Assembly (NCBI GenBank): GCA_037893225.1
Contig: JAZGUH010000724.1
Span: forward strand, 186,001 to 250,000
Reading direction: 5' to 3'
Source of the DNA: Hippasteria phrygiana
Lineage: Eukaryota; Echinodermata; Asteroidea; Valvatida; Goniasteridae
Length of the DNA: 64,000 nt
Part shown: piece after piece, positions 1-64,000 of the stretch
How the letters are laid out: every line of letters begins with the position of its first letter
How positions within the stretch are numbered: position 1 is the stretch's first letter
Program-made: the position numbers and the translations under genes
The notes under the pieces: model-generated
Told to the model about the DNA's origin: nothing
What the model saw: only the letters and a program-made list of their open reading frames with translations
Database searches by the model: none

Positions 1-412
1 AATCGGCATTTTTAAGAGCTTAAAATCACATTTCCCCAAGTACCAAATTGGTTGAAATTTCTGTGTGTGTTCGGGGCAACCATTATAACGGTTTATGAGT
101 AGAAATTCCGTGAAGAAAAATGCCAGGGTTGGGCATTTTTCATGTCAATTCTTACTGGACTATATTAGATGGAGCGAACCAGATCTGTGTGAAACGGGCC
201 GATATACAGCGGCGCAATTAGGGTTGCATTTCTAGGGGGGGGGGGGGGGGGGGGCACCTGGGGGTGCACCAATATTTTAAGGGGGGCACCGAATGGCAAC
301 AGATGTATTGTTTGTGTGCAATTCGAAATTTCAAATGGTGGGGGGAATGTGCCCCCCCCCCCCCCGTAGTTACGCCACTGCCGATATATTCAAGAGCCGA
401 TTGGGGGAGCTT
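1..412. other. Left edge, no gene; homopolymer runs
   Basis: I see no coding exon here. The stretch holds a 20-base G run (235-254) and a 14-base C run (352-365) flanking about 100 bp. This gives proline/glycine-rich reading frames that are artefacts of composition. The C run is followed by GTAGTTACGCCACTG, which reads on the minus strand as the 'GTGGCGTAACTAC + G-run' end seen in many invertebrate repeats. That suggests a repeat border just before the satellite begins. Confidence 0.5.
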
Positions 413-885
413 AAACCTCCGGCTCAGTATTTGGACGCGAACATTATGCAAAACGAAGCGTCAGTTGTACTTTTCTGCGGGCAATATAAGCGCATAATTT
501 CCTTTTAACACAGAACTGTGAACAATCATTTTGACCAGAACGCAATATTCCCACATGTACAAAGTATCATTTCCCAGGTTTATATGGTTTTCAGAGCTGT
601 AACAAATATTTTATATCAACCTCCGGCTCACTATTTGGACGCGAAAATATTGAAAAACGGAGTGCCAGTTGTACTTTTCGGCCGGCAATATATAGCACGT
701 GCCTCTTAACACAGAAGTGTGAACAATCATTTTGACCAGAACGCAATGTTCCCACATGTACAAAGTATCATTTCCCAGGTTTATATGATTTTTAGAGTTG
801 TAACAAATATTTTATATCAACCTCCGGCTCACTATTTGGACGCGAAAATAATGCAAAACGGAGCGTCAGATGTACTTTTTGTACT
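413..885 (+). repeat. Satellite A array, left part
   Basis: Two and a half monomers of a satellite whose units contain AACCTCCGGCTCA, TATTTGGACGCGAA and GAACAATCATTTTGACCAG. The last monomer (about 707-885) stops in mid-unit at GTACT. The missing remainder of the unit begins at 29587. Bases 719-885 match 30280-30446 essentially base for base, so this is the same array interrupted by the 28.7-kb insertion. Short reading frames here (about 63 codons, repeated) are shadows of the monomer. Confidence 0.9.
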
Positions 886-919
886 AACACGTTTGGAAAT
901 ATTTTTGTATAATTGGAAA
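886..919 (+). repeat. Left terminal inverted repeat of the giant element
   Basis: 34 bp starting AACACGTTTGG, directly after the TACT target duplication at 882-885. It matches the reverse complement of 29553-29586 at 30 of 34 positions without gaps. Confidence 0.85.
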
Positions 920-1481
920 ACACGTTTTCACATTTTTCACGGATAATTACTTCAAAAAACGTTGGTAAGTTGTCAATACTTATCACTTTTGTTGTTCAAA
1001 ATCTTAATTAATCATCATTCTCCTATAAACTAGCAAATTTAATAGATAAAAGGAATATACTGCACCAACATAACAAATTCGTGGTAAAATCTTCAAACAC
1101 AATGGAGACTTTCTTTCTGAATGGACTTTAAATTGTTCTATATGTTCCTTCCAATGTATCATTTTCATGATTGAGATAGTGTTTCTAATGTAGGTTTCAT
1201 TTTCAAAGATTAAAAATTGAGCAATAACATTTATTTCTGAAATAGTGAGTTTTTATTAATCAAAATACAAAAGAACACAAAATGTCCGTTGGTACACAGT
1301 ATTATCCATTAAATTTTGAAAGTGCTTCCCTAATAGAAGTTTTAGGACAATTCTTTAACTTTTTTTAATGAATGTCACTGTTTTTAACACAGAACAAGAA
1401 AAACTCAACATGAAGCTACGAAAACTTGGCATTTCTTTTAAATGTGATATTTATTTGAAAGCATCTGTCCAATATTAACAT
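920..1481. other. Left subterminal AT-rich spacer
   Basis: AT-rich sequence between the terminal repeat and the 73-bp array. I see no open frame of note, no splice-bounded exon and no resemblance to the equivalent right-hand spacer (29139-29552) beyond the terminal 34 bp. Confidence 0.6.
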
Positions 1482-3855
1482 TAGGGTATGCCAGTTGGCC
1501 AGCCCCATACCAGTCTTGACAGCCCGTTACATTATGTTATATAAATTATATAGAGTATCCTACTATAGGGTACGCCAATTGGCGCCCCATACCAGTCTTG
1601 ACAGCCTGTTAAATGAAATTATATACAGGATCCTACTAGGGTACGCCAATTGGCACCCCGTACCAGTCTTCACACAGCCTGTTGCATTATGTTATATACA
1701 GGATCCTACTAGGGTACGCCAATTGGCGCCCCGTACCAGTCTTCACACAGCCTGTTAAATGAAATTATATACAGTATCCTACTAGGGTACGCCAATTGGT
1801 GCCCCGTACCAGTCTTGACACAGCCTGTTGCATTATGTTATATACAGGATCCTACTAGGGTACGCCAATTGGCGCCCCGTACCAGTCTTGACACAGCCTG
1901 TTGCATTATGTTATATACAGGATCCTACTAGGGTACGCCAATTGGCGCCCCGTACCAGTCTTCACACAGCCTGTTAAATGAAATTATATACAGTATCCTA
2001 CTAGGGTACGCCAATTGGTGCCCCGTACCAGTCTTGACACAGCATGTTACATTATGTTATATACAGGATCCTACTAGGGTACGCCAATTGGCGCCCCGTA
2101 CCAGTCTTGACACAGCATGTTACATTATGTTATATACAGGATCCTACTAGGGTACGCCAATTGGCGCCCCGTACCAGTCTTGACACAGCCTGTTGCATTA
2201 TGTTATATACAGGATCCTACTAGGGTACGCCAATTGGCGCCCCGTACCAGTCTTCACACAGCCTGTTGCATTATGTTATATACAGGATCCTACTAGGGTA
2301 CGCCAATTGGCGCCCCGTACCAGTCTTCACACAGCCTGTTGCATTATGTTATATACAGGATCCTACTAGGGTACGCCAATTGGCGCCCCGTACCAGTCTT
2401 CACACAGCCTGTTGCATTATGTTATATACAGTATCCTACTAGGGTACGCCAATTGGTGCCCCGTACCAGTCTTGACACAGCCTGTTGCATTATGTTATAT
2501 ACAGGATCCTACTAGGGTACGCCAATTGGCGCCCCGTACCAGTCTTGACACAGCCTGTTGCATTATGTTATATACAGGATCCTACTAGGGTACGCCAATT
2601 GGCGCCCCGTACCAGTCTTCACACAGCCTGTTGCATTATGTTATATACAGGATCCTACTAGGGTACGCCAATTGGCGCCCCGTACCAGTCTTCACACAGC
2701 CTGTTGCATTATGTTATATACAGTATCCTACTAGGGTACGCCAATTGGCGCCCCGTACCAGTCTTCACACAGCCTGTTAAATGAAATTATATACAGTATC
2801 CTACTAGGGTACGCCAATTGGCGCCCCGTACCAGTCTTGACACAGCCTGTTGCATTATGTTATATACAGGATCCTACTAGGGTACGCCAATTGGCACCCC
2901 GTACCAGTCTTCACACAGCCTGTTGCATTATGTTATATACAGGATCCTACTAGGGTACGCCAATTGGCGCCCCGTACCAGTCTTCACACAGCCTGTTGCA
3001 TTATGTTATATACAGGATCCTACTAGGGTACGCCAATTGGCGCCCCGTACCAGTCTTCACACAGCCTGTTAAATGAAATTATATACAGTATCCTACTAGG
3101 GTACGCCAATTGGCGCCCCGTACCAGTCTTGACACAGCATGTTACATTATGTTATATACAGGATCCTACTAGGGTACGCCAATTGGCGCCCCGTACCAGT
3201 CTTGACACAGCCTGTTGCATTATGTTATATACAGGATCCTACTAGGGTACGCCAATTGGCGCCCCGTACCAGTCTTCACACAGCCTGTTGCATTATGTTA
3301 TATACAGGATCCTACTAGGGTACGCCAATTGGCGCCCCGTACCAGTCTTCACACAGCCTGTTAAATGAAATTATATACAGTATCCTACTAGGGTACGCCA
3401 ATTGGTGCCCCGTACCAGTCTTGACACAGCATGTTACATTATGTTATATACAGAATCCTACTAGGGTACGCCAATTGGCGCCCCGTACCAGTCTTCACAC
3501 AGCCTGTTAAATGAAATGATATACAGTATCCTACTAGGGTACGCCAATTGGTGCCCCGTACCAGTCTTGACACAGCATGTTACATTATGTTATATACAGT
3601 ATCCTACTAGGGTACGCCAATTGGCTCCCTGTACCAGTCTTCACACAGCCTGTTAAATGAAATTATATACAGTATCCTACTAGGGTACGCCAATTGGTGC
3701 CCCGTACCAGTCTTGACACAGCATGTTACATTATGTTATATACAGTATCCTACTAGGGTACGCCAATTGGCGCCCCGTACCAGTCTTCACACAGCCTGTT
3801 GCATGAAATTATATAAAGGATCCTACTAGGGTACGCTAATTGGCGTCCCATACCA
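1482..3855 (+). repeat. 73-bp subterminal satellite, left array (about 32 copies)
   Basis: Tandem 73-bp monomers, each with the palindrome CGCCAATTGGCG inside GGTACG...CGTACC arms, followed by CAGTCTTGACACAGC and TATATACAG. At least two monomer types alternate. One has GCATTATG before TATATACAGGATCC. The other has AAATGAAAT before TATATACAGTATCC and is often followed by CCAATTGGTGCC. The outermost units at both ends are the most degenerate. The same repeat occurs inverted at 28128-29138. Reading frames through it are artefacts of the repeat. Palindromic subterminal repeats often bind transposase; that role here is inference. Confidence 0.95.
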
Positions 3856-5164
3856 CTGAACTTCAAATGAGACCAATTTTACAATTCCAGCCCCTTTGAC
3901 AACTTTACCTTAAAGGACCGTTGACCTCAGTACTTGACCTTTGACATGGCCATCATATGAAGGTTTAAATATTGCATCCAAGACCCAAGTTTATTTCCAT
4001 TGGCTTCACCTTTGTCAGGTGAGACAAAAAATCTTCACTTCAAAAATTGATACAAAATCAGCCAATAATGTCATTGTGAAGTCACTTTATATTTTGCATA
4101 TTATTAATCCTCCCACCAAGTTTCATGATGATTAGACCTATCCTTACACATAAACAGTGTAAGTGTTTTGAAAAATTGCATTATCACTGTGTGCATTCCT
4201 TATGACCAAACAAACCCATTACAGAGAAGAATTTCAAATTTAGCATGTTGGGTTCGTAAAATAGTTACAGTGATAATCTCCAAAACTTCACAAATCTACA
4301 CATGACCTTATTTTTGTTTACCTATAACACATTACGGTCTACTTACATAGGACGTTTTAACCGGACTTATGGTTCTCTGGATATGGGACTTTAGAATATG
4401 CACTTTTAAGATGTCACGTGAAATTTTAAATAGCACGTATACAAATGTATACCAATTTTAAGCAGAAAAGCGAAAAACAATCATTTGGATCATGAGATTA
4501 CACATGACACTATGGTCACTTTTTGTATGAAAATACAAATTTTGTAATTTGATTGTATTTGTTTGCTTGTAATTTGATTCCTGATATATACCATTAAGTC
4601 AGAATATATGCTCACCTTAGGAATAGGGTTTATCTTGTTTCAAATTTCATTTTTAAAAGTTGTGTAGAATTTTATGTAATGACGCCATGAAGACATTTCA
4701 CCAAATAATTGTCACAATTTTAAGCCATGGTTAAACTTAATATCATATACCGTAAACCGTTCAGAATAAATTTTCTTTTACTCTCATTTCAGTTTGGTTT
4801 ATTCTTATGTCAGGCTTTTGTTTATATTTTGAGTTCAGCTAACTCTGACATTCCGGTAACTCTGGGTGTTTAAGTTTTCCTTGAAAAATATGGGCAGATA
4901 TCATAATTATAACTAATCCTGTACAATAAAATTTGTTATACATGTATACGTGCTTTTTAAGCAGTTCGTGTTGGATGATATGTATACATGCAAAGGTTTT
5001 GCATAATTCAGAACAGATAATGGGTAAACACGCAACGAGCGAGGCTGGAAAATATGTCAGCTCCCCACAGCCAATGACCAAGGCTGGAAATATGAGCCCG
5101 AGGGTAAATGGCTTCAACCCGGCTTGTAATTTGGCAAATCCATGAATGGGGGCAAGCAAACTGG
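3856..5164. other. AT-rich spacer, no gene recognised
   Basis: Mostly AT-rich DNA without long frames or splice-bounded coding blocks. Toward its right end (about 5030-5160) it merges into sequence joined to the LINE remnant. Confidence 0.5.
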
Positions 5165-5537
5165 CATGATACACCATCATCATTCTCCTTATCCATCGTG
5201 TCTTGTGGTCAACTTCCAGCTGGCACACCCAGGTGTTGCGTGGTCGGCCCCTGGGTCTCCTCCAGGAGGTGTCAGGGAGGAGTCCCCCTCGTACGTCGAC
5301 ACTCAGCTTAAGGGCGGCGTGGGCTGGCGTGTCATCCGGCAGCCGTCGGATGTGGCCAAAGAGGGAATGACGCCTCCTTGAAATTGTTGCACAGATGTCC
5401 TCAAGACCAGTGGTCTCCATAATAGTAATATTAGTGACGAAGTCAGACCACCGGACACCGAGGATGCGCCGTTGGCACCGCATGTTGATACACGGCATTC
5501 TATTATTACTGAGAATAGTTTGTTCAGTGGGTGACAT
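5165..5537 (-). pseudogene. Decayed C-terminus of a LINE reverse transcriptase
   Basis: The minus strand reads M-R-C-Q-R-R-I-L-G-V-R-W, then a run with RRRHSLFGHIRRLPDD and later RRPRGRPRNTW. This order is characteristic of the region downstream of the reverse transcriptase in many animal non-LTR elements (CR1/RTE/Jockey-like): 'MRCLRRILGIRW ... LRWLGHV.RM ... GRPRLRW'. Only about 120 codons remain. There is no RT catalytic box or endonuclease. Beyond the GRPRNTW motif the frame runs into unrelated residues, so this is a 5'-truncated, decayed copy within the giant element. Confidence 0.75.
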
Positions 5538-5762
5538 TATGCAGCTACAATTGGCTTAAATGGAAATCACGTCCCGAATACTGATTTCCAAATTGTGTCA
5601 CAAGAAAGTACAATTCAAGTTGTGACTCAGTAACTTGTGAAATGAAATTGAGATCAAGAAGATTACGTTTTGTTGAAATATACAGCATTCACCGTCTTTA
5701 GATTTTGAACTTTTTGTTTCTTCAAATGACAAATCAAATGGTCCACCCCACCTTTAAATATC

Positions 5763-5972
5763 TTAACCCCTTGAACCCGGGTGGCGCCGGGGCACCAGGC
5801 CGAGTTATGCAGCCAAGCGAAACGGAAACAAGAGGTTTGTGCAGCAAGCATAACGTACACAATACCCCAATAATGGATTGAAAATGCAGAAATTGGCGTG
5901 TATAGACGTCAACCGGCCAGGTGGCAATTTTCAATCTGCACGTATTTGTGTCAACCGTATGCAAGGGGTTAA
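5763..5972 (-). mobile_element. TTAA-flanked MITE (family B)
   Basis: A 210-bp element bounded by TTAACCCCTTG at the left and GCAAGGGGTTAA at the right. It belongs to the family at 38661-38880, 45710-45932 and 50379-50592, and is among the more diverged copies. TTAA duplications and termini beginning CCCCTTG suggest a piggyBac-type non-autonomous element. Its right TTAA supplies the TAA stop codon of the adjoining minus-strand exon. Confidence 0.8.
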
Positions 5973-6328
5973 TCAGAATCTGATGGATTGTCCAACGCAT
6001 CGTACTTTCTCCTTAATTCCAAGGCAGTTGACTTACTAAGGTGTCCCTTTTTAGTCAAGCTGAATTGCCAAAGTATAACAGACTCCAACATGACAGAGTC
6101 AATGTAGGCCTTGGCATGTCTTCCATTGCCAATAACCCATGGCCTCCACTCTCTCAGCCACTGTATGCTGATTGTTGCTTCTTCCCTTTCCAAGACCTTG
6201 GCAATAAATGGTCTACCTTCCTTTTCTTGGAGGTGGATGGCCACCAAGTCACCCTCTTTGATGGACTCCCTGCTTGTCTCTATTGACACCTCCCCATTCC
6301 TTCTCTTCCCTTGTTCACCGATGATGAC
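5969..6328 (-). CDS. Terminal exon of an unidentified minus-strand gene (BAH-like?)
   Basis: A 119-codon open exon on the minus strand. It is preceded by a good splice acceptor (minus-strand TGCTTGCAG, AG at 6330-6329) and ends ...DNPSDSD-stop. The reading phase at the acceptor is 0. Composition is protein-like, with EGDLVAIHLQEKEGRPFIAK near the start, then a Trp-rich stretch (QWLREWRPW), YIDSV, and LELRRKYDALD near the end. The pattern 'G-D-L-V-A-[IV] ... P-F-I-A-K-V-L' resembles the start of BAH/Tudor-like reader domains found in many invertebrate repeat-associated proteins. I cannot name the gene. The upstream exons, which would lie to the right, were not found. The stop codon falls in the TTAA of the MITE. 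Confidence 0.5.
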   Translation of the reverse strand, partial: VIIGEQGKRRNGEVSIETSRESIKEGDLVAIHLQEKEGRPFIAKVLEREEATISIQWLREWRPWVIGNGRHAKAYIDSVMLESVILWQFSLTKKGHLSKSTALELRRKYDALDNPSDSD

Positions 6329-6599
6329 CTGCAAGCACAGAGAACGAATGGAAATGTATTATTTAATTAAATCAAAACACAGCACTTTTTAAGGCGAATA
6401 AAAAAAAGAAAATCTGAAAAAAATTCAAGTTCATGGTTTAAATAATAAGGTTACAAAAGTTCTTTTTTTTTAAAGCTCACACCTGAAAACAAAGAATAAT
6501 GCAAAGCTTTTTAAGTGGCCTACTGGGCATACATAAACATGTAATTAGAATTGGTTTTTATTTGGGTTTTATATTTAATGGGCTGTATTGTTTAACGCA

Positions 6600-6645
6600 G
6601 TGGCGTAAAGAGAAAACTATTTTGGGGGGGGGGGGGGCAACTTTA
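6600..6645. repeat. GTGGCGTAA + 14-G run repeat end
   Basis: AGTGGCGTAAAGAG followed by a G run. It is the same signature as the border at 352-378 and marks the end of a degenerate dispersed repeat. The surrounding 6330-6780 has no other recognisable content. Confidence 0.4.
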
Positions 6646-6783
6646 CAATTTTCTTTTGTTACTGAAAAATGTATTGTTTATCAAGCCGCTTAATCAATAT
6701 CAGTAATTACATTTAAAATTAATGAACTGTTGTACCTTTGTAATAAGTAAAAACAGTTGCAAAGTGTTCTGCTTTAGTAAGGC

Positions 6784-6996
6784 TTTCCATCCCTAACCTG
6801 CCAAAATCAAACACCCCATTTGTGTTGAATTTTGTGTGATTGGGTACTGTAGAGCCTTGGCACCATCACTTTGCATGGGACTTGATGCCCTGATTTTGTC
6901 TAAGTACAAAGAAAGTGCCATTGGTTTACTACACAGTGTTGGAGTTTGTGTGGTTAGGGAAGGATTCTAGTAAAAAGCCTTGGGCTGTTAGGGTTG
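6784..6996 (+). mobile_element. MITE family C, copy 1
   Basis: About 210 bp, nearly identical to 35956-36181 across 'ATCCCTAACCTGCCAAAATC ... GGGCTGTTAGGGTT'. The better preserved copy has TTAACCCTAAC and GTTAGGGTTAA ends, indicating TTAA target duplication. This copy has lost the outer bases on both sides. Confidence 0.75.
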
Positions 6997-7282
6997 TTAA
7001 AAGTTTTATTAAAATCCGTTGGGTAATAAAAAAAGTATGGCACTTTTTAGTTCAGAACTTCCCGAAAAGGTCACGACTTTTTCTTTGTTTTCTATGTTAA
7101 AAACCTAGTTAAAACAATACCAAATCAAGCCCGTCAATTAAATCTTAAAATATTCATAACTTTTTTAATAATTATACCATTGCAATGCTTGTTCTGAGCT
7201 CTTTCCAATGGTACTAAAATTATGCCAAAATGTTGAATTTGAAACTTTTTGTCACATACCTATCCCATGTCATAAGCCTAGA

Positions 7283-7772
7283 GCCGGTCATGCGCTATTT
7301 AGCGTCAACAAACCCGATCAGCGTCAACAAAGCGTCAACAAGCTCAAAATGCACATTTAAGCTTCACAAAAGCTACACTTGTATTCAACAAACTCTCGCA
7401 TCTCGTATTATGTAAGAAATTGGGCGAATTCTTTTTCACAATCCCACATAAAAACACAATTTTATGACGACAAAATTTCGATAAATGGGCGCCGCCATCT
7501 TTGTTTTCTATTTTGCGCATGCGCGATTGCACCATGTCCCAGAAAAACAAGATAGCTGTCGGGAAAAAGCACCGTTGATGTCGTACTTTTTCGCTTAAAA
7601 TCACACATTTTAAGATACTTTTACTTTTTAGATACTAAATGATACTTTTTAAATAATCATCCATAGGAGCCAACTAAATATTGTGAATAACATGTTTAAG
7701 CTTAACAGTGCTTTTAATTTGTATAAGTTGTTGACGCTTTGTTGACGCTAAGTACAAATTAGCATGACCCGC
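7283..7772. mobile_element. Inverted-repeat element (AGCGTCAACAAA family)
   Basis: The left end has GGTCATGC then AGCGTCAACAAA repeated three times. The right end has TTTGTTGACGCT then GCATGACC, the reverse complement. These bound a 490-bp element with no coding capacity. A fragment of the left half recurs at about 18012-18060. Reading frames inside on either strand are short and unsupported. Confidence 0.6.
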
Positions 7773-9449
7773 CTAACGCGAACGTTAGAGCTGGAATTTT
7801 CAAGCCAAGCACAAGTCAAAAAAGCTCCATAACGTTAAACTCTATAAAAATGCCATCTGAGAAGTGAGATACAATTTAAGAATTAAGATTGAGGTACTAA
7901 AGTTTACTTACGATTTAGATGAAAAGTGGAATTTCCAGTTGAATTTCGAAAGCTTCCTCAGGCCATGGAGTTTACTACCTCCATGCTCAGGCTCAGCCTC
8001 AGCAGGCCTTACATCTTTGCTGTCGTCGTTGTGCTTTTTAAAATGGCGCGCGGTATGACTCGACCCGATCTCGCTAGCTGGCCGTGTACTTGGCCGGCTA
8101 GAGTATATTACTATAGTTAGTCTATGGGGGTCATATATGGTAGCATGTAGCTGCAGCCACTTCACATCATGCATGGAGTTAGTTGGAGCATGGAGCTATA
8201 AGAGGTACCTCCAATGTTCACATAGGCCTCGCAGGAATCTTCGCGTTGATCGCTCCTCACACGATCACACCACTACTTTCGAATACAACCACTTTGAAAA
8301 TGCTGGCACTGACGGTAGTGACACGTTGACGGTTGACGGTCGTCGGTGCACACAAATCCTTACAAAAATTTCTTCAAAAGATGAAACTTTACTTTCCGTT
8401 TCGCATCCAACTTTTTACAATCACGATGTTCTGAACAAGTGTGCTAATTTAGAACGTGTACTTCATGACAACATTCCCGTCACGCTCTCTGTGCGTACGA
8501 CGTACGTACATGTACTACTAGTACTACTATACTACCTTGAAATTGTTCCAACACGAAAGGGGTTGCCCCATTATGCTTTGTAGGGGGTTTAAATAATTAA
8601 AGTCGCTCTCAAATGAGTAAATATTATGATTTTGTTTTATAATAAAAAAAATAATGTATTTAAATTCTGCTTTTATTTACAAAAAAGGCCTACATGAACT
8701 ATTTCTCTAATCCACGTTTATAAAAACTGAGCAAAAAAACTTTGCAGAATTGACTTACCAAGTAACTTACCCGGTTATTTTAAATCACTCAGCTTCCACC
8801 AAAACCACTTGCCGGCGGTTTATAACTTGCGCATCGTGTGTGTGTGTGTGTGTTTAGTATCCGGACCATTAACAGCATAACAGGCTTATTTTGTTTGCAG
8901 GTTCTTTTTCTCGAAACCCTAGCTTCGTCACCATCTTCGGCTTCGGCTCCGACTTTTGAATGACTGAGAAGCAAACCAAATGGAATTATTCTAAATTGTG
9001 GTGCATGTTCTGCCTCGGGAACATTCATTCGGTTGATTATGAAAGCAAAAATTTGAATATTTCCACTTGGTTTGCTTCTCAGCAACGGCAGCGGAACAGG
9101 AGGAGGGGGGGGGGGGGGCGAAGGGAGCATTCCCTCCCCCCACCCCCCAACTTTTTCCACTTTGGGGAAATGCCTCCCCCCCACCTTAGCAGTTCATCAT
9201 AAAGCAAACATAGAAAGTGGCAGCATTTTGCCTCCCCCACTTTCAAAAGTGTTCCGGCGCCGTTGCTTCTCAGTTTAAATACCGGAGACGAAGGTTTCGA
9301 GAAAAAAACCTATAATATGACGTACGAACAACAGCGCCCTCGTGTGGCACGCGGTGCTCATGGCCACTTTTCGACCTCGTCTTTTTTTCACTTTTCAACC
9401 TAAAACACAGAACAATAAATGTATAAAATATCGGTTCACGGGAAAAAAT
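7773..9449. other. Spacer with microsatellite and G-run, no gene
   Basis: A CpG-containing patch lies around 8040-8350, but I find no coding block bounded by splice sites. A (TG)n run is at about 8837-8853 and a G run at about 9104-9118. The open frames over 8137-8583 and 8789-9202 are low-complexity or unsupported. Confidence 0.4.
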
Positions 9450-12400
9450 ATCTGAGGTCAGATGTTTAGGTCAAAATAATGGTAAATTTTTGCATAATTT
9501 GGCACTTGAAGTTGAAGGAATCCTAAAGGGATCAACAAAATGGTACAAATATTCAAGTTGTATCAGTTAAAATTTAAGAATTTAATTTAAATTTTAATTA
9601 ATTGAAATTAAGGATTGGATTCTAAATTTCCGAAGGGGGCGGAGGGCATTCTAGGATAACTCAGGCCAATTTTTGTGCAGATTGGTCCCTTGATTCTAAT
9701 TTAAGGTCAAATGGTCACTTTTCAGCAATATTTGGCACGGGGCATAGATGATAAAATTGTAGTCAATTTTCCAAGTTGGGGTTAGTTAAAATTTACGGAT
9801 TCGATTTAAATTTTATGAAGGGGACGGATGATGTACTAGAATATCTAAGGTCAAATTATGTGCAAATGGGTCACTTGGTTTAAATTTTTGGGTCAAATGG
9901 TCACTTTTGAGCATTATTGGCATGTGGCATAGATGATAAAATTGTATAAATTTTCTATATTTGGGTTAGTTGAAATTTACAGATTGCATTTTAAATTTCC
10001 AAAGGGGGCGGAGGGCATACTAGGATATCTTAGGCCAAATTTCGTGCAAATTTGTCACTTGGTTTAAATGTTTGGGTCCAAATGGTCACTTTTGAGTATT
10101 TTGGCATGTGGCATAGATAAAATTGGAGTAAATTTTCCAAGTTTGGGTTAGTTTACATCTACAGATTAGATTTAAATTTTCATGAGTGGACGGAAGGCAT
10201 ACTAGGACATCTCAGGCCAAATTTTGTGCAAATGCGTCACTTGATTCAAATTGTTGGGTAAAATGGTCACTTTCGAGCATTATTTGGCACGTAGCATAGA
10301 TGATAAAATTGTACTAAATATTTCAAGTTTGGGTTAGTTGAAATTTACGGATTGATTTTAAATTCTCATGAGTGGACGGAGGGCATAATAGAATATCTCA
10401 GGCCAAATTGTGTGCAAATTGGTCACTTGGTTCAAATTGTTGGGTCCAATGGTCACTTTCGAGCACTTTTTGGCATGTGGCATAGATGGAAAAATTGTAC
10501 TCAATTTTCCACGTTTGGGTTAGTTGAAATTTACGGATTGATTCTAAATTCTCATGAGTGGACGGAGGGCATAATAGGATATATGAGGCAAATTTTTTGC
10601 AAATTGGTCACTTGGTTCAAATTGTTGGGTCCAATGGTCATTTTCGAGCATTATTTGGCACGTGGCATAGATGGTAAAATTGTACTAAATTTTTCAAGTT
10701 TGGGTTAGTTGAAATTTACGGATTGATTTTAAATTCTTATGAGTGGACGGAGGGCATACTAGGATATCTTAGGCCAAATTTTGTGCAAATTGGTCACTTG
10801 GTTCAAATTGTTGGGTCCAATGGTCACTTTTGAGTATTATTTGGCTTGTGGCATAGATTATAGAATTTTATCAATTTTCCAAGTTTGGGTTAGTTGAAAT
10901 CTATAGATTGGATTTAAATTCTCATGAGTGGACGGAGGGCACAATAGGATATCTCAGGCCAAATGTTGTGAAAATTGGTCACTTGGTTCAAATTGTTGGG
11001 TCCAATGGTCACTTTTGAGTACTATTTGGCTTGTGGCATAGATTATAGAATTTTATCAATTTTCCAAGTTTGGGTTAGTTGAAAGCTAAAGATTGCATTT
11101 AAATTTTCATACGTGGACGGAGGGAATATTAGGATATCTCAGTCCAAATGTTGTGCAAATGCGTCACTTGATTCAAATTTTTGGGTCAAATGGTCAATTT
11201 CGAGCATTATCTGGCACGTGGCATAGATGGTAAAATTGTACTTAATTTTCCAAGTTTGGGTTAGTTGAAATTTACGGATTGATTTTAAATTCTCATGAGT
11301 GGACGGAGGGCATACTAGGATATCTCAGGCCAAATTGTGTGCAAATTGGTCACTTTGTTCAAATTGTTGGGTCCAATGGTCACTTTTGAGTATTATTTGG
11401 CTTGTGGCATAGATTATAGAATTTTATCAATTTTCCAAGTTTGGGTTTGTTGAAATCTATAGATTGGATATAAATTTTCATACGTGGACGGAGGGAATAT
11501 TAGGATATCTCAGTCCAAATGTTGTGAACATTTGTCACTTTGTTCAAATCGTTGGGTCCAATGGTCACTTTTGAGTATTATTTGGCTTGTGGCATAGATT
11601 ATAGAATTTTATCAATTTTCCAAGTTTGGGTTAGTTGAAATCTATAGATTGGATATAAATTTTCATACGTGGACGGAGGGAATATTAGGATATCTCAGTC
11701 CAAATGTTGTGCAAATGCGTCACTTGATTCAAATTTTTGGGTCAAATGGTCACTTTCGAGCATTATTTGGCACGTGGCATAGATGGTAAAATTGTACTTA
11801 ATTTTCCAAGTTTGGGTTAGTTGAAATCTATAGATTGATTTTAAATTCTCATGAGTGGACGGAGGGCATAATAGGATATCTCAGGCCAAATTTTGTGCAA
11901 ATTGGTCACTTGGTTCAAATTGTTGGGTCCAAATGGTCACTTCTGAGTATTATTTGGCTTGTGGCATAGATTATAGAATTTTATCAATTTTCCAAGTTTG
12001 GGTTAGTTGAAATCTATAGATTGATTTTAAATTCTCATGAGTGGACGGAGGGCATAATAGGATATCTCAGGCCAAATGTTGTGCAAATTGGTCACTTGGT
12101 TCAAATTGTTGGGTCCAAATGGTCACTTTTGAGTATTTTGGCATGTGGCATAGATGATAAAATTGGAGCCAATTTTCCATTTTTGGGTTAGTTTAAATTC
12201 ACGGATTGAATTTAATTTCTCATGAGTGAACGGAGGGTATAATAGGATATCTCAGGCCAAATTTTGTGCAAATTGGTCACTTGGTTCAAATTGTTGGGTC
12301 CAATGGTCACTTTTGAGTATTATTTGGAATGTGGCATAGATTATAGAATTTTATTAATTTTCCAAGTTTTCGTAAGTGGACGGAGGGCATACTAGGATAT

Positions 12401-12660
12401 CTCGGGCTAAATTTTGTGCAAATGGGTCACTTGGCGCAAATTTGTGGGTCAAATGGTCATTATTCAGCATTGTATCAGTTTTTCAAGTTTGGCTTAGTTG
12501 AAATTTACGGATTGGATTTAAATTTTCATAAATGGACGGAGGGCATAATAGGATATCACAGTTCAATTTTTTTGAAAATTGGGGACACGGTTCAAATATT
12601 GGGATAAAACGGGGGATTTTAAGCAATAAATTTGTATGGATGATGTAATTGGGTCTATCC
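9450..12660 (+). repeat. 187-bp satellite array (about 16-17 copies)
   Basis: Tandem monomers of about 187 bp. Landmarks are GGGTTAGTTGAAAT, CATGAGTGGACGGAGGGCAT, TAGGATATCTCAGGCC, TTGGTCACTTGGTTCAAAT, GGTCACTTTTGAG and GTGGCATAGAT. Outer monomers are most diverged and the central ones (about 10.3-12.3 kb) most similar, as expected of unequal exchange. At least two versions of the middle segment exist ('GGCACGTGGCATAGATGGTAAAATTG' type and 'GGCTTGTGGCATAGATTATAGAATTT' type), and they occur in runs. Apparent frames (10352-10708, 12416-12607) come from the repeat. Confidence 0.93.
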
Positions 12661-15139
12661 AAGAAAATACAAAAAAACCCAACTTTGGATGTGACATCGA
12701 TCAGCGGACCCACTTATTGCCCACAAACATTTTGCCTTGGCTGAAATGACTAGTCAAGATGTGGGTGGTTTTCATGCCATTAAGACACTAAAATGGAATT
12801 GTGCCGAGGGAAACATAAAAATGATTTCAGTCATGTACTGTTACTGTTAGCTGTTACATATGTTACATTATTCCTCCATGGTTACATGTATACAAATCAA
12901 TGTTCAATTGTTAAGTTTTCAAACAATATAATACTCGGCATGAACAACAGCGATTATTTCCCTTTGCGGTTTATTTGCAATTTAACGTCTCTATGATTTT
13001 TTGGCTTTTGCGTTGGATCAACATAATCCAAATGTTAGGGAAACTCAAACTGGTTTTTGTAGTAAAATAGTGAGTAGTTTACAGATGTTGTTTTTTGTTT
13101 TTTTCCTTTTTTCCTTTTTGGGGGGTGGGCGGTGTCGGCGCTAGATGAATCACCAAGCAGGTAATAGTCCTTGTCGTATCATCCATCCTGTTCCTTGTTC
13201 TACATACATGTTGTTGCTGATTTCTTGGTAAAGATGCTACCGGTATGCATTGTATGACGAGAATAATAGTGTGGCATTTTGAAGTTTCACCGCGTCTTCC
13301 TGTCTGCATTGACAATTTAGCACCTATCATCAATTTAGCATGGGCGTTGTTTTGTGGCTTTTTTAGATAGCCTATTGTATAGCATAGTCTTGCCCACAGG
13401 AAAATCGAATACATTAGCAAGGCAGTTAGTTCCTCCATGGTTATACCATGGAGCTATAGCTCCATGGTTATACACTGTGTTTACACTCGATCCAGCAAAG
13501 AGGTAATCGGATCCTGCGGTCGCAATAAAACCAAGCTGTGCTGGGGTTTGATAATAGACTCGCAGGGTGCGTGGTCCAGGGTGGTGGGGGTAGGGGAGGG
13601 GGGGGGGGGGTGGAACTAGCCGACCAACCGAATAATACTAATTTGTTCATCTACAGTATATTGTAATCGATAGGAGCAACATTTTGCAAATAATCTTTTC
13701 TTATATCGCAGTGGTCGTACAATTTCCATTCCATTTATCTCTATTATTCCCAGTTAAACAAAAAGATCTATTTACACTTTTCAGCGCTGTTGTAATGTTT
13801 TCCGTAGGGCGAAAAAAAACACTGTTCGGAACAACTGTCGTTGTTTTGGTAATATACGAATACTACATTTATTTCAGCAAATAAATGAACAGTGAATTAA
13901 GAACAACACCAGAAGTTCTGTTTAGAGGAAATACACGTCCAGACACGTTTTGTGTGAGCGCCATGAAGTTAATTGAGTAATCAAACATCATCCAAATAAA
14001 CAGCAAATTGTTAAACTTGATGCCGCTGTCACACCAAAAATATTTGAACCTCAAAACGTTTCTCGAATAAAATATTTTTACTTGGTTCAGAATAGCCCGA
14101 ATAAACGAGGGGAGGAAAATGCTTTCCGCATGCTCCTATAGCATCCTCCTCGAATGCTTTCCGAATGCTTTCCCGGCGAACGGCTCGTTTGGTTTAATAT
14201 CACACCGATTTCAAATGGAACGCTTTCCGATTCCTTTCCAAACGCTCTCCGAATAGGTCGGACGCTTCTCGAATAGCCAGTTTCCTTTCCGTTTACCACA
14301 AGTTGAATGAAATCATCGTCGAAACCACTGGCTTTATATCAGGAAACGGCGGACGTTTGGAATGGATTCGTTCTGTTCGAGGTAGGTACTATCTGGGTTA
14401 GAGCATGGAGGTGCGTTCGTTATGTTCGAGCTCTGTTCGAGGTACGTTCGTGATGTTCGGGTCACTCGTTAAGGAATCGGAAAGCGTGCGACAAGCGTTC
14501 GGCCAATTCGAGCTACGTTCTACCTGTGTTCGAGTGGGGGACAGGTGCCGAAAACATCAGGAGAATGTAATTCTCATTTTTCAGCAAAAAGGGTCGAAAG
14601 GTCTCCCCAATTCTCTCTTGCAAATAATTGTAAACGGGTGACTCCGAGTTTGTGTATTAAGCCTTTTTTCGATCAGGCTGCTTTTTTGTTGTTTGTAAAT
14701 ACTTCAACGATTGTTCATGAGCAACAGTGACATACTTTCATAATATAGGCCCAAACAGGGGCACCCGAAGGTGAACATAAACGTAAAAGGGGCAGGGACA
14801 CGGACACGTTGTAGTTTTATATAAGCCACTTATGTAACGCGTGGGGAGTATGAAATCCACCCCTGTTAATAATCTGCCAGTGTTTACCGTGTTGAAAAAT
14901 GCTTGATATCTGTTCCTTCCTCCATGATATAAGCATGGAGGAAGGATGATATAAGCATGGAGGAAGGATAAGACAATGTTGCCACCCGGGTTCTGGCCTG
15001 GAGTGTGGTTGTTTATTTGCGATACTGCGGTTAAAAACTTGTTGTCTGAGTCTAGGAATCCGGCGATCACGTGTGGTCCAGGACGTATCAAGCAAGATAA
15101 CAAGGGTGTAAATAAACATGTTGTGGTGAGCTTATTTGT

Positions 15140-15422
15140 GGATATAAAGCCGACTCAGTGCGTCCACAGATTATACCACGTCTGCCGTACTGTGAAGTTC
15201 TCTTCAGTCGAAGTCAGCCGAACCATACGAAAGCTAAAGCCAACATGACTCGCAGTTTTGGTGGTTTGAAAAGGTCAACGGGGAAGTTTTCATCAAGTGT
15301 GACAGCTCTAGTTCTCCGGGACCAAACGACGGGAAACCTCTTTCCCAAACAACCGGGAAGCCTTGCAGTTCTGTCAGGAACTTGATGCAGCATTCGTCTT
15401 AGGGTAAACTAGAAGATATCAA
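15140..15422 (+). promoter_or_regulatory. Possible promoter and first exon
   Basis: GATATAAAG (about 15139) is a plausible TATA box. About 110 bp downstream AACATGACTCG starts a 46-codon basic frame (ATG near 15245, stop 15383-15385). A donor-like AAG|GTAACG follows at about 15422/15423. A CACGTG E-box lies upstream at about 15069. The arrangement looks like a small promoter plus exon, or a retroelement LTR end. I do not recognise the peptide and no downstream exon in phase is evident. Confidence 0.2.
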
Positions 15423-15769
15423 GGTAACGTGTTTACTGTTCCATGTGGGTGATCTTATAGACCTATACATGTATGTAACTCGGTCGCATATATATTGCTT
15501 TTTGACGTTTGCTAGTTTATTTCCTATTGTTACGGCATGGTGAAAACTGTCTAGTTCCCCGACGTAATGGCTTTGAATGTGACGATGTTTGCTGTTGGAA
15601 CCAGACTATCAATGGTCTCTGATTTTATTTCCCTTTTAACAAATTTCTCCAAAAGCACTCAAATCAAAGGGAAGAAAATTAAATCTACTGAAATAAAAAT
15701 TGATTCAATACCTAAAACTAGTAAAAGGCTAAAACTTAAAAAATCTTTTCGAATTTTTTTTTTAAAAAT

Positions 15770-15850
15770 CAGACAGCACGGCATGGATTCGAACCAAGGT
15801 CCCTAGCCATCAAAACCAACGCCGAAGCGCTTTGGCAGGATCGGCACTCT
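15770..15850 (-). mobile_element. tRNA-derived SINE fragment
   Basis: On the minus strand there is an RNA polymerase III B-box match (GGTTCGAATCC) in tRNA-like context. The A-box half is weak and the 3' tail is not recognisable, so it is a decayed SINE or tRNA pseudogene. Confidence 0.4.
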
Positions 15851-16407
15851 GATCTGATACGTTTGCATTGTGTTTTTACCATGCCGTAATAATTATGCAT
15901 TTGAAAGTCGTGTAATAACACGGCGCGGCTGACGTCACTGTGGCCAATCCTTGGGATTTTTCCCAAGATCTTTGGAATTTTGGTGGGGAAAATATGGATT
16001 GCACATGCGCAAAGTGCTTCTTCCCGTGCTCTGTGTTAAATGCATTGCACAGTGTTGGGAATTCTTGGGAATTTTACTGGCTGAATCTTGGGAATTTCAA
16101 ATTTCATGAGTGGACGTAAAATAGCCACTGCGAAAATGAATACATATAGAATACAACATGATGAGGTGTAGGTAGGTACACTTGTACTTTGTAGTTGTTG
16201 TACGTACACATAAGCACGGAGGAAGTTTGGTCATCAGGTCATGATTCCTTACTCACTTGGCCATGCTTGGACCTTTCTTGGACTTTCTCAAGTAAGAAAA
16301 GACCTTTACCTTGGCTAATGAGGACGACAGAATTCAGAACGCAACGCGAAAACAAAGATGGCGATCACCGCGACGTGTAGTAAACACGCAAAACCGCATT
16401 GATTCGA

Positions 16408-16428
16408 ATGGCAACTGCCGTAAAGCGC
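16408..16428 (+). CDS. ParB/MTase gene, candidate first coding exon
   Basis: ATG at 16408, peptide MATAVKR, then donor CGC|GTAAGA in phase 0, which fits the phase-0 acceptor at 17400. An upstream ATG at about 16356 (GATGGCGATC) opens only a 14-codon frame that stops before this ATG. The CpG-rich context fits a 5' end. The short length makes this assignment tentative. Confidence 0.4.
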
Positions 16429-19400
16429 GTAAGAAAATTGCATTTTCTACCGCAATAAACTGTGCAAAATTACCAAAAACGATGTAAATATAATTAAGAG
16501 AAGTCTGCTTTAGGTTGAAAAAGTAATTTTGGAATGAGAAAAAATACCATTTGACTCTAATTTGACCAAAACTAAAGAGGGGCCCTACACAAACAAAGTT
16601 AATAATAGGCTAATCCATGTTACTGCTACTACTACCATGACTACTACTAGTTTTTGAGTAACTCCAGCTTACATGCTCATGACATTGCCATTGGGAATTC
16701 GCATACATAGCATGCGAATTCCCAATTTCATGAGCATGTAAGCTGGAGTTACTCGAGCTAAATCCATGTAAGCCTAGGCCAACATATACACCATGTGCGC
16801 GGATCATATTTCCGACAATATGTTCGCCCTATGCGTATTAAACTATTTTGTCCGATTTGTAGGCTTAAGTGTATGTTGTAAATTAAATACAAATTTTTTT
16901 TAGTACCGATTATGCTTAGTTGTAGGCCTATTTTTTGTAGGCCCTAACTCGTCACTTTCATGACTGAAACCCTAACTCAAAAAGTGTCAATGTAAGGAGA
17001 CTCAAGACTCTGTAAAAAATATATAAACCCTCCTATGGAAACATACATTCTGTGTCGATGTCAAGTAAATTTGTAGCCCCTTAAGTCAAAATAAATCAAA
17101 TGACCGTTTCAGCAGCAGTGCCCTCATTTGTCAGGAAATGCACTAAAGATTAACAAAAAAGTGATGTCAAGTTGCTTTTATACATTTAAGACGGAGTAGA
17201 AAATTGCACATAATGTTTCCTAGGTAGGGAATTCATGCAATGGACCCTTTAATGAACCTTTGCTCTACGATTGAATTTTTGGACTATCAGGCGGAACCCT
17301 AAACTGGGGCTGTGTAGGCATGTACTGGTAGCGTTATGTACATGTACATGGCATTTTCTGCACATCAAAAGTGAATGTTTCTTATTATTTTGTACCTAGG
17401 TTGTCTTCAAAAGCCCTGCTGACAAGCCGCGCATCCTGTTAAGTCGTCAATTTCTGTGGCAAGTGAATAGCTTTTGTAAGATTTTCAAGCCGAATCCAGC
17501 ATCATTGTCCCCAGTACATGACTTCATTGAACTATTTGCTGTCAACTACCCAGACACCGCTAAAACTTCCATGCCTGATGACACTCCCAGCTCCCTGGAA
17601 GTGTACAGCTTTGAAGAAGGTGACCAGACTGAGATACAACCCCCCAGTCAGAGGTGATTAACTAATCATACAGTCAGTAAAATTTCTGTTGGTTTGGAAA
17701 AATCTAAGGGGTGAAGGGAGAAGGGCCATGCTCCCCTCCTGGTCCCCCTCCCCCCCAAAAAAGGAAAATGTGAAACTGAATTTCCATGCCATAATATTTC
17801 ATTCCCTACTGAAACAGTCTAAAAATAGCCACATGCCTTAGAAAAACCATGTACAGATTACACAAAGAAATCATCCAATGTTTTAGAAATTCCCTAAAAA
17901 AAATGTTGTGAGTGGCACTGCATTTCTTTTATCTGCAAGCTCTGAATCCTTTCTGTAATATTAAAACTTGATGGGTAAATTTCTTTTGTTAAGCTGCTCA
18001 GTGCTTGGTGATCAGCGTCAACAAACTCAAAATGCACTCTGGAGCTTTAAAATAGCTATTATTATGGCCATTCAAAATTGATTTTTAGGTTTTTATCACT
18101 CGGATCGAACAAAAAATTCAGTCGAGAGGGGAATTTATATTTATATTTTATATTTAAGGGGAAATGCCAGGCCAACACGGTCCATATCCCACGGTAACAT
18201 CGTGGGTGGGCTGCCATGTGGACCGGCCCCGCTGTCAGTGGTCAATGGCACACAGCGATGGGCACACAGAAAACCACGTTTCACTGAATACTAGAAACAA
18301 AACATTGAGACCTAAAACAAAAGTCATGAAAGCATAAAATACATATATGCAGAAAGAGGGACCAAGTTTTGTTAATTAAACCTTCATTCATAAATACCTG
18401 CATGTAAGACAGTTTACCCTTCCTATTGGTCACATGGCCGGTCTTAAACGGATGATAAAGACTTGCTGGCTGGTCTTAAACACTTTCCAGTGTTGCATGA
18501 AATTTGGACGCCGGTGAAATCTAGTCGCTTTGCCCTTTTATTGGTTGAAACCTCACAAGGCATGCTCAATACTACAAACGAGTCTGTATTTCATAATAGT
18601 CCTTAACCCAAAGTCCTGAATCCTCCAATTTCAATATGATTTTCCACAAACTCTAGGGAGTTGGGGTTAATTCATGCTGTACCGGCAACTTGCATTTTGG
18701 GGTTAATTCACGCTGTACCGGCAACTTGCATTCTGCGTAATATCGCGCAGTACGCGGCACGCATGCGCCAATGCCCATATTATGACTGATCACGTCATGT
18801 GGGACTGATCATGTGAGTGAGGATAACCGAGGAACATACATTGTACCATAAACATATCTAAAGGGGTGTTTAAAAAAATATGAAGTATAATTATTTGACA
18901 AAATCGTTGGAAACTTATATTTTTGGCTTGTTTTGGTGTGTTTGACCCAAAAGTTATTTTTGAATGGAAATAACTATGTGGTTGGCTGGTATTAAACGTA
19001 CGTTTAAAACCGGCCATTTACTTATTCCCTTATTAAAGATTTTCATAGTTCCAATCTTTTCCAATGCTGTTTGCCTCAGAAATCGTTCACGTTAAAGTTT
19101 TTGAAATCTGTTTGCGCATGATTTGGACATGTACCATGCTGGCTCCTGCCCTTTCATTGTTGTTCTTGCTGTTCTAGCCATGTATAGCAGTGGGAACCAG
19201 AGTCCGCCTAATGCGTGCATACTAATGCACCATGCGATGTTGGAAAAATGGAGTTGCCCGAGGATTTGCAAGAAATTTTTCTGAAATAAAAATACACTTT
19301 ATTGGAGAAAATGCACACTTTACAAAAAAAATCAGGGCGGGCATGAAATTTGGGACGGGCGGAGACGAAAACCTAAAAATCTATTTTAAATGGCCTTTTA

Positions 19401-22400
19401 CATAGATTCTCATTGGTGGTACTTTATTTGGTAAGAAAATAGTGGAATTTAGGTTCATAATTGCACATAAAAACATTTTTTTGGGGACAACAAATTACAG
19501 TGACTTGAACTGATCTTCATGCATCTTTCAACGTCTGCATGGACTCCACACTTATAGTCTCCTGACAATGAACAGAGCGTACGTACTGTCCAAAACTTAA
19601 AGTTTGTCCCTGTTCTTTGCAGAACCCCACAAACTCAAAAAAGATGTTCTCACATAGTGCCACTGTAAATGTTTATCTTGAACTTCTGTAAACCAATAGT
19701 ATTGCCATGACATAACATTTATTCTCATTACATATCTATTGGTCAATTTTCAGTCGGCCAAAGAAGCGAAAGCAAAGTGACATCAGTGTTCCACCTCTCC
19801 TGAATAAACAACGCAGGGCATCTCAGCCATCGACATCTGCCCCATCCTGCAGTCCATACAAAACAGAGACTGACAGAGCTTTTCTAGGTAAGTTCCAACC
19901 ATTTGTTACTGTTATTGCGTGTCAATGTGAAAGCCTGCATCCCCATAAATGCTATGGGAAGGATGCTAATTACTACTATAGGAGAAACAAATATATGTTT
20001 GTTGCCAGTTACAATTTGTATTTAGGAACAAAGTAGAGTTAGGAAAAAGAGGTTTATTGTAGATCACAGAACATCCTAATGAGTTGTAAACGCAAGGCAT
20101 TGATAGTTTCCTTGTAATCGCATGGTTTTCATTGAAAACAAACACGGTTACTATATAGGCCTATTTCTTTACTTTCTTTGTTAACCATACCTTTTTCAGC
20201 ATGCCTGCTATGTTTCTTGTAAATGTTTCTGCATGATCAATTCACCTCTTGCATTAATGACAGTAATATTTTCAGTTTGGGTCATTGTTTTGAACGATAT
20301 AAGGGGTTTATACAGTTTACTTGGATAAAGTATTGTATCCACCACTAAACCTATAGACTAAGCCGTGTCCGCACTGGAAATTTTTTTTGAAGGTTTTACC
20401 GAGACGATGGTAAAATGAAAAATGGTCAAATGTGATCCGCACTTGGACTTTCGACACTGGAAAATTTTACTGAGACCGTGGTAGAAGTAACCGAGCTGTC
20501 GATATAATGACTCATGAGGGCGCTTTCCGTGACCTTTCTACATTGACGCGATTGAACCCAAATCACGCGTGCCTTTTCATTTTTTCAGCTGATGTGCACA
20601 CGCAGGCCTACGTCTTTGGCACCAATCAAACTTCCAACTTTATCAATAATAGTATCTGCCATGATTGCGACCAAAAGAGGAACAACGCACTGCAATTTTA
20701 AATTTTGCCACATCTGCACCGCACTGCGGTGTAACAATGCAAAGCGCATGCATGGTTTCCCTGCGAAGCATGACCTTGCACTTGGGCCGGATGTACGCTT
20801 TTAAGTTTTACCAAAAAAAGTGCGGACAGGGCTTTATTCTCTCCAGAAAAGTAAGGGGAAGAAAGTACATGTATATATCAGTTTATAATTGCTTGTAGAA
20901 ACCAGCTCACAACAAAGAGAGAGAGAGAGGATGGGGAAAGTTGGTTGAAGCAAAAGCAGCCAAATATTCATTCAACAGGAAACTCATTAAGTTGCTTGGA
21001 GAATTCCAAACCATATCTTCTCTCCATGGAGGCTACCCCCATACCCTCTCTACATGTAGGACCTAGCTCTATTATGCTCTAGGACAAACTAATTAATCAA
21101 GTGTTTCCTTGGGAGTGTAACCGTAGAAACAATGACCTCTTGTGGAGCATAGAGGAAAGAAAACAGATGGGCCATTAACCAAGGCTGACCATGAGCTGTG
21201 GTCACTGTACATGTACATGTATGTGTGTACATGTACATGTAATTTGGCAAACAGAGTACTGTCATGAGAAACATATTTGGCTATAGGGCCATCGCGGATT
21301 TGTCCATATTTGTCCAAGTACAAATCTGTGATGGCCCTAAAGCCAAATATCGTTCCCATGACATACTCTTATTACTTTGTGCCAAATTCCATGCTTTTAA
21401 TAATTGTGCAAGCTGCCTCACTATAAATTGGCAGAGTCTGAGTTTAATCCGCTGCCAATGTTTCACAAAGATTCATTTTATCCCCTCTACAGACATGAGC
21501 AGCACCATCTGTATTGTGTACTAACCACATTATTTTCTCCTGTTCCACAGGTATGGACAACTCGGTTTGTACTTTCCAGCAACTCAGAAAGGCTAGGGAG
21601 AAGGCCTTACGCTATTCTTACCATCAAGATAACTACAATTTTTTCTCCCTCTCTCGATTTATCCCTACAGGTTTGCAATTATCTACCTCTCCCTGCTTGG
21701 GTACCCTCTCACCGCCTCTTCAAAGGAGATGGAACCAAATTCTACATGGTACCTCCATTAAACTCATCAATGTCCTCTCTCAACAGTGTCAAACTACACT
21801 TCAGAACCTCCATCAGAATATTGCCCACCTCGACTCGGAACTTAGATCCAGTTGTTCTGACACCAGATACAGTAAATTCCATGATGAGATTGATAAGAGC
21901 GTATCTAACCTTGACTCTGTTCTGCTTAACAGGAGAAACAAGAAGATTGGTGGCTTGCTTACCAAGCAACATCAACGCAGACAGAGACGCTTTAGACGCC
22001 CCAGGCCCCAGTCTACACCACCACCCCCTTCCAATACTGTAGTTAACCTTTCTTCATCATCCATATCTGACGCTGAACATAAACTTCTCTCAAAGGGTCT
22101 TAATTTTTGTCCTACTCCCCACACTGTGAACCAGGTAGAGCTCAGCCAAGATCTCACGGAATACTACCGTAGGATCCGTCTCCGAGAGTTTTTCCTTGAT
22201 TCTGACCGATGTGACCCAGAACCGTTCCGTGTCAAAAGTACCTGGGTACCCCCCAAGAATCGTGTACCAGCCCTCGAGACTTATGTTCCAGTTGTCAGTT
22301 CTCAAGTCACTAACCCTGATAACTTTGTCCACAGAACTCATGACAATCTCCGCAGAGAGGAGCGCTTGGCGTTGAATGCCTTGCGCTCCCGTACTGATAT

Positions 22401-25400
22401 CATCATCAAGCCGGCCGACAAAGGTTCAGCTGTGGTCATCATGGATCGTCATCAGTACATTGACGAGGCCCACCGCCAGTTGAACAATCATACTAACTAC
22501 ATCTGCCTTGACTCTGACCCCACAGGTACATTCTCTCAAGAGATACAACAGGTGCTGGACGATATGCGATCACGTGACCAGCTGTCTAAGAAAGCTCATA
22601 AATTTCTCTCTCCCTCTGACTGTAGGACTGCCAGATTTTATCTCCTTCCAAAGATTCACAAGGCTGGCAACCCCGGTAGGCCCATTGTCTCTGGTAATGG
22701 TTCACCTACGGAACGTATCTCCCTGTTTATTGACAGTTTTCTCAAACCCCTCGTTCCACAGATGCCATCATACATCCATGACACCCCAGACTTTCTGCGC
22801 AAGCTGGATGGAATCAAGAACAAGATTCCCAGCACAGCCATCATTGGGACTTTTGACGTTTCATCCCTGTACACCAACATCCCCCACGAGGAGGGTATTC
22901 GTGCTTGTTCCTCGTCCCTGGCCAAGGCAGGACACACAACCCCACCCATCAGTGATATTGGCACCCTCATGAGACTTGTACTAACCAAGAACAATTTTTC
23001 CTTCCTAGGCAAACACTATCTACAGGTACACGGTACAGCCATGGGCACTCGCATGGCCCCCTCCTTTGCATGCCTCTTCATGGGCGACCTCGAAGAGCGC
23101 ATGCTTGCCTTAGCACCATGTCGCCCCTGGGTATGGTGGAGATATATTGACAATGTATTTTTCATCTGGACCAGTGATCAGGACAGTCTGGAGACTTTCA
23201 TTAATCACATTAATTCCTTCCACAGGACCATCAAGTTTACATCAGAGTATTCAGTGCATCAGACCAACTTCCTGGATGTCACCATCCGCAAGGAAGACAA
23301 CTCGGTAACCACTGATCTGTATTCTAAACCCACAGACACCCACCAGTACCTCCACTCCTCCAGCTGTCACCCCAGGCATTGCAAGACAGGCATAGCATTC
23401 AGTCAGGCACTTAGACTCAGAAGGATTTGTTCTAATAATTCTGACTTTTCCCATCATGTACAGGTACTGAAGAATAACTTGGTTGCCAGGGGCCACAGCT
23501 CCCGCCAAGTTCAACGTGCTATCGCCAGAGCCAAATCTATCACCAGAGATTTTGCGCTCAAGAAAAAGACACCTAGCACTAATGCCGACCCCAAGATTCC
23601 CTTGGTCACCACCTTTCATCCTAGTCTCCCTCCCCTTCGTAAAATAACTAATGACAACCATCATATCCTTCATACTTCAGATCGCCTTGCCCGTGCCGCC
23701 CCTGACAACCCAATATTGGCTTATAGGCGCCCCCGTAATCTACGAGACCTGATTGTTCGAGCCGAGGTCCCCACCTTGGCTGCATCCCCTCCCATACAGC
23801 ATGGTACTTTTAAGTGCAATTCCAGGTGTGTTGTTTGCCATACTCACATGCAGGAGTCTGACTCCTTTTCTGGCCATTCATCTGGAACTACTCACAGAAC
23901 CAATGGCAACATTACTTGCAACACCTCTAATGTCATATATCTCATTTCTTGCAGGGTTTGTGGTATCCAGTATGTCGGGGAGACCAAGAACACGCTCAAG
24001 AAGCGTTTCTATGGCCATCGATCGACTGTAAACACCAAGAAAATTGACACCCCTGTTGGTCATCACTTCAACTTGCCTAACCATTCCATTTCTGATATGA
24101 TTCTACAGGGCATAGAATCACTTTTCCACCGCAAGGACTCGGTTCGCCTCAGCCGAGAGAAAGTTTGGATGAAACGTCTTCGGACTATTCAACCACATGG
24201 TCTAAACATCCAGGAAGGGAATGATTAACTTTTAATTTTTCCCCCATTGTCATTTGTTTACAGATTATCCTCCTGGCAAACCCTCTTGGGGTCTCTTGGC
24301 CAAATGGGGTTGTCTTACCATTTCCTGTTTATCTTTGCCACTAACCACATTCCTTTGTCCAATTCCCCAGCTTCAACCTTCATCCTAATCCCTCCCCGCA
24401 TTCATCCTTACCCAAACCTCTCTCTTTGATGTTTACCCACTGCCATGCTCCCTTGCATCCCTCTTTTGTGTTTCTCCACCCACCCCCTCATGCATGTGTG
24501 TTCCCTACATGTTTGTTTCTTGTACTCTGTCATTTGCCTTTGAGAAAGAACTTGCTTAAGTTCGAAACGTCAGGCCAGCTAATTTTTTGATTTAAAGATT
24601 TAGTTACTTTAAATGTTTAACTGCTCTCATTTGATATTCTCTACCATGCAAAGTCTCATATCACATTCATGATTTAAAGGTAACATATTCTTTTGTCTTT
24701 CACTTACAGGCTATGCAATTATAATTGATGTGATTGGACTTAATGAGCTTCAAATTCACAAAGTTACTTGCCGGCACAGTTACCCTAACAAAAATAAATG
24801 GGAAATCACGTGAAAAATTAAAACATCTTGATATTTAGCCCAAAAAAATAAACGGGGGGGAAATGTGTTTGTGCAGTCAAGCATAAGATAAATTGGCAGA
24901 GTCTGAGTTTAATCCGCTGCCAATGTTTCACAAAGATTTAGTTACTTTAAATGTTTAACTGCTCTCATTTGATATTCTCTACCATGCAAAGTCTCATATC
25001 ACATTCATGATTTAAAGGTAACATATTCTTTTGTCTTTCACTTACAGGCTATGTCAAGATTTCGTTGCAGAATCTTGAGGTTGGCAAACAAATAAGACCA
25101 GTACGTGACGACTTTGTTGCCAGCCTACAGCAACGCATGCAGAGGTTTTCTATGTACGCCTACCAACCATTAATGGTCATCACCAAGACACTCAAGGACA
25201 AGAAGCACTTCAATGAAGCTAATGTAAGTCTACTCTATGAAGTTGTTATTGGTTTAACAGCTAGAATATTTTCCTGATTAAATAAATACAAATAAATTGA
25301 AGTGGTATACAACTTTATATTGTATCAACAATCTCAAATCGCTGTAATTAGCCCATTCGTCAGGTCAACAGATCACACAGCCACTGATATCAGTGCAGGT

Positions 25401-26855
25401 CATCAACCCTCATACCTCTTAGACAACACTATGGGAATTTTGTGTGGTAATTTTTGTTTGTCTCAGATTTTGCTCGTTCCACATGCAATTATAATTGATG
25501 TGATTGGACTTAATGAGCTTCAAATTCACAAAGTTACTTGCCGGCACAGTTACCCTAACAAAAATAAATGGGAAATCACGTGAAAAATTAAAACATCTTG
25601 ATATTTAGCCCAAAAAAATAAACGGGGGGAAAATGTGTTTGTGCAGTCAAGCATAAGATAAACTGCACAGACGGCAGCCAATGGCGTCATCCGGCCTGGT
25701 GACACTTTTTTGTTTGCGTCCACAGACGTCATTTGTACGCAAAGGGTTAAGCAACCTAGCTGATTTTAAGCACACTTTTAAAATCCGGCCAAGTACATGT
25801 ATGTTTATAATCGGTAAAGCACATATTCCCATTCCTGAATACTTTCATTTGAAAAGTTGAGAAAAAAGCTATTAATAATGCACAAATTTAATTATTTTTT
25901 CAATAATTTTACTGCATGGGATGTTTGTGAAACACACCTCTGGTCATGTCTATGGTGTACGTGCACTGTATATATCTCCGAGGACAAGAGAAGAAAGGAA
26001 ACACAAAGAAACCTTTCAGTCCTCGAACGTTGAGTCTTTTGTTGAAATCGGTCCTCGAACGTAAGGATACGTGCTTAGTCTTTGGGGGTTGGTTATATTA
26101 AAGGAACAATAGGAAACACAAAGCATTGTCCTCGGACGTATTGGGGAAGTACGACTGTGTGTGTGCATTGTGTAACAATTTTACTGCACGCACAGTAAGT
26201 ACCGCACTTTGGTGCAGCGGTGTTTACCTGAAATCTAAAACCACCTATGTGACAGACTCTCCACCAATATGAAGAGGTAAACTGTTTCAGGTATTCATGA
26301 ATAAGGAGAAATTCAAATCAAGACGAAATAAGTCCAATAATTTTAAACAAATTGTGCACTCAAAATTCATATCAGAATAATATCCTTTGTGACAAAGCAA
26401 CTTAAACAACATGACGACAAATGCACAAACCAAGTTTTAAGTTTAAGTTTTAAAAGAATTAGCATTTGCAAAACGAAAAAAAAAGCATACGTAAAAAAGA
26501 AAGAAATTCCAAACTGCACCTGAATATTTTTGGATTAAAGAAAGACTTGAATACCTGTGTTGATGAATATTTAATTGCCGTAAATGCTGTCTTTTTATAT
26601 TTAGGTACAGGTTTGCTTGCAAGCCTGAAAGAGGGAAGAAACTGTATTGCAGTGGAGGAGGATGGAGAGAAGCTTTTCCATCTTCAGGCCAGGTACAATC
26701 TGATGGCAGGAGACATGACAAGCCAAGAATCTTCCAGCAGTGAAGAGACCCAGATTGAAGAAGACAGTAACAGTGAGAGGGTTTTAGATGACATGGAGGA
26801 GGAAGTTGTGTCATTCAGTGAGATTTCTCCAGTGCTACATCTGAAGGTTCCATGA
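16408..26855 (+). CDS. ParB-like / DNA methyltransferase gene, spliced, possibly broken
   Basis: Five coding segments: 16408-16428, 17400-17653, 19754-19887, 25048-25223 and 26605-26855. Phases match across the first four (0, 2, 1). Segment 3 begins with a basic NLS-like RPKKRKQ. Segment 4 has a ParB-type pattern (ISLQNLEVGKQIRPVRDDFV ... QPLMVI). Segment 5 reads GTGLLASLKEGRNCIAVEED, the 'GxGx..A...GR..I.[IV]E.D' motif of N6-adenine/N4-cytosine methyltransferases (PF01555-like), then an acidic Ser/Glu tail and a stop. ParB plus methyltransferase architectures are known from phages, plasmids and some animal repeat-associated families; the function here is inference. Odd points: segment 4 ends in phase 0 but segment 5 needs an incoming phase of 1. 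The ParB remainder and the methyltransferase DPPY part are not visible in the 1.4 kb between them, so an exon is missing or the gene is rearranged. A Penelope-like element lies in the 19888-25047 intron. Confidence 0.55.
16656..16754. repeat. Perfect-stem palindrome (about 45-bp arms)
   Basis: GAGTAACTCCAGCTTACATG on the left and its complement on the right, with a second near-perfect segment (ATTGGGAATTCGCAT/ATGCGAATTCCCAAT) and a 7-bp loop. A foldback micro-element. Confidence 0.8.
17400..17653 (+). CDS. ParB/MTase gene, exon with unknown N-terminal region
   Basis: Acceptor TGTACCTAG before 17400 and donor AG|GTGATT after 17653, exit phase 2. About 84 codons, beginning VVFKSPADKPRILLSRQFLW and ending EIQPPSQ(R). 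Codon use and residue mix are protein-like, with a hydrophobic middle (DFIELFAV) and an acidic end. I recognise no domain. Confidence 0.6.
18432..19017. mobile_element. MITE with ATGGCCGGT termini
   Basis: The left end ATGGCCGGTCTTAAACG and the right end CGTTTAAAACCGGCCAT are inverted repeats with one mismatch, bounding 586 bp. Inside is a tandem duplication of about 38 bp (18662-18735; GGGGTTAATTCA...GCTGTACCGGCAACTTGC twice). It lies in the intron between the second and third coding segments of the ParB/methyltransferase gene. Confidence 0.65.
19754..19887 (+). CDS. ParB/MTase gene, NLS-like exon
   Basis: Acceptor TTTTCAG and donor CTAG|GTAAGT. Entry phase 2, exit phase 1. The peptide starts with a split Arg/Ser codon, then RPKKRKQ, a classical-looking monopartite nuclear localisation signal, then a Ser/Pro-rich linker ending ETDRAFL. 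A disordered linker is likely. Confidence 0.6.
20359..20836. mobile_element. MITE with TAAGCCGTGTCCGCACT termini
   Basis: Left TAAGCCGTGTCCGCACT and right AGTGCGGACAGGGCTTTA are near-perfect inverted repeats, extended inward by poly-T and GTTTTACC. About 478 bp, non-coding. Target duplication unclear (possibly TA). Confidence 0.7.
21270..21346. repeat. Short palindrome
   Basis: ATATTTGGCTATAGGGCCATCGC...GATGGCCCTAAAGCCAAATAT forms a stem of about 30 bp with a short loop. It follows a run of ACATGTACATG words at 21207-21241. Confidence 0.7.
21553..24228 (+). CDS. Penelope-like element polyprotein: RT + GIY-YIG endonuclease
   Basis: 891 codons from the first ATG (21553), uninterrupted; the frame is open a little upstream, without an ATG. 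Family signatures in order: KPADKGSAVVIMD (about 22408-22446), LPKIHK with GRPIVSG after it (22645-22698), motif A FDVSSLYTNIP with the catalytic Asp (about 22851-22883), motif B HGTAMGTRMAPS (about 23029-23064), and motif C RYIDNVFFIW (23140-23169). After a basic linker there is a Cys/His cluster (CNSRCVVCHTH, from 23815) and a GIY-YIG nuclease (VIYLISC...GIQYVGET, 23932-23985, then KKRFYGHR). This is the architecture of canonical GIY-YIG-bearing Penelope-like elements, which prime at chromosomal breaks. Odd: motif C has Asn in place of the second Asp. A splice-acceptor-like CCACAG lies just before the ATG. Confidence 0.93.
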   Translation: MDNSVCTFQQLRKAREKALRYSYHQDNYNFFSLSRFIPTGLQLSTSPCLGTLSPPLQRRWNQILHGTSIKLINVLSQQCQTTLQNLHQNIAHLDSELRSSCSDTRYSKFHDEIDKSVSNLDSVLLNRRNKKIGGLLTKQHQRRQRRFRRPRPQSTPPPPSNTVVNLSSSSISDAEHKLLSKGLNFCPTPHTVNQVELSQDLTEYYRRIRLREFFLDSDRCDPEPFRVKSTWVPPKNRVPALETYVPVVSSQVTNPDNFVHRTHDNLRREERLALNALRSRTDIIIKPADKGSAVVIMDRHQYIDEAHRQLNNHTNYICLDSDPTGTFSQEIQQVLDDMRSRDQLSKKAHKFLSPSDCRTARFYLLPKIHKAGNPGRPIVSGNGSPTERISLFIDSFLKPLVPQMPSYIHDTPDFLRKLDGIKNKIPSTAIIGTFDVSSLYTNIPHEEGIRACSSSLAKAGHTTPPISDIGTLMRLVLTKNNFSFLGKHYLQVHGTAMGTRMAPSFACLFMGDLEERMLALAPCRPWVWWRYIDNVFFIWTSDQDSLETFINHINSFHRTIKFTSEYSVHQTNFLDVTIRKEDNSVTTDLYSKPTDTHQYLHSSSCHPRHCKTGIAFSQALRLRRICSNNSDFSHHVQVLKNNLVARGHSSRQVQRAIARAKSITRDFALKKKTPSTNADPKIPLVTTFHPSLPPLRKITNDNHHILHTSDRLARAAPDNPILAYRRPRNLRDLIVRAEVPTLAASPPIQHGTFKCNSRCVVCHTHMQESDSFSGHSSGTTHRTNGNITCNTSNVIYLISCRVCGIQYVGETKNTLKKRFYGHRSTVNTKKIDTPVGHHFNLPNHSISDMILQGIESLFHRKDSVRLSREKVWMKRLRTIQPHGLNIQEGND
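24539..24571 (+). ncRNA. Degenerate hammerhead-ribozyme-like motif in the 3' region
   Basis: A 6-bp stem GAACTT-GCTT-AAGTTC (24548-24563) is preceded by TTTGAGAAA and followed immediately by GAAACGTC. The hammerhead core is CUGANGA - stem II - GAAA, and Penelope-like elements are known to carry minimal hammerheads. Here C3 and G8 of CUGANGA appear substituted, so self-cleavage is unlikely. It may be a relic or a retained structural motif. Confidence 0.45.
25048..25223 (+). CDS. ParB/MTase gene, ParB-like exon
   Basis: Acceptor CACTTACAG, donor AAT|GTAAGT, entry phase 1, exit phase 0. The peptide has the ParB/sulfiredoxin-type start: a short beta strand (VKISLQNLEVG), the Arg pair IRPVR, a helix (DDFVASLQQRM) and QPLMVI. 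The frame stays open past the donor as LLYEVVIG to a TGA at 25275-25277. YEVxxG resembles the next ParB motif, so the true exon may have run further before decay. A truncated second copy of this acceptor is at 24701-24715. Confidence 0.55.
25663..25750 (-). mobile_element. Fragment of TTAA MITE family B
   Basis: CTGCACAGACGGCAGCCAATGG...TTGTACGCAAAGGGTTAAG matches the right-hand end of family B (as in 50500-50592). The left half seems to be represented by 25636-25662 (GTGTTTGTGCAGTCAAGC). Confidence 0.65.
26605..26855 (+). CDS. ParB/MTase gene, terminal methyltransferase exon
   Basis: Acceptor TATATTTAG before 26605; an alternative AG at 26609-26610 is in the same phase. Entry requires one base from the previous exon, completing a Gly. 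The peptide reads GTGLLASLKEGRNCIAVEED, then LFHLQARYNLM, then a Ser/Glu/Asp-rich tail to TGA at 26853-26855. The glycine motif plus the acidic residue about 20 positions later matches the SAM-binding strand-turn of N6/N4 DNA methylases, which in one circular permutation lies C-terminal. The catalytic [DNS]PP[YFW] motif is not here. No clear polyadenylation signal follows. Confidence 0.6.
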
Positions 26856-28127
26856 AATGAGTTTTTGTACTGTACAAAATAGCTTTAAGTTATTTTTCCA
26901 AGTGTCTTTGAACTAGGCCGTTTGTATGAAATTCGGTATTGCACTTTTGGCCTTCACTGACATTTTTATAAACACTGGATACTCAGGGTTTTCCCAACTG
27001 TTCATGGGAAAACAAAATCATAACCTACTCTGGAGGGACTTAAACCCACGACCTGTTCAATAGTCTTTCTTGAGATCTGTTCACGAGAAAATTCAATACT
27101 CGGTTATTCATGTGATAAAAAGTTGCAACTACCCGACTAATATTACAATTAATTATTTACTTACTGGAGCATTACAGTGATACAGCTTGGCTAATCCATA
27201 CTTAGAAAACATTTTGGAAAATGCCATGACCATAAATTTCTTGTCCGTGGAGTTTTGATTAGTTTTTGCAGAGCAATCGTCTTTGATGAAATGTTCATTC
27301 AATTTGATTCACAAACGTGGAAAATACTTAGACCACCATCTGAAGAAGCATGACAAATCATGTCGTCATGATGACATCAGGTGTCATGTGACATGCCCAT
27401 ACAGATGCATATTTTGCAGGTAGATATATTCTGAAGCGCTCCAATTGAAACTTTACATGTACCCGTACCCATGTGTGTTATGCATACATGTGAAAATTGA
27501 GGTGATGTCGTCTCCCTGGGCCTTTGGTACAATGTCAAAGTCCAGCAACAAGTTGCTAATGTTTGGTAACAAACATGCCAAAATTTAACAAAACCTGCTG
27601 TTGGAGTTTGATGGGTTTGAGGTAGTTAGGGTTAAGTTAAGCACTTATTACAAGGAAAATAAGTATTATTATGGATTCAGATATTCATAATGGCTTTAAA
27701 TTGACAACAAATTAGGGGCAGGGTTTTAAGGCACCAAATGCATTTCGACACCATTTTGTTCAAATTGTGTACAATGTAGTTATGACCTGTATAACTACAG
27801 TGTCAAGAAATCGTGCAATTTACTTATACATGTATAACTTCATGCCAATATTTCTGAGATCCGATTAGGTTAAAACTTCAATACCATACAAGGAGGAGCA
27901 ATATCGCAATACATCAGACTTGTATTCGAGTCGACCAAACATAGTCTGAGTCCGAGTCCCGAGTCATGCAGGTTGAGTCATGAGTCACAAAGGTCAAGTC
28001 CGAGTTGCAAGTCACCTTTAATATATAAGTAAATATTAAGGTACATGTACTGCTAAAACCTCACATTGTAAATGTTTCATCTTTTACACTTTTTCTCTAA
28101 TTTAATGAACCGGAAATACACGATTTA
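26856..28127. other. Spacer downstream of the methyltransferase exon
   Basis: No exon or repeat border recognised. It contains imperfect ACATG-rich words and GAGTCCGAGTC words at about 27930-28015. It is the only sizeable unique stretch before the right subterminal array. Confidence 0.4.
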
Positions 28128-29138
28128 AAGACTGGTACGCGGGGCGCCAATTGGCGTACCCTAGTAGGATACTGTATATAATTTCATTTAACAGGCTGTC
28201 AAGACTGGTACAGGGCGCCAATTGGCGTACCCTAGTAGGATACTGTATATAACATAATGTAACATGCCGTGTCAAGACTGGTACGGGGCGCCAATTGGCG
28301 TACCCTAGTAGGATACTGTATATAATTTCATTTAACAGGCTGTGTCAAGACTAGTACGGAGCGCCAATTGGCGTACCCTAGTAGGATCCTGTATATAACA
28401 TAATGTAACATATTGTGTCAAGACTGGTACGGGGCGCCAATTGGCGTACCCTAGTAGGATCCTGTATATAACATAATGCAACAGGCTGTGTCAAGACTGG
28501 TACGGGGCGCCAATTGGCGTACCCTAGTAGGATCCTGTATATAACATAATGCAACATGCTGTGTCAAGACTGGTACGGGGCGCCAATTGGCGTACCCTAG
28601 TAGGATCCTGTATATAACATAATGCAACAGGCTGCATGTGTCAAGACTGGTACGGGGCGCCAATTGGCGTACCCTAGTAGGATACTGTATATAACATAAT
28701 GCAACAGGCTGCATGTGTCAAGACTGGTACGGGGCGCCAATTGGCGTACCCTAGTAGGATCCTGTATATAACATAATGCAACAGGCTGTGTGAAGACTGG
28801 TACGGGGCGCCAATTGGCGTACCCTAGTAGGATCCTGTATATAACATAATGTAACATGCTGTGTCAAGACTGGTACGGGGCGCCAATTGGCGTACCCTAG
28901 TAGGATCCTGTATATAACATAATGCAACAGGCTGTGTCAAGACTGGTACGGGGCGCCAATTGGCGTACCCTAGTAGGATACTGTATATAACATAATGTAA
29001 CATGCCGTGTCAAGACTGGTACGGGGTGCCAATTGGCGTACCCTAGTAGGATCCTGTATATAACATAATGTAACATGCCGTGTCGAGACTGGTACGGGGC
29101 GCCAATTGGCGTACCTTAATAGGATACTAGTGTATAAC
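28128..29138 (-). repeat. 73-bp subterminal satellite, right array (about 13-14 copies)
   Basis: The same monomer as 1482-3855 in reverse orientation (GGGGCGCCAATTGGCGTACCCTAGTAGGATCCTG). The same two variants occur (GGATCCTG...ATAATGCAAC and GGATACTG...AATTTCATTTAAC). The last unit at the outer side is degenerate (CGTACCTTAATAGG), mirroring the left array. Frames across it are artefacts. Confidence 0.95.
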
Positions 29139-29552
29139 ATTGGTCAAGGTTAACCAGTTTATCAATTCAAATATTGTTTTTTGTTTCTTTGCCCATATGA
29201 ATTATAATTAAAAAAATTAACGTGTCTTGATTCAAAGAAATTGTCTGTCTGTTGCCTTTTCTCATTGCTGTTGGTGAAAAAATTGTTTTTGTGGTTTAGC
29301 TTTTGTTGTTTTATAAATATTGTTTTTTTGTGTGATATAGTTAACAATGAATGGTTTTACTTCTGAAAGTACCTTTTAACCCTTTATATTAAAAGATACA
29401 AAAGTAATTTGCGAAAAAATGATTTTTTTTGCTGAAATTTTTACATCTCTTCACTTCCAATAGAGAACATGGAAAAGTTTCAAATTAACATAAATAAATC
29501 CAAGTGTTGGAATATTTCTTCCATTTTATACAAAAAAAATCCAAAATTTTGA
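29139..29552. other. Right subterminal AT-rich spacer
   Basis: Poly-A/T-rich DNA with no coding exon, the positional counterpart of 920-1481 but not similar in sequence. Confidence 0.6.
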
Positions 29553-29586
29553 TTTCCAATTTTACCAAAATATTTCCAAACTCGTT
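29553..29586 (-). repeat. Right terminal inverted repeat of the giant element
   Basis: The reverse complement begins AACGAGTTTGG and matches 886-919 at 30 of 34 positions. It is followed at once by TACT (29587-29590), the second copy of the target duplication, and then by satellite A continuing in phase. Confidence 0.85.
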
Positions 29587-31275
29587 TACTTTTCTGCGGG
29601 CAATATGGCGCCTGACGTCATCCTCTTAACACAGAACTTTGAACAATCATTTTGACCAGAACGCAATGTTCCCACATGTACAAAGTATCATTTCCCAGGT
29701 TTATATGGTTTTCAGAGCTGTAACAAATATTTTATATCAACCTCCGGCTCACTATTTGGACGCGAAAAAATTGAAAAACGGAGCGCCAGTTGTACTTTTC
29801 GGCCGGCAATATATATCACGTGCCTCTTAACACAGAAGTGTGAACAATCATTTTGACCAGAACGCAATGTTCCCACATGTACAAAGTATCATTTTCCAGG
29901 TTTATATGGTTTTCAGAGCTGTAACAAATATTTTACATCAACCTCCGGCTCACTATTTGGACGCGAAAATAATGCAAAACGGAGCGTCAAAAAACTGATG
30001 TACTTTTTGTACCGTACTTTTCGGCGGGCAATATTAGCGCCTGATTTCCTCCTAACACAGAACTGTGAACAATAATTTTGACCAGAACGCAATGTTCCCA
30101 CATGTACAAAGTATCATTTCCCAGGTTTATATGGTTTTTAGAGTTGTAACAAATATTTTATATCAACCTCCGGCTCACTATTTGGACGCGAAAATAATGC
30201 AAAACGGAGCGTCAGATGTACTTTTTGTACTTTTCTGCGGGCAATATGGCGCCTGACGTCATCCTCTTAACACAGAACTTTGAACAATCATTTTGACCAG
30301 AACGCAATGTTCCCACATGTACAAAGTATCATTTCCCAGGTTTATATGATTTTTAGAGTTGTAACAAATATTTTATATCAACCTCCGGCTCACTATTTGG
30401 ACGCGAAAATAATGCAAAACGGAGCGTCAGATGTACTTTTTGTACTTTTCTGCGGGCAATATGGCGCCTGACGTCATCCTCTTAACACAGAACTTTGAAC
30501 AATCATTTTGACCAGAACGCAATGTTCCCACATGTACAAAGTATCATTTCCCAGGTTTATATGGTTTTCAGAGCTGTAACAAATATTTTATATCAACCTC
30601 CGGCTCACTATTTGGACGCGAAAAAATTGAAAAACGGAGCGCCAGTTGTACTTTTCGGCCGGCAATATATATCACGTGCCTCTTAACACAGAAGTGTGAA
30701 CAATCATTTTGACCAGAACGCAATGTTCCCACATGTACAAAGTATCATTTTCCAGGTTTATATGGTTTTCAGAGCTGTAACAAATATTTTACATCAACCT
30801 CCGGCTCACTATTTGGACGCGAAAATAATGCAAAACGGAGCGTCAAAAAACTGATGTACTTTTTGGACCGTACTTTTCGGCGGGCAATATTAGCGCCTGA
30901 TTTCCTCCTAACACAGAACTGTGAACAATAATTTTGACCAGAACGCAATGTTCACATATGTACAAAGTATCATTTCCCAGGTTTATATGGTTTTTAGAGT
31001 TGTAACAAATATTTTATATCAACCTCCGGCTCACTATTTGGACGCGAAATATATGCAAAACGGAGCGTCAGATACTGTTTGTACTTTTCTGCGGACAATA
31101 TTCGCGCGTGGTTTCTTCCTAACACAGAACTGTGAACAATCATTTTGACCAGAACGCAATGTTCTCACATGTACAAAATATTATTTTCCAGGTTTATATC
31201 TTTTTCAGAGCTCTACCAAATATTTTATATCAACCTCCGTCTCACCAAATGGAGCGTCAGTTGTACTTTTTCTCA
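29587..31275 (+). repeat. Satellite A array, right part, with an 856-bp higher-order period
   Basis: About eight monomers of 190-240 bp. Position 29587 corresponds to 30443 and the order of variants repeats with an offset of 856 bp, so the array has a four-monomer higher-order unit. The last monomer fades at about 31240-31275 (CCTCCGTCTCACC). Frames of 62-75 codons recur because the repeat is near-identical. Confidence 0.9.
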
Positions 31276-32175
31276 CAATTTTATGATGCACCAGTGTACC
31301 GGTAACTTTTTCTTCTTCAAAATTGTGATTGCCATTGTTCCAAGTAAAATACGTTTCACAATAATTGTTTCCTATAATAACGGTCGTTCCACGGTAGCAT
31401 TTTATGAGCGGCATAAAACCAGAGGTGTATACACAAACTGGTTTCATTAGCTTTGTGATGTCATATAAGCCCCTCCGTAGTAAATAGAATAGCCAAAACT
31501 AGTCATGCGAGGGCGCACTACTATACGAACATCGGCCGTGCGCGCGTGAAGCAGTGCCGTACGTACGTATATTGTACGTACGATATAACATTAAATCGGT
31601 GAAACCCGGAGGTCGAGGAATGACAACTTTGAAATGGCAGATAAATAGTCATTTTTATTTTTTTGGGGGTAGAAAGTACGGAAGTATAATATTATTAACA
31701 GGTAACCATTTCTAAGACTTGAAAACGTCGTATAAATCGTGTATAAAGCTACCTCCGGCTAGCTCCGGCTAGCTCCGACCACCTCCGACTTTTACCAACA
31801 CCCGATATGATGAGAGATGGAGCATGGAGGTTGGACGCCCTCCTCGGTCCTCTGTCCGCAACGTGCAGTTCAGGGATGGGAGTCAACTTGGGCTAGCCTA
31901 GTACAAGTCTATTTATTAAAAGGCCAAATCTGACGATGGCAATCAACCAATCACAACAGCTGTCTTATAACTTATGGTTGACCAAGTTTGACCTGTAAAC
32001 AGATTAGATAAAATACTTTGACCTACTTCGACACATATAAGTTTATTCATGGTCAAAGTTCACCAAATTATCCACCGTCGTCGCGTCGATCACGATTTTG
32101 TTGGTTATCGCGGAAGTTACGTGGCTCCATCTCTGATAACCGTAACATTGGAGGGCTGATTTTGGAGTTTACACC
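31276..32175 (+). promoter_or_regulatory. Upstream region and 5' UTR of the ALDH1L2-like gene
   Basis: From about 31480 the DNA becomes CpG-containing and leads to the ATG at 32176. Several TTTGACC/TGACCT half-sites (31982, 31990, 32020) resemble nuclear-receptor half-sites; this is only a motif observation. The last 100 bp before the ATG (CCGTCGTCGCGTCGATCACG and onward) look like a GC-richer 5' UTR. No clear TATA box is placed. Confidence 0.4.
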
Positions 32176-32220
32176 ATGCTTGCAGCCTCTAGATTTGTCA
32201 GGCGTTTCTCCACGTCGCAG
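32176..32220 (+). CDS. ALDH1L2: ALDH1L2-like exon 1, mitochondrial presequence
   Basis: ATG then [15 protein letters not shown] and donor CAG|GTAAGT in phase 0. Arg-rich, Ser-rich, no acidic residue, with R-R-F-S near the end: a typical matrix-targeting presequence that parallels the RRFST presequence known in vertebrate ALDH1L2. The next exon opens in phase 0 ([12 protein letters not shown]). The link spans a 15-kb intron and needs transcript proof. Confidence 0.65.
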
Positions 32221-35200
32221 GTAAGTTGAATTCTATTTCTAACGTAGTGTTGAGAGACGAAGTTTTCTGGTTGAAATTCATGATCGTGGTCAAAAATTTG
32301 CCAAGGCAAAGCCTCAAAGCCTAACGTTAGCCCTAAGGCAAGAATGTTGAACTCCCCAAGCCGCGCCGGTGCGCTGCATGCATGGGGGCTCGGACAACTC
32401 GACCGTTGGCCGACTCGACTCGAGACAACTCGACCGTTGAGACAACTCGACCGTTGAGACAACTCGACCGTTTTTTTGTCAAATGGGAAGACAAGTCGTC
32501 CGTTGAGACAAGTCGTCCGTTGAGACAACTCGTCCGTTGAGACAAGTCGACTCGTAGAATTGGTTGTGGAAGGAACGGCACGGGGTGACTTTTGATGGGC
32601 AGGACAGCGCTGTCGTTTTGGACGGGGCTTGGGTACACAGGGGGCCGGGATGGACGCAGGCATGACAGGGGGCCGGGTAACGTGAATTGTCGTGCCGTGC
32701 ATGCCGTGTCACCGTACAAAACACCGACCGGGTCCCCGCGCACGGTAATACCACACATTCTGAACCATTCTGGGCCACGCGCACACGCAAATACCCAAAC
32801 ATTGACGGGCAACCTGTGTTGAAAATACCACGCGCTCCGCTAGCTACATCATGTACAACGCATCGCACGGTCGAGTTGTCTCCATGTCAAAGTCGACTTG
32901 TCTCAACGGATGACTTGGTAAACGGTCGAGTTGTCTGAACGGTCGAGTTGTCTCAACGGTCGTGTTGTCTCGAGTCGAGTCGGCCAACGGTCGAGTTGTC
33001 CGACATCCCATGCATGCACTGCAAGTTCAAAGGTGATCGTGAACGAAGTTGGGACGCAGCAGACGGAAAACTAAAAATGGCCGTGGCCGTCAAGTCCATA
33101 TGGAAGCTAGCCTATTTTATTTAGGGGCCCAGGCCCAGGCCTAGGCCTAACGTTAGGGCCTATTCTAATTTCTATGGAAAGAATCGGAAAGAATTTATAG
33201 GCCTATTTTGTTTGACCCTATGCCTATGGCCATGATGGTTTGACTTTGACCATGGATGGAGGAAGGACATTCTCAATGCATATGTCATATGGATGACAAA
33301 TAAACCTATGGATACACAAACCTAGGCTAGGCTAGCTTGAAAATTCCAGCTCTTGGCTTATGACATGTGAGATTCACATGTCATAAGCCAAGAGCTGGAA
33401 TTTTCAAGCTAAGGCTAGGCTATGCTGAACCAGTACTATAAACATTCATTGATTTGATTCTAACATCTGTCTTGAGTTTTATAAGAGAGATACTCTTTTC
33501 ACATATCTTTGCATGAAGCATAACTGCCATATAAGGAATATGATAATCAGAAATGTTTTTATTGGCAATAAAACTAAGTAGAGAAATTGGTGAATCCCTC
33601 TCGGGTACCAGTTGCTGATGAATGCAACTGCTCTGGAATTAGAACAGCTAATAATGTTATATTATTAGCCAATCAGATTAGGATTTTACAAACATGACAA
33701 TCAATATGACCAATCACATGCATTTTATATGCACATGCTTTTCTAATGCCGTACTGTTTGTCATCCAATCCCATGATGCATTGTTGAGCATGTCGAAAAG
33801 GTTTATTATTGGAAAGAATTAATGTACACACTCTTTTCGATGACGTAATTTTAGAACACTTCCAATTTCTTTTAAAAAGTTAGATGGGTTTTATCATTTC
33901 AAAATGTTACTTTTGCAAAATCAAGCAATCTGTTTTGTTATTTGTAAAAACTAGGCCTAGTGCAGATATGGCCCTTAGAGCAAGTTCGAGTGGCGACCAT
34001 TTGTCGACCACTAGTTGATTTTGCCTGGTACCCAATATGTATTTCATGTACAGGTTACCATGGAAAATCGACTAGTGGTTGACAAATAGTTGCCGCTCGA
34101 ACTTGCTCATTATTGCCCCTTGTGCATACGAGTCGAATGCTGTTTTCAATCTCGTTAAATTTTAATCATGGCAACATTAATTTTCTTGAATGCACAGATG
34201 TTTTGGCAAGATTTTGAACACCACAGTGCATTATGTGTGTTGATCCGATTGGTGGATCGTCGATCACGTGCATTGAATTATTCGACCCATCACACGACGC
34301 GAACCCGCACCGCCCAAAACGTTCTATCACATGGTTCTATCAAACGGTGCGCGCGCATTGATAGAACCAAAAGAACTTCCCTAATTTCACGGTCACTATG
34401 GTGGGATGTCATTCACACAACAAGGCGGCCGAGTTTCCCGAACTGCCGCGGTTTGTTCTCCTAACAGACGACGAAATATTGGAACTCGTAGGCGATGCTG
34501 ACACTCCAAATACAAAGAGACAAATCAAATATGCAATGAAACGATTAGATGAATTTGCAAGACACACAGGAACAACAATTGAAGCTTTAACTGATTCGGA
34601 ACTCGACAATTTTTTGTCGCGGTTTTATGCGGGACTGAGAAGGTAAACGGCACGTTGTAACGTTACACCAAGAAATCCATGCATGCAATCTGTCGGATTT
34701 ATTCAGGCGTTGTATAAAACAAATAATGAATGTTTCACATTCGTGCAATGGTAAGAATAATTTCATTCGGTGACAGATGGAATGTCCCATTCCACTCGGC
34801 TTCGCCTTGTGGAATGGAACATTCAATCTGTCACCTCATGAAATTATTCTTACCATCGCACTCATAAACATTCATTATTTGTATAATATTACATTAATTC
34901 AGAACAATTCCGCCAGGTGTATATAATATGTCAATTAGTTTTACTCACTGATCCCCAAATTCGAAGCCAGAACTGTAATAGAGGGATTGGATGCTGCTGC
35001 TTTCCTAGTATTAGTAATGTAGGTTTTCTTAAATGTAGTGTACACTATTGGTAATTCTCCAATTTCTTTTTTACTGAATTATTACGAAATACCTTACTAG
35101 ACTGTAAGTTAATAGTAGTCTCAATGTCTCAATCATCCTGTGAAATTATGGCACCAGGTGTGCTGTCGTTGTCAAGAAAAGTGGAAATTTATATCGTCTT

Positions 35201-38200
35201 CCAACGATTTCCAGCTGGAAATCGTTGGAAAACTGCCCTGTAGCCTTTTAGTCAAGGCGTGCGTGGCTACCCGGAGGAGTGGCACGCTGGACATGCTGGC
35301 ATTCGGGGCGCGTCACGTATCCAGCTGGTAGCCACGCGCGCCTTGACTAAAGGCTATCATCCGCCCGACGGTTGATAACGAGCGCCGTTTTTCTCTCGGT
35401 TTTTTCGCCATCCAACAACGCAAAACTTTGAACAGGTCAGTGGAATGATATTTCCTATAACATACTAACCCCCAAATCCACCCATTTTTGAAAATTGCAA
35501 CAATGACCAATCATGTACATGGCCTTTAGGCAAATAGGAAATGCATTGCACCTATAAATGTCTGACACTACATATAACTGTATGGTATCTAGTATTAGAG
35601 AGGTAATGAGATTAGCATACAGAGGCACAATTGCTGGTTGGTAGCTGTTGCCTGTTGTTGAGCAACACTGCCATAACAATGGTCACATTAATCCCATGCC
35701 CACATTAAAGAGAATATTGATTGCTGAGAGAAATCTGTGTCATTTTGTAGTTTCATGTAGATGAAGGTACTATTACAAGAGGCGGGTAATTATTTCTGTC
35801 ATAAAATAACAAAACAAATTACTTTTGAGAGCTGTTTTTATCATGCCCCTTAATCAACATAAAACTACAAAATGATGCAGATTTCTGTCAGCAATCAACA
35901 TTTTCTTTAACATCAACTGCAGTGTACTAGGCCAGTTGATTGTTGCATACCATTATATTAACCCTAACCATCCCTAACCTGCCAAAATCAAACACCCCAT
36001 TTGTGTTTAATTTTGTGTGATTGGGTACTGTAGAGCCTTGGCACCATCACTTTGCATGGGACTTGATGCCCTGATTTTGTCTTAATAGTACAAAGAATGT
36101 GCCATTGGTTTACTACACAGTGTTGGAGTTTGTGTGGTTAGGGAAGGATTCTAGTAAAAGCCTTGGGCTGTTAGGGTTAAACTACATGCACATTGTACAA
36201 TAACAATAAGTTTATAGAGTTTGTTTATGGAGTGTGCTGTCGTTTTCAAGGAAAGTGGAAATTGATACTGTTTTCCAATGATTGTCGGCCGAGTCGGGCC
36301 GACAATCGTTGGAAATAGTCTAGTTCCCTGACGTCTATCAGTTGCTCCGTTTTGTCTAAAGTATGGTCAGGGAACCAGACTACTAGAACATAATTTTTTC
36401 TCTCTACGCAGACTACGGTTTTCCCAGCTATACATGTACATATGCACACAAAACTTCAAATAGGTTAGTGTTACAGTATTTTCTAGCACCCTATAAAATA
36501 CTAACTCCCGAATCCATTTATTTCTGGAAATAACGGCAAAAGCAAATGGTGCACACTACATAAGATCTATAGTGCTCAAGCTTGCTCCAAGTGGGACTTG
36601 GCCTTCAGCTCTCTGTGGTCTATTTAGTTTGATTTCATGGATTGCAGCTGAGGGCTCGCTTTAGTTACTCCCCCGGTGTACAAACACTAGTCAGGACTGC
36701 TGTCAGAATTGCTTCTTATTAGGTTGCCTGGCAGGCTAGCAAAAAAATCTGCAACTTACCTATAATGGAACCCTGATATGAAGTGAATCAAGCAAAAGGG
36801 ATGCTCAATCCCCAATCAACATTTTGTATTTTATGTAATTATTCACTCAATTTTTTTTCATTTTCGCATTTTGTTCTCACACTGAACCTCTGTTCCCATA
36901 ATTATTTTTTGTTTACCATGGCAGCCTATAATTTGAGCATTCCCCATCAAAAATGTTTATAAAAATTGTCAAATGGTGCAACAGGCTAGTGAAACTTTGT
37001 AAGGGCTAGTGAAATGTAAAGTTGACTAACCCAGGGAAAAAATAGCACAAGACATGGATTGGATGGCTCAAAATTTTACGAGGGAATACAAGTACTTTTA
37101 TGCCTGCATACATGTACATGTACTGTACATATACATACACACCAAGATTTCTGATAAATGGTATATGTCAGGGTCCCTCCCAAGGGCCATGGAACAGTTT
37201 TAAATTCCAGATGCTTCGTGGTGCAATGCAGATAATGTGTTTGAAGGCAGGTGTAATTTGGCAACAATCTGACAACCTGACAAACACATTTGTGTGTAAA
37301 AGCTTGCTTGGTTTAACCCTTCCCTTACCGATGTCAAGTTTACTCAACAAGCCATAGCACCCCTGCTGCTTAGTGCTTACAAATGTCAAGTTTACTTGAC
37401 AAGAATACTACACACTAGAGCATCCAAACAACAGATAGCCACCATGTTTCAACAACATGTAGTGCTTGTGGTTTTTGCCATTCATACAGTTCCCTTGTAC
37501 CAACAGAAAGAGCTGGTTCAGACCTTTCTAATGGTGTTAACAAATTCGTGTCGCGATTATAACATTGATAACTCTATTCAAGCTTTCTTTGTACAGTTAT
37601 GTGTATAGAGTGTCATTTGTTAATGTAAACAAACAAGTTTCCCGTTTGATAAAGTGAGCCAGAAGAGAAAACAGCCGTAACTTCAGCTATTTTAGCAGTT
37701 ACATGTACAAACTTCATTTTTACACCACATGGAAGAGTAATCTAATGGAACAAACTTCACACACATTTTCTTTTTCAATCCACTCTAGAGGGTGAAATCT
37801 TTGGTTGAAAATACAACCATTCAGCAAGCAGTTAACATTTTTTCTGCTTGAGTGGTTTACGCTTGACTGAACAAATAACATGGTACTGGGGAAGATAATT
37901 TGAAGGGTTAATTAACATAGATGTAGGAAGGAGCAAGGAAATGTTACACCTCTGAATGCCTAATAACAATGAAGTGTTGTGATTATAAGACCATTTTAGG
38001 GCCATTTAAAGGCCATTTTACAGATAGCACGGCTTTGGGATTTTCTGTACAAAATTTTCCCAGAGTGGAGTGCAACACACCTTCCTACACATTTAGGGGC
38101 TGTCATGCGCAGCAGTAAACGTGTGCATCAGAAGATGCACATTTTACATGTATGCATGCTGTTCATTGTAGATGCTGCAATATAGAATATTATCACACTT

Positions 38201-41200
38201 GATACTATAGATTGACCAATCAGGATTGAGGATTCAATTTTTTGTTTTGTTGAAGATTTAGCGTATGTGCTAGGGCTGTGCATCTGAACCGGGTACCTGA
38301 GTAGCCAACCGCTAATGTCGGAAAGCGGTTCCTGATTATGGAATAAAGTACCCGTAATCGAAATAACATATTGCTTAGTCATTTCTCAAACAATGAAAAA
38401 GAAAGTTTTTAAATATCATTTGTGGAAAATTAACAAAAAAACAACAAAAAACGGATGAATGTTCATGACGCGAAAATGCAATTTACACCGTAAAAGCTGT
38501 AGAGCTCACTGTACACACTTGCATCTTGCTGCATTGATGCACCAATTAATGTCATGAATGTACATTATGAACAGCAATTTCTGAAATTAAATGTTTTCTT
38601 TAAAGGGTACCCGAGAACCCATGCTTTTTTTCAATCGGGCACCTGATTCCCATACTGCCCTTAACCCCTTGCGTACGGATGACGCCTGAGGGCGCTAAAA
38701 AAACAGTGTCACCAGGCCGGATGACGCCACTGGACGCTGTTTGTGCAGTTTCAATCCATTGTTGGATTATTGTTTATGATACGCTTGACTGCACAAACAC
38801 ATTGTAGCGGTTCGATTTGGCTGCCAGAACCGCCGCGACACCCCGACGTCTCCCGTAAAATACCGTGCCCAAGGGGTTAGGTGTACAACGCTAAGGTCTT
38901 TTCACACTGTCCAAAATCTTGGGGTTAGACCCGGATCGAACCCCGACATTTTTTTCAGCCCTTTTCCCATTTGCAAATTTCAACCCGGCGCCAAACCGAG
39001 TAGCACGCTCTAGCGGGATCGAAATCAAACCTGGTTGGGACCAGGGTTGAAAATCTCAACCTGAATTGAAATATTGATAGTGTGAACAGGCCTGTAGTTG
39101 GAATACGTGGGCCATACCCGAGTTAAACGCCACACAGTTCACGCAGCAGCCGGTATACAAAAAGAACAGTGTGAACGTTGTGTCTCTCCGATCCGTGTCA
39201 AAAAACAACCTGGGTGATCCGGGGCGGATCCGGGTTGGTTTCAACATGGGTTGAAACGGAGATAGTATGAAAAGGCCTAGTATGTACCAGATATGATACA
39301 CTGGAAAGACACTGGAGCTTGAACTTTAGATATGTTTACAAACACAATGTCCATGTAAGTGCATGAACAATACTGCAGCCCCATGGTTATCAGAAATCCA
39401 CAGTATTTTATCAACCAATATTCACGTGTGTGATTAAAAATGTTATTTGCAAGGATTATGCATCCTTGTCAGATGGCCAACAAAAACTGATTAAGCAATC
39501 CTTGATGCTGATTGGCCAATCATACAATATCAAGGATGTGATACAAATATCACATTTTGTGAAACACACAGTAGTTTCAAATTTTCAGTTTTAATAAATT
39601 ATATGAAAATAAATATACACATACAATATTTTTCTTTTTACTTGGCCGAATATGGTTTATCATTGCATTGCCTTTTTGGTTTCCTGTAGGTTGGTACTAA
39701 AGAAATTACGTGCACACTTTAAAACACTTGTGAATGCAAAGCAGCTTCATGGCACAACTTAAATAAATTGATAATAAAAGTAAACAATCTTTCTTTAAAA
39801 TAAATAACTCTTATATGCATTGTTAGCACTTCACTATTTTTCTATTTGGGTCTTTCCACACTAAGGGTTACAAAAGTGTGACATTTAGAGCGAACCAGGG
39901 ATAGGAGTCCATACATCAAGTCATTTGCCATGTTTTCCCTCTTTCTACATCCCCTATTCTAAGTAAGAACATTGCCCACCAAAATGTTTGATAAATTTCT
40001 CAGGTTTGGATGAATTACAGAGGATTATCCTCAAGATTTAATGAACATAACATGGACAGACATTTCATTTTAAAGTGTTGGGAAGTAGTAATGAAATACA
40101 TGAATTATCCCAAATTTGTTCCTAATGTAAAGCTATCTATTGAGACATTGCCACTGGCCAATCTCAGGTTAAATCTCCAGGTATTTTTAAAGTACAGGGT
40201 GTACATCTTCAAGACTTCATGTTCATAACACTACAGGGACAGACATTTGTCACAAAATTCTGTCCATGTTATGATCGTTGTTCAAGTCACATCTAAATTT
40301 CATAAATAATAAACGGGCTACTTTAGTTTGAGTGATTAACAATTCTACATTGAACAAGTAATATAAATGGAACAAGGGCTGGATTATTTATAACAAGAAT
40401 ATACCTGTATGATTCAAGAATGTCTGTCCATGTTATGAACATCATCCTTCGTTTCATCTTAAAGATTGACTAGTAATTTCCTACATATCCAGTGAATCAG
40501 CCTAGTTATTTTTCAGTGCAATCACGAATGATACAGGAATGTCTAGAAAACAAAAATTTGCAAAAAACCTGCTTTGAAATCCACCTCCCATGCCTCACCC
40601 AAAAAGTTTTCAGTTGTAACCGTTATTGTGGACATATTTGCCAGTCATGGGGCACATTACTGGTTGCCAGGCCATTTAGGAAAAAATGGTGGAGCCTTTG
40701 TTCAAAGGTGGCCTTATAATACAGAACAAAATTGCAAATAAGGTTTTCCCTGACAAAAGAAGTAGGATTTCCCCCCTGCACCTGCTTTTTGCATCGCACA
40801 GGTCAGGAGATAATTATAATACATCTAACAGCCACTCTGATTGGCCAGTGTGGAGTGGGCCGGTAGGGGGGTGTGTCTTTGAGCCCCCTGACTTGCTGCA
40901 CTGTGATTGGCTGATAATGCAATGGGAGCCCTTGGATATAATGTGGTCTAGTCTACGTAGGTACCTAAGGTCTGTGGACTCCTATCCTACATTATGTATT
41001 ATAATATGAACTGCAGTGGTTGAGCTTGGGGTTTTTCTGTCATGCAGGACAAGCATGTTCACCGTTTGTACTGCTTACTTTCCTCATGGTGTTTGATGTC
41101 TGAGCTTTTGGAAGAACCTGCCATACATGTACAAAGCTGCATAGCCTTGAACTACCTTGTTTTTAACCAGTGATCGATTTAAGTAAGTTTACTTTCTTCT

Positions 41201-44200
41201 ATGTTGTAGGGCTTACCAAATCACGTATACATCATGTACATGTACACATGTGCTTTGTTTATTCACTTGTTCTGGAACTTATTTAAAGGTAGTAACTAGT
41301 ATGGATTGGTCATTGTTGCAATTTTCAGAAATGGGTGGATTTGGGGGTTAGTATTTTATAGGAAATATCGTTCCACTAACCTGTTCAAAGTTTTGCGTTG
41401 TTGGATGGCAAAAAAAAAACGAGAAAAACGGCGCTCGTTTTCAACCGTCGATGGGATGATAGCCTTTAGACAAGGCGCGCGTGGCTACCTGGACGCGTGA
41501 GGCACCCCGAATGCCGGGTAGCCACGCGCGCCTTGACTAAAGGCTACAAGGCAGTTTTCCCAACGATTTCCAGCTGGAAATCATTGGAAAACGATATCAA
41601 TTTCCACTTTTCTTGACGACAGCACACCTGGTGCCATCATTTCACAGAATGATTGAGACAACTATTAACGAACAGTCTAAAGGTATTTCGTAATAATTCA
41701 GTAAAAAAAAAATTGGGAGGATTACCAATCGTGTACACTACCCTTAAAATGCAATGTGTGCTGCAGCAGAATTGCTGAGCTGACGATTACACTGTTCAGC
41801 CATGGAAGGAATAAAAACACATGGTTCAACCATTCATCACCCATGGTTCTTCTCAAATAGCAGCGCAGTGTTTGCTCATTACATGTGTATATATTTGAAT
41901 CTACTGAACCGAGGAACTTATTTTAATTTGTAAAGAAGTATGTAACCTGAACAACATGTACACATTGTACTCTTAAGCTTTATGTGTGGTAATTGCTACA
42001 CTATCGAGAATGATTTCAATAGCATGTATATGTTACGTGTACCGTACACATGTGTATGTAGCGTAGCTATTTTTCACAATTTACTAAGGCCCCCCAAAAA
42101 ACCAGTTCTGCTTCCGATGACATGGCATTTGAAAATAGGGTAGGTAGGTAGGGACATTTTTTTGGCACTTTTTTAGGAAAGATTTTACTTTAATACCCCC
42201 CACCAAAATTGGTCAAGGACAGCAAAATCTTGGAAAATAACCAACCCTCTTTGATAACTGTCTAAACATGTGGCACAACCTGTTATTTCAAGATTAATGT
42301 CAGCAAAATCTGTAAAAAATGAGGAAGAAATCAACATGTATGTGAACACATTGAGTGACTACACATGGTGCCAAGAAAGTTCCAACACAGAAAACACAAA
42401 CTTTCTTCCCCTATATTGCACTAAAATGTCCCAACAAAATTGAAGGTTGTGCCAAGTGTTTATACAATTATGAACACAGATGGATGGTTATTTTCCAAGA
42501 TTTGCTGTTCCTTACCGATTTTGGTGAGGGGTATGAAAGTAAAATCTTTCCCTTTTATAGTTCTGATTCTACATGTAGTCAATGTTTAAAATTAAATGTA
42601 GTATTTACAGCATTTGTTCTTTATTTACTTATTTTTTTTACTTTTCCCGAAAAAATTAGGGTCAGGGCCGTTAAAATAGGGTAGGTAAAGGTAACCGGAA
42701 GCAGAACTAAAGTCGGTAATTAAAGTCGGTATACAATACAGTATGCCAAAAAAACAACTACACAAGCATTGCGTACACTGTACAGTAGGCCTCTAAACTG
42801 TAACGATGGTATTCCTTCAAGTTCTCATTGTTAGCGTTGGGATCTGTGGGACCATGGAGGAACCTTCCTCCATGGTGGGATGCATCCTGTTGAAACTTAC
42901 CAGATACATTTGTAAATACAGTATTTGCCTATAAACAGTAGGCCAATTTTTTTCATTTTCTTTTGGTAATACATGTAGAGTGGATTTTATTTTTTAGATG
43001 TTTCATGAGAAGCGTATGGTAGCAGAACAGGGCCAAAAGTGCCTTGTCATTCCATTCCAGATTTTTCACACTTATTGTTTTTGACCGAAAAATCAAGTAG
43101 AAACAGATGGAGGTCTTGCACTTTTATTTTACATTATACAAATTGTACACCCATGTGGGGGATGTAAATTACTACTGAGGCGAATTCATTTCAGAAGTAT
43201 TTATGTAAGCAGTTCCTAAGATGGTAAGAATTTTGGGAAGGACAAAATGATTGTTTGGCTTTAACGGGCTGCGTGACATGCATTGGCCTTTAAAAAAAAA
43301 AATTTGAAAAGGGTCAACAGAAGGTGGCTTGACAACACTGATAAGGCCACCAACGGCTTTCTTCTTAAAAAGAGTTGATAAATATTTTACAGATATTACG
43401 GCACGTATTTGAAAAGAAAGAGATATTACGCTATTTAAAAGGCAGTCCAAGGTCTATTCAGATGTAGAACACATTTAAATTGAGCCAATTGTTTAAATAT
43501 TGCGTAAGTTAGAGATAAAGTGGGAGATTGTAGGAGTGTGCACAGCACATGTACAAAATATATATAGGGGGTGCCTTTCCCAGATGATCTTTTCTCTGGT
43601 TTGGCTGAATCGGTGTCAAAAATCTTACAAATGAGCATGGGATGTGGGATGTATTCTAAAGCATTTGACATTTTGTACAGATAGCAGAATATACTGTTCG
43701 CAAATCACCATTGTGTTCCCACCCTTATAGTTGTACGCCTTTTGAGGAGAATATCCCTTCAAAGTTGTCCAGAGATCCATGTGCATAGTAAAGCAAGTCC
43801 TTTTTATTGTTAAAGGAAAACACACTGCCTTGGAAGTAGCCCTAGAAGGACGCTATGATATAGCGTCCTAGCGCCCAAGTATGCAAAACAGTCCTATGCT
43901 AGAAACCGAAGATCAAAAATCACACTTTACCTGCATAAATATTCTTGGCATCATCTTCGTCAAACAGTTCAACAGCCCATCTCCCCGTTCGGATAGAAAT
44001 ATTCCTCCAAGAATGTCAAGAACAGGAGATATTTGCGGCGCAAAATCGTCTCCACGCGACGCTGACTTCACAAACACAAGGAGTAATACCTTGTCTGCAC
44101 GTCTTGAATGTTCATCAACAGAGGGCGCAATTTCGGCCGTGCACGTGGCGACTGTAAATTGCGCCCTCTCTGTTGATGAACGTTCTAAATGTGGGTATTA

Positions 44201-47200
44201 CTCCTCGTGTTTGTGAAGTCAGCGTTGCGTGGAGACGATTTTGCGCCGCAAATATCTCCTGTTCTTGACATTCTTGGAGGAATATTTCTATCCGAACGGG
44301 GAGATGGGCTGTTGAACTGTTTGACGAAGATGATGCCAAGAATATTTATGCAGGTAAAGTGTGATTTTTGATCTTCGGTTTCTAGCATAGGACTGTTTTG
44401 CATACTTGGGCGCTAGGACGCTATATCATAGCGTCCTTCTAGGGCTACCTTGGAAGCAGAAAAAAACATTCCTCATCACATTACTATGTTGGAAAGTTCC
44501 AAGCTATTGTGTCCCTTTAATAACCCAAACCTTCCTAAATCTTCTAAACATCCACTACCACTAACCATGCTGATGGACACCTTACTGTTTAACCTTGGCA
44601 TATTCTGGGCAGCATTATTTTGCATGGGACTTAACATTCAAATATTACAAGGAGTGTGCCATTGGTTTTTGATTTGCACAGTTTTTTGATTTGCCAGAAT
44701 CGGGGTAGTTCCTAGAAAAATATACCCAACAAGATATGGGACCAAGGTGTACCCCCCTCTCTTGTCCCAATGCTTTTGAAAGTCCTGGTGAGAACACTTA
44801 ATTAGTGGCTAGCACCGAGTCTCGGATTGTTAGTTGCAGTGGATTTTGAAAGAAAGAAATGTGTGTTAACTGATCCCTTTACTGTGTTGCATCTCAGTTA
44901 TTATATACATGGACATGTACTTGATGGCATGATTTCAAGAAAGAAAATGTCATCGGACCTTCATTGCTCGTGTCCGCTGCATGCATAGTACATAATGTAC
45001 ATAACAGTAAACATGTATACGTATGGAGGAGTATGGAGGAAATTCCTTTCCGCACAGACTGGCACACTTCCAGTTTTTAACTGGCAGCACTTAGTCAGTC
45101 CTAACCCCCCCCCCCCCCCCCTCCCCCCAAAAAACAAACAAATACTGTAAATTCTTTAGTATGCTCTGCAGTTCCAATTGTGGACTTATTCCTATTACAA
45201 AGATCATCCCATCACTTGTTAATAAACATTTGAGATGTATGTTAAAACCTAGAAGCGAGAAAGTTACCTAAACCCCCCCCCCCCCCCCCGCCATGGAGTA
45301 AGAGCCAAATGTCCTATATTTACAAGTAGTATAGACAGAAAAGTTATTGCACCATGATACTCAGAAATTTAAAGGCATACACCCGAGGTCCGAGTGTAAA
45401 TATTTCTACTGTAATGTAATGTGTAATATTTACGGAGAAGACGGACAAAACAAATAATCTGGACCTTCAGATACGTTGCCAAGGGCACCACTCTAAATTC
45501 CAACGGTCCGACTTTTCCCAAACCCGCAAACTGGCGTTCCCGAAATGATTTTCATCATTGATTTTTTAGGCAAATGGTTCATTTTCAAGGGATGGTCGTG
45601 TAGGCCCTACATTATTATTCAACTTTTGAATGATCTTTTCCAACTACAGCGATTTATAGGATGAATGCTTTTCGTAGATCAATTGGCATCTCCAATGCAA
45701 TGTGTTCCTTTAACCACTTGCGTAAGGATGACGCCATAGGGCGCAAAAAAAAACCCAGTGCCACCAGGCCAGATGATGCCATTGGCCGCTGTTTGTGCAG
45801 TTTCAATCCATTGTTGGATTATTGTTTATGATACGCTTGACTGCACAAACACATTGTAGCGGTTCGATTTGGCTGCCAGAACCGCTGCAACACCCCGACG
45901 TCTCCCGTAAAATACCGTGCTCAAGGGGTTAAAGTGTCCCTTGGCAAACCTAAACTCGAGAAGCATTCAACCGGAAATGCATGACGTAGTACTGTAGTTT
46001 ACACTGCATAAAATTGGTTGCGGTTTTGTCGCCCTTGTCCAGGCACTATTTCAGTTTTAAGTTACAATGTTTGTGACATGAGTTCATTTTCATGTTTCAT
46101 TCCTCCATGATTGAATGTGTACTGAAACATTGGTTGCCTTATCAGTTTTTGTCTGATACAGACATGTAGATCTGTCTACCTAAATACATTATTTTTCCCA
46201 TGAGTCATGAGTTACTATCAAAAATAAAAGACTACATTTTGTACAGATTCATGCACACAATGACAGTGTACAATTTTATGTGTACATGGGTCAAGTACGT
46301 GTATTGTGAAATCCTGTGCTTCTCCGATCAACAGCTATTTAGTGTGAACTTTGAGTTTGCTCCGTTCTTAACCCCCTAACCCTGCCAGACGCAGCACAGT
46401 GCATATGTGCTGACAGCTCCACTTTGCTGGACTCTGCACACAAGTCAATGTGACAAAGTATGCAATCTGATGCATCTGGCAGGGTTCCAGCAAAAATGCT
46501 CTGGAGGGTTAGGGTTTAACGATAACCATGTTAATGATCTTATTCTATTAACTTTCCCTATCTGACCTGCATCTGTAATGACACCATCATCAATCAGTAA
46601 CCATGTCTCATTTTCAGCCACAGTGATTTAGGCAACAGCACTTGATCTATGCACAAAGTAAAAATCCAAATAAGCCTGTTCGGTATTTCAACTGCGCATG
46701 TGCACAATCCAATTGTATCCCGAATGATCCGCATGACCTAACGCACGCGTGTGAATGCAAAAGGTAGTCGCACAATGCGCACGTCACGTGTTAAATTCAA
46801 TCAAAATGGGTGTTCGTGTAACATGGTGTAAAATTTTACCCCGAATAACCTTTGACCTTTGAGATACCAATTAAAGGTGCTGTCTATCTTGTATCTGGTT
46901 TAGAAGTCGCATGGCTTTTTATTTAATTCTTTCTGGTAATGAAACCAAGGATTCCTCAAACGTGCATATCGCACTGTAGCTTGAAAGCTTGAAGAAACTT
47001 GTAGAAAGACAAGGATGAAATTTCAGTTTGAGGTGGGAGGGAAAACCCTAGAATGATATTTTGGGGAATACCCAATCCACATGTCGGCCCTGGACGGGAT
47101 TCGAACCTGGGTCACAGCAGTGGAAGGCGAGGAATGTACCACAAGGCCAACCCGACTCCCCTAAAATAAGCTTTTTAACAAAATGAGCTCTTGCTCATGA

Positions 47201-50200
47201 ATATGTATGACTGAGGAATTGTCATAACGAATGCTTTTTTGATGAATAATTGAATTTTGGTGTTTATTTTTTTCTTCTTTGGTTGTCAGAGTATTTGGGA
47301 CAGGATGAAGATTGCCGTGATCGGACAGAGCCAGTTCGGGGAGGAGGTGTACAAGTTGATCAGAAGCAACGGCCATGAAGTCGTAGGAGTCTTTACGATA
47401 CCTGATGTCAATGGCAAGCCAGATCAGCTAGGTAAATATCTGGGCAAACAAATTTCTAATTTTTAAATTGTTTTTAAATGGCATCATTTTATTGCAAACG
47501 GATGTGTGTGTTTGAGACTTGTGAAGAATTACTTTTTAATTAACTTGATGGTGTAATTCAAATTTGTCCATTTACATGTATATGTACAACTTTGTGTATA
47601 AAATTGTTGACTTTTCCCCTTCAAATTATATAAACAAAAATGAACAGTCATGGTCCTGTGGAAGCTGAAATTTACACCGGATTCCCCCCCCCCCTATTAA
47701 AATAAACAAAATACTGGTACCAGCAGTTTTGAAGACATGCCCGATACGTCCAAAGTTCAAGTTTAATGTGCATTTTGCATAACAATTCCCCTTAAATCTG
47801 CTCTGCGAAATTGGTAATTATTCCAGCACAGCTTACTTTTTCATCGAACTCATTTCTGTTTATTTTAACCCTAACCCTCCAGGGCATGTTTGCTAGAACC
47901 CTGCCAGACGTATCAGATTGCATACTTTGTCACATTGACTTGTATGCAGAGTCTAGCAAAGTGGAGCTGTCAGCACATAAATGTATGCACTGTGCTGCAC
48001 CTGGCGGGGTCAGGGTTAATTAATAAATGTGACCTGGCGGGGTCAGGGTTAATTAATAAACGTGACCTGGCGGGGTCAGGGTTAATTAATAAACGTGACC
48101 TTAAAAACAAAACAAGTGTAAAGTATATGAAGCAAAAGTAAAAAAAAAGAGATGATCATATCCTGAAAATACATGCAGTAAGCTTTTATTTCATGTATTG
48201 TGTGTTGCTGTACATAGCGCTCATTCCTGAGCCCCGCGCCATAAGGCAACATAAAAAAATTAATTGTTTCTCATCAGACCCTTGTGGCGAAAAGGTCCGT
48301 CAGGGCAATTTACATTTTGTATTTTATAGAATACAATGTCCGTCGCGCGACCCTGTATTAGCCTAGATTTATTGATTTTCCCGGCTTCTGGCACATTGCC
48401 ACTAACGTTACTATCATGGAGTTCACACGGCCTGCTGTTGGGTCAGGTTGCCGGTGTTTACAAAAAACCTCTCCAACGTGAGTTTTAACTGGCATTGTTT
48501 ACAACAGCGTGTTTTATAGCGTATATAGCTCGGAATTTCTGTGCGTCCGGTACCTTTATATTTTACCTTTAATAATTATAAAATATTTTTTTTAAATCCG
48601 CACGAAAAATCCGCCCGGTCGCTGATGAGAAACAAGTTAATTTGTTTTAGGTTGCCTAATGTGTGGAATTTCTTAGAGCCCTGAGCCTTTGTTGTGAGAA
48701 AATGAAGTACAAGTTTGTCGCCTGTGCGCACTCTAACCCGAGTTCAAAAAAGAAATCGCCCCAAAATATTTTAAGATTAAGTTTTAAAATATTAAGATAT
48801 AGAATTGGGCTATTCAAATGTAAAGCTCGGAAAGCGACAGTACAGCTTTCCAGCCATTTTGTGCTGCCAGGTCACATTTTTTGTCTTAGATATTAAATGC
48901 TCAATTGGCTTACCTTCCCCCAGTACCACATTCTTTGTTCAGTCAGGCGTGAACAACTTGAGCAGAAAAACAATTAAAGATTTCATCCTCAAGTGTTGAT
49001 TGAAATGGGAAATATTTTGTGCGTGCAAAGTTTGTTCCATGAAAACGGTGTAAAAATGAGTCATAGCTGCTAAAATGGAAAAGTTAGGGCATTTTTCTGT
49101 TCTGGCCAATTTTCCAATCAGGAAACTTGTTTGTCACATGAACAAATGGCACTCCATACAAAAATATTGTAATGGTGACACATAAATGTTATAGCACCAT
49201 TAGAAAGATCTGGGCCCAATTTCATGGCTCTGCTAACCACAGCATTCCGCGCTTACGATCACCATTTTGCGCTAACAGCGCTTGCGGAAAAATTCTGCGC
49301 TAACCCTGTAAGCACAGAATCCTTAGTTACGGGATGTACGCATGCTCAGGAGCCAAAATTCCCCGCTAACGCGTGAAATACGCTTGCCGTAAGCACGGAA
49401 TTTTCTGCTACAGTAAGCAGGGATTTTTCGCTAGCGGTAAGCAGAGCCATGAAATTGGGCCCTGAAAAAGCTCTTTCCGTTGGTATGAGGATGAAGTATG
49501 GACAGCAAAAAATACAAACACTACAGAGTTGATTGAAACATGGTGAGCATATCTGGCTGCTTTGTGTGTAGTTTCCTTGTCGAGTAAACTTGACATTGGT
49601 AAAGAAAGGGTTAAGCAGTACTGCAGTCAACATTAATCTTAATCCTATTGTGAAATGTTATATATGTTTTTTGATATTTCTCCAATTTCAGCGGCTACTG
49701 CGGAAAAGGATGGTGTCCGTGTTTTCAAATTTCCAAGATGGCGGGTCAAAGGGCAAGCTATACCGGAAGTTCTTGAGGTATGTTGTACGCCTAGCCCTAG
49801 AAGGACGCTATGATATAGCGTCCTAGCGCCCAAGTATGCAAAACAGTCCTATGCTAGAAACCGAAGATCAAAAATCACACTTTACCTGCATATATATTCT
49901 TGGCATCATCTTCGTCAAACAGTTCAACAGCCCATCTCCCCGTTCGGATAGAAATATTCCTCCAAGAATGTCAAGAACAGGAGATATTTACGGCGCAAAA
50001 TCGTCTCTACGCGACGCTGACTTCACAAACACGAGGAGTAATACCTTGTCTTGAATGTTCATCAACAGAGGGCGCAATTTCGGCCGTGCACGCGGCGACT
50101 GTAAATTGCGCCCTCTGTTGATGAATGTTCTAAATGTGGGTATTACTCCTCGTGTTTGTGAAGTCAATGGAGACGATTTTGCGCCGCAAATTACTTCTGT

Positions 50201-53200
50201 TCTTGACATTCTTGGAGGAATATTTCTATCCGAACGGGGAGATGGGCTGTTGAACTGTTTGACGAAGATTATGCCAAGAATATTTATGCAGGTAAAGTGT
50301 GATTTTTGATCTTCATTTTTCAGAAATGAATGGATTTGGTGGTTAGTATTTATAGAGAATACTGTAACACGGACCTGTTTAACCCCTTGAGTATGGTATT
50401 TTACGGGAGACGTCGGGGTGCCGCGGCGGGTCTGGCAGCCAAGCGAACCGCTACAATGTGTTTGTGCAGTCAAGCGTAACATACACAATAATCCAACAAT
50501 GAAACTGCACAAACGGCGGCCAATGGCGTCATCCGGCCTGGTGGCACTGTATTTTTTGCGCCAAATTCCGTCATCCGTACGCAAGGGGTTAAAGCTTTGT
50601 GTATAGATGCTGGGAAAACAAAGAAAAAATACTGTTCTTGTAGTCTGGTTCCCTGACACTACTTCAGACAACTGAACAGTTTATGGACGTCAGGGAATTA
50701 TCAGGTCGGGGAACTTGACCAGCTGGCCTGCACCCATTAATGGATGTGTAACTAATTCCCAAACAAAATGTGGACCAACTAAAGTTGGTAAATTTAAGGC
50801 TGAATTTTTAAAAATGCAGTATTTTTCCGCAACGATTGTCGGCCAACCATCACTGGAATTGGATGCAAAATTTTCAGTAATAAGTTGCCATTTCACAGGA
50901 TGCTTGAGGCTATTATTTACTTAGTCAAGTAAGGCATTTCATAATAATTCAGTTGTTTTAGTTTTTGATGTTTGCAAATGTTATTGCGTTTAAGAGGCCT
51001 CCCTAGGAAAATTTGTGCTTCCTGGGTGCCCACTGCAAATTGACATTGTGGTGATGACCTTTTTGCGTGATTCCCACAGGCCTACCGGGAGACCAAGCCG
51101 GATCTGAACGTCATGCCCTTCTGCTCACAGTTCATCCCGTCGGAGGTGACTGATCACCCTCAGCATGGCTCCATCGTCTACCATCCGTCTATCCTACCAA
51201 GACATCGAGGGGCGTCCGCCATCAACTGGTAAACATAGATCTCTAGTGAAAGTATTGTGCTGCATTCAACGGCAAAAGATGTTAGTGAGGAGGGGAGGGA
51301 CTGTCTTCTACTTCCTCAAAGTTTCTGAAAAGAAAACTAAAAAGAAGCTATAAGAATGAAAATCATACAAGATGAATAAAATTAAATGTTTAGGGCTTAA
51401 TTAATAAGTCTGTTGGCATGTTGCTCATTGGTGCAAATATGTGGCCCTGGGACAGCTCCTTGCTGCTTGTAAACTGATGTCATCCTACGTTTGTGTAATA
51501 CATGTAGGACCTTGATGTGTGGTGACAAGTACGGTGGGTTCTCCATCTTCTACGCCGACGATGGGCTAGATACAGGCCCTGTTCTTTTACAGAGGGAGGT
51601 GTACGTTGACATCAACGACACCGTGGATACATTGTACAACAGGTTCCTCTACCCCGAGGGTATCAAAGCTATGGTAAGATCAGTATGATAAATTAGTAAG
51701 TCAAATTAGTAATGTACGGTGCATTTATAAATCGCACATGCCCACCATAATCCTGGCATTATTACCCCTGCTCACCAGGCCAATCAATCATTAAGTGTTA
51801 TCTCATTCCAGGGGGAGGCAGTGCAGATGATTGCCGACGGCAAAGCGCCCAAGATCACCCAGCCTGAGGAGGGCGCCACCTACGATCTCATCTGGAAGAA
51901 GAAAGAAGTTGCCGAGGTATCGAGATATCAACTTGGCTTGTTTATTTCCGATAAATGCAAAACCTCTTTCATCACAGCAGTTACTCCTGCTCCCAATAAG
52001 TAAAAGGAACCGTTAAAGGAGCAAAGACAATTTGGGAGACCGCCAACATGGGGCAAGATAGCTTAGTTGGTAGAGTGCCGGTACGGTATTCTGGAGGTTG
52101 CAGGTTCGAATCTTGCTCCTGCCGGTTTTCTTTGTTCACTTTGAAAGTTCATTCAAAATTACCAATTCGGTTGTTTCCCTTGTGGTTTGTTTGATGGCAC
52201 AATAAATATCTGGTGCAACCTGTTTTCACAGGCACAACCATGTCGTACAACAATACCAGCGTGATCTAAATGCCTCTTTTTCATCTGAAAACTAGAAAAA
52301 AGCAAAGGGGGTGGATTTCAGTTCTTAAATCTTTACAGTTAGTCATGCAAGAGGGCGCTGTTTTTGTTTGGTAATGGATTACCGGAGTGTGACTTCAGTT
52401 GGCATGAAAACCGGTTCTACAAACTGCCATAAAAGGCCAAGTGCCAGGCATTATGTGATGCTGCTCATTGTTAATAACCAATCATTCAACATTTGGCCAG
52501 AATAAAAACTTACTTAATCTGGTTCAAATTGTAAGGTGGCATCATCACTTTGATAATCGATAAAAGGAACTCCTTGTCAGAAAGAGTGTAGCATGAAAAA
52601 TCCTCCTCCAAAATAATGCACCGACAAGGTTTTTAAGAAATACTGTAGAGAAATAGATTCCAAATGAGCTATTTTGTATGGTACAAAGTAAAACACTAAG
52701 CCTTCCCCAAGAAAACTTAAAAACAAAATACTTTTTGTACACACTATGGAGACACCATGAATTAAACAGTTGAACCTGCATAATGTGGCCAGCCGGTCAT
52801 AGCCCTAACTAGACATAAAATTACACCTTCCCAGCATGCGCAGCAGGTCTACCTGTCCATTGTGGCCACTTTACGCAGGTTTGACTGGACTTTCCCTTAC
52901 TAACTCAACAATTTTTTATTTTTTTTTAAATTTTTTTTTTTTTAAATATTTCAGATCAAATGGGACCAGACAGGTGAGATGCTGCATAATTTCATCCGTG
53001 GTAACGACATGATCCCTGGTGCATGGGCCACCATCGACGGACAGGTAACGGAGCAGTAACTATTTGAAGCAAGATATGGGACGGAGGGAACCCTTCCCCA
53101 AAAAACAAACTTTTGTGTTGGTCATTGTGTTCCCGGAATCTAAGGAATTCCTGTAATTTCTAAATAAAAAAATGTTTAAACTGTTCTGAGAAGAGAAAAA

Positions 53201-56200
53201 AGTTGTAGCAAAATTAGGACCTTCCCTTTTTTTTCAGAATGATTTCCTGAAGTTACAAAATCCTGTGATAAGAAAAGAGGCACAGACGAGCCTCATTCCA
53301 TTCTACTGATTTCAAAATGTGTACGTCTAGTTTTGTGACTGGACTGTAGCTTGGAAAAAATAAATTATCCATAAACACTGATTTGGTTTTTAGCTTTAAA
53401 GGAAGTATACATCATTTGCTTTTGCTGTAATTTTCAGATATAAATGGATTTGGAGGTTAGTATTTTATAGGGTGCTGGCAAATACTGCAACACTGGCCTG
53501 TTTAAAGTTTTGTGTACAAAGATGCTGGAAAACCGTAGTCTGCGCAGAGAGAACAAAATCTGTTGTAGTAGTCTGGTTCCCTGACCATACTTTAGACAAA
53601 ACGGAGCAATTTAAAGACGTCGGGGGAATTGTCAGGTCGGGGAACTAGACAATTTCCAACGATTGTCAGTCGACAATCGTTGGAAAAGGATATCAATTTC
53701 CACTTTTCTCAAAAACGACAGCACACCAGGTGCCATGATTTCACAGGATACTTGAGACTGCTATTTACATAGTCCAGTACGGTATTTTGTAATAATTCAG
53801 TATTGTTTTTTTATGTTTGCAAATGATGTATACTACCTTTAAAAAGCGATGGGATTTAGCTATTTTTCTGCAAAGGAATGTTTTCTTAAATGAGTGAATA
53901 AAATAAGTTTCAATTATTTCAGAAAAGACAAGTAAACACCTATACATATCATTTAGTGCAAACACGTGTGTAAAATGTTAATAGCGTGTGTTATCTTTGT
54001 CTTGGTCCCGTGGTGTAAATTTGCAGCTTCAGTGTGGCACATTGTTTAAAAGTTGAAATGCTGTTGAAGTAGGGTTCTAAATGTTCAGCAAATTGAACGA
54101 AAAGTCACAGGCGTAATCTGATTACGTGGGTAAAAAGATTTATGAGTGGTTGGGTGTGATCATACTCATAAGGTCTCGTTACCTTTCTGTTTCTGTTGTA
54201 GAAAGTGTCCATGTTTGGGTCCAAGCTGCTGAAAGGGGCGCGGCCCAAGGGCAGGGAGGTCCCAATCCCTGGGTGTGCCACGCCTGCTATCGTCACCAAG
54301 GACGGCATGGTATTCACCGGGAATGACGGTCAAATGGTGAGTTGCGCTGACAATTTTGACTTGGCTTTACTTAAGACAAGTTTAAGCTATGTGATACAAT
54401 TTAGCTTGATGAATAGTTTTTGCTTAATACAGTTGAGACACGTTACTTTTTAAAATAATCAAGTTTTCACAGAAATTAAAATAAGACCAAATACTATAAA
54501 AGGTTCTGCAACAATGTTGAATACATGAACAAATATTTCAATGGACTTTCCTGTTGTAGTAATTTATTGGGACTTGAAATCATGCTGACCCCGCCCACAA
54601 CCGTTCCTTTCTGGATGATAAAACATTGCAGGACACTCCCCTGCACCACCAGGCCGTGTTTGATACATGGCTGCACAATGTGCACATATGAAAGGTGCTT
54701 CAAACACCGTTTTTATTTTACCCCAGAAAGGGGTAGTCTCTTTGGGTCAGTCGTTTTTCACTTTTTCATACTTATGCCATTGAAAATTGAAAAACACTTC
54801 AGAAAGTTTTGTAAAGATGGGAATTTCCTTGTTTTTTTTGTTAATTCTAAGTTGCATGCCTGTAATAAACAAGTACCACGAACCATACAACCGCGAATTT
54901 TTCAATGCAATGGGGTGTGATCTAATATGCAGATTAGATGCATGCGCATCTCATTAGCAAAGCCGTGATACACGCGTGGCATGGAAAAATAAACACCCGA
55001 GTCAACTGTCCACCCACCCACCCACCCACCCACCCACCCACCCACCAACATAAGCAGCAGTAGACCACGGCGTGTTTTACGCCGCTGTGGTAAAAATACT
55101 GAAACACAGAAATCCATCGAAATCTATCTTTCATTGTGCATTCATTTCAGAATCACTTAAAGTGTATTCCCAAGTTTGATTTCTGAACCTTCAAGGTGAA
55201 TCTTAGCACTTTGTGAATTTGGCTGCAGGAATATTGAAATACCAAAAATTCCAGTGTGTGAGCTGTCAATAGTCGTTATTTTACTTCCGGATAGTCGCAT
55301 TTATTTGAGCCTTTCCAGTAAAAGCTGCATACATTTGGGTTGTATTTTTGTCTCGGCAGTTGAAAGTCAAGACACTCCAGTTTGAAGACGGTCGCATGAT
55401 CCAGGCGCAGAAGTACGGCTTGGGAGACGACGCGGAGGAAAAGATCGAAATGACGCCCGAGGAGATCAAAATGAGTGAAGCAATCAAGGTGTGTAGAAAG
55501 AATGCGTGTGTATATACTGGCAATTGTGGACTAGGGACTGAAGGGTTAGGGCATAGACAAAGGGGTCTACGGTTGACCGAACGTCAACGATTGAAAATCG
55601 TGTACAAAACATATGGGAGGGCTTCCGAAAAAGAGTATAAACAAAAGAGGGACAATAGGAGGTCCGCGATTGCCGGTATTTACAGACTTCAACTCTGGCC
55701 CAGTCTTGCATTTTTGCAACTTGCCATTTGTGTCGAGGTTCGATATAGCATACATGTAGGTTGAGCTGACAGTTACAGGCAGTGTTCATACTTGGTGCGA
55801 TTCAACAGAGACACTGGAATTTGGGAGCTCAGTTGGTAGAGTGCCAGTACGGTATTCTGGAGGTCGCTCCTGCCAGTTTTCTTTGTTCACTTTGAAAATT
55901 TATTTAAAATTATCTAGCCAGTTTCCCTTGTGGTTTGTTTGACGAAATTATAAGTTAAAATGTCGTATCCTCATTGAGTGATCCCCACAATGTCGCTTCC
56001 CAGGTTGTATCGTTAAAGTAGGGCGTGATGTCTGGCTATACGGAATGATGGGTTTATGACTTCTGACTAGCGCCCTCCGATCAAAAACACTGACAATTTG
56101 GGAGACCGCCAACACAGGGCAAGATAGCTCAGTTGGTAGAGCGCCGGTACGGTATTACGGAGGTCGCAGGTTCGAATCGCGCTCCTGCCGGTTTCTTTGT

Positions 56201-59200
56201 TCACTTTGAAAATGTAATCAAAATTTACCTAGTCAGTTTCCCTTGTGGATTGTTTGACAAAACAAATTAACCCTAACCCTCCAGGGCATTTTTGGCTAGA
56301 AACCCTGCCAGACGCATCAGATTGCATACTTTGTCACATTGACTTGCGTGAAGAGTCCAGCAAAGTGGAGCTGTCAGCACAGATGCACTGTGCTGCGTCT
56401 GGCAGGGTTATGGTTAAGCCGTTAGTGACGGCTACAATCTGTACAAAAACCTCAATTGGCTACAGGAGTTTTTGGTTGAGCTATCAATATACGATTTGAA
56501 AGTCTAGCATTGCGGGTGGCCTCGGAATATGATTATTTTGGCAACTGTTCAAAACGTCCACCACCGTCACTTCAGCTATTGAATATTCCAGACCTTTGGA
56601 ACTATTTTCCAGACGAAGTCCATAGCAACGCAAATCATATTCCGAGTCCTCCAGAGTCCTGCAGATATTGATAACCTGAAAACAAGATTATTATTTTGTC
56701 CTAAACTGTCTAGGAGTTTTGGAGAAAACTGATAACACCCGCTGTGTGTATGCCTTGGCGGATATCGCAATAGTTCATAGGCCGCCGAGGCATAACATTT
56801 GCATTTACGTGTACAGAGACCGATGTCGTCAGTGCATGCACACACCTTGATAAAAATGCAATTTTGCATTAATTGACAGGAAATTTCAAATTTGCAAACA
56901 TTCGCGTGGCTTACATAAAACGGGTGTTTTTTTTTTTTTTTTTTTAAACCTCCTACTATTATAACTATCACAACCTATCGAAAAACCAAATCCTCTCCTC
57001 TCCCACAGCTTGTGTGTCTCAACCCGTTACTCGATAGGTTTTGATAGATAGGGTAGCTGGCTCCAATTTGGCACCTGGTGAGGGAGGGTTAAATAAGTAC
57101 AAAAACATGTTATGCCGACAGAGCAGAAGAACACTTTTTTCGGTCGATACATTACAAAAATAAGTCTGGCTGGCTGGACTGAGAATCTGGCAGCTGGGCT
57201 GGCAAAACAGGTTTGGTTGAGCAAGGAGTGATCAGGGTAGCCTTGCTTGTCAGTCTTCATGTCTGTCTATCTGTCCAATGAATGTTATTTAACTTGGCCT
57301 TTGGTTTAGAAGTCATCGGTTGCGGCTTGAGTCTACAGTCAGCAGCAGCAGCAGTAGCACCATTTAGGTAGTCAGATGTGATTTGTTGGGACGGCCAAGC
57401 ACACATACATGTAACGAGTGCAAACTGGGCAGCAACAGATGTTAATATTGCACACGCGCGTCGTATCAAAATGAAGGCAAAGTCTGTTTCTTTGCTGCAG
57501 TTATTTACAGTTTGGTTTTGACAGGCCACGGAGTGGAGGTGCAACACCTAGGCCGGCGGCCGAATTTGTCCAGGTGGTTCAGTTCAGTTCACATTTATTT
57601 CCATTCTGCACAGGGCAATTGAAATATTTGTGGAGGAACTCGTGTCGGGAGCGGGTCAGGGAGGGCGAGCTTTCCCTGTGCTCTGATTCCGGTTCGTGGC
57701 TGTTTTTACAGTGGTTTTGGGTACATTCATAAGTGCTGATTTCAATTGTTGAAACTGTATTCAGACTTTTACACACTGAGTAAATTTTCCATATCTATAG
57801 GATATATGGACCGGCATCCTCTCAACTAAGATCAGTGGGGACTCGGACTTCTTCAAGATGGGCGGTGGCTCTATGGATGTAGCCAGGTAAGACCATTGTA
57901 TCACTCAAGCCTTGGTTTGTAATTAGGGAATAAATATGTGCTGGGCTGGTTAAAGTATGTTTAAAACCGCCTTGGGGCTTGGATGCTGATAATGACCCCA
58001 GCCGAAGGGTCATTATCAGCATCCAAGCCCCCCAAGGCCAGAATGTAATCTGGAGCAACTTTTTGCATATTTCTGCTTTATTTCGGTGAGCAATGTCACA
58101 TGTACTGCAGTAGATTTAGGGCTGTTCATTTTCAAATAATTTACTATTCGATTATTCAAAACTGTGTTTGGCCGAATATTTGAATATTCACTACTGGCCG
58201 GTCAAGTTTTTCACACGTCAGCTGCATGCATGCTCAACTGCATGCCGCACCGATAAAAAGTTGCAAGCAAAATACGCTGGTGTTTTAGGTGCGGCTATCA
58301 GTACTAGGGACATTTTGTGAATGCGCCTGTTGTATCAAGTACATTACGGCTACGTATAACGTTCTGATAACAAGAAACCAAACTTTAGCCTTCGTTTTTG
58401 CAGTAATTATTTTACAAGTGTAAAGGGTTTTGCGGACGGAAATAAACCTGTCCACAAAGTTACCTTCGACAAAATGCGGCATTTGACACTGCTAAGCGCT
58501 GTAACTTTTCTATTGAAATAGCGTCAGTCATATCTGTATTGATAAAAGTTAAAGCAGTGCTCACCAAGAATATTGGAGCTGAATTTTCGGCCTGACTAGG
58601 CCTTCATATATGTATGTTATTATTTTCGAATATTCAAACCGGCAAAAAGGTATTTGAACATTCGGTCGACGATCGAATAGTCGAACATTTGGCATATTCG
58701 GGACAGCCCTAAGTAGAATTGGTGTATTTCTGCAAAGGTGTTTCAATTTCTCACTCGTTCAAGCATGCATTGGTTCCGCCACGCAGGTTGGTCGAAGAAG
58801 TCAAGCAGAAGTGTAATGGGATTGCGCTGTCCAATGAGGATGTGTACATGGCCACCACCTACGATGCATTCGTGCAGAAAGTCGTCAAGAAGGGGCGTGG
58901 CTTGGATGACTTCGTCTTTGAATATGACGCTGTGAGTGTTCCATTTTTTTCCCTTGAGAATGCAGATTTTCGCATTCCAGATATCTTCTCTTTACTTTGA
59001 TTATGAGTAGGTTTTGCAAATTGGAAACTTTCCTGAAATTTTTGAAATTTTCAGGAATTTAAGGGGTTGTAAATTTGCCCATTTTATCTTGTAAAATGTT
59101 AAAATGCCACTTTTGTTCCAAAATTGACAATAATATGATGCCCTTTACATAAAGAGAAGAACTTTTACATGTTTCGTTGGTAGCTTGGGGCCTTTGTTTG

Positions 59201-60926
59201 TCCTAATTGGCTCCAAAGGCAAAATACTTGTATATTTTATGTTGACCATTTCTGCATGAATACATCTGACAAATGTATAATTCAATTTGTCCAGCTACGC
59301 ATCCAATTAGTGTTTATGCACTTGGCAATTTTTTCAAAAAGTGCGCCTACCTAGGTGAATTTACGCGCTGCAGGAATTTGTAAAATTGACCAGCGAGCTC
59401 TGCTCTTGGTATTAAGTGACCCGACTCTGTTTGACAAGCCATTGCATTAAATGACTTGACTTTAGAATGGACTGATCCTTTAAGTATCTTCCCCTTGTCG
59501 GGTTGACCAATCACAGCCTTGTGTGCACCACGCATCTGTCACGTTTGTCAGACTGTCAGACTTTTGCTAGACCATGGCCTCGGCTGTAATTCGTCAATTC
59601 CTCAAGGGATGGGGCTGGATTGATCGATCTATTTCGAGTGACCGGTTATAAAAGAATTATATTTTCTGTGCTCCTCACCGCTCACCACTTCCTAATGCAG
59701 GTCAAAATGAACGTGAACGACATGGACCTGGAGTTCCCCAACCAACTCTTCATCAACAACGACTTTGTGGATGCCGAGGACGGTAAGACCTTTGACACCA
59801 TCAACCCGACCGACGAGAGCGTCATCTGCAAGGTTGCCAAGGGAACCGCGGCGGACGTGGATACTGCCGTTGCAGCAGCCAAGGTATTGCGACAATGTCC
59901 TGCAGTATCGGACAAATATAGACCGTTTTCATGTGTAGTAATGCTCATTGAAATGCTTATTCAAATAAACTAATATTTAACCTCTCCCATACAGTACATG
60001 TACTCTGATAACTCTGGCAATCCACATGTGATTTTATTCAGCTCTTGAATACGGACGAGGGCCATAGCCACGGTTTGAACAAGACCCCCTGGCCGGTTGG
60101 CATCTGTATGCGCATTCCTGTGCATACTCAATCCATTGCTTACCTGCTGTTTGTATTACGCTTGGCCGCACAAGCCAGTCTCGGCATACCGGCATCCCAT
60201 TAACCCTAACCCCCACGAGGTATTCTCTGAGCACCCTGCCAAATGCAACAGAATGCAACACAGCTGAAATAAGAACCCTGCCAAATGCAATGTTACACTG
60301 TGCAGTGAACTCATCTGTAACCAACCAGCCTTGTTGCTGGAGGCTTATACATGTATACTACTAAATACAAAAGAATGCATCGGACCAGGAGACATGCCTT
60401 GACTGCTAAATGCAACAACTTTTTTACAATTGGTGCATTCTGTTGCATTTAGCAGGGTTAGGATTAATAACAGCTGGACAGATGGGGTTAACATTTCAAG
60501 CCGTCTTGTCACATGGGAGACAAAAATCTGTAACATTGTTTGAGATTGTAACTGTACTTCCTGAATGTATTCAAAGTGGATTGATGTCTTCCTGAAGCAA
60601 ATGCACTTTGCCAGAGAATTAAGAAAGAAATAAGGAAAGAATGTTAAAACACTTATACAAGTGCTGCTATTCACAATGGGCGCAAATAGCAATAAAATAA
60701 ATAAATAAATGAATATAAAATAACGGTGATTACAATACACAGTGATGTCGAAGCAACAAGAACAGCACCAAATTTAGGTTGCGTTTGTACCCCAAGCTAT
60801 GGATGGACAAACGACAAAATAACCAAAGGACGAGTTGGGTGTATATAAGAAAATGTATACAAGTACAGGACAAGAATGTAATCATTGAAAGTTTTGGTTT
60901 CAGTTTTATATTTAAGCTTAAAAGTT

Positions 60927-60972
<46 letters not shown>

Positions 60973-63696
60973 GGGCAGTGTTAGGTGATGATTTAAAAAA
61001 AAAACCGAGACTATTCCTGAACAAAAAAAATGTCGATCGGGTAGTCTATAAGATCGATCGCTGCACGTAAAACACTGACATGCCTTGCATGCAACTTTTT
61101 ACCGCCGCGGCATGCAGTTGCAGCCGACGCATAAAAAAAACTTGATCGGGGAGCATCAAATATTTGAATATTCGGTCAAACCAAGTTTTGAATAATTGAA
61201 TACTAAATTATTTGAAAATGAAGAAACCCTATGACCATTTTACACTTCGGAAACTATCAATGGCAAAACGGCCTTTCAAACATACATTGAGGCTTGGTAA
61301 TTATATATGAAATGTGAATGGTGGATCTTTGATTTGACCACAGGAAGCCTTCGAGGAGGGAGAGTGGGGCAAGATGAACGCAAGAGACCGGGGTACCCTC
61401 ATGTTCAAGTAAGTACAAACCAGTTTGGGGGAGGGGGCGTGGCTTCCTCATTCCCTCCCCTAAATAATGGGTCCCTCCCCCCTTCCGATCTTCACAACGA
61501 GGGCCCCAGTCACAGTCGAACCTGGCTGGGTAGAATCGCCTGATAACACAGATTGGTACATGTTGTCAAATCGCATAAGTTCTCATTTGATGTGGAAGGC
61601 AGTATCCGAGACAGAAAAATTGACCACACAAATTTCCAACAGATTCTTCGCCGACGGTAAGCAAAGCTATGATATAGGGCCCTGCTTGGGAAGAATCCCG
61701 ACAGTGGTTAATTGTAACTCTCACCCGAACTTGCTCCAAGGCTGTGACTGTAGAGGCGGTTTCAGGCAGTGAAATTAAAAGCGTAGGGGCATTTTGCTCA
61801 AGGATAGACCATGCGAGCGTGGAGCGCGAAGCCCTTACAGCGTGTGGTCCGCTTAAGGGGCGCAACAAATTTTGGATTCTTGTTGCAATGTGGTGCAATC
61901 TGAGGCCATTCCTGGCCACTTTCCCTCGACTGTTTTGAGCAAAAGTTTTTAAGATTATATAGGCAAAATTTAGTTAATTTTGAAATTGTTTAGAATAAAC
62001 TCTTGCTCTTAAATTTATAGCGTAGGGGCAGGATTCAAGCGTAGTGCTATTTCCCGAAAGCCTAGTGGGTGCTAGTGCTAGCCTGGCTAGAATACTGGTT
62101 TCAGGAATCATTATTGGCAAGCTGATCAGGGGTAGGGAATATACATCGTAAAGTCTGTTTGTCAAGGTGCATACAAATGCCGTCATTTTTACCTTGATTT
62201 GTACAGGTTGGCTGATTTAATGGAAGAGCACAAGGAAGAGTTAGCCACACTTGAAACCATTGACTCGGGTGCCGTCTACACTCTGGCCATCAAGACGCAC
62301 ATTGGCATGTCCATCGATACCTTCCGCTACTTTGCCGGATGGTGTGACAAAATCCAGGTATGGGAGAAATACTGTATATAGTGAGACTGGTATGGGAAGC
62401 CCTTGTATTGTATGGGCATTGTATGGGAAAACCATTTGGGAATTGGTATTGGAAATTGTATGGGAAACTCATTTGTTCCATTGGGAACGGTATAGGAAGC
62501 TCATCACTACTCGGATTTGAAATGGTTTGTGAAACCCACTTTCTGCATTGGTGTAGGAAAAACGTATTGCATTGGAAATGGTATAGGAAATCACTCGAAA
62601 TGATTTTGGGAAAACCCACTCGTTTCATCGGATATTGTATGGGAAACCCAGTCAAAATAAAATAAAAGAAAAAAATATATAGAAATGACCGGTGTCTTTC
62701 TTATTTATTGCATTGCGCTTCAGAAAAGTAACTACGATTAAGATTGTATTCTCAAGGGATCCGTGTGAGCAGTGTGTTGTTGTACTTCAAGTATAGTGAA
62801 ATGGCGGAAAACTAAATACATATAATTGCAAATATATCTCTCTCGATGGTTTACTCTTGTCAGGGTCTGACTATCCCAATTAACAACGCCCGGCCAAACA
62901 AGAATCTCACCTACACCAAGAGAGAACCTATTGGGTAAGTTTGCCCATGAGGCAGTGTTAAAAAATTAACTCTCCTGCTGTTTGTGTATATCAATTACAG
63001 CCCTGGAGTAGGCCAGGGAATGGATGATGGATCATGCATGACGGGTCTCTTTGGGCATTCAGGGATGTCAGTCTTCAGGCAGTTGCCTGATTTCAGGCTT
63101 TTACAAAATTTGAAATCCTGTACATTTTTTTAATTCGACTGTAAATCCATTTATCTTGGCTGTAATTTCAGGCCCTAAAGAAAAGTCTGACTGGCATCAC
63201 TAGGCATTGGTGATCAGAATAACCCAGACTGTCAATAATAGCCCTGGAGTAGGCCTGGGGAATGGATAATATAATGCGTGACATTCCTCTTGGGACACTG
63301 GTGCTGAGCCAGAAATGTGGGCCACAGACCAGGAATGGCTATCCAGAGAAACTCTCGGTTACTAGACAAACTGACTAAAGGGGCTTGCACCGTGATTTTT
63401 GGCTGTCTGACTTGGGAACTTGTGGAAGATAAAATTCTTTTCACCGATCAACACACGAGTAATTTATTTGGGGAAACTTGATGCTTTCTTTGCCTCGGAC
63501 AGGGTGTGTGGCATCGTTGTCCCATGGAACTACCCCCTTATGATGCTGTCGTGGAAGATGGCCTCCTGTCTGGCCGCGGGTAACACTGTGGTCCTGAAGC
63601 CGGCCCAGGTCACTCCGCTGACGGCCCTCAAGTTTGCCGAGCTGGTGGTCAGAGCTGGTTTCCCACCCGGTGTCATCAACATCATCCCTGGCTCAG
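32176..63696 (+). CDS. ALDH1L2: Mitochondrial 10-formyltetrahydrofolate dehydrogenase, partial gene
   Basis: Sixteen exons with consistent phases: 32176-32220, 47290-47431, 49692-49777, 51080-51228, 51508-51673, 51812-51916, 52955-53044, 54202-54336, 55360-55488, 57801-57886, 58787-58931, 59701-59883, 61344-61408, 62207-62357, 62864-62934 and 63503-63696. Together 647 codons; the family is about 900-925 residues. The enzyme converts 10-formyl-THF + NADP+ to THF + CO2. Order of parts: a basic presequence (1-20), the formyltransferase-like hydrolase with His126 (YHPS) and Asp162 (LDTG), its C-terminal subdomain, an acyl-carrier-like domain with the phosphopantetheine serine in GGGSMD (Ser373), and the aldehyde dehydrogenase domain up to PGSG. 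The catalytic Cys and Glu lie beyond the window. Residues such as DVARLVEEV, MDVA and GPVLLQR favour ALDH1L2 over ALDH1L1. The first exon is joined by inference. Confidence 0.9.
32383..33010. mobile_element. Foldback element with TIRs built of 17-mers
   Basis: Inverted ends of about 95 bp, made largely of a tandem 17-mer (GAGACAACTCGACCGTT) with variants in the left arm (GTCCGTTGAGACAAGTC). The outermost bases are TGGG...TCGGACAACTC on both ends. The ends are flanked by TGCATGCA on each side (32375-32382 and 33011-33018), an apparent 8-bp duplication, although that word is itself a palindrome. The interior is GC-rich, non-coding in appearance. It sits about 160 bp into intron 1 of the ALDH1L2-like gene. 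Confidence 0.8.
33323..33421. repeat. Near-perfect palindrome
   Basis: Arms of about 45 bp (TTGAAAATTCCAGCTCTTGG...TTATGACATGTGA and complement) around a 3-5 bp loop. The word GAGCTGGAATTTTCAAGC also occurs at about 7786-7803. Confidence 0.85.
33978..34109. repeat. Inverted-repeat micro-element
   Basis: The ends GAGCAAGTTCGAG and CTCGAACTTGCTC are exact complements. The arms continue with GACCACTAGT/ACTAGTGGTT around a 40-bp centre. Non-coding. Confidence 0.8.
34398..34642 (+). CDS. First exon of a Crypton-like / DUF3504-type protein
   Basis: ATG (34398) opens 81 codons plus two bases, then donor GAGAAG|GTAAAC. The peptide contains [37 protein letters not shown] and [19 protein letters not shown]. 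This matches the N-terminal part of the domain found in Crypton tyrosine recombinases and their domesticated relatives (KIAA1958/ZMYM/QRICH1-type, DUF3504): '...NTKR.I......F..F.......E.L...ELD..L..FYA..R'. No continuation (catalytic R-H-R-Y) is found downstream. It lies on the sense strand in intron 1 of the ALDH1L2-like gene, so it is either a lone remnant or has distant exons. Just upstream, GGTTCTATCAA and TTGATAGAACC form an inverted repeat. Confidence 0.6.
34711..34886. repeat. Palindromic element
   Basis: The stem runs AAATAATGAATGTTTCAC..., CAATGGTAAGAATAATTTCA... to GAATGGAACATTC in the centre, with the complement returning to CATTCATTATTTGTATAA. About 75-bp arms, non-coding. Confidence 0.8.
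35029..35515 (-). mobile_element. MITE family F (TTTAAAGG-TAGT ends), copy 1
   Basis: Same family as 53395-53843, 41282-41749, 36232-36545 and the nested 50318-50985 copy. Shared blocks: ACGACAGCACACC, AAGTGGAAATT, CCAACGATT...AATCGTTGGAAA, AACAGGT...AATATTTCC and CCCAAATCCA. The middle carries a hairpin with CAAGGCG/GGTAGCCACGCGCGCCTTG arms shared only with 41282-41749. Confidence 0.75.
35956..36181 (+). mobile_element. MITE family C, copy 2, TTAA ends
   Basis: Starts TTAACCCTAACC and ends GTTAGGGTTAA, so it has TTAA target duplication and CCCTAAC termini. Near-identical to 6784-6996 inside. Confidence 0.85.
36232..36545 (-). mobile_element. MITE family F, partial copy
   Basis: Contains GTGTGCTGTCG, GGAAAGTGGAAATTGATAC, a CCAATGATTGTCGG/CCGACAATCGTTGG hairpin and GGTCAGGGAACCAGACTAC, collinear with 53420-53720 in reverse. 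The outer ends are missing. Confidence 0.75.
37313..37527 (+). mobile_element. Dispersed repeat family E, copy 1
   Basis: Starts TTAACCCTTCCCTTACCGATG and contains GTCAAGTTTACT twice and CAACAGAAAGAGCTGGTTC. The reverse of 49465-49613 shares these blocks. TTAA at the start suggests another TTAA-type MITE. Confidence 0.6.
38272..38660. mobile_element. hAT-like MITE, probably interrupted on the right
   Basis: Begins TAGGGCTGTGCATCTGAACC and ends CCCATACTGCCC just where a TTAA MITE starts. The TAGGGCTGT start is shared with the hAT element at 58117. GGGTACC/GGTACCC words recur near both ends. Confidence 0.5.
38661..38880 (+). mobile_element. TTAA MITE family B, copy
   Basis: TTAACCCCTTGCGTACGG to CCGTGCCCAAGGGGTTA(G). 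Nearly identical to 45710-45932, including CAATCCATTGTTGGATTATTG in the middle. Confidence 0.85.
38891..39280. mobile_element. MITE with CCTTTTCACACT-type ends
   Basis: The left CTAAGGTCTTTTCACACTGTCC and right GATAGTATGAAAAGGCCTAG are imperfect inverted repeats. The interior has repeated GGGTT/AACCC and GGATC words. Non-coding. Confidence 0.6.
39281..41281. other. Intron 1 stretch without recognised element
   Basis: No coding exon or element border recognised. The open frames at 40010-40228 and 40686-41009 lack splice context and protein-like composition. Confidence 0.4.
41282..41749 (+). mobile_element. MITE family F, copy 2
   Basis: Starts TTTAAAGGTAGTAACTAGT and ends GTGTACACTACCCTTAA. 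It is the reverse complement of 35029-35515 over most of its length, including the long GC-rich hairpin. Confidence 0.8.
42100..42712. mobile_element. Foldback element
   Basis: AGTTCTGCTTCCG at the left and CGGAAGCAGAACT at the right, then ATAGGGTAGGTAGG versus AAAATAGGGTAGGTAA (not inverted). Inside is a clear inverted pair, CAGCAAAATCTTGGAAAATAACCA (42222) and TGGTTATTTTCCAAGATTTGCTG (42484). The 110-codon frame 42355-42684 is inside and has no recognisable domain. Confidence 0.55.
43837..44447. mobile_element. Long foldback element with 9-bp duplication (MULE-like)
   Basis: A 611-bp near-perfect palindrome with arms of about 270 bp, starting TAGCCCTAGAAGGACGC and ending with the complement. 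CCTTGGAAG occurs on both sides (43828-43836 and 44448-44456), an exact 9-bp target duplication. Long terminal inverted repeats with 9-bp duplications fit Mutator-like foldback elements. Each arm begins with its own small hairpin (AGGACGCTAT/ATAGCGTCCT). The identical peptides readable on opposite strands are a consequence of the palindrome. Confidence 0.88.
44457..45709. other. Intron 1 stretch with two C-runs
   Basis: No exon. A C run of about 18 bases at 45105-45122 and another at 45273-45289. 44515-44720 vaguely resembles MITE family C (TTTGCATGGGACTT, GTGTGCCATTGGTTT) and may be an old copy. Confidence 0.4.
45710..45932 (+). mobile_element. TTAA MITE family B, copy
   Basis: TTAACCACTTGCGTAAGG to CCGTGCTCAAGGGGTTAA, with TTAA on both ends. 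Over 90% similar by eye to 38661-38880. Confidence 0.85.
46368..46519 (-). mobile_element. TTAA MITE family D, copy 1
   Basis: TTAACCCCCTAACCCTGCCAGACGC at the left and CTGGAGGGTTAGGGTTTAA at the right. The middle shares TGTGCTGACAGCTCCACTTTG and CAAGTCAATGTGACAAAGTA with 47865-48019 and 56267-56417 in reverse orientation. Confidence 0.8.
47085..47165 (-). mobile_element. tRNA-derived SINE or tRNA pseudogene
   Basis: On the minus strand GGGGAGTCGGGTTGGCCTTG opens a tRNA-like unit ending with the B box GGTTCGAATCCCGTCC. It lies just before the acceptor of ALDH1L2-like exon 2. Confidence 0.5.
47290..47431 (+). CDS. ALDH1L2: ALDH1L2-like exon 2, start of hydrolase domain
   Basis: Acceptor TTGTCAG, donor CTAG|GTAAAT, exit phase 1. 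Reads SIWDR then [16 protein letters not shown], the Rossmann-like first strand and glycine turn of the formyltransferase fold. The internal Met (47305) aligns with the initiator of the cytosolic paralogue ALDH1L1, so a transcript starting at another 5' exon could give a cytosolic form. Confidence 0.95.
47865..48103 (+). mobile_element. TTAA MITE family D, copy 2, with a 3-fold end repeat
   Basis: TTAACCCTAACCCTCCAGGGCA at 47865 to GGTCAGGGTTAA at 48019. The right end (GTGACCTGGCGGGGTCAGGG then TTAATTAATAAA) is then repeated in tandem three times up to about 48103, so the element's own terminus has been amplified. Confidence 0.8.
49212..49462. mobile_element. GGGCCCAATTTCATGGCTCT-bounded MITE
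   Basis: The ends GGGCCCAATTTCATGGCTCT and AGAGCCATGAAATTGGGCCC are perfect inverted repeats bounding 251 bp of CGCTAA/TTAGCG-rich sequence. A partial relative is at 63815-63870. Confidence 0.85.
49465..49613 (-). mobile_element. Dispersed repeat family E, copy 2
   Basis: Reverse complement of 37313-37527 blocks (AAGCTCTTTCCGTTGG; AAACTTGACATTGGTAAAGAAAGGGTTAA), directly abutting the preceding MITE. Confidence 0.6.
49692..49777 (+). CDS. ALDH1L2: ALDH1L2-like exon 3
   Basis: Acceptor AATTTCAG, donor GAG|GTATGT, exit phase 0. Contains [18 protein letters not shown], a conserved strand-loop of the hydrolase domain. A foldback transposon begins only 14 bp after the donor. Confidence 0.95.
49792..50312. 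mobile_element. Long foldback element, second copy, right end lost
   Basis: The left arm starts TAGCCCTAGAAGGACGC, 14 bp after the exon 3 donor, and follows the 43837-44447 copy closely. The right arm has a small deletion (GTGAAGTCAATGGAGACG) and stops at GATCTTC, where a family F MITE begins. The last 65 bp or so of the arm are missing. Confidence 0.85.
50318..50985 (+). mobile_element. MITE family F copy carrying a nested TTAA MITE
   Basis: TTTTTCAGAAATGAATGGATTTGG to TTTTTGATGTTTGCAAATG matches 53425-53826. It is split by the family B MITE 50379-50592 (reverse orientation). The 53-kb copy has the uninterrupted CCTGTTTAAAG, so the target and duplication are both read directly: one TTAA before, two after. 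Confidence 0.88.
50379..50592 (-). mobile_element. TTAA MITE family B, nested copy
   Basis: TTAACCCCTTGAGTATGG to GTACGCAAGGGGTTAA, inserted into the TTAA of a family F MITE. This gives the exact boundaries and the 4-bp duplication for the family. Confidence 0.92.
51080..51228 (+). CDS. ALDH1L2: ALDH1L2-like exon 4, hydrolase catalytic His
   Basis: Acceptor TCCCACAG, donor TG|GTAAAC, exit phase 2. Contains [19 protein letters not shown] with the catalytic His (106 counted from the MKIAVIG Met), and [11 protein letters not shown]. Confidence 0.96.
51508..51673 (+). CDS. ALDH1L2: ALDH1L2-like exon 5, hydrolase catalytic Asp
   Basis: Acceptor CATGTAG, donor ATG|GTAAGA, exit phase 0. Contains [15 protein letters not shown] with the catalytic Asp (142 by the same count), then [13 protein letters not shown]. 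Confidence 0.96.
51812..51916 (+). CDS. ALDH1L2: ALDH1L2-like exon 6
   Basis: Acceptor TCATTCCAG, donor GAG|GTATCG, phase 0 both sides. Contains [19 protein letters not shown], the conserved turn preceding the linker to the C-terminal hydrolase subdomain. Confidence 0.95.
52028..52210 (+). mobile_element. tRNA-derived SINE, copy 1
   Basis: GACAATTTGGGAGACCGCCAAC leader, then A-box-like TAGCTTAGTTGGTAGAGTGCC and B box GGTTCGAATCT, then a family-specific tail (TTTCTTTGTTCACTTTGAAA). The tail with CCCTTGTGGTTTGTTTG is shared by all copies. Confidence 0.8.
52955..53044 (+). CDS. ALDH1L2: ALDH1L2-like exon 7
   Basis: Acceptor ATATTTCAG after a long pyrimidine tract, donor CAG|GTAACG, phase 0. 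Contains [18 protein letters not shown], then [11 protein letters not shown], the start of the formyltransferase C-terminal subdomain. Confidence 0.95.
53395..53843 (+). mobile_element. MITE family F, best-preserved copy
   Basis: The 25-bp ends TTTAAAGGAAGTATACATCA... and ...TGATGTATACTACCTTTAAA are inverted repeats with one mismatch. The interior has the CCAACGATTGTC/GACAATCGTTGG hairpin. 449 bp, no coding. TTTAAA at both ends may include the target. Confidence 0.85.
54202..54336 (+). CDS. ALDH1L2: ALDH1L2-like exon 8
   Basis: Acceptor CTGTTGTAG, donor ATG|GTGAGT, phase 0. Contains VSMFGSKLL and [20 protein letters not shown], the C-terminal subdomain beta barrel. Confidence 0.95.
55011..55046. 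repeat. (CCCA)n microsatellite
   Basis: Nine CCCA units. Produces a Trp/Gly run on the minus strand that is not a gene. Confidence 0.95.
55360..55488 (+). CDS. ALDH1L2: ALDH1L2-like exon 9
   Basis: Acceptor TCTCGGCAG, donor AAG|GTGTGT, phase 0. Contains [16 protein letters not shown] (end of the hydrolase region) and an acidic linker [12 protein letters not shown] leading into the carrier domain. Confidence 0.95.
55818..55960 (+). mobile_element. tRNA-derived SINE, copy 2 with internal deletions
   Basis: AATTTGGGAGCTCAGTTGGTAGAGTGCC followed directly by the tail. Leader and B-box segments are deleted relative to the copies at 52028 and 56093. Confidence 0.75.
56093..56266 (+). mobile_element. 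tRNA-derived SINE, copy 3 (best promoter)
   Basis: A box TAGCTCAGTTGGTAGAGCGCC and B box GGTTCGAATCG are both near consensus. Same leader and tail as copy 1. It abuts a TTAA MITE at its 3' end. A tRNA search might call 56120-56192 a tRNA, but the shared leader and tail show it is a SINE. Confidence 0.8.
56267..56417 (+). mobile_element. TTAA MITE family D, copy 3
   Basis: TTAACCCTAACCCTCCAGGGCA to TCTGGCAGGGTTATGGTTAA, collinear with 47865-48019. Confidence 0.85.
56930..56945. repeat. Poly-T run
   Basis: About 17 T; nothing else in 56420-57800 except unique intron sequence and a CAGCAGCAGCAG tract at about 57343-57354. Confidence 0.6.
57801..57886 (+). CDS. ALDH1L2: ALDH1L2-like exon 10, carrier-domain serine
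   Basis: Acceptor ATCTATAG, donor AG|GTAAGA, exit phase 2. Contains DIWTGILS...[15 protein letters not shown]. The Ser in GGGSMD is the 4'-phosphopantetheine attachment site of the acyl-carrier-like domain that moves the formyl group between the two active sites. Confidence 0.95.
57969..58038. repeat. Short palindrome
   Basis: CCTTGGGGCTTGGATGCTGA...GTCATTATCAGCATCCAAGC, about 30-bp arms with one extra C in the right arm, in intron 10. Confidence 0.8.
58117..58711. mobile_element. hAT-type non-autonomous element
   Basis: The ends TAGGGCTGTTC and GGACAGCCCTA are inverted with one mismatch. They are flanked by AGTAGATT (58109-58116) and AGTAGAAT (58712-58719), an 8-bp target duplication with one change, as expected for hAT. 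Subterminal GAATATT/AATATTC words repeat near both ends. 595 bp, non-coding, in intron 10. Confidence 0.85.
58787..58931 (+). CDS. ALDH1L2: ALDH1L2-like exon 11, end of carrier domain
   Basis: Acceptor CCACGCAG, donor GCT|GTGAGT, exit phase 0. Contains [29 protein letters not shown] and the start of the linker to the dehydrogenase. Confidence 0.95.
59701..59883 (+). CDS. ALDH1L2: ALDH1L2-like exon 12, start of ALDH domain
   Basis: Acceptor CTAATGCAG, donor AAG|GTATTG, phase 0. Contains [33 protein letters not shown] and the helix [10 protein letters not shown] typical of aldehyde dehydrogenases. Confidence 0.95.
60034..60199. mobile_element. Diverged relative of TTAA MITE family B
   Basis: CTCTTGAATACGGACGAGGG, then TCAATCCATTGCTTACCTGC, then TTACGCTTGGCCGCACAAGCC follow the order of family B (GCGTACGGATGACG, TCAATCCATTGTTGG, ACGCTTGACTGCACAAACAC). 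The ends are not preserved. Confidence 0.4.
60200..60467 (+). mobile_element. TTAA MITE related to family D
   Basis: TTAACCCTAACCCCCACGAGG to TTGCATTTAGCAGGGTTAGGATTAA. The interior has repeated CCTGCCAAATGCAA. Ends resemble family D but the interior differs. Confidence 0.65.
60931..60968. repeat. Poly-T run (38 bp)
   Basis: 38 consecutive T, possibly the A tail of a minus-strand retroposon. No SINE body is recognised beside it. Confidence 0.8.
61060..61235 (-). mobile_element. Fragment of the hAT-type element
   Basis: ACTTTTTACCGCCGCGGCATGCAGTTG and AATATTTGAATATTCGGTCAAA...GAATAATTGAATACTAAATTATTTGAAAATGAA follow the left part of 58117-58711 in reverse, with the internal order preserved and the terminus lost. 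Confidence 0.6.
61344..61408 (+). CDS. ALDH1L2: ALDH1L2-like exon 13
   Basis: Acceptor GACCACAG, donor TTCAA|GTAAGT, exit phase 2. Contains [17 protein letters not shown], the ALDH segment before the 'LADL' helix. Confidence 0.93.
62207..62357 (+). CDS. ALDH1L2: ALDH1L2-like exon 14
   Basis: Acceptor TTTGTACAG, donor CAG|GTATGG, exit phase 0. Contains [39 protein letters not shown] and [10 protein letters not shown], conserved in ALDH1L enzymes. Confidence 0.96.
62360..62660 (+). repeat. Degenerate GGTATGGGAAA minisatellite
   Basis: Immediately after exon 14, words such as GGTATGGGAA, TGTATGGGAAA and GGTATAGGAA recur every 20-40 bp with intervening CATTTG and CATTGG. Reading frames here (62290-62665 both strands) come from this. 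Confidence 0.7.
62864..62934 (+). CDS. ALDH1L2: ALDH1L2-like exon 15
   Basis: Acceptor CTTGTCAG, donor TTGG|GTAAGT, exit phase 2. Contains [24 protein letters not shown], matching the 'GSTIPINQARPNRNLT' block of vertebrate ALDH1L proteins. Confidence 0.95.
63001..63270 (+). repeat. Partial duplication in intron 15
   Basis: CCCTGGAGTAGGCC(A/T)GGG with the following GAATGGAT...GCATGACG occurs at 63001 and again at 63241. Confidence 0.6.
63503..63696 (+). CDS. ALDH1L2: ALDH1L2-like exon 16, cofactor-binding region
   Basis: Acceptor TCGGACAG, donor TCAG|GTGAGA, exit phase 1. Contains [15 protein letters not shown] with the conserved Asn of the oxyanion hole (PWN), [20 protein letters not shown] for NADP binding, and INIIPGSG. 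The exon carrying the next glycine motif and the later catalytic Glu and Cys exons are outside the window. Confidence 0.96.
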
Positions 63697-64000
63697 GTGA
63701 GAACAGTAACTGAAGCGTGGCGGGGGTTTATGACTATGCTGGGTTCCAAAGACGTGGCTCTGGTAACCAGGAAATTTCACACGTACGAGCGCTATTCAAT
63801 ACTTTATGGTGCTGGCACAGAAATCGTGCACTAACCCTGTTAGCAGAGAATTCGTAGCTTCAGGATGTACAGATCGGGCTTTGAAGTATTCCCACTCTTC
63901 CCTAATATTTTTTACCTTGCTCCTACTTTTCCGGCTTTTTTTTTCTTGAAATTCCTAGTTTCTCCCACTTTTTGCTACCACAACTATTAGCGTTACACAG
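63697..64000. other. Start of intron 16, with a MITE fragment
   Basis: Intron sequence after the GTGAGA donor. 63825-63870 (CACTAACCCTGTTAGCAGAGAATTC...GGATGTAC) resembles the interior of the GGGCCCAATTTCAT MITE at 49212. Confidence 0.5.

Follow-up and report, generated by a model that had tools for sequence, protein, structure and literature searches.

The block at positions 886–29586 of the window (the whole stretch of DNA that was analysed, 64,000 nucleotides) is probably one copy of a giant cut-and-paste DNA transposon whose family is young and non-autonomous; a DUF7869-type transposase, supplied in trans by a related autonomous copy, would move it. A transposase of this kind would recognise the terminal inverted repeats (TIRs), and perhaps also a subterminal 73-bp motif, excise the whole unit and insert it with a 4-bp stagger. 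The family would go back to an element whose transposase gene (gene A) was lost except for its last exon, and in which another gene (gene B), facing the other way, probably lost its middle part as well. Other repeats would then have been taken in, and the subterminal motif would have been amplified into two inverted satellite arrays.

The first-pass annotation had proposed one insertion of unusual size into a satellite array, with a readable empty site, and both points were borne out. The element begins and ends at 886 and 29586 with 34-bp TIRs matching at 30/34 positions (886–919, plus strand, starting AACACG; 29553–29586, minus strand), with the target site duplication (TSD) TACT on each side (882–885 and 29587–29590), and the junction layout TACT/AACACG...CTCGTT/TACT can be read directly in the window. 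A scan with the 28-base TIR core, allowing up to 3 mismatches, returned only these two occurrences in the window and none in the shuffled control (0/100). When the flanks were joined with a single TACT, they were identical (124/124) to an uninterrupted monomer junction at 30168–30291 (plus strand), and a longer alignment of the joined flanks with 30014–31138 covered 1131 columns at 95%. The empty site is therefore readable in the array, the identity having been tested on the window copy only.

A search of the host assembly (944 Mb) found the left 100 bp of the element at 17 further places with 92–100% identity, giving at least 18 left ends with the window included, 7/18 of which were identical over the 100 bp. 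The right end was read at 7 of these 18 loci and not at the remaining 11. The seven loci with both ends comprised six large copies (14.1–45.1 kb, with 4/6 between 28 and 34 kb) and one 956-bp deletion copy, which retains the left subterminal unique block (920–1545). The paired inward termini sought in this way carried exact 4-bp TSDs at 6/7 loci: those of the six large copies all differed (TACT, TAAA, ATGT, ATTA, TAAC and ATTT), and the deletion copy had an imperfect TSD (CAAG/CAAA, 3/4 letters agreeing). TIRs combined with a TSD of fixed length at independent insertions are the pattern that defines a cut-and-paste DNA transposon.

Outside the satellites, the large copies diverged from the window copy by 0.05–0.20% (substitutions: C91, 12/22,474; C117, 13/18,287; C166, 15/9,181; C565, 42/21,884; C453, 44/22,474), and 69 of 22,606 sites were variable among copies. 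This low divergence shows that the whole unit has moved recently, with a Penelope-like element as cargo. Six large copies of 14–45 kb, all within 0.2% of the window copy, mean that units of about 30 kb have been mobile in an animal-like genome until recently. The nested Penelope-like retroelement (21404–24943, plus strand) has a reverse transcriptase and GIY-YIG, with a repeated 75-nt segment as its flanks, and its 909-aa open frame (21499–24228) was present in 6/6 large copies. By eye, the extra insertions in C117 and C453 are additions absent from every other copy read, rather than lost exons. Five further left-end copies (C120, C647, C367, C924 and C515) were read for 6 kb. The likeness of C120 and C647 to the window extended past the left end, and C367, C924 and C515 matched it over 680, 404 and 159 columns, respectively, at the left end only, C367 having one short internal match in addition.

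The same borders bear on two other accounts of the copies. Segmental duplication or ectopic recombination, in place of transposition, would fit the large size and near-identity of the blocks. However, each of the six large copies runs from TIR to TIR, with its own flanks and a different exact 4-bp TSD; these differences led to the rejection of this account, whose likelihood is practically negligible. It is also highly improbable that the structure reflects collapsed or misjoined repeats: although the insertion lies inside a satellite array and itself bears arrays, which makes it hard to assemble, and assembly sequence was the only source used, the same structure was found on six contigs with consistent borders and TSDs.

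No recognised transposase had been noted in the block, and none was found on the strands and stretches scanned. The Pfam scan covered some strands and stretches of the window, and yielded no family on the minus strand at 6329–9597 and 12370–18900 or on the plus strand at 16000–21400 and 24240–28127. Of gene A, the presumed transposase gene, the window retains the last exon (5969–6328, minus strand), whose product resembles the final part of a chain that the PDB lists as Nipped-B-like protein (NIPBL; E 5e-4). C647, an older left-end copy, has the same NIPBL-like exon, and upstream of it, on that strand, exons of a DUF7869 protein (E 7.6e-33 when a frame with masked stops was used, and 5e-38 when the translations of three exons were joined; exon borders are splice-site guesses). 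C647 and the window have the left 6 kb in common, in five aligned pieces, and the alignment ends inside the gene A last exon, 31 bases short of its 5' end. No right end was found in the 36 kb of C647 read, so this copy is incomplete or interrupted. Beyond the last exon, the 36 kb read contained no gene B match, only short repeat pieces, and its piece L036, which precedes the last 10 kb (L037), gave no Pfam family in six frames. No intact autonomous copy was found among the copies read. We infer that DUF7869 is a DDE domain; the DUF7869 protein had no PDB match, and the name did not occur in the literature searched. Through C647, this undescribed Pfam domain (PF25273) becomes associated with a TIR element, and with a gene that also encodes a NIPBL-like C-terminal domain. 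The gene A last exon in C120 had 4/360 sites changed, versus 18/1,370 in the neighbouring DNA, and one of the changes creates a stop; the exon shows no sign of constraint there. An AlphaFold model of the window exon, made without relatives, had a pLDDT of 51 and no Foldseek match at E ≤ 0.001, and the fold was dropped as evidence. Viral contigs contained no relative of this exon or of gene B exon 3.

Gene B and the gene A exon are on opposite strands. Its candidate exons, all on the plus strand, are exon 1 (17400–17653; acceptor CCTAG, donor GTGATT), exon 2 (19754–19887; basic motif PKKRK, donor GTAAGT), exon 3 (25048–25223; ParB-like by eye only, in a phase fitting exon 2, and not read in C117) and a last exon (26605–26855; by eye alone, the C-terminal motif of a methyltransferase). 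The last exon does not continue the phase of exon 3, and one or more intervening exons must therefore be missing. The block had been annotated as carrying a ParB/methyltransferase gene, which was not confirmed: the likeness is at the level of motifs, with no Pfam or NCBIfam match naming either domain and only weak matches of unknown function in PHROGs, the middle part is missing, and C565 lacks the ParB-like exon. The labels ParB, methyltransferase, LINE, KDZ, ULP1 and piggyBac are presumptive throughout.

The element might instead be autonomous, with an unrecognised transposase encoded in the gene B exons or elsewhere. The candidate exons have open frames and plausible splice sites, with a consistent phase in the first three; the other copies that contain them show no substitution in them, only one 6-bp deletion in C91; and a working transposase of some kind must have existed for the recent spread. 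However, unchanged exons count for little among copies this young, and, with only 69/22,606 sites variable at all, exon conservation was rejected as a sign of function. Furthermore, C565 lacks exon 3, and C166 lacks exons 1 and 2 and the gene A exon, yet both have exact TSDs; the break in phase before the last exon and the presence, in the relative C647, of a gene of a known Pfam family where the lost part would be also argue against autonomy, which we consider quite unlikely. Movement in trans by a DUF7869-type transposase is the reading that we prefer.

The superfamily of the element was considered by comparison with known systems. Polintons/Mavericks have 6-bp TSDs and carry PolB/integrase genes, and KDZ elements have 8-bp TSDs; both were set aside, the TSDs here being 4 bp long and the stretches scanned containing no PolB/integrase Pfam match. 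Academ, Chapaev and Ginger have TSDs of 3–5 bp, and no superfamily model matched the element, so an origin from one of these rather than from Sola1 is conceivable but fairly doubtful: TSD length and strand layout fit one Sola1 case in the available text, although neither settles membership. The earlier statement that the element matches no named superfamily was too strong, as TSDs of 4 bp have been described in both Sola1 and Sola2 elements, and a 21.5-kb Sola1 element with ParB and methyltransferase has been published (PMC12477816). The exact TSDs here all have the length of 4 given for Sola1 in the accessible part of PMC6875170, and the DUF7869-type transposase is possibly Sola1-like.

According to the available text of PMC12477816, Sola1-1_Ec32 from Ectocarpus (21.5 kb) has its transposase on one strand and a ParB and methyltransferase gene on the other, other families of giant DNA transposons in Ectocarpus exceed 30 kb, with nested unrelated TEs fixed among copies, and the transposase genes are often predicted to be pseudogenised, or are absent, from which movement in trans was inferred. 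Our element resembles these giants in its size, its nested TE common to copies and the presumed loss of most of its transposase gene. Unlike Sola1-1_Ec32, which is from a brown alga, it has an animal-like host and a transposase gene cut to the last exon, and its ParB/methyltransferase likeness is incomplete and at the motif level (PMC12477816); inverted subterminal 73-bp arrays are not mentioned for the Ectocarpus giants in that portion of the text. SrosS, a Sola1 element from Salpingoeca rosetta, is similar at its ends, with inverted repeats of 32 bp (34 bp in our element) and a TSD that is likewise 4 bp long, as tabulated in PMC6875170, but is only 3,270 bp in length. The amoebal Sola2-type Fanzor elements, as far as described in the sections available, share 4-bp AT-rich TSDs and chimeric content between shared ends, and some families have most of the transposase coding region deleted; however, they have TIRs of 12–21 bp and Fanzor genes, and no Fanzor gene was seen here (PMC3627910). 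Long or repeat-built inverted ends are also found in the foldback-type elements Galileo (PMC3688188) and Tetris (PMC4079207), the latter likewise linking a transposon with satellite DNA in the text available. Galileo belongs to the P superfamily (PMC3688188, in part), whereas our element has short TIRs of 34 bp ahead of its arrays, a 4-bp TSD and a relative with DUF7869.

The block had been described as having subterminal 73-bp palindromic satellites. The inverted arrays were confirmed, with 31.6 units on the left (1546–3855, plus strand; 24.8–31.6 units in the six large copies) and 13.8 on the right (28128–29140, minus strand; 13.8–19.8 in the five large copies read there), but the palindrome is only partial (20/26 in the best 26-bp window), and as a DNA fold it is weak, the unit folding no better than usual (z −0.14). 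Young copies had 25–32 cores of the motif on the left and 14–20 on the right, C647 had one core and the 956-bp copy one unit. Growth from one unit in the older and the 956-bp copies to inverted arrays in the giants provides a testable case of whether subterminal arrays permit giant size; transposition efficiency is reported, in the text available, to fall with growing end-to-end distance (PMC6431247). It might be speculated that the palindrome-containing satellite serves as a parS-like array on which a ParB-like/methyltransferase protein encoded by the element lands, and that the motif was amplified from one copy into the two inverted arrays because a bridge between them allows a single transposase to pair ends about 30 kb apart. 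We regard this as a long shot; if true, a eukaryotic transposon would be getting round the size limit on cut-and-paste movement by bridging its ends in a partition-like way. Two further repeats lie within the block: a minus-strand open frame at 4839–5555, with no Pfam family, looks by eye like a LINE fragment, and an internal 185/371-bp satellite at 9598–12369 is longer in C565 and C453 and absent from C166.

The block at window positions 886–29586 (28,701 bp) begins and ends with 34-bp inverted repeats (30/34 matches in the window sequence) and is bordered on either side by TACT. The core of the terminus was found at two places in the window, which are the two ends of the block, and in none of 100 shuffles of the sequence. 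The flanks of the block, joined with one TACT, were identical to window positions 30168–30291 (124/124), and a longer stretch of the joined flanks aligned to 30014–31138 with 95% identity over 1131 columns. The joined flanks thus match the uninterrupted tandem array, indicating that the block is a single insertion into it, with a readable empty site adjacent, as the first-pass annotation had claimed. That observation is confirmed and can be widened from a single insertion to a family. The left 100 bp of the element occur at no fewer than 18 places in the host assembly (944 Mb, 1285 contigs), 7/18 at 100% and 18/18 at ≥92% identity. In the search for paired termini proposed in the same annotation, both ends were read at seven of these 18 loci, the window copy included; six of the seven are large copies with exact 4-bp target site duplications (TSDs).

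The large copies are C166 (14,102 bp, TSD TAAC), which is an internal-deletion copy; C91 (28,517 bp, ATTA); the window copy (28,701 bp, TACT); C565 (30,980 bp, TAAA); C453 (34,042 bp, ATGT); and C117 (TSD ATTT), measuring 45,086 bp by contig coordinates, with ~4.4 kb before its right end unread. C117 owes its length to two insertions that the window copy lacks, one of 11.8 kb, with an 8-bp duplication, and one of 4.6 kb, at TTAA, and is therefore no demonstration of movement at 45 kb. The seventh locus, C717, is a 956-bp copy in which ~660 bp from the left end are joined to ~310 bp from the right; its flanks are CAAG/CAAA.

Outside the satellites, the window copy differed from C91 at 12/22,474 sites, from C117 at 13/18,287, from C166 at 15/9,181, from C565 at 42/21,884 and from C453 at 44/22,474. 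The element has thus moved recently, as a unit. A Penelope-like element with a 909-aa frame, open in five of the six large copies and broken in C91, was common to all six, and it was therefore inside the element before the copies spread. This frame matched a reverse transcriptase (E 2.2e-6; 28 bits, just below the Pfam cut-off of 29.6) and GIY-YIG (E 2.8e-5) in Pfam, and was the only one of ten open stretches with Pfam matches near or above the curated cut-off. At element positions 8674–9546, C166 carries a further, incomplete copy of the Penelope-like ORF, with 97% identity to that of the window.

The left arrays of the 73-bp motif contain 24.8–31.6 units in the six large copies, and the inverted right arrays 13.8–19.8 units in the five large copies read there. 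The motif, previously described as a palindromic satellite, does contain a palindrome, but a partial one (20/26), and its folding is ordinary. In the 16 kb read of the older left-end copy C120, the motif forms two short stretches (5.3 and 3.4 units); a second older copy, C647, has one core of the motif, and the 956-bp copy a single unit, located at its junction. From these low counts, the motif probably started as a single unit and was then amplified; the few units in the older copies could also reflect loss there. The family is a giant and recently active terminal-inverted-repeat transposon, apparently non-autonomous, with inverted subterminal arrays.

The presumed transposase gene (gene A, minus strand) has kept one clear exon in the window, its last, at 5969–6328. 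Pfam searches with stops masked yielded no family for the minus strand at 6329–9597 and 12370–18900 or for the plus strand at 16000–21400 and 24240–28127, in agreement with the earlier statement that no transposase is recognisable. The older relative C647 is 94% identical to the window left end over 716 columns and 96% identical over 813 columns covering most of the last exon, up to window position 6297. Upstream of this exon, on the same strand, C647 has exons of PF25273 (DUF7869), detected at E 7.6e-33 in one frame, at 7.7e-27 and 5.3e-07 in two exons taken singly, and at 5e-38 in three joined exon translations; the exon furthest upstream, with IIIDGMDQ, gave no match when searched alone. 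This arrangement suggests that the window exon is the remnant of a DUF7869 gene, and the motifs of DUF7869 lead us to infer a DDE transposase domain. DUF7869 had no PDB match, and its name was absent from the literature searched. The protein of exon 5969–6328 resembles the end of a Nipped-B-like protein (PDB chain 6wge_E, E 5e-4). This NIPBL C-terminal-like domain, here within a gene of a transposon, may share its origin with a cohesin-loader domain.

No right end of C647 was found in the 36 kb searched. Inside or beside this copy, at element positions 20573–25469, a gene with nuclease-like and cysteine-rich stretches recognised by eye occurs as two copies, inverted and both broken; this region matched no Pfam family. 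At 5704–6000, a minus-strand reading frame that breaks off at a stop resembles the N-terminus of Crypton-type tyrosine-recombinase-like proteins.

Four plus-strand candidate exons (gene B) follow in the order 17400, 19754, 25048 and 26605. Exons 1–3 are in phase, whereas the last is out of phase with exon 3, so exons of gene B are missing. C565 lacks exon 3, and C166 lacks exons 1 and 2 as well as the gene A exon. By eye, exon 3 is ParB-like and the last exon methyltransferase-like, and the element had been annotated with a ParB/methyltransferase gene. Neither Pfam nor NCBIfam found such a domain, and PHROGs gave only weak matches of unknown function; the label is kept as a lead. The segment 24594–24895 is a copy of 24932–25053 (100%) followed by 25483–25665 (99%), skipping most of candidate exon 3, and C565 aligns to the window minus the stretch between these two pieces.

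The element would be moved in trans by a DUF7869 transposase from a putative autonomous relative, by cut-and-paste with a 4-bp stagger, and the subterminal 73-bp motif may have a role in this movement. According to excerpts of PMC12477816, the giant KDZ, EnSpm and Sola1 elements of Ectocarpus are generally >10 kb and some >30 kb, have nested transposable elements fixed among copies and often have a broken or absent transposase; one of them, Sola1-1_Ec32 (21.5 kb), encodes ParB and methyltransferase domains in a gene on the other strand from its transposase. In a choanoflagellate Sola1 element, the inverted repeats measure 32 bp and the TSD 4 bp (PMC6875170, in part); the TSDs of Sola2-type elements in amoebae are also 4 bp long, and AT-rich (PMC3627910, in part). 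The Hippasteria family is like these elements in size, TSD and strand layout, a likeness rather than an assignment to Sola1, and it probably shares with the Ectocarpus giants, as excerpted, a dependence on another element. No description of the family was recognised among the literature matches listed.

The 11.8-kb insertion in C117 (element positions 14550–26308) has inverted ends, the 8-bp duplication TTTCCTAT and inverted arms of ~200-bp repeats. It represents another element, unrelated to the first, in which satellite arms are inverted. It contains a 731-aa ORF and an ORF resembling, by eye, a ULP1-type protease, and is presumably KDZ-like. The 4.6-kb TTAA insertion (29822–34455), which we assume to be piggyBac-like, contains an 829-aa ORF.
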